Shown here in pieces: positions 1 to 29,790 of a DNA stretch of 29,790 nucleotides (its first letter is position 1; the number at the start of each line of letters is the position of its first letter). Origin of the DNA: a virus; the IMG/VR virus record IMGVR_UViG_3300028384_000443, positions 1 through 29,790 of that record, one strand, 5' to 3'. The notes beneath the pieces were generated by a model. It was not told the origin of the DNA. It ran no database searches and was given only the letters and a program-made list of their open reading frames with translations. The position numbers and the translations under genes are program-made.

Positions 1-2
1 CA

Positions 3-854
3 TTTCCTTCTCGCACCCCATTAGAGACTAATGAAGTACGTGAAGCTAAAGAAAAGCTACGCAACTTAGGTTTGTCTGTTGATGATCCTGCGTTTATGAG
101 AGAGTTGTTAACTACGTTGTCAGGTACTGATAACATTATTGCAGCATTACAGGGTGGTATAGAAGCTACTGGTGATGTGTCAGCTAATGTTAGTAATCAA
201 TTACGTGAAGCATACTTTAACTTTATCAATGAAGCTGTAGTGTTACCTCAAGCTGCTAACCGTCCATTGATTTATCAAGATCCAAGATACTCAATGTTCA
301 ACCAGTTCCAAGGTTTCATATCTACATTCTCAGCTAACCACATACCTCGTATGTATGATGAGTACTTACGTCGTGGTTCTCCTGCAATGAAGTACAACAC
401 ATACGCTATGATGATGACTATGATTATGTTAGGTTTTGCATCACAGTATCTAAAGGATCTTATCAAGCATGGTAAGATTACCTATATCTTTACGGAAGAA
501 GATTTACCTGGGATCTTAGAATCAAATCCATACTTAGATCCTAATGAAATGATCCAACGTGGATTGACATCTACAGGTATCATTGGTGTAGCTGAACGTC
601 CATTAGAGTGGATGTTCCCTATCTATGAACAACGTACTAGTGGTCCTGTTGATTGGTTCACTACAACGTTAGCAGGTGAGTCTGCAATGCTTTCTAATCT
701 AGGACGGATGGGTAAAGCTGCAGGTAAGTTTATTGAAGGTGAAGGTGAAGAAGGATTGTACCAAACCTTTAAGATGAGTCCTGTAACTGGACCATTTACA
801 GCAAGTAACAAAGCATTATCTAAGGAGATAGTGGATTTAATTGGAGGTGACTGA
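3..854 (+). CDS. C-terminal end of a large internal virion / DNA-ejection-type protein (5' truncated)
   Basis: The frame is open from base 3 with no stop, so the 260-aa reading from the TTG at 72 is only the tail of a longer protein that starts before the window. It contains a Gln/Asn/Pro stretch (VLPQAANRPLIYQDPR), a possible membrane-active Met-rich hydrophobic segment (MMMTMIMLGFASQYL, near bases 408-452) and a Gly/Glu-rich segment before the end. Tails of this kind occur in giant structural or ejection proteins of marine podoviruses, but I assign the role from position and general resemblance only. The stop TGA shares one base with the ATG of the next gene (TGATG), so the two are translationally linked. 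No enzymatic motif is visible in this part. Confidence 0.7.
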   Translation, partial: FPSRTPLETNEVREAKEKLRNLGLSVDDPAFMRELLTTLSGTDNIIAALQGGIEATGDVSANVSNQLREAYFNFINEAVVLPQAANRPLIYQDPRYSMFNQFQGFISTFSANHIPRMYDEYLRRGSPAMKYNTYAMMMTMIMLGFASQYLKDLIKHGKITYIFTEEDLPGILESNPYLDPNEMIQRGLTSTGIIGVAERPLEWMFPIYEQRTSGPVDWFTTTLAGESAMLSNLGRMGKAAGKFIEGEGEEGLYQTFKMSPVTGPFTASNKALSKEIVDLIGGD

Positions 855-3800
855 TGTCAAAACGTATAGTTAGTGGTAAGGAAGTGGGGGTTAAAGATGA
901 ACTCGTCACTGTCAATACCCCAACTACACCAACAGAAGAACTACAACAACGCACACCTCAAGTTAATCCACTAGATAACTTTGGTAGTTTAGTTGAATCT
1001 GCTGTAGGTCCTGCAGAAAATTCATTTGATGCATACATTAATGAACAAGAACGTGCTGCTAAAGAAGAAGAATTAGCTCAGCAACAACAAGCTGAGGCAG
1101 CAACGTTAGATGATTTAATGGCTATTAACCAACAAGCTATTGAAGAGCAACAAGCAAGGCAACAAGCTGAAGAAACTGTGTCACCAATGGAGATGGTGCA
1201 AGATCCTGAAACAGGGATGTTTTCTAGTACTGGTAGTCGTATAGGTCAAGAGACAACTCAACCTTGGGACTTCAGAGTTAAGGGATCTTTTCAAGCACAA
1301 GGACGTGATGGTGGTTTGAATAATCGTGCTGTAGGTATGCAGGAGTACTTAAGTAATCCTGAGTCTACTATGAGAAGTCTTGTGTCAAATCGTGGTGGTA
1401 ACATTAATAAATTGTTTACCAACATGGGATTGTTTAATAATGAAATCAATATGATTGATCCTATGGCTGCTGCTATTATATCTATGACTACTGAAAACTA
1501 CATTGCTGATGTAGCTGAGGGTGAGACTAGATTAACTGCAGCTGAACAACCACGATCATTAGTGTTTATGGGCAGGGATGAAGCAGGTGAGTTTGTTAAG
1601 CTAGATGAACAAGATGTTCAAAGAGTACCAACTAAACCTGAAGATGTTAAGATTACTAAAGCAGCACAGAATGAACAGCTAGGTCGTCAGATATACCGTG
1701 ACATACAGAGAGCACGTAACTATCAATCAGGTCGTCCTGTTGATCAGTACACTGATATTAATCGTGATGATGCTACAGTGCTAGGTGATATGGCTAAGGA
1801 ATTCTTTTACGAAGCTAACAAACAACCTGATGGTTCGGAGCTGATAACCCGGACGGTTAACCCTGAGACTAAGCAGGTTGAGTTTGGTATATCTCCTGCA
1901 ATGTATGAGATGTTAAAGCAAGGTGCAGGATTCCGTAAGCGTTTGTTCAAACGTAAAGTTATTCGCCCTCAAAAACTACCAATGAAAAAGCTACGTGGTG
2001 ATACTAGACTTGAGCGTCGTCGTGTAACAGGTGGTCCTCAACGTCTAGCAGATCGTGTAGAAGAAGCTATGGATAACCAGAATAGTGTAGCTCATGTCGT
2101 TGATACAACACGACATAAGATACTCTTAGCTTCTGCGATACCTGCACTTATGGTTGCTAACAATAGTATGTTAGAATCTGATCCTGTGTTACAAGCATTT
2201 GGTAATGCAGCAGGTGTTGGTAGTGATAAGCTAAATGAGTATCGTGCTACAGAAACTTATGAAAGACGTAAGGTTGAAGCTGATCCTAACTATAGATCAG
2301 ACTATGATGCTGATGAACAGATCAGAGTAAAGCGTAATGATTTAGCACAACAATTGTTTGGTATTGCTACTGAACGTGGTAGTGCTAACTACTTAACTTA
2401 TTACCTACAATCTTTTGCAGGTCGTATGGCTGTACAACAATCACACTTTGATCCTATGACAGGTAAGATGGTTAGATTTGTTACACGATCAGCTGTACCT
2501 ACTGCATTAGTTCCTGGGTCTAAACTTACTAATGAAACTGCATGGGATGCATATGCTTTAGTTATTGGTCTTAACGGCATTAGTGCTATGACTCGCAAAG
2601 AACGTCAACGTGCTATGAAAGATCAAGCAGCTAAGCTTGAAGCTTGGGGTAAAGAACTTCAGAATATCTATGGAAAGATTGATGATGCACAGGTTGAAGC
2701 TGTAGCTGATGCTATTGCTAAGGGTGTTAATCCTAAAAGCCCTGAGTTCCCTAAACTTCCTATGCCTGAGTTTGATGTTAACAATCAGACACACATGGAG
2801 ATACTAGAAGAAGTTAATGATCGTGGTGAAGATGGCTTTGCATTCATTGATGGACTGATGGATTTTGCAAAGTTCCAAGATGCTCAACGTAATAATCGTA
2901 CACACTACTCATACATTAACCCAACAGTTGATGGTAAAACTAATGGTCTTGCAGCTAATGCAATGCAGTTAGGTGATATGACATTGGCTAATATGGTTGG
3001 TGTAACTAGATCAGAAGGATCTATGTATGCAGTAGATCAGGATAAGGATATCCGTGATGTGTTAGCTGAAACTCTTACTGGTCCTAATGGTATTCTTGAA
3101 AGAAAGATTCCAGGGTCTATTGATCCAGAGGATGCACAAAAGCTTAGAGCTTATGCTAAGGTATTGTTTTCATACAGACCTCTTAATAAAGAGACTACTA
3201 TGACTTATGGTTATGGTAAACTAATGGAAACATTTGGAGAGTTGCTTGACAAGTATGGATACTTGATTGCAGAAGATGCTAAGACTAAACACATTGCACC
3301 AATACATCAATGGCTCACAGGGTTAGATAAAGAAACTAAAGCTAAATATAACGGTTGGTTAATGTCTACATATGCACAAGGTATGGTAGAGGTTATGTCT
3401 GCTGAAGGTGTAGAGTCTCGATTCTTAATGTGGGGTGTTGCTACGCTAAGTGCAATTGCAGATGTACCATTCTCTATTAGATCACCTATGGGACATTGGA
3501 TGTCTTACGGTGGTATGGTTAGAGATCCTAGTAAAGATGTTGATGTTAAGTATGGTGTTCGCCCTATCGGTGAAACTAAACGTACTGAGCGTAAAGCATT
3601 TATCTATGGGTCTAAGCCATCCGCTGCTGCAGGTAAGTCTAGATCTCGTTATAGCGTAAAGGAAAGTGACGCTGAGCTTATAGATAAGACAGGTAAAGCT
3701 ACAGATGTTAAAGAAGGAATTGGTTATCGTGAGTTCTATGAAGAAGTTGGTGGTGCTGCGTGGGGTGCTGCTGCTGTAGGTCCTATCCAATCTGTTGATG

Positions 3801-4450
3801 GAGCAACAGTTGTATCAGTATTCTCAGGTAAGTCTTGGGATAAACTTAATGCTAACACTAAAGGTAACCCTTATGTTATGCAAGTGTATGATGCATTCAA
3901 GACTGATATTGGTAGTTTAGATACTCTTTACAATGAAGTTAATAATAACTGGTTTGATATCAATATGGAGTGGTCATACTTGAAAGAAGCTAAGCGAGCT
4001 TACAAGAGAGCTAAAGCTGCATTTGAAGAATCATTTAAAGATATGCCTAAAGATGCACGTGTTAACCTTAGTGATTACAAGATGATTGATTCATTGTTAA
4101 GTGATGAAGATGGTGTGACTAAGAAAGGAGCACCTAAACGATTAGTTAAGAAGATAGCTAAGCTCACACCTTACTTGAATGGATATCGAGATGGTATGGA
4201 TCGTTGGTTAGAAGCTGAGCAGTTTGCTTTAAGTATTATGAAGGCTAGTAATTTAAACAGTCAGTCATACGGCATGGTTCCTGTGCGTGATATAAAAGTA
4301 TTCTACTTACAGATGTTTAAACTTCTTAATCTTGAAGGCAGATTAGACTACATGATTAAGCTTACAGAGAAACGTAAAGCTGAATTAAAAGCTAAAGTTA
4401 AATCTCAGATAGCTAAAGGTGAATTGATAGCACAATATCATGACCATTAA
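854..4450 (+). CDS. Candidate virion-associated single-subunit RNA polymerase (N4 vRNAP / T7 RNAP superfamily)
   Basis: A 1198-aa protein in the structural module, started by GGAGG six bases before the ATG. The motifs of a T7-type polymerase appear in the right order. S520-F-A-G-R524 stands in the DxxGR position and is followed by FDPMTGKMVR, like T7 FNPQGNDMTKG. Motif A is V-D693-G-K-T-N-G, with D693 as the first metal ligand. Motif B is R775-x3-K779-x7-Y787-G788, exactly the T7 R627/K631/Y639/G640 spacing. Motif C is V-Y1012-D1013-A-F-K-T-D, with D1013 matching T7 D812 and Tyr replacing His811. A-to-B is 86 residues and B-to-C is 234 (94 and 181 in T7; longer in N4 vRNAP from memory). Residues 1-180 are Gln/Glu-rich without polymerase motifs and may serve packaging or ejection. 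The location after an ejection-type gene suggests that it travels in the capsid and transcribes incoming DNA. Catalytic family: fairly sure. Virion location: inference. Confidence 0.75.
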   Translation: MSKRIVSGKEVGVKDELVTVNTPTTPTEELQQRTPQVNPLDNFGSLVESAVGPAENSFDAYINEQERAAKEEELAQQQQAEAATLDDLMAINQQAIEEQQARQQAEETVSPMEMVQDPETGMFSSTGSRIGQETTQPWDFRVKGSFQAQGRDGGLNNRAVGMQEYLSNPESTMRSLVSNRGGNINKLFTNMGLFNNEINMIDPMAAAIISMTTENYIADVAEGETRLTAAEQPRSLVFMGRDEAGEFVKLDEQDVQRVPTKPEDVKITKAAQNEQLGRQIYRDIQRARNYQSGRPVDQYTDINRDDATVLGDMAKEFFYEANKQPDGSELITRTVNPETKQVEFGISPAMYEMLKQGAGFRKRLFKRKVIRPQKLPMKKLRGDTRLERRRVTGGPQRLADRVEEAMDNQNSVAHVVDTTRHKILLASAIPALMVANNSMLESDPVLQAFGNAAGVGSDKLNEYRATETYERRKVEADPNYRSDYDADEQIRVKRNDLAQQLFGIATERGSANYLTYYLQSFAGRMAVQQSHFDPMTGKMVRFVTRSAVPTALVPGSKLTNETAWDAYALVIGLNGISAMTRKERQRAMKDQAAKLEAWGKELQNIYGKIDDAQVEAVADAIAKGVNPKSPEFPKLPMPEFDVNNQTHMEILEEVNDRGEDGFAFIDGLMDFAKFQDAQRNNRTHYSYINPTVDGKTNGLAANAMQLGDMTLANMVGVTRSEGSMYAVDQDKDIRDVLAETLTGPNGILERKIPGSIDPEDAQKLRAYAKVLFSYRPLNKETTMTYGYGKLMETFGELLDKYGYLIAEDAKTKHIAPIHQWLTGLDKETKAKYNGWLMSTYAQGMVEVMSAEGVESRFLMWGVATLSAIADVPFSIRSPMGHWMSYGGMVRDPSKDVDVKYGVRPIGETKRTERKAFIYGSKPSAAAGKSRSRYSVKESDAELIDKTGKATDVKEGIGYREFYEEVGGAAWGAAAVGPIQSVDGATVVSVFSGKSWDKLNANTKGNPYVMQVYDAFKTDIGSLDTLYNEVNNNWFDINMEWSYLKEAKRAYKRAKAAFEESFKDMPKDARVNLSDYKMIDSLLSDEDGVTKKGAPKRLVKKIAKLTPYLNGYRDGMDRWLEAEQFALSIMKASNLNSQSYGMVPVRDIKVFYLQMFKLLNLEGRLDYMIKLTEKRKAELKAKVKSQIAKGELIAQYHDH

Positions 4451-4455
4451 GAGAT

Positions 4456-4510
4456 AAAAAAAAATACCCCCAAGGTAATCCATTAGGACTATCTTGGGGG
4501 TTTATTTTTT
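4456..4510. terminator. Bidirectional intrinsic terminator between convergent transcription units
   Basis: A near-perfect hairpin: arm 4467-4481 (CCCCCAAGGTAATCC), loop ATTA, arm 4486-4500 (GGACTATCTTGGGGG), with one G-T pair and one mismatch. An A-run (4456-4464) precedes it and a T-run (4501-4510) follows it, so it can end transcripts from both the rightward structural genes and the leftward replication genes. The leftward gene at 4509 stops within the T-run. Confidence 0.93.
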
Positions 4511-4727
4511 ACTTGATTAGTTTATCATAATCAGGTTTATCTAAGTATGGTTTTAGTTTTTGTATTTGTTCTTTGTGAAGTTTAGGATCTACATCACGAT
4601 CAAGTTGTGCTTGAATAATATCCACAGTGTATGCAATACGTTCTGGGAATCCTAGAGTTTGACACACATCCATGTCGTCATAATTAGTAAGACCTTTGAG
4701 TGTGTTGATGTTATAATTCTTTGACAT
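4509..4727 (-). CDS. Small hypothetical protein, last gene of the leftward operon
   Basis: 72 aa, started at MSKNYNIN because AGGAGG lies four to five bases before that ATG; the longer GTG-started reading would enter the RNA polymerase stop. It is soluble and charged, with a helical C-terminal half rich in Asp and Lys. I do not recognise a family. It follows the T7-like RNA polymerase by 11 bases and is the last gene before the shared terminator. Confidence 0.75.
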   Translation of the reverse strand: MSKNYNINTLKGLTNYDDMDVCQTLGFPERIAYTVDIIQAQLDRDVDPKLHKEQIQKLKPYLDKPDYDKLIK

Positions 4728-4738
4728 TATACCTCCTG

Positions 4739-6904
4739 TCACGCAAAGAAGTAGTCTGACTTCTTTACTTTATTAATATCTAAAGTACCTAACTCAGGTC
4801 TTTCTATAATTCCTTCATAGGTATTTAATATGCTACGTTCAATAACTTCATAGTAGTTATCCTGATCGTACATCTGTACGAATATATGTTTAGTTAAGTC
4901 AAGTAGATCATCTACTTCACTAGCATGTGTAGAATAGCTATCATGGATAGCACCAAAGGCACCACCCCAGTTAGCAATAACCAAAGCCATGTGACTTGCA
5001 TCAAGACTATGGATATAGTTTGGAGAGATACCACAAGCAAATCCTCGTTTGTCTACTGAGTCTGTTTCAACAACAGCTCTGTGTGTAATCAGACCACGTT
5101 TACCATAACCTGCTATTGTGCCCTTCTGGGTTATAGACTTAGTATGATAGTTGTAGTATTCAACAAAGAAACCAGATGGTGTTACCCACCTGATGTTGTC
5201 ATCTGTTTCTACAATAGCTGCTGCTAGTTTCTGAAGATACTTCATAGTCTTTAGTGGACCAGTACATGTCATCTCAATTGCTTTAATTAAATCTCTTGAG
5301 AATCCCATACACATTTTATCATCGATGCAGTACTGTTTATCCATACCTTCTTTACGTAGATCATTCACCATGTTCTCAGCAATCTTCTGAGCACCTGCAG
5401 AGTAAGCTCGTGTCATACTACCACGTTTAGATATACCTTTACGTATCTTCTTCATAGGCATACGACTCAGTATGTCAGATCTAGATTCATCTTTAGTAAT
5501 ACTAATGAGTCTCTTTGCTGTTTGAACATAGAAATCTTGTTGTATGTCTACAGGTACAAGACCTACAAGTTCACCTGTACGATAGTCTTTAGAGATAGCA
5601 CCTAAGTGCTGCCACCCGTTGTTACTACCATCGATTGGGATAGGTAGACCAGAGTAATACACACCATCTGAGATAATGTAGTTGTTAATCTCATGACACA
5701 CAGCAAGATAACTTACAGGTTTCTCTGCATTCATGTGTATGTTATTCAACTCAGCTGTTAATTGAATCTCAGTTAAGTGTTGCATTGTCCACTCAATACG
5801 ATCAGCTAACACCATCTTATCTACAGAGATATCTTCAAGACCTTCTGATTCTAAATAGGATTTATAATCTGCACTACACCATTCAGGGATCTGATCTATC
5901 TTATAACTCTGATTAAATGAACTAGCTGCGTGGATACACATCCAATCAAACCCACGTTCATCTACAGCTTTCTTCTCATGGAATAAGAAGAGTCCTCGTG
6001 CTGTATCAGAACCTTGGAAGTTAAACATTGTCTCTCTATTGTAGACTCTACCTCGATAGTCAAAGTCCATGAGTGAGTAGAACTTCTTACCTAATAACAT
6101 CTCAGCTTTACTTAGAGTAAAGTCCAACTCAATCTTCTTAGATCGTCTACGTTCTTCTTCATGTTTATCTTTACATGGTACATCAGTTACAATCTTCTCT
6201 GACTGTAGTTTAAGTGCATTGAATACTTCTTCATTGATACGCCAAGGAGTCTGCTGTAAATGGTTTATAGCCTTCATAGCTGGCATATCCTTTAGGCTTG
6301 CACACTTCTCATGCTGATCAAAGCTCCACCCCTTAACAATTGGGTAGCGTCCTACAATCTCACCATCTCTTTCTACACGTTGCATCACACCGTGTACGTC
6401 TTTAGGTCTATCAAAGACTGTACCTCGTAGCCTATACTTGGATAGTTCTTCTGGCATCTGACCAAAATCCCTAACCCATTTATCAGTTACTGTAAGAATA
6501 GTGATAGAGTCTACAACATCTACTTCTTCCTTTTCTTTATTCTTAACTTTCTTTTTACCTAACACTCTACGTTCAATGTTGATGTATTCATTTTGATAGA
6601 ATGCTTCTATATACAAATCACCAATACGTACATGATCATTCCATTGGAGTTCATCATCGTACAAGAGTCGAGCTATCTCAACTCCTATCTTAGTGGATAC
6701 TTGAGTGAGCTTAGCTGTTCCTACTGGATCATCAGTTTTATCTCGTGTAAATGCATGACCTATAATGTCGTATGCAATCACACTTGTCTGTGGTAATATA
6801 GAATCTACATCACCATAATCTTTTAAGAATGCTACACCAAAGGAAGGCTTACCTCTTTGAGTAAGCTTCCCCTTAATGTAACCTTGAATGAGTTCTAAGC
6901 TCAT
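4739..6904 (-). CDS. T7-like single-subunit DNA-dependent RNA polymerase
   Basis: 721 aa from the ATG that follows GAGGACTGAT; an in-frame TTG four codons upstream overlaps the primase stop and is less likely. It shows D282-Y-R-G-R286 followed by FNFQGSDTARG, motif A P-I-D425-G-S-N-N-G-W-Q-H, motif B with K493 and Y501, and motif C I-H654-D655-S. In T7 these positions build the two-metal active site (D537, D812) and the nucleotide-binding O-helix (K631, Y639). The protein is about 160 residues shorter than the 883-aa T7 enzyme, mainly upstream of the palm, so the promoter-binding N-terminal domain is reduced. Two positions differ from T7: Lys489 (after Arg488) stands where R627 is, and Ser502 replaces G640. 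It probably transcribes middle and late genes from the T7-like promoters near 17230, 22665 and 23375. Confidence 0.96.
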   Translation of the reverse strand: MSLELIQGYIKGKLTQRGKPSFGVAFLKDYGDVDSILPQTSVIAYDIIGHAFTRDKTDDPVGTAKLTQVSTKIGVEIARLLYDDELQWNDHVRIGDLYIEAFYQNEYINIERRVLGKKKVKNKEKEEVDVVDSITILTVTDKWVRDFGQMPEELSKYRLRGTVFDRPKDVHGVMQRVERDGEIVGRYPIVKGWSFDQHEKCASLKDMPAMKAINHLQQTPWRINEEVFNALKLQSEKIVTDVPCKDKHEEERRRSKKIELDFTLSKAEMLLGKKFYSLMDFDYRGRVYNRETMFNFQGSDTARGLFLFHEKKAVDERGFDWMCIHAASSFNQSYKIDQIPEWCSADYKSYLESEGLEDISVDKMVLADRIEWTMQHLTEIQLTAELNNIHMNAEKPVSYLAVCHEINNYIISDGVYYSGLPIPIDGSNNGWQHLGAISKDYRTGELVGLVPVDIQQDFYVQTAKRLISITKDESRSDILSRMPMKKIRKGISKRGSMTRAYSAGAQKIAENMVNDLRKEGMDKQYCIDDKMCMGFSRDLIKAIEMTCTGPLKTMKYLQKLAAAIVETDDNIRWVTPSGFFVEYYNYHTKSITQKGTIAGYGKRGLITHRAVVETDSVDKRGFACGISPNYIHSLDASHMALVIANWGGAFGAIHDSYSTHASEVDDLLDLTKHIFVQMYDQDNYYEVIERSILNTYEGIIERPELGTLDINKVKKSDYFFA

Positions 6905-6912
6905 ATCAGTCC

Positions 6913-8565
6913 TCAACTATATGTGAAACCACCTGTACCTGACAGTCGTGTAGTTTCTGGATTATATAATGCGCTACCTGCATCACCAGTTTTACCTGTG
7001 AATCGTGACTTAAGTACACGCAATTGAATTGTGTTACGCTCAGTGTCATTCTGAGCTACTAGGTTACGTGCAAATGCAATGATGTCAAAGCTAATCTGTT
7101 TAATAGAACCAGAACCTTTGATGTCATCGATAGATGCAAGCTGACCTTCTTCAAATGATCTACCACCTAGTGCTTTACGTAGGTGAGAGATAAGACCTAA
7201 CCATACATTGTGTTTCTTTACAATCTTTAATAGGTCAGACATAACTTTATCTACAGCTTCATTACCAGATAGACCCTCAGCACCCTCTGATACAGCAATA
7301 GTAATGTGGTCAAGCACTAAGTACTTACACCCCATCAACGCCATGTATTCAATTTTATCGAGGAGCGAATCATCAGATACACTTCCTTGGTGATCGAGGA
7401 GAACAAGTCTTTCATCCTTAAACACCTTTTCATATCCTCTTCGTAGTTCCTCTTCTGTAACTGGAGGGTGTCCATGTAATGGTCGTTTAAGTGCCATGCT
7501 GATGAACTTCTCTGCGCTATCTCCGATAGATTCTTCCAAAGAAATGAGACCGACTTTATCTTCAGTCTTATCCAATAGATCAAGAACGATCTCTTTAATG
7601 ACAGTAGATTTACCACTACCAGTACCACTAGTGAATAGAGTAATCTCACCTTGACGAATACCTCCTAACTTTTCATTCAAACCACTTAAGCAATCAGGGT
7701 ATGGTACAGACTCTACATTCTGACGTTCTTTAAACTTATCCCATACAGCTTCACCTACAACAATACCTGCAGGACAATATGATTGTGCATCCCAGATAGC
7801 TGTGTTGACAGCCAGTGCTCCACTTTGTAGGTACAACTCTGACGGATCTTTAACAGGCAGCTTAGCAATCTTTACTTTATCAGCACCAATAATCTTTGCT
7901 GCTTGCTCTACTGCATTCTGACCTGCTTCATCTTGATCAAACATCAACACAACTTCTTTGAACTGACGTACCCAATCACGATTCTCAAGGATTGATTTAG
8001 TCATTGAAGCTGAAGGGATAGATACTACAGGGTAGAATCGATTGTACTTCTCGTACATAGATTGAGCTACAGTCATCGCATCTAGCTCACCTTCAGTGAT
8101 TACTAGTTTAGGACCACCACCTGCTACATTCTGACCAAATAGTTCTACACCTTTGAAGTCACCTACAACAGAGAAGTCTTTAGGTAATGCACGTTTCTTG
8201 TAGGCTACAACTGTACCATTCTTAGTATATGGATAGTAGTGAGCAGCAGGTTTGCCATCTTCATCTACCTCCATCTTCACACCGAAGTGATCTACGACTC
8301 GTTTAGTGATACCACGGCTGCTAATATTATAACTAGCGTAGTTAGTAATATCGGAGAGTCTATCAGTACTGATGAAGGGATTGGATTTAACATTGTTTAC
8401 AACTCCCATTTGGGTGTCCTCTGATTTAAAGTTAGTGTTACAAGAGAAGCAGTAGCTGCTACCATCTTCTCTGATTGCTCGTGCATCACTGCTGCCACAA
8501 GCTTTACATGGTTGTCTTGTTAATACAATTGGAGAGTTAGTTCCATTTGCGCTCGAAGATTTCAT
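6913..8565 (-). CDS. Primase-helicase, T7 gp4-like
   Basis: 550 aa. An N-terminal zinc ribbon C20-x2-C23-x15-C39-x2-C42 has the same spacing as T7 gp4. The TOPRIM primase core follows, with T-E158-G-E-L-D162 and F-D210-Q-D212 as metal-binding acids. A RecA-type hexameric helicase domain comes next: Walker A G-T-G-S-G-K319-S-T, a Walker B strand KYLVLDHI, and an SHLRK motif. The C terminus ends GGFTYS, a Phe-containing tail like the T7 gp4 end that contacts DNA polymerase, although it is less acidic. It would unwind DNA ahead of the polymerase and make lagging-strand primers. The start (8565) lies inside the preceding small gene, and the stop is eight bases before the RNA polymerase start. Confidence 0.97.
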   Translation of the reverse strand: MKSSSANGTNSPIVLTRQPCKACGSSDARAIREDGSSYCFSCNTNFKSEDTQMGVVNNVKSNPFISTDRLSDITNYASYNISSRGITKRVVDHFGVKMEVDEDGKPAAHYYPYTKNGTVVAYKKRALPKDFSVVGDFKGVELFGQNVAGGGPKLVITEGELDAMTVAQSMYEKYNRFYPVVSIPSASMTKSILENRDWVRQFKEVVLMFDQDEAGQNAVEQAAKIIGADKVKIAKLPVKDPSELYLQSGALAVNTAIWDAQSYCPAGIVVGEAVWDKFKERQNVESVPYPDCLSGLNEKLGGIRQGEITLFTSGTGSGKSTVIKEIVLDLLDKTEDKVGLISLEESIGDSAEKFISMALKRPLHGHPPVTEEELRRGYEKVFKDERLVLLDHQGSVSDDSLLDKIEYMALMGCKYLVLDHITIAVSEGAEGLSGNEAVDKVMSDLLKIVKKHNVWLGLISHLRKALGGRSFEEGQLASIDDIKGSGSIKQISFDIIAFARNLVAQNDTERNTIQLRVLKSRFTGKTGDAGSALYNPETTRLSGTGGFTYS

Positions 8566-8695
8566 CCTTAGTTAACCTCTTAGATCTTTTCTTCATTGTT
8601 TTAGTTAAGCGTTCTTCACGCTTGAGAGATTTAGAATCGTATGTCTCTTGTTCTTTAGCTGACATATCTTGATAATTATATGGTTTAATTTTCAT
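8537..8695 (-). CDS. Small basic hypothetical protein (52 aa) between nrdA and primase-helicase
   Basis: It begins with ATG one base after the nrdA stop (ATGATATG arrangement) and reads MKIKPYNYQDMSAKEQ to a TAA inside the primase gene, overlapping it by 29 bases. It is rich in Lys, Arg and Glu and predicted to be almost entirely helical. No known family is recognised. Support is the tight junction with nrdA, the filling of an otherwise empty 131-base gap, and coding-like composition. Confidence 0.65.
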   Translation of the reverse strand: MKIKPYNYQDMSAKEQETYDSKSLKREERLTKTMKKRSKRLTKDEIFERKWN

Positions 8696-8696
8696 A

Positions 8697-10382
8697 TCAT
8701 TGACACGCTAAGCATTCATCTTTAGATGCCTGAACACCTGCCTTAGAGTACACATAGTACAAAGCTAAGATGTTAGGATCAAGGAATGCTTCTTTATGCA
8801 CCTCGTTAATATAAGATTCATCTTCTTCTGCTGAGAAGAATAGGTTTAATGATTGCCACTGGTCAATATACTTGGCTCGTGCTGATGCCATCTGTACTAC
8901 AGACTTCTGAGGAATTTCAAAGGCAGTACGGAATACTTCTTTCTCATCATCTGTTAACCAGTCTTCTTCTTGAACACTACCCATGTTGTCACGGATACGT
9001 TCAACTGTTCTTTTGTTATACACATCACGCTCTAGCATTAGTGCATACAGAACAGGGTTGACTCGATCAACTTCACCTGCTGCTGTACGTTGTGTGAATA
9101 CCATAGCTGTGTCTGGGTTGATACCTTCTGATATACCACCCATGATTAGTGCTGTAGATTTAGTAGGAGCTACTGCAATACGATGGGTGTTAGCCATATC
9201 GTATCCTTCCATCCACTCAGGCACACCATAGTGTTCTGCTACCCAACGTGATGCTCGCTTTGATTCATCATCTAGTTTCTTAAACACTTCATTGTTTAGT
9301 ACCATAGATTCAAAGCCACCAAATGGTAGACGACGTTGTTGCAGTAGGGTGTGGAAACCACAGACACCTAGACCTAATGCTCTAGATTTCTTAGTGAATG
9401 TCCATGCTTTCTCTAGACCTGCTACGTTCTTAGATCGTTCAAGGAACTCTTGAGCTACAGCATCTAGGAACACAGTAGCATTGAATACTGCATCGGTATC
9501 TTTCCATTCGTCATATGTAGCTAGGTTCATAGATGATAGTACACAAGTGTAGGTGTGATTTTCATCAGAGTGCAGCATGATTTCAGCACACAGTTGTGGT
9601 GACTTGATATCTAGATCATGCTTTACGTACCACTCTGGTCTTTTCGCATTCGCTTTATCAGGGAAGAAGAAGTAACCTTTGCCTGTAACCATCTTTGTAT
9701 ACATTGCTTTCTTGTAGCGAGCTGTTGCATCATCTTCTCCATGCTCAAGCTTATTAATAAAAGCATCATCAACACACCACCCAATGTTATTGCCATCAGG
9801 GTTATGAAGGAGATGGTCACAAACTTCATAGAAGTCGCCATGATCCATCGGAAGATAACCCGCCCACGATCCACGACGTGCTGTTCCTTGTGCAACGTAT
9901 TCCATATCGTGTTGGAAACCTTTGATAACTGGTAAGACACCTGATGATTTTCCTCCTACTGAAATCTCTGATCCACGTGGTCTGATGTCACCAAGATATG
10001 ATGCTGTACCAAACCCGTTCTTAGTTAGTGCTGCTATTTCCCGTTTAGCAGAATATATATCATCAATGCTATCTGCAATATAACTACCTGCACAGCTAAC
10101 AGGTAGCCCCCTCGTCGTACCAATGTTCGCAAGGACGGGAGTCGAAGGCGACAACCATCCTTTCCAAAGCAATTCATAGAACTTAATCCTCCATTCTCCT
10201 GGATCAGGGGTATGAGCTGCTAACGTATGAGCAATACGCATGTATTGTTCTTTAGGATTCTCTGCTTGATATAAATACTTCTCTTTGAATAGCTGCCACC
10301 CACCTGTGGTGTACCATTCAGGGCATAGACCCTCTTCTTGTAAACGCTTACGCTCTTCAGATAACTTAGAATACAAAGCCAT
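8697..10382 (-). CDS. nrdA: Class I ribonucleotide reductase, large (alpha) subunit
   Basis: 561 aa from the ATG of MALYSKLSEE, preceded by GAGAGGAG; the frame is open further upstream inside nrdB, so 10403 or 10433 are alternative starts. With NrdB it reduces ribonucleoside diphosphates to supply dNTPs. Visible catalytic parts (numbered from 10382) are the redox Cys in PVSC97AG, C265-A-E267 (radical Cys and Glu), C280 in TC280VLSS, the radical-transfer Tyr pair ALY542-Y543, and the C-terminal thiol pair C557-L-A-C560. The residue two before C265 is Gln, where E. coli has Asn437. There is no N-terminal ATP cone (561 versus about 760 aa in E. coli), so overall dATP inhibition is probably absent, which suits a lytic phage. 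The start overlaps the nrdB end by 17 bases. Confidence 0.95.
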   Translation of the reverse strand: MALYSKLSEERKRLQEEGLCPEWYTTGGWQLFKEKYLYQAENPKEQYMRIAHTLAAHTPDPGEWRIKFYELLWKGWLSPSTPVLANIGTTRGLPVSCAGSYIADSIDDIYSAKREIAALTKNGFGTASYLGDIRPRGSEISVGGKSSGVLPVIKGFQHDMEYVAQGTARRGSWAGYLPMDHGDFYEVCDHLLHNPDGNNIGWCVDDAFINKLEHGEDDATARYKKAMYTKMVTGKGYFFFPDKANAKRPEWYVKHDLDIKSPQLCAEIMLHSDENHTYTCVLSSMNLATYDEWKDTDAVFNATVFLDAVAQEFLERSKNVAGLEKAWTFTKKSRALGLGVCGFHTLLQQRRLPFGGFESMVLNNEVFKKLDDESKRASRWVAEHYGVPEWMEGYDMANTHRIAVAPTKSTALIMGGISEGINPDTAMVFTQRTAAGEVDRVNPVLYALMLERDVYNKRTVERIRDNMGSVQEEDWLTDDEKEVFRTAFEIPQKSVVQMASARAKYIDQWQSLNLFFSAEEDESYINEVHKEAFLDPNILALYYVYSKAGVQASKDECLACQ

Positions 10383-11328
10383 CGCCTGTCCAACTCCTCT
10401 CATATTGGTTACCAATTGACACAAAGAAATCATTCATTGCATATCCGTTAATGCTCTTGTAGAATGTTTCAGCAATTGGGTTGTGTGTTACTTTATACAG
10501 ATTCTTAAAGCCTAAGTTCTGCATACAAATGTTAATACGTGATTTAACAAAAGCATCTAGTTGTGCTTCTGTAATACCATCGATGTCACCTTTCTCAAAG
10601 ATTTTCTCAATGATCTTTTGCTCGTGCTCATATACTTTCTTAGCTACTAGCTTTACTTTCTTCTCAAACTCAGCAAGATCTATTTGATCTCCCATCTCTT
10701 GGATAAGCGTTCGCGTAAGCCATGCACTCCCTTCAGCGTGTAACGCCTCATCTCTGGCACTGAAGTTAATACCTGATACCACGTTAAGGAGTTTGTTCTT
10801 TCCTGCAGTTTGGAAGTGCTTGAGGTAAGCGAAGCTTGAGTAAAGGACTGCACCCTCAATAAAAGTGAATGCAGCCATCGCATAAGGCAGATCTTCACTT
10901 GCAAGTATGTCATCGAGAAAATCAATACGATCTTTAAGAACTGGATCTTCAGTGTATGAATTATAGAATTCATCTGTTGCAAGGTTAAGTTCCTCATTTA
11001 GTTTAGCGTAGAATGGTGCATGTACTGACAATTCAATAGCACCAAATAGTGATGCCATAGATTGTATCTCAGGTCGTGGGAAGTTATCCATTACCTTAGT
11101 CATCCAGAACTCTTCACCAATAATTAGTTCATACTTAGTAAATAGTTTTAAGGTAGTGATTACACCATGACGTTCTGATTCTGTCATGTTAACTAGGATA
11201 TCCTGTTTATCCTTACCTACTTTAATCTCTTCAGGTGTCCAGAAAATATTAGCTTGTTTGTTTCTGAACTCTACTGCAGCAGGGTAATCAACTGTGTATG
11301 TCTTCTTCGTTGTCGTTATCCTTGACAT
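10366..11328 (-). CDS. nrdB: Class I ribonucleotide reductase, small (beta) subunit
   Basis: 320 aa, a ferritin-like all-helical protein that makes the tyrosyl radical passed to NrdA. Candidate iron ligands are E67 (KYELIIGEEFW), E99 and H103 (IE99LSVH103), E158 (FIE158G), E194 and H197 (DE194ALH197). Y107, four residues after H103, matches the E. coli radical Tyr122. The first E-H pair is spaced E-x3-H rather than the usual E-x2-H. The C-terminal end GDGFVF is the expected docking tail for the large subunit. The ATG lies inside the resolvase gene (41-base overlap) with only a weak AGAAG upstream, so expression may depend on translation of that gene. Confidence 0.95.
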   Translation of the reverse strand: MSRITTTKKTYTVDYPAAVEFRNKQANIFWTPEEIKVGKDKQDILVNMTESERHGVITTLKLFTKYELIIGEEFWMTKVMDNFPRPEIQSMASLFGAIELSVHAPFYAKLNEELNLATDEFYNSYTEDPVLKDRIDFLDDILASEDLPYAMAAFTFIEGAVLYSSFAYLKHFQTAGKNKLLNVVSGINFSARDEALHAEGSAWLTRTLIQEMGDQIDLAEFEKKVKLVAKKVYEHEQKIIEKIFEKGDIDGITEAQLDAFVKSRINICMQNLGFKNLYKVTHNPIAETFYKSINGYAMNDFFVSIGNQYERSWTGDGFVF

Positions 11329-11722
11329 ATTCTTCTATCTTGACCTCTAAATACTCGTCACCTTTCTTAACTATGAATTTCTCCATAGTAATATGATAGA
11401 CTTTGTTATCGTTAAACTCTTCATACATACTTTGATATGTATCTAAGAGTGGTTTAATACAATTGTCTAAGTCAGCACCTCGGTTAGACAGACCTGCTCT
11501 AATATCAAAACAGACCTGACTATCACCGAAGCACCACTCAAACTTATCCCCATCTATATTTAATATAGTATCACGTATCTCGTTCTGATACTCCAGATAC
11601 TCCGTCGACTTGAACTTCCTCTTGCCCTTCCAACCCCACATCGCATTCGTCGACAGGGGTTTCACTTGGATCTTGTGAGTCATCGTCTTTGGTTTCTTCT
11701 GGTTCTTCTTTGTTGTACTCAT
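11288..11722 (-). CDS. RusA-like Holliday junction resolvase
   Basis: 144 aa. The C-terminal half carries the RusA signature: G-A-D84-L-D86-N-C-I-K90, then D105 in FND105NKV. The spacing D-x-D, +4 to Lys and +19 to the last Asp equals that of E. coli RusA D70, D72, K76 and D91. It would cleave branched DNA before packaging, the job done by gp3 in T7. The start at 11722 is supported by GGGAGG eight bases upstream. That start is inside the exonuclease gene, giving a 152-base overlap in different frames. The first 15 residues are Lys- and Thr-rich and are probably not part of the fold. Confidence 0.9.
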   Translation of the reverse strand: MSTTKKNQKKPKTMTHKIQVKPLSTNAMWGWKGKRKFKSTEYLEYQNEIRDTILNIDGDKFEWCFGDSQVCFDIRAGLSNRGADLDNCIKPLLDTYQSMYEEFNDNKVYHITMEKFIVKKGDEYLEVKIEEYVKDNDNEEDIHS

Positions 11723-12389
11723 TAAATTCCTCCCAAGATTGTAGCATATATAGTAGTTTGTAATCTCTAGTTGCTATACCATCTGGGTATCCATTATCAG
11801 CATACGCTTTTCGTACAACTCTTTCCATATCCTCAGTCTTTACACCTTCAAGAATCTTCTCAGCTTTCTTAGGACCAATACCTTTAATGCCTGGAATACC
11901 ATCAGAAGTATCACCTGTTAACCATTGTAACATCAATGACTTATATGCATCTACAGGTTCCATGTGATAGTGAAGATCTTTGTTGTAGTTGTAGTGTGGA
12001 CCTGGGATTTGATTTAGATCCTTATCAATATGGGCTAAGATAAACTGTTCACCCTTGTTGATACACTCCCAACACCAGATAGAACATAAGTCATCAGCTT
12101 CCATACCATCTGCTTGGATAGCGTTATACTTTTCTATCATGTGATTGTGAGCGTAGTTAAGTTTCTTCTTTAGATCCTCAGCAATCGGAGGTCGATTAGA
12201 CTTGTAGTCAGGATATACATCATATCGAAAGTTACCTTTACCTTTAACTGCAACACGTGGTTCACCCATAAAACACTGACCTTCAATGTTCAACATGATA
12301 TCTTTGATGTTCTTTCGGATATCTTTGTTAGAGTTAGCTGTTACAGCAGCCTTAAACAGAATACTATCTGCGTCAATTATAGTGTACAT
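11571..12389 (-). CDS. 5'-3' exonuclease / flap endonuclease (T7 gp6-like)
   Basis: 272 aa with the FEN family pattern: D6-A-D8 at the N terminus, a Y-x-D-Y-K-S-N-R stretch (58-66), E97-A-D99-D100, D122-K-D124, and LTGD160TSD163 followed by the helix-hairpin-helix GIPGIKGIGPKKAEKIL. It would degrade host DNA and remove RNA primers. Translation starts from a perfect AAGGAGG that overlaps the stop of the DNA polymerase gene. From about residue 222 the protein becomes an acidic, low-complexity tail (EEPEETKDDDSQDP) encoded by DNA that also encodes the start of the RusA-like protein, so this tail may be a by-product of the overlap. Confidence 0.95.
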   Translation of the reverse strand: MYTIIDADSILFKAAVTANSNKDIRKNIKDIMLNIEGQCFMGEPRVAVKGKGNFRYDVYPDYKSNRPPIAEDLKKKLNYAHNHMIEKYNAIQADGMEADDLCSIWCWECINKGEQFILAHIDKDLNQIPGPHYNYNKDLHYHMEPVDAYKSLMLQWLTGDTSDGIPGIKGIGPKKAEKILEGVKTEDMERVVRKAYADNGYPDGIATRDYKLLYMLQSWEEFNEYNKEEPEETKDDDSQDPSETPVDECDVGLEGQEEVQVDGVSGVSERDT

Positions 12390-12398
12390 GCGTCCTCC

Positions 12399-14231
12399 TT
12401 AGTGTACATCTGCGTAGCTAGAGCCGATGACATAATCACCACCATCCATACATTCTACACCAAACCATTTAGGTGCTTCAGTAAATGCATCTTTCATGAT
12501 AGTGCCTAGTCGTTCAGCATCATCTGGGTGACAAGTAAATGCCATCTCATCGTGATAGAAGATACGTGGTTTAGCTCGTAGGTTTTCTTCTTTTACTTTA
12601 TCTAGCACACACATACAGGCAGCTTTACAGGTAATACCCTCTGCTGTTTGCAGTAAGTAGTTGAGTACTTGATGACTACCATCTACGAAGATAGGTCTAC
12701 CATCTAAACCTTTGACCCAACCTACACCTTGACGTGCTTCATGCTCTGCCCACTCACCTTCGACTCGATCTTTAAGTTCTTTCAATCCAGGGATTGCCTT
12801 AGCAAATGCAGCTTTACAGGTAGCACCTAGCTTAGCATCTCGATAACCTCGAAGTACCTCACCTAGTTTAGCATCACCACCACCGAACATGTAACAATAC
12901 AGGAATCCTTTAGATGTCTGTCGAGATATGTCAAATCCTGCAGCCTTAGTCAAAGCATCAGCATTTCGTTGGTGTTGGTCCCCGTTAATGATCTCATTAG
13001 TGAAGTCTGGGTTACCAATGTAGTGAGCTAGACCACGCAGTTGGTTACCTGCTGAGTCACACCCCACGATAACATCCCCCTCATCAGCCTTGAGCATCTC
13101 CCTAAGCGGTTTTCCGTATAGGGTAGATACCGAGGGTAGGTTAACGATTACTTCGTGTCTACAGCGCATTGAGGGCGTTCCTATGGTCCACATGTTGCCA
13201 TGCAGTCTACCATCCTTGACTTGATCTAACCAACCTTCGATTACAGCTAGTCGATTACGCAAGGTGTAGTACTCAGAGAGTAGTTCACCATCCCTACCGA
13301 ATGCTTGGAGAGATGTTTCTGTAAACTTAGGACCTTGGTTTACCCATTTACCATTGATTTTCTTACGTGTGTAGTCATCTGGTTTCCACCCTTGTTCTAA
13401 TAACCAATCTTTAACTAGTGCAGTCTGACCTAATCGGATCTGTTCCTCACGCTTACGTTGGAACTGAGTGCCTGGAGCCATCAGTTGTGTGTCTGTTGGC
13501 TTAACTTCACAACCAAAGTAGTCAGAAAGAATACGACACGTTACAGCATTGTATGTGCCATCCTTCTTAAACTTAGGAGTCTTAGGTTCTTTATCAATGA
13601 AGACAGTAGTCTTTCCTAGTTTAGGTTCTAGTATACCTTCAATTTGAAACATGCGTTCTTCAAACATTGCTTTAGTTTGAATAGCTAGATCCATGTCGAA
13701 GTTCCATCCTTCTTCACGCATCTGTGTATTCATCTTAGCAATTGAATGCTCTACTTGCATACCCTTCTGAATTAGAGGATTAGTTTTGTATATTGCAGCA
13801 TACTCTTTGCTTACTCTGCGATACACATCCAAGTTTACTTTACAGTCTTGGATACAATAGTCTAACATCTCTTGTGAGAATTGTGACCAGTCATGGTAAT
13901 CAATCTTCTTGTTACCTAAGTGTTCACCCCAACCTGCAAGACCATGTTTGTGTCCACGTTTAAACTGTAATGCCTGAGACATAATTAATGTATCATGGCA
14001 AGGTTTATCCATCAGGTTAGTGCCGTACAATCGATCTACAGTTGGGATGTCAAAGCCAATAATATTATGCCCGATGAGACGACTGCTATTAGAAAGGGCA
14101 GTGATTCCCTTATGAACATCATCAGGACCATACGCATTAACTTCCTCCGTATCTACGTCAATTGTTACAATACACCAGATCTTAGTTGCATCAAGACCAT
14201 CAGTTTCTATGTCGAATAATAAGTTACTCAT
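12399..14231 (-). CDS. DNA polymerase, family A, with 3'-5' exonuclease
   Basis: 610 aa. The proofreading domain has Exo I F-D7-I-E9-T-D, Exo II IGHNIIGFD and Exo III YCIQD. The polymerase domain has motif A C-D392-S-A-G-N-Q397-L-R, motif B R437-x3-K441-G-F-L-Y445, and motif C Y-H-D561-E. D392 and D561 bind the catalytic metals. Y445 is at the position of E. coli F762 and T7 Y526, where Tyr lowers discrimination against dideoxynucleotides and is common in lytic phages. Q397 replaces the usual Glu (T7 E480). At 610 aa it is shorter than T7 gp5 (704). The AAGGA start site lies just downstream of a hairpin (14253-14273), which may modulate expression. Confidence 0.97.
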   Translation of the reverse strand: MSNLLFDIETDGLDATKIWCIVTIDVDTEEVNAYGPDDVHKGITALSNSSRLIGHNIIGFDIPTVDRLYGTNLMDKPCHDTLIMSQALQFKRGHKHGLAGWGEHLGNKKIDYHDWSQFSQEMLDYCIQDCKVNLDVYRRVSKEYAAIYKTNPLIQKGMQVEHSIAKMNTQMREEGWNFDMDLAIQTKAMFEERMFQIEGILEPKLGKTTVFIDKEPKTPKFKKDGTYNAVTCRILSDYFGCEVKPTDTQLMAPGTQFQRKREEQIRLGQTALVKDWLLEQGWKPDDYTRKKINGKWVNQGPKFTETSLQAFGRDGELLSEYYTLRNRLAVIEGWLDQVKDGRLHGNMWTIGTPSMRCRHEVIVNLPSVSTLYGKPLREMLKADEGDVIVGCDSAGNQLRGLAHYIGNPDFTNEIINGDQHQRNADALTKAAGFDISRQTSKGFLYCYMFGGGDAKLGEVLRGYRDAKLGATCKAAFAKAIPGLKELKDRVEGEWAEHEARQGVGWVKGLDGRPIFVDGSHQVLNYLLQTAEGITCKAACMCVLDKVKEENLRAKPRIFYHDEMAFTCHPDDAERLGTIMKDAFTEAPKWFGVECMDGGDYVIGSSYADVH

Positions 14232-14252
14232 TGAGTTTCCTTAAATAAAGAA

Positions 14253-14273
14253 GGGGTAGCACTACACTACCCC
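14253..14273 (-). terminator. Hairpin with T-rich tail in front of the DNA polymerase gene
   Basis: A perfect 7-bp stem (GGGGTAG / CTACCCC) closes a 7-base loop. Read leftward it is followed by TTCTTTATTT, so it looks like an intrinsic terminator or attenuator between the small-gene cluster and DNA polymerase. It would lower polymerase expression relative to upstream genes unless read through. Confidence 0.8.
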
Positions 14274-14280
14274 GAAATGC

Positions 14281-14394
14281 TCAGCGTCCTTGTCCTCGAT
14301 ACGCTTTGCGAGTTTTATATTTTTTACCTGAAAAGGTTTTCATCTTACGTGGTCCACCTAGTTTTAAACCACCAGTGGATGACTTTTTAGCCAT
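14281..14394 (-). CDS. Very small basic Gly/Lys/Arg-rich protein (37 aa)
   Basis: Reads MAKKSSTGGLKLGGPRKMKT and ends KTRKAYRGQGR; about one third of residues are Lys or Arg. A GAGGT ribosome site precedes the ATG by about 8 bases. No family is recognised. The charge suggests nucleic-acid binding or a host-interaction peptide, which is inference. It ends seven bases before the terminator-like hairpin upstream of DNA polymerase and would be the last gene of its sub-operon. Confidence 0.65.
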   Translation of the reverse strand: MAKKSSTGGLKLGGPRKMKTFSGKKYKTRKAYRGQGR

Positions 14395-14409
14395 TAATAT
14401 TTACCTCAA

Positions 14410-14694
14410 TTATTTATCTACATTGCGAGCATTACCTGTGGCTGAGTTGTTACCAACACCACCTGCTTTTGCATCCATGTTACCTTCAGTCATAGCCTTG
14501 CCCTCAAAGTTCATTGAGAACTTACCTTCACCACCTGCTTTGGCATCTGCGTTACCTTCACCTCGTGCTGAGTTGTTGCTATCACCCCAGAAGTTACTAA
14601 AGAAGTCACCAAAACCGTCGGCTTTAGCTTGACCCCCACATGCTGCCAAACCTAATGTTGCTACTACTGCTACTGCCATCATAATCTTTTTCAT
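14410..14694 (-). CDS. Small lipoprotein with repeated Gly/Asn/Ala segment
   Basis: 94 aa with a textbook lipoprotein signal: Lys2-Lys3, hydrophobic core MMAVAVVATLG, lipobox L-A-A-C19-G-G. Cleavage before Cys19 would leave about 76 residues anchored in a membrane, exposed to the periplasm. The mature part has two related blocks, EGNADAKAGGEG and EGNMDAKAGGVG, flanking FSMNFEGKA, and few hydrophobic residues. AGAGGA precedes the start. Phage lipoproteins such as T5 Llp block receptors against superinfection; that role is possible here but not shown by sequence. The base composition is like its neighbours, except for Gly-rich codons. Confidence 0.85.
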   Translation of the reverse strand: MKKIMMAVAVVATLGLAACGGQAKADGFGDFFSNFWGDSNNSARGEGNADAKAGGEGKFSMNFEGKAMTEGNMDAKAGGVGNNSATGNARNVDK

Positions 14695-14707
14695 AATTTA
14701 ATTCCTC

Positions 14708-15040
14708 TTAGTTATTTGAGACCTCATAATGATCCCCTTCATTTCCGTTTTGTCCAATGATATCCATTCGGTCTTCATCCCAATGGGTTGGACGTAAGTC
14801 TTTTTGATATTGAGGTGCATAGTCATTTAACTCATGCAACTTCTCAAATATTTGTTCCTGCTTTAATGTACGTGCTTCAAGCAAATGAGCTAAACCAATC
14901 CACGCATTCATTGTTTTATCAGCATCCCAATTCATTTCGTATGCCATCTCAGCTACTAATAGAATGTCGTCTTGTGTCATAGCTACGTTCATCATAGCAG
15001 TCTCTAGATCAAAACGATCTACACCCCATTTGTTTTTCAT
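14708..15040 (-). CDS. Hypothetical protein, 110 aa
   Basis: Starts at the ATG that shares one base with the stop of the upstream gene (TGATG). The N-terminal 60 residues look helical and Met-rich (TAMMNVAMTQDDILLVAEMAYEMN is in the middle of this part). The C terminus is polar with many Asp, Asn and Glu. No family is recognised. The next gene downstream is the lipoprotein, 13 bases away. Confidence 0.8.
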   Translation of the reverse strand: MKNKWGVDRFDLETAMMNVAMTQDDILLVAEMAYEMNWDADKTMNAWIGLAHLLEARTLKQEQIFEKLHELNDYAPQYQKDLRPTHWDEDRMDIIGQNGNEGDHYEVSNN

Positions 15041-15225
15041 CACTCATCCACAGGCATTGATACTACATCACGTACTGACATTAGTAACTCATCGATACTA
15101 GGCACGTGTACTTTCTCAGTGATCCAATCACCATCATCACTACGTCCACCTACTTGTAAGATGAAACCATTGCTAATTGATTCGATAGTAAAGTCTGTGT
15201 TGCGTTTAGCTAATTTGTTAAACAT
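15040..15225 (-). CDS. Hypothetical protein, 61 aa
   Basis: Begins after AGAGGACAATACT and ends by sharing its stop base with the next ATG. The sequence (ISNGFILQVGGRSDDGDWITEKVHV) suggests a small beta-rich fold, like other short phage accessory proteins with an alternating hydrophobic pattern. Function unknown. Confidence 0.75.
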   Translation of the reverse strand: MFNKLAKRNTDFTIESISNGFILQVGGRSDDGDWITEKVHVPSIDELLMSVRDVVSMPVDE

Positions 15226-15265
15226 AGTATTGTCCTCTTATGCTTGTTTGTAAAATGTTTCGTAC

Positions 15266-15415
15266 TTAGGAGTTTTTAGTCTTTGACTTTTCAGGTGATG
15301 TATCTGAAACTTTTTCAGTGGGTTTGTCTTTGTTTCCAAAGATTCGATCCCATCCTTCTGCGTAAGCTTCATCATCTGCTCCTTTACGTTTAGGTGTATT
15401 ACTTCCGTTATACAT
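15266..15415 (-). CDS. Small polar hypothetical protein, 49 aa
   Basis: Reads MYNGSNTPKRKGADDEAY, then EGWDRIFGNK and a Ser/Thr/Lys/Pro tail. The start chosen (15415) gives the 8-base ATGNATAA overlap with the upstream stop that recurs in this genome and has GGTGG just upstream. An ATG four codons earlier (15427) has no ribosome site. I judge this frame the real one over a GTG-started frame at 15238-15423 because its product looks like typical small phage proteins with a YxxGWDRIFG motif. Function unknown. Confidence 0.65.
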   Translation of the reverse strand: MYNGSNTPKRKGADDEAYAEGWDRIFGNKDKPTEKVSDTSPEKSKTKNS

Positions 15416-15566
15416 AGCTCCACCCATATGTTAAGTGTAGGTTTTCTTCATTGTGTATGATAATATACATGTCTTCAATTGTTCCTGTAGAAAAATCTAC
15501 TGATGTCTTAGATAGTTCTGCTACTGCAGCTTTCCAAGCTTCTTCAGAATAAAACTCTACTTTCAT
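15408..15566 (-). CDS. Small hypothetical protein, 52 aa
   Basis: Starts MKVEFYSEEAWKAA in an ATGA overlap with the gene upstream and ends GWSYV in an 8-base overlap with the next. A mixed helix-strand pattern with an acidic N-terminal half. No family recognised; the overlap on both sides is the main support. Confidence 0.65.
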   Translation of the reverse strand: MKVEFYSEEAWKAAVAELSKTSVDFSTGTIEDMYIIIHNEENLHLTYGWSYV

Positions 15567-15721
15567 TGTAGTTCTTCAAGCTCCCGAATAGTTTTCTTTA
15601 AGTTGCGTTTAATAATTTCTTTAGCAACCTCTTTCTTTCTACCTTTTTGTTTACGAATTGTTTCCCAAAGGTAAGCTACTTTAGCAATCAATCCATTGAT
15701 CTTACCAAATACAAAAGGCAT
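15563..15721 (-). CDS. Small basic hypothetical protein, 52 aa
   Basis: A perfect AAGGAGGA ribosome site precedes the ATG. The product (MPFVFGKINGLIAKVAYLWE, then a Lys/Arg-rich helix) has an amphipathic N-terminal segment that could sit at a membrane and a strongly basic C-terminal helix ending RELEELQ. It resembles in outline small phage membrane-associated peptides, but no family is recognised. Confidence 0.7.
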   Translation of the reverse strand: MPFVFGKINGLIAKVAYLWETIRKQKGRKKEVAKEIIKRNLKKTIRELEELQ

Positions 15722-15730
15722 ATGTCCTCC

Positions 15731-15919
15731 TTAATGTAATGTAGTTCCTGCATGTTCATATGTATAATCTATATCATCATCTTCAGGGTCAACTTCAATA
15801 ACCCATTCAACATCATATTCAGGATCAAGTTCTAGAAGTTCATCTAACACTTCTTCCATTTCTTCATCTGTCCAACCTTCAAAGTAATTGATGTCGTCAG
15901 TTTCACCATCTTCACTCAT
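15731..15919 (-). CDS. Very acidic small protein, 62 aa
   Basis: More than a third of residues are Asp or Glu (EGWTDEEMEEVLDELLELD). It starts after AGAGGAAGAGCT in an ATGA overlap with the DUF3310 gene. Acidic phage proteins of this size are often DNA mimics or inhibitors of host enzymes; that is only a possibility here. Confidence 0.75.
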   Translation of the reverse strand: MSEDGETDDINYFEGWTDEEMEEVLDELLELDPEYDVEWVIEVDPEDDDIDYTYEHAGTTLH

Positions 15920-16221
15920 AGCTCTTCCTCTATTAGTTTAGTTAAATAGTGTTGAGCCTTACGTAAGTCTTCTACACCACCTTTATCTTTGTACCTACTA
16001 ATGTATTTTATTACATTACCACGCAGGTAACCTAGGAATTCATATTCAGACATTACTGCTTTCATATAATCCCAAGGTTGAATATCTTTTTGATAGTGGC
16101 TACCACCAATCTGTGTACTATCAGCCCCAAATTGGGTACGATCATCCCTCTTTTGGGTACGTTTAGCTTGGTTCTTTTTAGCCACTGCATCACATACTTC
16201 ACGGTATGTTAGTTCAGACAT
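15916..16221 (-). CDS. DUF3310 / T7 gp1.7-like protein (nucleotide kinase family)
   Basis: 101 aa. The C-terminal two thirds match the DUF3310 pattern: QIGGSHYQK, QPWDYM, LGYLRGNVIKYISRYKDKGG, then DLRKAQHYLTKLIEEE. T7 gp1.7, which carries the same domain, is a nucleotide kinase affecting dideoxythymidine sensitivity, so a role in nucleotide metabolism next to the RNR genes is reasonable. The N-terminal 30 residues are Lys/Arg-rich and variable. GAGGA precedes the start, and it overlaps the HNH gene by eight bases. Confidence 0.88.
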   Translation of the reverse strand: MSELTYREVCDAVAKKNQAKRTQKRDDRTQFGADSTQIGGSHYQKDIQPWDYMKAVMSEYEFLGYLRGNVIKYISRYKDKGGVEDLRKAQHYLTKLIEEEL

Positions 16222-16666
16222 TTGTTAATTCCTCATTGTATTTATCATAGTGGTATCGTAAGTAATATGTACAAAACTTCAACAACTCTTTATCCGTTGC
16301 ATTACATTTCATTGTATTGGCAAGATTAGATATGATTTGTATGTTATCTGGTGTGTAACCTTTATTTGGATCTATACGATCTAGACTAGGGCTTGTACCT
16401 CTATTTCCACCAATTGTAAATGTAGTGCCTAATATAGGACATTTGTTATCTTCAGACCACACTCTGTAAATATCGTATTTATCTATATCCACATTCCATT
16501 TATTTCTGTCTTTAGCACGAAGAATCATTTTACCTACTACACGACTCATTAAAAGACCAAGTTCACCTTGAAATTTATTATAACACTCATTACATATATC
16601 TTTGTGCATCGATGGTGTCTGGTTGTGGCAATGACCCATAGCACATTCTTTAGTTTCTTCTGTCAT
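16214..16666 (-). CDS. HNH-type endonuclease with N-terminal zinc finger
   Basis: 150 aa. Cys8, Cys13, Cys25 and Cys28 could bind zinc (C-x4-C-x11-C-x2-C). The nuclease part contains CPILGT and the characteristic SLDRIDPNKGYTPDNIQIIS, then N-x3-K, the usual beta-beta-alpha core of phage HNH enzymes. It could be a free-standing homing endonuclease or a nuclease for host DNA breakdown or packaging. It is embedded in an operon with overlaps on both sides (8 and 17 bases), which favours long residence over recent homing insertion. Confidence 0.85.
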   Translation of the reverse strand: MTEETKECAMGHCHNQTPSMHKDICNECYNKFQGELGLLMSRVVGKMILRAKDRNKWNVDIDKYDIYRVWSEDNKCPILGTTFTIGGNRGTSPSLDRIDPNKGYTPDNIQIISNLANTMKCNATDKELLKFCTYYLRYHYDKYNEELTNV

Positions 16667-16859
16667 TGTTTGTCCTCAGTTTCTGTATCATAGAAGCAGT
16701 CTGATTCAACACCTGATCTAGTATGTCAACATAATCATCCATTGTAATCATGTGTTTGTGGTACATACTATCTAGTTGATCTTTAGCATCCTCAGATGCT
16801 TCTAATACATATTTAATCTTTGAGTCCAAGCTCACGTAGTTTTGCGTCGAGTTCTTCAT
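16650..16859 (-). CDS. Small helical hypothetical protein, 69 aa
   Basis: Ends LRTNNDRRN inside the start of the HNH gene and begins within the end of the gene upstream (47-base overlap), so the true start may be further in; no strong ribosome site is visible. The sequence (EASEDAKDQLDSMYHKH, DYVDILDQVLNQTASMIQKL) is predicted as helical hairpin. No family recognised. Confidence 0.6.
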   Translation of the reverse strand: MKNSTQNYVSLDSKIKYVLEASEDAKDQLDSMYHKHMITMDDYVDILDQVLNQTASMIQKLRTNNDRRN

Positions 16860-17196
16860 CTGTCATTTCATCCGTACTAATCTCAGTGTTAGTTTGATCT
16901 ACACGCGCAAGTTTAGGTTGCTCGAATTCTGCTAGTATAGCTGCTAGACGTGAAGCTTCTTCATAGTCTTCTGCTTGTACAGCTTTTAACATTGATAGTT
17001 TTAACACACCGATGGCAGACACATCCTGGGTTAACTCATCTACGTCAACCTTAAGTTCTGCAGCAGTGAGCTTAAGTTTTTCCCGTGCTTCTTTATTAGC
17101 CATACGGGATGCTACGGATTTCTTTTGCATATCCGCTGCATTTAGTTTAGTAATCTTTGGAGCTAGATTATCCAGAGATTTAGGATTGTATGCCAT
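16813..17196 (-). CDS. Possible terminase small subunit or DNA-binding protein, 127 aa
   Basis: The ATG at 17196 follows GGGAGG; the open frame extends upstream into non-coding DNA. The N terminus MAYNPKSLDNLAP resembles the start common in phage small terminase subunits. The middle is a Lys/Ala-rich helical segment with a possible helix-turn-helix (LTAAELKVDVDELTQDVSAI), and the end is an acidic helix (MTDEELDAKLRELGLKD). It is the first gene after promoter P1 (about 17230). A small terminase normally lies next to the large one, which is 6.4 kb away on the other strand; a separate location occurs in some podoviruses. The assignment is weak. Confidence 0.45.
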   Translation of the reverse strand: MAYNPKSLDNLAPKITKLNAADMQKKSVASRMANKEAREKLKLTAAELKVDVDELTQDVSAIGVLKLSMLKAVQAEDYEEASRLAAILAEFEQPKLARVDQTNTEISTDEMTDEELDAKLRELGLKD

Positions 17197-17220
17197 GTGT
17201 TTAACCTCCCATGTTTGTTT

Positions 17221-17248
17221 CTTTCCTATAAGGGAACATATTCTAAGT
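17221..17248 (-). promoter_or_regulatory. T7-like phage promoter P1 (leftward)
   Basis: The minus strand reads GAATATGTTCCCTTATAGGAAAG. Aligned on the TATA-GG start, it shares about 11 of 17 upstream positions with the T7 consensus (AATA, G at -11, C at -7, TATA at -4 to -1, GG at +1/+2). Twenty bases (ACTTAGAATATGTTCCCTTA) are identical to P2. It lies about 30 bases before the ATG of the 127-aa gene. Confidence 0.85.
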
Positions 17249-17266
17249 GTTTGATTTGCATACAAA

Positions 17267-17286
17267 AGCCGCCGCGAAGCAAGGCT
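17267..17286. repeat. Interspersed hairpin element, copy 1 (AGCC-NNN-GC-GWA-GC-NN-GGCT)
   Basis: Twenty bases, AGCCGCCGCGAAGCAAGGCT, with outer stem AGCC/GGCT and inner GC-GAA-GC. Two other copies exist (21906, 23214). On the minus strand it is followed by TTTTG, so a weak terminator is possible; it sits just upstream of P1 in the leftward direction. Confidence 0.8.
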
Positions 17287-17297
17287 CCCAAGTGACT

Positions 17298-17326
17298 GAG
17301 CGCGATGTCGGTTGACTAAAAATAAC
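17298..17326. repeat. GCGATGTCGGTT repeat, copy A
   Basis: A 29-base element with core GAGCGCGATGTCGGTT followed by an A-rich end (AAAAATAAC). It matches copy B (17351-17379) at 26 of 29 positions. No coding frame of meaningful length runs through it. Confidence 0.85.
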
Positions 17327-17350
17327 TGCAAGTGAACCGAGAGAACGCTT

Positions 17351-17379
17351 GAGCGCGATGTCGGTTAGGTAAAAATAAC
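17351..17379. repeat. GCGATGTCGGTT repeat, copy B
   Basis: Direct repeat of copy A, 53 bases away. In the leftward direction it comes directly after the hairpin terminator at 17387-17408 and supplies its T-rich tail (GTTATTTTT) before the AACCGACATCGC core. Confidence 0.85.
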
Positions 17380-17386
17380 AAAGAGA

Positions 17387-17408
17387 TACTAGGGAGTTAC
17401 CCCTAGTA
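17387..17408 (-). terminator. Intrinsic terminator ending the early leftward unit
   Basis: A perfect 8-bp stem TACTAGGG / CCCTAGTA with a 6-base loop, then (leftward) TCTCTTTGTTATTTTT. It lies 11 bases past the stop of the gene at 17420 and before promoter P1, so it divides the leftward block into two transcription units. Confidence 0.85.
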
Positions 17409-17419
17409 CCTCTAAGTAT

Positions 17420-17728
17420 TTACGTCATGTCATAGTCTTCTTGATATTCCATTTTGAGTGATGGAGGTAATTCTGACTTTTCTTGGTGTGCATCTCGAAG
17501 TGATCTAGCGTATAGATCAAAATGTTCTTTGAGATCATCCCATTCATCTTTGGTTAGGAAAGACATCATTGTCTGGTAGAATCCATTGAGTTCGTATTCC
17601 AACCAAGACTCTGATCGAATGTTACCACACTCATCCCACACATCATCATTGGTAAGTTGATAGCGAATACGTCGCTGCCAATGATCTATGGCATCATGAA
17701 GTTTGACTGAGAAAGAAGATACTAACAT
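17420..17728 (-). CDS. Hypothetical protein, 102 aa
   Basis: Starts at MLVSSFSVKLHDAIDHW after GAGGACTAAT, one base past the upstream stop. It is mostly helical with many Trp, Asp and Glu (YQTMMSFLTKDEWDDLKEHFD). No family recognised. It is the last gene before the terminator at 17387. Confidence 0.75.
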   Translation of the reverse strand: MLVSSFSVKLHDAIDHWQRRIRYQLTNDDVWDECGNIRSESWLEYELNGFYQTMMSFLTKDEWDDLKEHFDLYARSLRDAHQEKSELPPSLKMEYQEDYDMT

Positions 17729-17729
17729 A

Positions 17730-17939
17730 TTAGTCCTCATACTCTGCTAAGCGTTTATTTTCCATGAATCGTTTAGCATCACGAATATCTTTGAATTTGA
17801 TATTGATACGTTTATCCCGATAGGTAACTTCCCAATAGTAGTCAGCGTATTCTTTTTTGAATAGCTGAATGTCACCTACACATTCTGAGCGATCATATGC
17901 TAGGATATAATCAAAGTTGATTCTAGGAAATGACAGCAT
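17730..17939 (-). CDS. Hypothetical protein, 69 aa
   Basis: Begins MLSFPRINFDYILAYD in a TGATG overlap with the Api92-like gene. Aromatic-rich with a basic C-terminal half (YRDKRINIKFKDIRDAKRF). No family recognised; no transmembrane segment. Confidence 0.7.
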   Translation of the reverse strand: MLSFPRINFDYILAYDRSECVGDIQLFKKEYADYYWEVTYRDKRINIKFKDIRDAKRFMENKRLAEYED

Positions 17940-18589
17940 CAGCAACCAACTGTGTGTGCGTTAGCCACCTGCTCGATGTCATACTCTAGAGCTTGACGGA
18001 TACTGTTAAGTTGTTGATCTTGTAGATCTTGCATCTCTTCGTATTGTACATCAGATAAGAAGTCACGTTCTTCATCAGTCCAATCATCGATGTCCTGAGT
18101 TTTAGGTGCAATTTTATCTGAGTAGTTATCGAGTATTGAGTTGACTAGATCATCCCAATCCCACTCTACATAGTCATACTGCTCACCTTTGTGGAATGCA
18201 TGAACACTGAACCAGTTAGGCATCTCATCTTCACAAGTCAATGTAATATATGAGTTAGGATCAGCTTCAGCAATCTCTTCTGAGATGTATGCAGCAAGAG
18301 GGATGAGACCACCCCAAGCAGAAGTCAGCATTGCGTAGCCTTCGTCATACTCATTTAAGTCTGCCCACTTAGCACCTACTTCGTTGAGGTAATACTCATA
18401 GTTGTAGTTGTGCTCATTTGCATTGGGCATGTTAAGACGATCTTTACGCATGTAAGATGCATCACCAATGTTATAGCTTTCAGCAGCATCAGGATCAGTA
18501 TCAGATACACGATTGCAGATAGTCATGAATGCTTCTAGTGCATCATCATTGCCGTAGACAGATATGTAGTTTGATACATGGTTAGCCAT
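17939..18589 (-). CDS. Api92-like / ferredoxin-fold phage protein, 216 aa
   Basis: The N terminus MANHVSNYISVYGND and the later Trp-rich motif (MLTSAWGGLIPL, then YVEWDWDDL) resemble the Api92/YubB-type ferredoxin-like family of phages and plasmids, whose role is unknown. It is highly acidic. The C-terminal 60 residues (WTDEERDFLSDVQYEEMQDLQDQQ) look like a long helix. Family call is tentative. Confidence 0.6.
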   Translation of the reverse strand: MANHVSNYISVYGNDDALEAFMTICNRVSDTDPDAAESYNIGDASYMRKDRLNMPNANEHNYNYEYYLNEVGAKWADLNEYDEGYAMLTSAWGGLIPLAAYISEEIAEADPNSYITLTCEDEMPNWFSVHAFHKGEQYDYVEWDWDDLVNSILDNYSDKIAPKTQDIDDWTDEERDFLSDVQYEEMQDLQDQQLNSIRQALEYDIEQVANAHTVGC

Positions 18590-18590
18590 A

Positions 18591-18764
18591 TTAGAAATCC
18601 TCTTGGATAATACAGATAGCTTGATAGTTGACGATAGGTCTACCTATGACTTCTACAAACTTTTCTCGTGCATCAAAACATTCATCCATAGAATTGAATG
18701 CAGCCATTTTGTTGACATCAACACGATCTCCAGTAAGTGCGATGTAGATAAGTAACCATTTCAT
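18591..18764 (-). CDS. Small hypothetical protein, 57 aa
   Basis: Reads MKWLLIYIALTGDRVDVNKM to CIIQEDF and ends one base before the next start. A short beta-alpha pattern with the segment AAFNSMDECFDAREKFVEV resembles small phage proteins built around a strand, a helix and a final strand. It fills the gap exactly between its neighbours. Confidence 0.65.
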   Translation of the reverse strand: MKWLLIYIALTGDRVDVNKMAAFNSMDECFDAREKFVEVIGRPIVNYQAICIIQEDF

Positions 18765-18766
18765 AA

Positions 18767-19132
18767 TTAGTCCATACGTGTTATGAAGTAATCACCTGGC
18801 TTATCCATTGGAATAGCTACTACTCCATATGGATATTGGTACATGAAACCAAAGTCAGTTGGGTACATAGCGTAAGGGTGGATGTCAGGATCATCGTCAT
18901 GAGATGAGATCCATTCACCATCTAGTCCTACAGTTGAACCTTCCATCTCATACAGTTTACCAAAGCCATACTTGTCTTCAAGGAAACTTTTTAAGTCACC
19001 AATATCATCAACAGTATCTGCATCGAATACCTGCTCAAACTCTTGAACCCAGAAAGGAATCATACCAAGATAATCTATAGCGTTATCTTTGTTGATTTCT
19101 GGGTAGTGTTCACCGTTCAGAATGATCTGCAT
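18767..19132 (-). CDS. Hypothetical protein, 121 aa
   Basis: GGAG precedes the ATG. Acidic and aromatic-rich; the C-terminal half (PYAMYPTDFGFMYQYPYGVVAIPMD) is dense in Tyr and Pro and probably beta-structured. It overlaps the preceding gene by 23 bases. Function unknown. Confidence 0.75.
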   Translation of the reverse strand: MQIILNGEHYPEINKDNAIDYLGMIPFWVQEFEQVFDADTVDDIGDLKSFLEDKYGFGKLYEMEGSTVGLDGEWISSHDDDPDIHPYAMYPTDFGFMYQYPYGVVAIPMDKPGDYFITRMD

Positions 19133-19472
19133 TTGTTACTCCAAGTAGTACACGTAAGTTAGTAGTTGCTCTGGTGATGTCATCAACAGTGTGTTTGATA
19201 CGTTCCATGTCTAAGCTGTTTCTTAGCTCAATTTCCATTAAGTCGATGATTTCATCAAACTTATCTTCTGGCATGATAAGGATATTCTTAGCAGGTTCAC
19301 CATTGATTTGGTATACTTCGACTAAGCTGTCAATAGAGACAGATACACCATATACTGAATCATAGTTGAATTCAGATACAGTAATTCCATCGTTATCGAT
19401 CTCTACATCAGAATCATGTAGGCGATCAGGTAAGTTTTTGAGGTCATTGAATAGATCATTCAGGGAAGTCAT
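19110..19472 (-). CDS. Hypothetical protein, 120 aa
   Basis: CAGGAACTTATC precedes the ATG. An N-terminal Asp/Leu-rich helix, a strand-rich centre (YGVSVSIDSLVEVYQING) and a long C-terminal helix. No family recognised. It overlaps the genes on both sides (23 and 17 bases). Confidence 0.75.
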   Translation of the reverse strand: MTSLNDLFNDLKNLPDRLHDSDVEIDNDGITVSEFNYDSVYGVSVSIDSLVEVYQINGEPAKNILIMPEDKFDEIIDLMEIELRNSLDMERIKHTVDDITRATTNLRVLLGVTNADHSER

Positions 19473-19701
19473 GATAAGTTCCTGCAGTTAGTATTGGTAA
19501 ATAGTCTTCGTAGTGCCAGTACAAAGTGTCATGGATTGTGGAGTAGTCGAGGTCTTCGAGATAGTCAGCCATGTCAGACCATTGATTGGTTGTTAGTTGG
19601 TGTCTATCATCGAATGAATCTCGATCCCACCACAAGAATACCATCTCATCTTCTGGCTTGTACCACTTTTGAAGTAGTTCAATCATTTTGTCTACACGCA
19701 T
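19456..19701 (-). CDS. Hypothetical acidic protein, 81 aa
   Basis: Starts after AAGAGATAAAC. Contains VFLWWDRDSFDD and a Trp/Tyr/His-rich C-terminal half (TLYWHYEDYLPIL). A pattern of this kind occurs in small phage proteins of unknown function. The end overlaps the following gene by 17 bases. Confidence 0.75.
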   Translation of the reverse strand: MRVDKMIELLQKWYKPEDEMVFLWWDRDSFDDRHQLTTNQWSDMADYLEDLDYSTIHDTLYWHYEDYLPILTAGTYHDFPE

Positions 19702-19703
19702 GT

Positions 19704-20318
19704 TTATCTCTTTTTGATGTGTTCATTGATAATACTATCGCCTTCATGACGGTAGCAACGTAAGCAGTCCATGCATTTTTGACCAGTACAGTTACCTTCT
19801 ACTGGATTATCTTTGGCAAGTACATTGAATACTTTATCGAAATATTTAGGTACTTGTATGATTGTATTTACTTTAGGATTAGAGTAAATAAGTATTAAGT
19901 TTTTAGGGAAGAAACTCTCTTTGTCAAGATATTTCTTGATAAGATCTTTACGTTTTGTCCATAACGCAAATGTAGTCTGTGGATTCTTCCAAGCAATGTT
20001 AGATAGATTGTAGAGGTGAGTCATGTTGATAAGCTCACCGTGACCATTGAATCGAAACCATGAAGCATTGATGACAGGTAGCGATTTGAGTGGAAGTACA
20101 TCTGACGATAACAGATCTGAGTTACGTTGGAATGCAGGTTGACAATTCTTACGTGATTTTGTCAACATAGATTGAGAGTAGCAATCCTTGCAGATACTAT
20201 CGCTCTGCTGCATCTTCTGACAGAATGAGTTAGTTACGGTATTAGTGTTGATAGCAGGAATACCATTAAGTTTACCCGACATGGTTGAAACATGTGGTGA
20301 CAATGTTACAGTTTGCAT
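19704..20318 (-). CDS. GP88-like cysteine-rich phage protein, 204 aa
   Basis: The N terminus (LSPHVSTMSGKLNGIPAIN, with NTVTNSFCQKM soon after) resembles the phage Gene Product 88 family, whose function is not known to me. Conserved-looking cysteines are C33, ICKDCYS (C43, C46) and, near the C terminus, a C-x4-C-x2-C-x2-C cluster (CTGQKCMDCLRC). The last has ferredoxin-like spacing and could hold an iron-sulfur cluster or zinc. GAGG precedes the start. The upstream gene ends on its first base. Confidence 0.65.
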   Translation of the reverse strand: MQTVTLSPHVSTMSGKLNGIPAINTNTVTNSFCQKMQQSDSICKDCYSQSMLTKSRKNCQPAFQRNSDLLSSDVLPLKSLPVINASWFRFNGHGELINMTHLYNLSNIAWKNPQTTFALWTKRKDLIKKYLDKESFFPKNLILIYSNPKVNTIIQVPKYFDKVFNVLAKDNPVEGNCTGQKCMDCLRCYRHEGDSIINEHIKKR

Positions 20319-20593
20319 TAGAATGCCTCATTGATTAGTTCTTTGAGTTGATCTTCCAGATCATTTTTAAAGTTTACTGTCGCAATAAGTTCCATGTGCG
20401 AGAAGTCTTTGTAAGTGATACCGTCGGCATAAGTGTCGTAGATATCTTGTAGCTCCGAATCGTATTTGTCGTTGCATTGCTGCATGACATTCTTGAGAAT
20501 CTTGTAGATACGTAGCACACTTTCTTTTACATGATCATCATGTAGTTCGTTGATATTACGTTGAACTTTGTCTTTCCAGTACGTTGTATCCAT
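20318..20593 (-). CDS. Hypothetical helical protein, 91 aa
   Basis: Starts after AGAGGATATA. Lys/Asp/Glu-rich with heptad-like leucines and isoleucines over residues 10-55, then a second helix (NDLEDQLKELINEAF). Possibly a coiled coil. Shares one base with the next gene. No family recognised. Confidence 0.75.
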   Translation of the reverse strand: MDTTYWKDKVQRNINELHDDHVKESVLRIYKILKNVMQQCNDKYDSELQDIYDTYADGITYKDFSHMELIATVNFKNDLEDQLKELINEAF

Positions 20594-20628
20594 TATATCC
20601 TCTATTTAGTTGAAGTTTTTGTAAAGCA

Positions 20629-20655
20629 TTATCCCGAGAATGGTCAACGGGATAA
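20629..20655. other. Intergenic hairpin with perfect 8-bp stem
   Basis: TTATCCCG and CGGGATAA flank an 11-base loop. Neither side is followed by a clear T-run, so it is more likely a processing or stability structure than a full terminator. It lies in the 87-base gap between two leftward genes. Confidence 0.6.
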
Positions 20656-20680
20656 CGCCTCCAGTGGCTAACAGCTCCAC

Positions 20681-20875
20681 TTACTTGGTGCTGATGAACT
20701 TACCAGTTTTAGTACAACGTGCTACGGACAAATAGCCTTTGTTGCTTGAGAATGTACCTTTATGAGCATAACGACTGGTGACACGACGGAATTGCACGTC
20801 AGAAGTTACAAGGTTTGGTGTACGATCTGAATGTTTACCAGTTAGTACAAAGTTTAGGAATTCATTGAATTTCAT
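20681..20875 (-). CDS. Small basic hypothetical protein, 64 aa
   Basis: Start chosen at MKFNEFLNFVLTGKHSDRTP because GAGGG lies before it. The C-terminal half is basic and Ser/Thr-rich (RRVTSRYAHKGTFSSNKGYLS), probably beta-stranded, and might bind nucleic acid. No family recognised. Confidence 0.65.
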   Translation of the reverse strand: MKFNEFLNFVLTGKHSDRTPNLVTSDVQFRRVTSRYAHKGTFSSNKGYLSVARCTKTGKFISTK

Positions 20876-20885
20876 GTTGTTGCCC

Positions 20886-21107
20886 TCAAGCAATGTTACG
20901 ATTGTAGTTAGAAGACCAGTTTAAGGTCTTGAATAGGATACGTGATTGTCCCACAATATCCATTGGTGATAAACCATGAGAAGCACATTGCTGTTCATAG
21001 TTACTGACGATGGTTTCGATAACCTCTTTGGTTAAGGTTTCGTCACCATATTCTTCTTCATACACACCACGAAGGTTGTATGCAAATTGACTATTTGTAA
21101 AAGTCAT
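20886..21107 (-). CDS. Hypothetical protein, 73 aa
   Basis: The start at MTFTNSQFAYNLRGVYEEEY is preferred over a longer Met-rich frame because GAGG precedes it. It overlaps the membrane-protein gene by 17 bases. A small helical protein with a central conserved-looking motif ETIVSNYEQQC and no known relatives. Confidence 0.65.
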   Translation of the reverse strand: MTFTNSQFAYNLRGVYEEEYGDETLTKEVIETIVSNYEQQCASHGLSPMDIVGQSRILFKTLNWSSNYNRNIA

Positions 21108-21294
21108 CATCATCCTCATCATTGAAGTAGTCTTGGTATTCTTCTTCTGATTCAAATTCTATTCGATCATTCATGTCGATAAAGAATACATCTTCTGGTA
21201 GAATTTTATTACAAATCCATGCAGCTGCATAACCTAAGACTAGGAATGGAGTAGCAAGGAAATAGGCTAAGGCAGGTGGTTTGTGTACAATCAA
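21091..21294 (-). CDS. Small membrane protein with acidic tail, 67 aa
   Basis: One transmembrane segment (PALAYFLATPFLVLGYAAAW) followed by a polar, very acidic C terminus (SEEEYQDYFNDEDDDDFYK). The apparent start is a TTG with GGGGGT upstream; no ATG is available before the membrane segment, so the start is uncertain. It is the first gene after the terminator that follows SSB. Holin, inhibitor or envelope-modifying functions are all possible. Confidence 0.6.
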   Translation of the reverse strand: MIVHKPPALAYFLATPFLVLGYAAAWICNKILPEDVFFIDMNDRIEFESEEEYQDYFNDEDDDDFYK

Positions 21295-21302
21295 GATACC
21301 CC

Positions 21303-21330
21303 CGCGATGTCGGTTAGAGTGAAAAATATT
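21303..21330. repeat. GCGATGTCGGTT repeat, copy C
   Basis: CGCGATGTCGGTTAGAGTG followed by AAAAATATT. It shares the core and A-rich end with the two copies near 17300-17380 and, like copy B, directly follows a leftward terminator hairpin. Confidence 0.8.
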
Positions 21331-21364
21331 AGGAGAACCCTAGCATTGCACTAGAGTTCCCCTA
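21330..21364 (-). terminator. Intrinsic terminator after the SSB gene
   Basis: A 14-position stem with 12 pairs (21330-21343 with 21351-21364), 7-base loop, then leftward AATATTTTTC. It begins seven bases past the SSB stop. Confidence 0.85.
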
Positions 21365-21370
21365 AGTGTG

Positions 21371-21841
21371 TTAGAACATGACTGCGATGTCACCTTCATC
21401 ATCTGAGGCATCTGCCCCTTCGATGACTGAGAAGCCACCTGCTGGGTTGTATTCCTCAAGTTGTACAACCTGCACTGCTACAAGTTGTGTGGCAATACCC
21501 TTGCGACCTGCGGTGTCATAAGGATATTGGAACAACTGCACATTGCCGATAGAGCCATTGCCGATGATAGCAGGATCTAACTCTTTTGTAGCAGCGTCTA
21601 CAACAAGCACTGGTTTGTTCGGAGTGCCATCCGCTTTCTTAGCTTTACGCTTAAGAGAGACAGTGAACTTGCCATCACGCTCTTTGACAGTGAGGTGATT
21701 TGCTGAGAGTTCATCTGCAACAGCTTTATCAGTAGTGGCAATCTGTAGCTCCCACTGTTCTGTACCGAATGGTGCAACAGGCTTGTCAAGTTTAGCCCAG
21801 TTGAGTTCTACGTTATCTACACGATAGTTACGTTTTTGCAT
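21371..21841 (-). CDS. Single-stranded DNA-binding protein, T7 gp2.5-like
   Basis: 156 aa from MQKRNYRVDNVELNWAKL, which follows AAGGGGAAT; the longer frame upstream lacks a site. The body has an OB-fold-like strand pattern (WELQIATTDK, FTVSLKRKAKKADG, NVQLFQYPYD, GIATQLVAVQVVQL). The C terminus is GADASDDEGDIAVMF, an acidic tail ending in Phe as in T7 gp2.5, where it contacts DNA polymerase and helicase. It would coat single-stranded DNA and coordinate the replisome. The neighbouring terminator ends its transcript. Confidence 0.85.
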   Translation of the reverse strand: MQKRNYRVDNVELNWAKLDKPVAPFGTEQWELQIATTDKAVADELSANHLTVKERDGKFTVSLKRKAKKADGTPNKPVLVVDAATKELDPAIIGNGSIGNVQLFQYPYDTAGRKGIATQLVAVQVVQLEEYNPAGGFSVIEGADASDDEGDIAVMF

Positions 21842-21905
21842 AATATTCCCCTTGGATATGCATGAGTGATTTGAGAGTGAACCGAGATTCACATTTCCAG
21901 TTAAC

Positions 21906-21925
21906 AGCCGACGCGAAGCTAGGCT
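21906..21925. repeat. Interspersed hairpin element, copy 2
   Basis: AGCCGACGCGAAGCTAGGCT, with one extra C-G pair outside. It lies in the 95-base leader of the SSB gene, about 65 bases before its ATG. A nearby AGTGAACCGAGA is shared with the 17330 region. Confidence 0.8.
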
Positions 21926-21936
21926 GCAGAGAGTGA

Positions 21937-22131
21937 CTAAGAGTTGAGTGAGATACCACTACGATTAGTACCATTGAGTAGGTAGTAGTAGTATGAATGA
22001 GAGATCTCAAACTTGTTGCATATAGCATCTACAGTGAGAGATTTCATACGTTCCCTCATTGCATGTCTTTCTGCATCGAGTTGAAAGATCATTTGTACAT
22101 CCTCATCAGAGAGTTTGTAACGTTTATCCAT
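21937..22131 (-). CDS. Small helix-turn-helix DNA-binding protein, 64 aa
   Basis: GGAGG six bases before the ATG. LTVDAICNKFEISHSYYYYLL has the spacing of a helix-turn-helix with a Tyr-rich recognition helix, preceded by a basic, Met-rich helix. It is likely a transcription regulator, or a host-directed one, expressed early. It overlaps the stop of the preceding gene by 8 bases (ATGGATAA). Confidence 0.75.
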   Translation of the reverse strand: MDKRYKLSDEDVQMIFQLDAERHAMRERMKSLTVDAICNKFEISHSYYYYLLNGTNRSGISLNS

Positions 22132-22255
22132 GTGAAACCTCCACGATGGTGAGAGATGAGCATTGAGCTACAATATCAGAGAGATGTTTGTAGTCTGTGC
22201 TGTAAGCTATAACCTTACCATCTTTGTCTACAACAAAGTATTTTGTTTTATCCAT
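22124..22255 (-). CDS. Very small hypothetical protein, 43 aa
   Basis: Reads MDKTKYFVVDKDGKVIAYST and ends IVEVSHG. The pattern of two strands, a helix and a strand is typical of tiny phage accessory proteins. Its start sits in an ATGGATAA overlap with the previous stop and its stop in an identical overlap with the next start. Confidence 0.65.
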   Translation of the reverse strand: MDKTKYFVVDKDGKVIAYSTDYKHLSDIVAQCSSLTIVEVSHG

Positions 22256-22379
22256 TGAGTTTATCCTCTAGATATTTGATACGTATTTTAGTCTCAGCTA
22301 TTTGGAATCTAGACATGAGATGAGAGAACATCTCTAGATCTAGTCTGAGATTGTCTAACAGTTGTTGATCTGTACACAT
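22248..22379 (-). CDS. Very small helical hypothetical protein, 43 aa
   Basis: AAGGA about 10 bases before the ATG. Leu- and Asp-rich (MCTDQQLLDNLRLDLEMFSH), probably a single amphipathic helix or coiled coil. Support comes from the ribosome site and the 8-base overlap with the next gene. Confidence 0.6.
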   Translation of the reverse strand: MCTDQQLLDNLRLDLEMFSHLMSRFQIAETKIRIKYLEDKLNG

Positions 22380-22380
22380 A

Positions 22381-22548
22381 TTACAATAATCCTTGAAGTA
22401 GACCAAGAAGAGCAATTGTAAGTATGCCTAGAGACACCACACCAAGTACACCTCCAATCCAACCAATAGATGGTATTTGGTGATCTTGACATGATCTAAC
22501 AATGTATCCTAGACCAATGAACATTAAGAGTAAGATAATGAGTTCCAT
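22381..22548 (-). CDS. Small two-helix membrane protein, 55 aa
   Basis: MELIILLLMFIGLGYIV is one membrane segment and the Gly/Leu/Val-rich stretch from GWIGGVLGVVSLG to the end is the second. A short polar loop (RSCQDHQIPS) lies between. AAGGA precedes the start. Topology is holin-like, but its location in the early block argues for another role, such as membrane depolarisation or exclusion. Function unknown. Confidence 0.7.
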   Translation of the reverse strand: MELIILLLMFIGLGYIVRSCQDHQIPSIGWIGGVLGVVSLGILTIALLGLLQGLL

Positions 22549-22558
22549 AAGTGATCCT

Positions 22559-22586
22559 TAACCTTTTGGTTAGACACTAAAGTGTC
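22559..22586. other. Two adjacent hairpins in the early-gene leader
   Basis: TAACC-TTTT-GGTTA is followed directly by GACAC-TAAA-GTGTC, in the untranslated leader between promoter P2 and the gene at 22548. They may stabilise the transcript or serve as RNase processing sites. Confidence 0.6.
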
Positions 22587-22650
22587 CTTAAGTGTAACTT
22601 AGAGTGATGATGTATGATGTCCCATCTAACACATACTTAGAGGTACACCC

Positions 22651-22678
22651 CCCTCCATTAAGGGAACATATTCTAAGT
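22651..22678 (-). promoter_or_regulatory. T7-like phage promoter P2 (leftward)
   Basis: The minus strand reads ACTTAGAATATGTTCCCTTA (identical to P1), then ATGGAGGG. The TATA of P1 and P3 is TAAT here, so its strength may differ. It is about 105 bases before the first gene of the early cluster (22548). Confidence 0.75.
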
Positions 22679-22714
22679 ACATGAAAGATAAGACAAAATA
22701 CTAAACTTCAGTTT

Positions 22715-22728
22715 GATGCTAAAGCATC
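22715..22728 (-). terminator. Weak terminator-like hairpin after the first leftward gene
   Basis: GATGC-TAAA-GCATC lies four bases past the stop of the 143-aa gene. It has the same loop as the hairpin at 22573 but no good T-run, so termination would be partial. Confidence 0.5.
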
Positions 22729-22731
22729 TTG

Positions 22732-23163
22732 TTAACGAGGAATCCAAGTGTGATTCTTGAGATGATCCTCAGCTTCTTCACGAGTGCCGTAGTACTCGCT
22801 GTAACGGTCATATGGACCTTCCTCTGGGTGGAAAGTACCTATGTAGTAACCTGCAGCAGATTGGCATACGCGAGCCTTGAGATGTTCTGGTACATCTTCT
22901 GATGACTCTTTGATGTCACGAATGTCACATGAAGCGAGATTACGGATTACTTGAAGTTGATCTTCAGGTAGATTTGAAGCGTCATGAGCAATGAAGTCCA
23001 TAACCATACGGTATTGACTCAACGCAGCATCGACGAAACCTTCTTGAATCATGTAGAGAGACTCTTCGCGAGCAGCATTGAGAGTGTCTGTGAAGTAGCG
23101 TAAGTCTTCTACTGGTACGTTTGAAGGAGTTTGTGGAGAGTAGAATTGATTGAAAGTGTTCAT
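22732..23163 (-). CDS. Hypothetical early protein, 143 aa (first leftward gene)
   Basis: AGAGGATCTT precedes the ATG. The N-terminal two thirds look helical (DTLNAAREESLYMIQEG and following). The C-terminal 40 residues form a separate small motif (AGYYIGTFHPEEGPYDRYSEYY, then REEAEDHL). No family recognised. It is the gene nearest the control region, upstream of promoter P2, so it must be served by a different promoter. It is a candidate for the first protein made after infection. Confidence 0.8.
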   Translation of the reverse strand: MNTFNQFYSPQTPSNVPVEDLRYFTDTLNAAREESLYMIQEGFVDAALSQYRMVMDFIAHDASNLPEDQLQVIRNLASCDIRDIKESSEDVPEHLKARVCQSAAGYYIGTFHPEEGPYDRYSEYYGTREEAEDHLKNHTWIPR

Positions 23164-23213
23164 AAGATCCTCTTGGTATGAACTGAAAGAAAAGCTATAT
23201 TAGCCCACACAAG

Positions 23214-23233
23214 AGCCGCAGCGTAGCGAGGCT
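23214..23233. repeat. Interspersed hairpin element, copy 3
   Basis: AGCCGCAGCGTAGCGAGGCT; the same outer stem as copies 1 and 2, with inner loop GTA instead of GAA. It lies 50 bases before the first leftward gene. Confidence 0.75.
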
Positions 23234-23362
23234 AAGATACTACAGATGATGCTAGAAGTCTGCTGAGAATGGACTACAGAGCTTGTGTCTCAATCACTCT
23301 CGGTTACTCTAAGTCCACTCCAAGTCCACCCAAAGATCCCGCAACTCCCTCTGCTAGTTCTC

Positions 23363-23384
23363 AATATGTTCCCTTATAGGAAGG
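23363..23384 (+). promoter_or_regulatory. T7-like phage promoter P3 (rightward)
   Basis: AATATGTTCCCTTATAGGAAGG on the plus strand, identical to P1 through GGAA. It points toward the terminase, portal and capsid genes, 268 bases before the terminase ATG. Confidence 0.85.
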
Positions 23385-23651
23385 AAGACACTGAGAGTAT
23401 AACACACCACCACTTGAAGAGCACTGAGAGATAACTGAGAGAGTTAACCAAGGAGTTTCTAAGAGTGTATGCTGAGGATCTGCAGTATGATGATTAGACC
23501 TCGGAGAATAGCCCGAGAATGTATCAGGGGGTGCACAAATTATAATAGGGTACTATGAATAGTTTGTATCTTTTATAGGCTCACACTCAGACATCACTCC
23601 AAGATCCCCCAAACTTACCCAAGGGGGTACCCAAATTCATGAGGACATTAC

Positions 23652-25304
23652 ATGAAATCTACAGAAATAACAAAATTAATTAGGGAGAAAGAGAAAAGAA
23701 ATCTCTTATCTTCCTATAAAGATGACTTTGCTAAGTTTGCTGAGGAACAAATCCGTATTATAACCAAAGATGCTACACAAGGATTTGTACCATTTACCTT
23801 AAACTCAGCACAGAAGTACATCACAGAACAATTAGAGAACCAACTCAAAGAAACTGGAAGGGTTAGAGCGATAATCCTTAAGGCTAGACAACAAGGTATT
23901 AGTACCTATTGTTCAGGCAGAGTGTTTTGGAAGAGTTATTTCTCTCAGCATTCTCGATCTGTTATCATGGCGCATGATAGTGCGACATCAGATGCCCTCT
24001 TTACTATGAGTAAGAACCTTATCCAGAACATGGAGGGGGTACTCAAACCAGATGAGGAGAGATCAAATGCTAAAGAAATTATCATACGTAGCCCTGCGTT
24101 TCAAGACAAAGATGCTAAGAGTAGTTACAGGCTTTATACTGCGGGTTCTCCTGAAGCAGGTCGGGGTACTACACCTACTATTGCGCACCTATCTGAGGTT
24201 GCATTCTGGCAGCACGATGAAAAGATATTGGCAGGTTTATTCCAAGGTATATCTCAGGCTGAGGGAACTGAGGTTATCCTTGAATCAACTGCAAATGGTG
24301 CACAAGGGGAGTTTTATCGACTCTGGAAAGGAGCAGTAGCAGGGGAGAATGAGTATCTACCCATATTCCTACCTTGGTTCTGGACAGATGAATACAGACG
24401 TACAGCACCAGAGGGTATGGAACTTAGCTTAGAAGAAGAGAAGCTAAAAGAGAAACATGGATTAGACAACGATCAACTATACTGGAGACGATTAAAGATT
24501 GCTGAGGGTGGGGAACTTAAGTTTCGACAAGAGTATCCTGCCACTGCTGATGAAGCATTTATTGTCTCTGGTTCTAATGTCTTTAATTTGGAAAAGCTAG
24601 ATATGCTTATCCCAGAAGGACCAGTAAGGTATTCATCCTGGGATCCAAACAGTAAGATGTTTGATGAAAACAAAGAAGGAAGATTACACCAGTGGGCATT
24701 CCCAGAGTGGGATCAGCCTTACGTGGTGGCAGCTGACGTAGCTTTAGGTGTAGGACAAGACTACTCAACAGCTGTTGTCTTAAATAATAAATATGAGGTT
24801 GTAGCATTATACAGGGACAATAGGATAGATCCTAGTCTGTATGGTGAGTTACTATTTTATTTGTCTAGGTATTACAACAATGCATTCTTATGTGTTGAGA
24901 GTAATAGTATGGGTATTGCTACCCTACAGAAACTAGATGCAATGGGGTATGTCAATCTGTACAAACAAACTAAGATTGCTAATGTAAGTAACGATGAAGG
25001 TGAGAGACTTGGATTTCGTACTACATCAGCAACCAAACCTGTAATCATAGGCAACCTTAAGAATCTGATAGAAAACGAAGAGGTACGGATACCGTCACCT
25101 ATCATGATACAAGAGCTGAAGGACTATATTAGTACAGCCACAGGTAAGACTGAGGCAGCTCCAGGATCACACGATGATTCTGTCATGGCGTTAGCTATGG
25201 GATGTGAAGTATTAAGAACCCATTGGGATCGTCTACAGACTACTAATGTATCTTGGAAACACAAGATATCTGACTGGTCTCCTGATGATTCTAATTGGTT
25301 ATGA
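23652..25304 (+). CDS. terL: Terminase large subunit
   Basis: 550 aa, started after GAGGACATTAC. The ATPase domain has a Walker A of the Gln-Gln type, K77-A-R-Q-Q-G-I-S-T85, and a Walker B-like IAHLS-E182. The C-terminal RNase H-like nuclease has A-D362-V-A-L-G (first metal acid), C-V-E416-S-N (second) and H507-D508-D509-S (third). It packages DNA into the prohead and cuts it. The start is unusually far from any small terminase; a candidate is encoded at 16813 on the other strand. The stop overlaps the next ATG (ATGA). Confidence 0.96.
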   Translation: MKSTEITKLIREKEKRNLLSSYKDDFAKFAEEQIRIITKDATQGFVPFTLNSAQKYITEQLENQLKETGRVRAIILKARQQGISTYCSGRVFWKSYFSQHSRSVIMAHDSATSDALFTMSKNLIQNMEGVLKPDEERSNAKEIIIRSPAFQDKDAKSSYRLYTAGSPEAGRGTTPTIAHLSEVAFWQHDEKILAGLFQGISQAEGTEVILESTANGAQGEFYRLWKGAVAGENEYLPIFLPWFWTDEYRRTAPEGMELSLEEEKLKEKHGLDNDQLYWRRLKIAEGGELKFRQEYPATADEAFIVSGSNVFNLEKLDMLIPEGPVRYSSWDPNSKMFDENKEGRLHQWAFPEWDQPYVVAADVALGVGQDYSTAVVLNNKYEVVALYRDNRIDPSLYGELLFYLSRYYNNAFLCVESNSMGIATLQKLDAMGYVNLYKQTKIANVSNDEGERLGFRTTSATKPVIIGNLKNLIENEEVRIPSPIMIQELKDYISTATGKTEAAPGSHDDSVMALAMGCEVLRTHWDRLQTTNVSWKHKISDWSPDDSNWL

Positions 25305-25396
25305 ATCAGTCTTTAGCTGTAATGCTGAAGCATTATTTCCCAATTGTCCTCAGCGCACTAGCATACTGCGTGGGAAGAGTATGCTACTCAACATAA
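25301..25396 (+). CDS. Tiny hydrophobic peptide after terminase, 31 aa
   Basis: Starts in an ATGA overlap with the terminase stop and encodes MNQSLAVMLKHYFPIVLSAL, then a Cys/Tyr/Ser end. A single membrane helix is possible. Support is only the overlap and the hydrophobic pattern. The 114 bases after it (25397-25510) show no convincing gene beyond very short frames. Confidence 0.4.
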   Translation: MNQSLAVMLKHYFPIVLSALAYCVGRVCYST

Positions 25397-25510
25397 TCTA
25401 TAAGAGAGTCTCGACGTACCTGCATTAATTTGTATTTATGTCTAGACTCGCAGCCATATCGGGACTCCCTTATGGACTATGTTATGTCGATAGTTAGATA
25501 GGAGGTAACA

Positions 25511-25654
25511 ATGCGTTACAACGAACAACAGGTTTCTGAGCAGTCTAAAGAGACTAAAGAAAAGAAACCTACTACAACACCAAAGCAGGGGCAATACACG
25601 TCTTCTGATTTGAAGAAAACCAAAGGTATTATTACCGGAAGAGGTATTGTCTAA
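25511..25654 (+). CDS. Small basic hypothetical protein before portal, 47 aa
   Basis: A strong GGAGGTAACA ribosome site precedes MRYNEQQVSEQSKETKEKK. The first 30 residues are disordered and charged; the end is a compact SSDLKKTKGIITGRGIV. It overlaps the portal ATG by one base (TAATG). Probably a head-related accessory protein by position. Confidence 0.75.
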   Translation: MRYNEQQVSEQSKETKEKKPTTTPKQGQYTSSDLKKTKGIITGRGIV

Positions 25655-27885
25655 TGGCAGGTCCACAAGGTTATAAAGAAAAGGTTACTGATGAACAAAT
25701 TGTCAACTTAATTGAGACTGGAGTACAGAACTCATTAGGTGATTGGTTAAATAGTTCTGACCTAACCCAAGAACGACAGAAGTCTACTTATGAATATGCA
25801 GGTGTGCCTGTTGGTCACTTAACTCCAAATGGAGTATCATCTATAGTAGATACATCTACAACTGAAACTGTAGAAGCTTACACCTCTGTGTTAGCAGATT
25901 TGTTCTTAAACAATGGTAAGCTTGCAAGGTTTGTACCTTATACAGATGCACCAAATAGTTTTAAGACTGCACGTGATGCATCTATGATTACCAACTATTG
26001 TATCTTTAAACAAAATAATGGTTGGGAGATTATTCAGACATGGATCAAGTCTTCACTGTTGTGGAAAAATGGTATTGTTCGTTGGGACTACATTGAAGAT
26101 TATGAATATAAGTTTGAGGAATATGATCGTATTTCTCAAATTAAACTAGATGAAATCCTAGCAGATGAGAATGTCGAGATCGTAGGTGATCTTGAATTTG
26201 AAAACTCTGCTACATCAGATGTTGATGTCTTTAACTCACAAGAAAATAATGTTGAGTTAATTTACATTAATGTTCGATTAAAGCGTAAGATTAATAAGTC
26301 TCGTGTTAAGATTGACAACGTACCACCAGAGAACTTCCGTATCTCTCGTGATGCTAAATCTTTAGATGATGCTACTTTTGTAGGTGTGCAAACACAGATG
26401 ACTCGCTCGGAAATACGTAAGTATTACCCTGACGTAGCTGAGAACATCGCTGAAGATGAATGGGAAGAGATGACAGGTGAGCCTTGGTTAGGTGCTGCAC
26501 GTTACTCTCAGGATATGGCAGCTCGTAAGTTTGTTACAGGTCAAAACTACCTGACAGACTTTAGTGAGTTTGATGCTCCATTAGAAGCTAACCGTGAGGT
26601 TACTGTAACAGAATGTTGGTTGCGTGTAGATCGTGATGGTGATGGTGTTGCTGAGTTAAAGCACTTCATTACAGCGGGTACACATATCTTGGTTGAAGAA
26701 GATTGCAGTATGATACCTCTTGCATCTTTGTCTCCTATTGACATCCCTCATGAGTTCTATGGTTTGTCTATTGCAGACTTTACCCGTAGTTCTACTTTGG
26801 CAGCTACAGCTGTCTTACGTGGTTTTGTTGAAAACACATATCTTACCAACTACTCACCTAAGCTTGCTGATCCAAATGTTGTAGACTTCTCTGCATTGCA
26901 GAATATGAAGCCTAAGCAGATTATTCCTACTAATGGTAATCCTGCGGCAGCTGTGGCACAACTACAACCAGATACTATTAGTACTGGTACAGTTCCACTA
27001 CTACAACATCTACAAACAATTAAAGAGCAAGCTACAGGTATGTCTAAGGCTGCACAGGGTCTTAACGATACTTTGTATGTATCAGGTAACTCTGAGCAGA
27101 AAGTAGCTGCTGTACAATCTGCATCACAGAAACGTATTCAACACATTGCCCGTCGCTTTGCTGAGACAGGTCTAAAACGTTTATGTCAAGGTGTATACGC
27201 TACAATGCGTGATTGTATGAAAGAAATGAAATTCCACTATCAAGGTATTTATGCAACAGTTAATCCTGACACATTACCTTATGATCTTGATGTGGAAGTA
27301 TTCTTAGACTTAGGTGAAAACTCTAATAAGAATAAGCTTGATAAACTAAACATGGTTGGTCAACAAATTCTTCCTGCTCTCAATCAAGCAGGTGCAGGTA
27401 TGGTTGTTAAACCAGAAGCCCCTGCAGTATTAGCAACTAAGATTATGGAAGCAATGGGTATTGACTCTAACGATTTCTTAGAAGACTATACCAATGATGA
27501 GTTTAAGCAGAAGGCAGCTCAATCACTTGAGCAGCAATCTAAAGCTAAGCAGACTGAACAAGAGATGGTTCAAAAGAAAGCTGCTGCTGATTTAGCTTTG
27601 CAAGAAGCTAACGTGTCTTACACTCATGCTCAAGCTAAGAATACATCGGATGACAACATTAAACAGCTTGCTGTTGCTATGGATAGACATCAACAAGAAT
27701 GGGCTGAACTGGCTATTAAGTCAGTTAAAGAGGGAGCACAAATTCCCCCAACACCTAACTTTGAAGAGTTATTGATGATGGCTAAACAAGCTATTGATAT
27801 TACAGCACAACAACAAGCACAACCAACACAACAACAAGCACAACCATCAGAAGAAGAAATGATGGCTATGATGCAACAACAATAG
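25654..27885 (+). CDS. Portal protein (SU10-like)
   Basis: 743 aa, the size of podovirus portals. Position between terminase and scaffold, an N-terminal helical region with STYEYAGVPVGHLTPNGVSSIVDTS in it, a stem-like alternation of strands and helices, and a C-terminal long helix then Gln-rich repeats (AQQQAQPTQQQAQPSEEE) fit the dodecameric portal through which DNA enters. Segment AADLALQEANVSYTHAQAK is a predicted coiled coil. The fold is not visible from sequence, so the call rests on length and context. Confidence 0.85.
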   Translation: MAGPQGYKEKVTDEQIVNLIETGVQNSLGDWLNSSDLTQERQKSTYEYAGVPVGHLTPNGVSSIVDTSTTETVEAYTSVLADLFLNNGKLARFVPYTDAPNSFKTARDASMITNYCIFKQNNGWEIIQTWIKSSLLWKNGIVRWDYIEDYEYKFEEYDRISQIKLDEILADENVEIVGDLEFENSATSDVDVFNSQENNVELIYINVRLKRKINKSRVKIDNVPPENFRISRDAKSLDDATFVGVQTQMTRSEIRKYYPDVAENIAEDEWEEMTGEPWLGAARYSQDMAARKFVTGQNYLTDFSEFDAPLEANREVTVTECWLRVDRDGDGVAELKHFITAGTHILVEEDCSMIPLASLSPIDIPHEFYGLSIADFTRSSTLAATAVLRGFVENTYLTNYSPKLADPNVVDFSALQNMKPKQIIPTNGNPAAAVAQLQPDTISTGTVPLLQHLQTIKEQATGMSKAAQGLNDTLYVSGNSEQKVAAVQSASQKRIQHIARRFAETGLKRLCQGVYATMRDCMKEMKFHYQGIYATVNPDTLPYDLDVEVFLDLGENSNKNKLDKLNMVGQQILPALNQAGAGMVVKPEAPAVLATKIMEAMGIDSNDFLEDYTNDEFKQKAAQSLEQQSKAKQTEQEMVQKKAAADLALQEANVSYTHAQAKNTSDDNIKQLAVAMDRHQQEWAELAIKSVKEGAQIPPTPNFEELLMMAKQAIDITAQQQAQPTQQQAQPSEEEMMAMMQQQ

Positions 27886-27893
27886 GAGAATAA

Positions 27894-28208
27894 ATGGAAA
27901 AGTACCGAGGAGCAGCTGAGAAGAAGCTGAAAGGTCAGCATCCAGATATTGTCGCCAAAGAAGCATTAGTTAAAGCAGAGTTTGCAAATAGAGAACGTGA
28001 ACACTTCTTTGATGGTGCATATGGCGAACTATTAACAGATTACTTTTTACAATTCCTAAACACAGAACCACATGAGAATAAGAAACGTGAATTCATATAC
28101 TCCTGTGTTTTGTCTTTGGGGGATGTAAAGTCTCGATTAGTTCAATACGAGACGTATGGTAAGAATGTAAATTATTTAGGAGAGGACACAAATAATGACA
28201 ACAACTAA
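27894..28208 (+). CDS. Hypothetical head-region protein, 104 aa
   Basis: TAGGAG precedes the ATG. Charged and helical, with an aromatic segment DGAYGELLTDYFLQFLN. No family recognised; the place between portal and scaffold suggests a head-assembly or head-completion role. It overlaps the next gene by 14 bases. Confidence 0.75.
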   Translation: MEKYRGAAEKKLKGQHPDIVAKEALVKAEFANREREHFFDGAYGELLTDYFLQFLNTEPHENKKREFIYSCVLSLGDVKSRLVQYETYGKNVNYLGEDTNNDNN

Positions 28209-28449
28209 TCGAGTAGTAGATTATGAAAAGCTACTTAAAAATGTAAACGAAATGATTAACTTACTTGAATTTGACGCAATGCGTAGTTCTGGTAAGGCAA
28301 AGCTAAACTCACAGCATTTGCACTCTTTGTATTATCTTCAAGAAGTCTACAACAATAAAGTAGTACCAGAAAAACCTAGCATTAAACCTGCTGAGGTTCC
28401 AGTGAAGAAAGTAACAAAGAAAACAGCTACTAAAAAAGCTGCTGAGTGA
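28195..28449 (+). CDS. Hypothetical protein with Lys/Ala-rich tail, 84 aa
   Basis: AGGAGAGG is upstream of the ATG. An N-terminal helical hairpin (YEKLLKNVNEMINLLEFDAM) followed by a Pro/Val/Lys-rich tail (KKVTKKTATKKAAE). The tail could bind DNA or an acidic partner such as the scaffold encoded next. Function unknown. Confidence 0.75.
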   Translation: MTTTNRVVDYEKLLKNVNEMINLLEFDAMRSSGKAKLNSQHLHSLYYLQEVYNNKVVPEKPSIKPAEVPVKKVTKKTATKKAAE

Positions 28450-28461
28450 GGAGAATAAATT

Positions 28462-29580
28462 ATGAGTAATGATCAAACTGTACCCGAAATGGATCACGGA
28501 GATGTTACCAATGGTCAAACTGAAGCCGATCTTCTGGATGCCGTTCTGAGAAATTCTGCATTTACGCAGACTGAGGAACCGCTACCCGATGAGGAGATTC
28601 CCGAAGTTGATCCGGAGTATTCAGACGAACAAGAAGACCCAGAAGAGTCTGAAGAAACCGTTAGTGATGAGGAATCTGAAGAAGAAGTTGAAGAAGAGTC
28701 AGATGAGGATGGCGATGAATCCGAAGAGGAAGAATCCCCTACCCAAGATGTTGATGTCTTTACAGCAGACGATTTAGATTTGGACGCTTTAGTCCGTGTT
28801 AAGATTGATGGAGAAGAAGTAGATGTTTCATTTGCAGACTTACTTAAAGGATATCAAACTGACAGCTCGCTATCTAAAAAGGGTCGAGAACTTGGTGAAG
28901 CACGACAAGCATTAGAGGAAGAACGTCAACAAGCGTTATCTCAAGTGCAACAAATGTCAGAAGCTTCAGCTGCTGTATTGATGGGTCAAGAGCAACAATA
29001 CTCAAAAGAATATCATGAGATTGAAGCTAAGATTCAAAAAGCCCGAGATGAGGGTGATCGATACGAATTAGAAGAGCTTAAAGATCAACGTGAGCAAGCC
29101 CAGAGCAAATACTGGAATGCTCGTAAACAACGTGAAAACCTACAAGAGCAGCTTGCTCAACAAAAAGAATTGCAAGCACAGCAAGAATGGGAAACCAACA
29201 TGCAATATTTCTCGGAGGTGATCGAAGAAAAAGTTCCAGGGTTCAATGAAGACATGGCACAACAGATTCGCGAATTCGCATTAAGTGAAGACGTAGGATT
29301 GCCAGAGTATCTAGTCGATTCAATCATGGATCCTGATGTCATTCGTGTGCTGAATGATTATCGAATTTTAAAAACTGGTGTAGCTAAAGGCGAAGCAAAA
29401 CGTAAGGCAGTTCCAACTAAGAAAGCTGTACCTACAAAGAAAGCTAAGACTAAGCAAGCCAAAGAAGTTGACAAAGAAAAAATGATTAAAGCTCGTGCAT
29501 TCCGAGAGGATGCATCTAAGGAAGATCAGGATGCCTTCCTAAAACAATACGCAGCGAATTCTTTATCGCGAAAGATGTAA
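28462..29580 (+). CDS. Scaffolding protein
   Basis: 372 aa. Residues 20-100 are extremely acidic (long runs of Glu, Asp and Ser), then DVFTADDLDLDALVRVKIDG, then a long coiled-coil region rich in Gln, Glu and Arg (about 125-245), and a basic C-terminal end with two PTKKA copies. An acidic start, central coiled coil and basic capsid-binding tail are the usual layout of podovirus scaffolds, and the gene lies directly before the capsid gene. Confidence 0.88.
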   Translation: MSNDQTVPEMDHGDVTNGQTEADLLDAVLRNSAFTQTEEPLPDEEIPEVDPEYSDEQEDPEESEETVSDEESEEEVEEESDEDGDESEEEESPTQDVDVFTADDLDLDALVRVKIDGEEVDVSFADLLKGYQTDSSLSKKGRELGEARQALEEERQQALSQVQQMSEASAAVLMGQEQQYSKEYHEIEAKIQKARDEGDRYELEELKDQREQAQSKYWNARKQRENLQEQLAQQKELQAQQEWETNMQYFSEVIEEKVPGFNEDMAQQIREFALSEDVGLPEYLVDSIMDPDVIRVLNDYRILKTGVAKGEAKRKAVPTKKAVPTKKAKTKQAKEVDKEKMIKARAFREDASKEDQDAFLKQYAANSLSRKM

Positions 29581-29617
29581 ATGATTACATCATATTAATA
29601 TAACATGGAGGTCTTAA

Positions 29618-29790
29618 ATGGCTGTAACTACTGGCGGTCGCGCAACTGGCGCACCTACTGGTCCTGTAACTTCAGGTACTTCAAACGCTAACGTCTCACA
29701 ACGTGAGGACTTGGCTAACTTCATTTCAATGATTACCCGTGACGAAACTCCGTTCATGGCATCTATTGGTAAATCTAAAGCTACTCAAAT
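29618..29790 (+). CDS. Major capsid protein, 3' truncated by window end (SU10/DUF5309-like)
   Basis: GGAGG seven bases before the ATG. Only the first 57 codons are present: a Gly/Thr/Ala-rich arm, then QREDLANFISMITRDETPFM and SIGKSKAT. The REDL...I..I...ETPFM.SIGKSKA pattern is the N-terminal signature of the SU10-like capsid family (DUF5309). The rest lies beyond the window. Confidence 0.85.
   Translation, partial: MAVTTGGRATGAPTGPVTSGTSNANVSQREDLANFISMITRDETPFMASIGKSKATQ

Follow-up and report, generated by a model that had tools for sequence, protein, structure and literature searches.

A predicted compact RNA polymerase of the N4 virion type, encoded beside a T7-like enzyme in an uncultured marine phage

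The closest described relatives of the protein analysed here are the virion RNA polymerases (vRNAPs) of N4-like phages. In N4 the enzyme, gp50, is a single chain of about 3500 aa in which N- and C-terminal domains flank a polymerase core, the mini-vRNAP (residues 998–2103). In reference genomes the N4-like vRNAPs range from 2842 to 3820 aa, and split vRNAP genes have been reported for pSb-1 and AD45-P1 (PMC10654107). The encapsidated N4-type single-subunit RNA polymerase, or vRNAP, has been called unique to the Schitoviridae (PMC12633501). A survey of IMG/VR discarded matches shorter than 2500 aa, stating that nearly all T7-like polymerases were thereby removed (PMC10654107); with this cut-off the compact family described below would also be filtered out. 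Our search of the literature found no paper describing such a family.

We analysed a 29,790-nucleotide IMG/VR record, referred to as the window in its full length. This fragment of an uncultured marine phage encodes a second, unannotated RNA polymerase besides an ordinary one of the T7 type. The first-pass annotation, made from the sequence alone, had proposed a polymerase gene in the virion module together with a complete T7-like enzyme on the other strand; the latter is indeed present and readily recognized by Pfam. The genes that matter for the argument are:

3–854, + strand: C-terminal 283 aa of a giant ejection-type protein, homologous to gp34 of Roseobacter phage CRP-7, upstream of the polymerase gene and cysteine-free
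854–4450, + strand: predicted compact N4-type virion RNA polymerase, 1198 aa, cysteine-free, residues 1–149 predicted disordered, polymerase fold from about residue 150
4739–6916, − strand: convergent T7-like single-subunit RNA polymerase, 725 aa (Pfam RNA_pol, E 1.6e-58)
23652–25304, + strand: terminase large subunit (terL), start of the virion operon
25654–27885, + strand: portal protein (SU10_portal), which fixes the phage group

CRP-7, a 58 kb podovirus, is the nearest isolate; its portal is 55% and its T7-like RNA polymerase 38% identical to those of the window. Each end of the window holds one end of the virion module, with terL and portal on the right and the ejection genes on the left, so about half of the genome, judged by CRP-7, is missing.

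The 1198-aa protein carries the motifs of single-subunit RNA polymerases. SxxGR, VDG, R-x3-K-x7-YG and YD, noted in the first pass, all lie at the residues claimed in the translated reading frame:

2411–2425, + strand: T/DxxGR motif S520-F-A-G-R524; R524 aligns with R424 of the N4 mini-vRNAP
2927–2947, + strand: motif A, V692-D-G-K-T-N-G698; D693 aligns with N4 D559
3176–3217, + strand: motif B, R775-x3-K779-x7-Y787-G788; K779 and Y787 align with N4 K670 and Y678
3788–3811, + strand: QSVDGATV with the invariant D982, equivalent of IHSLDASH in the T7-like enzyme
3887–3907, + strand: motif C, Y1012-D1013-A-F-K-T-D1018; D1013 aligns with N4 D951

The catalytic residues are spaced 169 (R–D), 86 (D–K) and 234 (K–D) residues apart. 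The corresponding distances, from motif positions, are 135, 111 and 281 in the N4 mini-vRNAP; in T7 RNA polymerase they are 112, 94 and 181. Searched as a single sequence against Pfam, PHROG, PDB sequences and, by tblastn, phages, the protein gave no meaningful match.

The protein founds an unannotated family. A first relative, L084, was found via its neighbouring polymerase and more via portal-bearing contigs; a seven-member alignment used as query then matched 64 loci in IMG/VR, from which 58 distinct homologues were extracted. Forty-six are longer than 1000 aa (1128–1599 aa). Most of the 58 match the simple patterns DGKT[NH]G, K-x3-M-x-x-x-YG and [YM]DA[FV]. Family members are mostly 20–35% identical to the window protein, and R524, D693, G694, T696, K779, M783, Y787, G788, D982 and D1013 are identical in all 39 non-redundant homologues. 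PHROG 414, the T7-type RNA polymerase family, matches three of the seven members (E about 3e-7 to 4e-7) across motifs A–B or A–C. A profile of the 46 long members found no polymerase among PDB sequences; with the single-sequence searches also blank, the relationship requires comparison of profiles or of folds.

The fold was examined by structure prediction, as the first-pass annotation had suggested. In the AlphaFold model (pLDDT 76, pTM 0.77) the core is mostly above 85 and residues 1–149 are disordered; beyond these, the modelled chain has the palm-fingers-thumb fold of a single-subunit RNA polymerase. In a Foldseek search with this model, the 50 PDB matches listed are all single-subunit DNA-dependent RNA polymerases, including the T7, mitochondrial and N4 enzymes (N4 vRNAP among them), with E values of 1e-12 to 1e-15. 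The viral matches include annotated vRNAPs.

To which branch of these polymerases the family belongs is indicated by profile–profile alignment. With hhalign, the family aligns to 13 Schitoviridae vRNAPs with a probability of 98.8% (E 8e-17, a single comparison) over 717 columns of the N4 mini-vRNAP, and the register gives the residue pairs listed above, from R524–R424 to D1013–D951. Ten column-shuffled controls gave probabilities of 0–0.1%. The flanking N- and C-terminal domains of N4 vRNAP have no match in the family (0.3 and 0.8%). Similarity to the T7-like enzymes of the same phages is weak (63%, E 7e-5). In an unguided alignment of 69 sequences (39 from the family, 13 N4-like vRNAPs and 17 T7-like RNA polymerases), the R, D, K and D share columns across all three sets; the Y787 column holds F in one N4-like sequence. 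FastTree resolves the family, the N4-like and the T7-like sets as separate clades (support 0.977, 0.995 and 1.0 in an unrooted tree), and the branches joining the family and the N4 set are much shorter, 0.84 and 0.90, than that to the T7-like set, 2.69. The proposed pairing of a compact N4-like polymerase with a T7-like enzyme is supported, with the former in the vRNAP lineage.

The family resembles N4 gp50 and the other Schitoviridae vRNAPs in its polymerase core, motif set and catalytic residues, including the DGxTNG form of motif A. Both kinds of gene close the virion module and have ejection genes as neighbours, and both proteins are nearly or fully free of cysteine. They differ in size and architecture: family members are separate genes of about 1130–1600 aa without counterparts of the N4 flanking domains, compared with 3000–3800 aa in Schitoviridae. 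The first pass had stressed a separate gene a third the size of N4's. The 1198-aa length agrees with this, but split or shorter vRNAPs were already known in phages of the Schitoviridae type. In Alteromonas phage V19 (OP751378), the enzyme is split into gp28 and gp29 (gp29 2082 aa) and, as in our family, is not one 3500-aa chain; V19 gp29, however, retains a match to the N4 C-terminal domain (probability about 92–94%) that the window family lacks. The phages also differ: the window group has an SU10-type portal, a family A DNA polymerase, a ribonucleotide reductase (RNR) and a single-chain T7-like polymerase, whereas Schitoviridae have a two-subunit RNAPII. With a compact vRNAP and a single-chain T7-like enzyme where Schitoviridae have a giant vRNAP and two-subunit RNAPII, the window phage does not fit that family. 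Compared with T7-type RNA polymerases (PF00940, PHROG 414), including the window's own, the family has the fold and catalytic residues in common, but the profile similarity is weak, the clade is separate and the cysteine content differs about 150-fold.

The gene neighbourhood is highly regular. The polymerase gene ends the + strand virion module, and a convergent T7-like RNA polymerase gene lies downstream in all 58 homologues scanned. A gp34-like giant of about 1300 aa is encoded upstream wherever the contig has about 700 or more bases 5' of the polymerase gene. In CRP-7 the next gene upstream of gp34, gp35, carries a lysozyme-like domain, an arrangement that resembles podovirus ejection genes. 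The gp34-like protein weakly matches residues 325–449 of N4 vRNAP (hhalign probability 68%). As a candidate homologue of the N4 C-terminal domain it was rejected (0.1%). Separately, in L117 and L124 (13246–15770) the T7-like polymerase frame appears split in two, with about 330 bases between the parts, which may reflect an insertion or a frameshift.

Cysteine is almost absent from the family: five in 56,908 residues, and none in 41 of the 46 long members. N4-like vRNAPs have none in 44,850 residues and the gp34-like proteins one in 43,331, compared with 531 in 37,927 residues (14 per 1000) for the T7-like RNA polymerases of the same phages. This near-absence, like that in N4 vRNAPs and unlike the adjacent T7-like enzymes, points to a virion protein. 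Several virion proteins of CRP-7 are likewise poor in cysteine, so the trait argues for a virion protein and not for ejection as such.

Promoter-like repeats bear on when the gene would be expressed. The window holds three copies of AATATGTTCCCTTATAGGAAGG, where none is expected:

23363–23384, + strand: T7-promoter-like repeat AATATGTTCCCTTATAGGAAGG, ahead of terL and the virion operon
22651–22672, − strand: T7-promoter-like repeat, early-strand copy
17221–17242, − strand: T7-promoter-like repeat, early-strand copy

CRP-7 has five copies of a different version, one directly ahead of its T7-like polymerase gene. The repeat ahead of the virion operon suggests that the compact polymerase is probably expressed late; as the record is a 29.8-kb fragment, the link from this + strand promoter to the polymerase gene is drawn through CRP-7 and other relatives. 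The virion-protein reading of the first pass is favoured by where the gene lies, by the scarcity of cysteine and by a promoter that is probably late. In the window's early intergenic DNA no N4-type hairpin promoter (stem of at least 6, loop of 3) was found; 5-base stems are not discriminating. Another sequence, ACCGACATCGCG, is found between genes on the early (−) strand in three exact copies (17301–17312, 17354–17365 and 21303–21314), two of them shortly after terminator-like hairpins. Considered as a second promoter, it has no exact copy in the 195 loci examined.

The only cultured relative of the polymerase is gp33 of CRP-7 (MK613349, positions 17859–21566; L082), annotated as hypothetical. 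It has the same gene position, a similar length and no cysteine, and its R, D, Y, G, D and D are in register with the family. It differs in motif A (DG to DA) and motif B (K to R), substitutions that CRP-7 and eight relatives carry. Homology of this group is drawn from position and from alignment with the other groups, because hhalign gives just 19%. Structure prediction for the gp33 group (8 sequences) was uninformative (pLDDT 36.7). Among cultured phages, tblastn of six family members against 50,697 records found no intact enzyme; the only polymerases matched were T7-like, with no E value better than 0.7.

Taken with the fold and the alignments, these observations make it very probable that the protein is an N4-lineage vRNAP, encoded on its own in a phage that does not belong to the Schitoviridae, and probably packaged and injected for early transcription before the T7-like enzyme takes over. 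The compact polymerase would be made late from the virion operon, probably starting at the T7-like promoter, and would go into the capsid alongside the giant ejection proteins, whose genes lie directly upstream. Made at that stage, it could serve early transcription only if packaged, we infer. At the next infection it would enter with the DNA and transcribe the earliest genes, which lie on the opposite strand, the T7-like RNA polymerase gene among them. Starting at promoters of its own, the T7-like enzyme would then transcribe the genes for DNA metabolism and for the virion.

An active second polymerase for middle or late genes that stays in the infected cell and is never packaged would equally have an intact active site, and N4 too has a distinct second polymerase that acts inside the cell. 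Such an enzyme would hardly be expected to lack cysteine almost entirely while its T7-like neighbour in these genomes does not, nor to be encoded in every case where the virion module ends, adjoining ejection-type genes; it is also N4 vRNAP, not the T7-like enzymes, that the family most closely resembles. We consider this reading improbable. Still less likely is that the protein descends from a polymerase but is no longer catalytic and serves as a structural ejection protein. The CRP-7 subgroup, in which motif B has R for K and motif A has DA for DG, is what such a protein might look like, and there catalysis may be dispensable or altered; against this, none of the five catalytic residues (R524, D693, K779, Y787 and D1013) varies among 39 diverse members, mostly 20–35% identical to the window protein. 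As the hand fold is also found in family A DNA polymerases, some other right-hand polymerase or a primase might be imagined, but every one of the 50 PDB matches listed is a DNA-dependent RNA polymerase, and the K-x7-YG of motif B and the N4-type T/DxxGR region are typical of RNA polymerases, so that we give this idea almost no weight.

A packaged vRNAP relative beyond the Schitoviridae, coupled to a T7-like enzyme, would mean that the strategy of injecting an early polymerase may be more widespread. In the compact family the polymerase also occurs apart from the domains that flank it in N4, whose role in ejection and autoinhibition is under study, and it is small enough for direct expression and assay. 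More tentatively, a widespread marine podovirus lineage may inject a natural mini-vRNAP, of which the giant N4 enzyme might be a fusion with units that are separate here, an idea prompted by the weak match of the gp34-like protein to N4 vRNAP; on the same speculative footing, NADAR domains in some members could be injected cargo against ADP-ribosylation defences.

Four homologues (L125, L148, L166 and L159) carry such an inserted NADAR domain, of the ADP-ribose hydrolase type, with Pfam scores under the curated cut-off. In three the insert lies at about window residues 903–913, between motifs B and C, and in L159 near the C-terminus. L166 also matches, by tblastn, a DUF1768 protein of the crAss-like phage cr126_1 (E 2e-17). 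Two homologues, L194 and L195, are in contigs binned as Bacteroidetes and Dehalococcoidia metagenome-assembled genomes, probably phage contigs inside bacterial bins. In L145, four tandem 30-base units, ATGAAGACCCATATAAGAAATGGGAAGA, directly follow the polymerase gene (12250–12340).

What the first reader, a model, noticed from the sequence alone, without database searches (positions are those of the whole stretch)
4739..23384. Three T7-type promoters that match gene direction
P1 (17221-17248, left), P2 (22651-22678, left) and P3 (23363-23384, right) share AATATGTTCCCTTA with TATAGG or TAATGG, and agree with the T7 consensus at about 11 of 17 upstream bases. All point along the gene block they precede. 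This makes them likely targets of the 721-aa T7-like enzyme and gives a compact specificity for a shortened polymerase.
Basis: partly seen in the sequence, partly recalled or inferred. Interest (0 to 1): 0.75.

Follow-up and report, generated by a model that had tools for sequence, protein, structure and literature searches.

The report
Phage promoters for its own polymerase
Three near-identical short DNA signals in this marine phage look like start sites for the phage's own one-piece RNA polymerase, and relatives carry their own versions in the same places, which shows how an abundant but little-studied ocean phage group probably switches its genes on.

Summary
AATATGTTCCCTTA is the only 14-mer present three times in the 29,790-base contig; 0 of 200 dinucleotide shuffles contain any such 14-mer. 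All three copies point along the genes that follow. Agreement with the T7 consensus is 10, 8 and 10 of 17, not about 11, and alone would be weak evidence: 258 positions of the contig reach 10 or more. Conservation makes the case. The contig belongs to the Roseobacter phage CRP-7 group. Relatives bearing the same polymerase carry their own repeated motif, different upstream but with the same kind of core (CCCT.TATAGG or CCTATTA). In 16 contigs, 53 of 56 sites point at the next gene and one lies deep inside a called gene. A left/right pair at the early/late divide recurs, as with P2 and P3. The polymerase keeps T7's catalytic residues and its model superposes on the T7 polymerase-promoter complex over its whole length. 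I conclude that P1-P3 are promoters of the phage polymerase: known in kind, undescribed for this group in the papers I could search. Recognition itself is untested. A terminator plus a TAACCGACA element precedes P1; its function is unknown.

The parts
17221..17248 (-). P1: phage-polymerase promoter, predicted +1 at 17226; 30-nt leader with GGGAGG, then ATG at 17196
22651..22678 (-). P2: leftward promoter (variant TAATGG), predicted +1 at 22656; the first bases of its transcript can form a hairpin
23358..23386 (+). P3: rightward (late) promoter, predicted +1 at 23379, 273 nt before the terminase start codon
4739..6916 (-). T7-type single-subunit RNA polymerase (725 aa from TTG; 721 aa from the ATG at 6904)
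   Evidence: PF00940 E=1.6e-58; PHROG 414 E=8.7e-106; model pLDDT 87.5; 1CEZ Z 30.4, 653 residues, 2.9 A
17382..17413 (-). intrinsic-terminator-like hairpin upstream of P1, followed by a T-rich tract
   Evidence: folding z -5.9
17359..17367 (-). TAACCGACA element, first copy
17306..17314 (-). CAACCGACA element, second copy, 88 nt before the predicted +1 of P1
21329..21365 (-). second terminator-like hairpin
21308..21316 (-). TAACCGACA element after the 21365-21329 hairpin
4457..4510 (.). inverted repeat (AAAAAAAATACCCCCAAG ... CTTGGGGGTTTATTTTTT) between the converging gene blocks, probably a two-way terminator
16813..17196 (-). first gene after P1 (127 aa, no PHROG match)
16214..16666 (-). 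endonuclease VII-like, in the P1 block
12399..14231 (-). family A DNA polymerase, in the P1 block
11571..12389 (-). 5'-3' exonuclease, in the P1 block
11288..11722 (-). RusA-like resolvase, in the P1 block
8697..11328 (-). class I ribonucleotide reductase large and small subunits, in the P1 block
6913..8565 (-). primase-helicase, in the P1 block
21371..21892 (-). gp2.5-like ssDNA-binding protein, in the P2 block
23652..25304 (+). terminase large subunit, first large gene after P3
25654..27885 (+). SU10-type portal protein, P3 block
28462..29580 (+). head scaffolding protein, P3 block
854..4450 (+). large gene converging on the polymerase gene, in the place of the large structural-block genes of CRP-7

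Best explanation
P1, P2 and P3 are promoters for the phage's own T7-type single-subunit RNA polymerase. The enzyme reads the motif from about -17 to +4 and starts at the first G of TATAGG (TAATGG in P2). P3 drives the rightward packaging and virion genes. P2 drives the leftward early block. P1 restarts transcription behind a terminator and drives DNA polymerase, exonuclease, nucleotide reductase, primase-helicase and, last, the polymerase gene itself, so the enzyme would amplify its own production. Both directions would end at the two-way terminator between the converging blocks. Shown: the sites, their directions, their recurrence in relatives, the polymerase's family and predicted fold, and the terminator-like hairpin before P1. 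Inferred: recognition by this enzyme, the exact start bases, the order of events and the self-amplifying loop. The source of the first polymerase molecules (leaky or internal host transcription) was not found.
For: Repetition beyond chance. Orientation 3 of 3 in the window, and 53 of 56 sites over 16 contigs with 1 of 56 deep inside a called gene; reversed-motif controls gave 1 hit in all, shuffled motifs at most 0.10 per contig on average. Motifs were found without reference to T7, as noncoding repeats, in 6 of 10 contigs, 10 of 12 and in one more, G011. A left/right pair at the early/late divide recurs, e.g. G009, G003, G016, G034, G032, G010, G040, G011. In CRP-7, an isolate, one site lies 13 nt before the polymerase gene. 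The core ends in T7's TATAGG, or in CCTATTA followed by A or G in CRP-7 and G010. The upstream half (-16..-8) diverges with the polymerase: r=0.50, p=0.0008, 11 genomes. Polymerase: PF00940, catalytic motifs conserved, whole-length superposition on the T7 promoter complex 1CEZ, TM 0.77 by query length. P1 has a 30-nt leader with a ribosome-binding-like GGGAGG before ATG.
Against: No transcript-start, binding or activity data. T7 identity alone is weak (8-10 of 17). P2 deviates at the start region. The specificity loop explains no promoter variation beyond the rest of the enzyme (partial r 0.06, p=0.31; for -13..-8 it is -0.11). The nearest polymerase relatives could not confirm the exact motif: L004 (71% identical) has no copy, but holds mostly sequence downstream of the promoters, and G022 and G027 (54-55%) gave no promoter-like repeat. 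In 14 of 42 upstream regions my scan found no paired site, although at least three of those have sites it missed or could not pair (L032; L063's record; L098 is CRP-7). The motif seeds came from noncoding repeats, so 'mostly intergenic' is partly built in; orientation is not.
Confidence: 0.92

Rival explanations
1. The motif is a binding site of another phage or host DNA-binding protein (repressor, activator or origin protein), not a promoter core.
For: Sites are few, intergenic and near-identical, as operator sites are; the -16..-8 half is phage-specific.
Against: Fixed direction relative to genes (53 of 56), a T7-like +1 region at the downstream end, and short leaders before start codons (P1 30 nt; CRP-7 site 13 nt before the polymerase gene).
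Confidence: 0.04
2. They are promoters for host RNA polymerase with some sigma factor.
For: They are intergenic and directional.
Against: No -35/-10 hexamer pair in the scan coincides with them; sigma-70-like hits in 16500-24000 are at chance level (20 found, 21.8 expected). The conserved block is a single stretch of about 19 bases.
Confidence: 0.02
3. They serve mainly as replication start points, primed by phage-polymerase transcripts, as some T7 promoters do (T7 part recalled).
For: P1 and P2 lie upstream of the replication genes; this is compatible with the promoter reading.
Against: Sites also sit before late structural genes far from replication genes, e.g. CRP-7 38280 and G034 5488.
Confidence: 0.1
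4. Chance repeats or an assembly artefact.
For: Only three copies in one metagenomic contig.
Against: 0 of 200 shuffles; the same arrangement in independent contigs and in the isolate CRP-7.
Confidence: 0.01

Closest known systems
T7 promoters (phi10-type and the A-starting phi2.5 type)
   Same: About 23-bp single-block promoter ending TATAGG; placed just upstream of genes in gene direction; read by a single-subunit polymerase.
   Different: Only 8-10 of 17 bases agree at -17..-1; the -11..-8 bases are GTTC here against GACT in T7; P2 has TAATGG. (T7 consensus recalled and confirmed in a passage of PMC10134795; phi2.5 recalled.)
Phage-specific promoters of Pseudomonas phage LUZ100 (PMC10134795; passages seen)
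   Same: 17-bp motif only partly like T7; one promoter drives the polymerase gene itself, proposed as positive feedback after host read-through of a terminator; LUZ100's polymerase is the second-ranked hit of ours (28.8%).
   Different: LUZ100 has a MarR-like regulator and an integrase, and eight phage-specific promoters derived from transcript mapping; here there are two divergent blocks and only predicted promoters.
Roseobacter phage CRP-7 (MK613349; PMC6918029, passages seen)
   Same: Same two-block layout, same polymerase type (38% identical), five repeated motif sites with 5 of 5 in gene direction.
   Different: Its motif is TATAGTCCCCTATTAAAAGG with a predicted A start; the word 'promoter' does not occur in the main text of the CRP-7 paper.
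Recently mined metagenomic phage polymerases (PMC13029058; passages seen)
   Same: Polymerase and promoter predicted together from metagenomic phage contigs; two polymerases then showed good activity.
   Different: Promoters there were sought through the T7/SP6 core CACTA at -7 to -3, which the motif here does not have.

Membership tests
T7-type (single-subunit phage polymerase) promoters | several near-identical single-block copies per genome | tested here: met
   3 copies, 0 of 200 shuffles; 2-6 sites in each of 16 contigs
T7-type (single-subunit phage polymerase) promoters | copies upstream of genes and in gene direction | tested here: met
   3 of 3 in the window; 53 of 56 over 16 contigs
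T7-type (single-subunit phage polymerase) promoters | TATAG-like initiation region | tested here: met
   TATAGG in P1 and P3, TAATGG in P2
Promoters of phage T7 itself | T7's own specificity bases GACT at -11..-8 | tested here: not met
   GTTC here; so these are not T7 promoters proper, while the wider type varies these bases between phages
T7-type (single-subunit phage polymerase) promoters | recognised and initiated by the cognate polymerase | not testable with these tools
   needs in vitro transcription or 5'-end mapping
T7-type single-subunit RNA polymerases | PF00940 domain above the gathering score | tested here: met
   199 bits against cut-off 22
T7-type single-subunit RNA polymerases | catalytic residues (two Asp, Lys and Tyr of T7; residue roles recalled) | tested here: met
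   DGS, ISKRGSMTRAYS and HDS motifs aligned with T7; their Asp, Lys, Tyr and Asp are invariant in the 8-sequence alignment
T7-type single-subunit RNA polymerases | fold including promoter-binding domain and specificity hairpin | tested here: met
   Model mean pLDDT 87.5 with strands 586-596 and 605-617 in the place of the specificity hairpin; 1CEZ 653 residues at 2.9 A over 1-721
Autographiviridae (T7-like phages) | one-directional genome order with the polymerase gene in the early region (defining features recalled) | tested here: not met
   Two divergent blocks, polymerase gene last in the leftward block, SU10-type portal; the nearest isolate CRP-7 is recorded only as Caudoviricetes, 58 kb

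The most novel reading that the evidence does not exclude
The middle promoter belongs to a conserved relay: a terminator hairpin, a T tract, one or two copies of TAACCGACA, then the phage promoter 50-88 nt further on (window, G005, G003, G028, G025, G024). The element would be a new kind of transcription signal that acts with the terminator, for example stopping or licensing the phage polymerase or blocking read-through, so that the replication genes and the polymerase stay off until the phage enzyme is present. The AACCGACA octamer occurs 28 times between genes against 9 inside genes in 22 contigs; shuffled octamers average 3.8 between genes, maximum 11; 22 of 28 follow a T-rich stretch and 26 of 28 lie in the sense of the gene before.
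Probability: 0.25. Interest if true: 0.6.

Novelty: new member of a known kind. Interest (0 to 1): 0.45.

Why it matters
The CRP-7 group is reported as widely distributed in the ocean (PMC6918029, passages), yet I found no account of how its genes are switched on. The sites turn a polymerase named by similarity into a testable regulon and supply about eleven natural polymerase-promoter types with divergent upstream halves, useful for asking which residues set promoter choice and as candidate orthogonal expression systems.

Tried and rejected
T7 identity as the main argument: rejected, since 258 positions of the contig score 10 or more of 17.

Exact search of IMG/VR for AATATGTTCCCTTATAGG: 0 contigs (the window's own record may be left out there), so the exact motif was found in no other contig of that collection. 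L004 and CRP-7 (first 50 kb) hold no copy of the 14-mer with two or fewer mismatches.

Specificity-loop coevolution: promoter distance at -16..-8 correlates with the loop (r=0.40) but as well with the rest of the enzyme (r=0.50); the partial effect is nil. I do not claim base-residue contacts. The 11 genomes were chosen as roughly one per promoter type, so near-duplicates (G003, G028, G034, G032, G043) were left out.

G011 was picked as a possible negative control because no polymerase was found in it. It turned out to hold only 4.8 kb of the leftward block and to carry its own motif TATCCGTCCCTTATAGGG at 5019 (-), 5343, 9780 and 28372 (+), so it is a further positive.

Core-pattern scan of the polymerase-centred loci L118-L196, only those of 7 kb or more printed: few hits, as expected if promoters lie further upstream; not counted as evidence either way.

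Host sigma-70 promoters: not above chance. Rfam: 0 matches. tRNAs: 0. A 5'-terminal hairpin in P2's transcript also occurs after some other promoters but not consistently.

Literature: papers on CRP-7, LUZ100, phage polymerase specificity and marine T7-like promoters were sought; from titles and the start of abstracts (and passages of three papers) none describes promoters for this group. Only open-licence full texts are in that library.
Full report
WHAT THE WINDOW IS. The window is the whole of one IMG/VR virus record of 29,790 bases. Its nearest isolate is Roseobacter phage CRP-7: portal 55% and polymerase 38% identical, and CRP-7 has the same two-block layout. The leftward block holds, from the divide outward, an ssDNA-binding protein, small genes, endonuclease VII, DNA polymerase, exonuclease, RusA-like resolvase, ribonucleotide reductase, primase-helicase and finally the T7-type RNA polymerase. 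The rightward block begins with terminase, portal and scaffold and runs off the right end; the gene at 854-4450 lies where large structural-block genes lie in CRP-7. The contig is probably about half a genome (inference from CRP-7's 58 kb).

THE SITES. AATATGTTCCCTTA occurs exactly three times. It is the only 14-mer seen three or more times on both strands, and none of 200 dinucleotide shuffles has one. Identity with T7's -17..-1 is 10, 8 and 10 of 17 for P1, P2 and P3; because 258 positions of the contig reach 10 or more, likeness to T7 is suggestive only.

RELATIVES DECIDE THE MATTER. I looked for repeated 18-mers in noncoding DNA of relatives without using the motif or T7. Promoter-like repeats came up in 6 of 10 contigs (the window, CRP-7, G009, G005, G010, G016; not in G001 or G002, which hold little of the regions concerned; G003 and G004 were found with the seed of G005), in 10 of 12 (not in G022 and G027), and in G011. 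They fall into about eleven types. Examples: CRP-7 TATAGTCCCCTATTAAAAGG; G009 ATATGCAACCCTTCTAGGA; G005/G003/G028 CTCGYTAGTCCCTATAGGA; G016/G034/G032 CTCTAAGTTCCTTATAGGGA; G046/G043 CTTTTAAGTACCTTATAGG; G041 TATTTATAGTACCTTATAGGAA; G010 GTGTCTCCTATTAGAGA; G040 TTGTTGTAACCCTTATGG; G025 CTCGGTAGTCTCTATTAGAG; G011 TATCCGTCCCTTATAGGG.

Scanned over 16 whole contigs, both strands, these give 56 sites; 53 point at the next gene of 80 or more codons and one is deep in a called gene (G004 and G033, near-duplicates of G003 and G034, were left out, and G011 was scanned later). The reversed motifs give 1 hit in all, and shuffled motifs at most 0.10 per contig on average. The three exceptions are one site each in G024, G016 (four mismatches) and G032; the G032 site lies in a called 110-aa ORF, and its counterpart in G034 (44602) is in gene direction. 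Several of the 16 are close relatives, so the number of independent cases is nearer the number of types than 16. In 42 terminase-upstream regions, 28 had a core-like site with a second copy in the locus, some of them weak and five of them second views of contigs already counted, and 14 did not.

The P2/P3 arrangement, one promoter facing each way at the early/late divide, recurs (G009, G003, G016, G034, G032, G010, G040, G011). P2's odd TAATGG is also seen in a different type: G005 at 21958 (-), CCCTAATGGGGG, again in the early-facing promoter, so it is probably not a sequencing error.

THE POLYMERASE. It matches PF00940 at 199 bits, keeps the catalytic motifs, and aligns with T7 at the RGK...FL stretch that in T7 is the AT-rich recognition loop (role recalled). 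An AlphaFold2 model from 27 sequences has mean pLDDT 87.5. Against solved structures it superposes over residues 1-721 on the T7 polymerase-promoter complex 1CEZ (653 residues, 2.9 A, Z 30.4, T7 residues 76-883; TM 0.77 by query length). Higher Z scores, up to 36.9, go to T7 elongation complexes aligned over fewer residues. So it is short mainly at the N-terminus; a 'compact specificity' is not shown. Promoter distance at -16..-8 follows polymerase distance (r=0.50, p=0.0008, n=11), but the specificity loop adds nothing beyond the rest of the protein (partial r 0.06, p=0.31).

HOW IT PROBABLY WORKS. Host polymerase would first read the divide region and the leftward block. P1 lies behind a strong terminator-like hairpin (17413-17382; folding z -5.9), with a second hairpin at 21365-21329. 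The polymerase gene is the last of the P1 block, so its output would rise sharply once a little enzyme exists. In LUZ100 the authors propose such a loop from mapped transcripts (PMC10134795, passages seen). P3 then serves the virion genes, and the inverted repeat at 4457-4510 would stop both directions. No host promoter stood out, so how the first polymerase is made remains open.

A SECOND SIGNAL. Between the terminator and the middle promoter lie one or two copies of TAACCGACA. The same order (hairpin, T tract, element, promoter 50-88 nt on) holds in the window, G005, G003, G028, G025 and G024; hairpin z is -4.4 to -5.9 in five of these six and -1.8 in G024. In G009, G022, G032 and G016 the element follows a hairpin without a detected downstream promoter of the same direction. 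The AACCGACA octamer is found 28 times between genes and 9 times inside genes over 22 contigs, between genes in 13 of 22; the mean for shuffled octamers between genes is 3.8, maximum 11. I have no explanation for it.

VERDICT. The sites are almost certainly promoters of a T7-type phage polymerase: a new member of a known kind, in a phage group whose description does not mention promoters (PMC6918029).

Noticed in passing
window 17306-17314, 17359-17367, 21308-21316 (-); also G003, G004, G005, G009, G016, G022, G024, G025, G028, G032, G033, G034: TAACCGACA element directly after terminator hairpins and T tracts, often in tandem, in several contigs upstream of the middle promoter. Function unknown.
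   Followed up: partly
window 22651-22656 (P2) and G005 21958 (-): The early-facing promoter has TAATGG instead of TATAGG in two different promoter types.
   Followed up: partly
G016 50545 (-), G034 5488 (+), CRP-7 38280 (-), G005 21959 (-), window P2: Predicted transcripts of these promoters begin with a hairpin at or near the very 5' end (e.g. GGGAGGTCTTATGATCTCCC), which may protect the RNA; others, including P1 and P3, lack one.
   Followed up: partly
G016 20570-20962 (-) and counterparts in G034, G032: A gene turned against the early block carries its own phage promoter; the G016 protein has a weak match to terminase small subunit (E=0.0037).
   Followed up: partly
window 22732-23163 (-): 143-aa ORF lies upstream of P2, outside the reach of all three promoters, so it may be an immediate-early, host-transcribed gene.
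   Followed up: no
window 8697-11328 against CRP-7 35552-38170: The window encodes class I ribonucleotide reductase in the early block, whereas CRP-7 is annotated with a B12-dependent reductase, in two annotated pieces, in the late block.
   Followed up: no
window 14434-14586: Imperfect repeats spaced 72 and 126 nt inside the 94-aa ORF 14410-14694.
   Followed up: no
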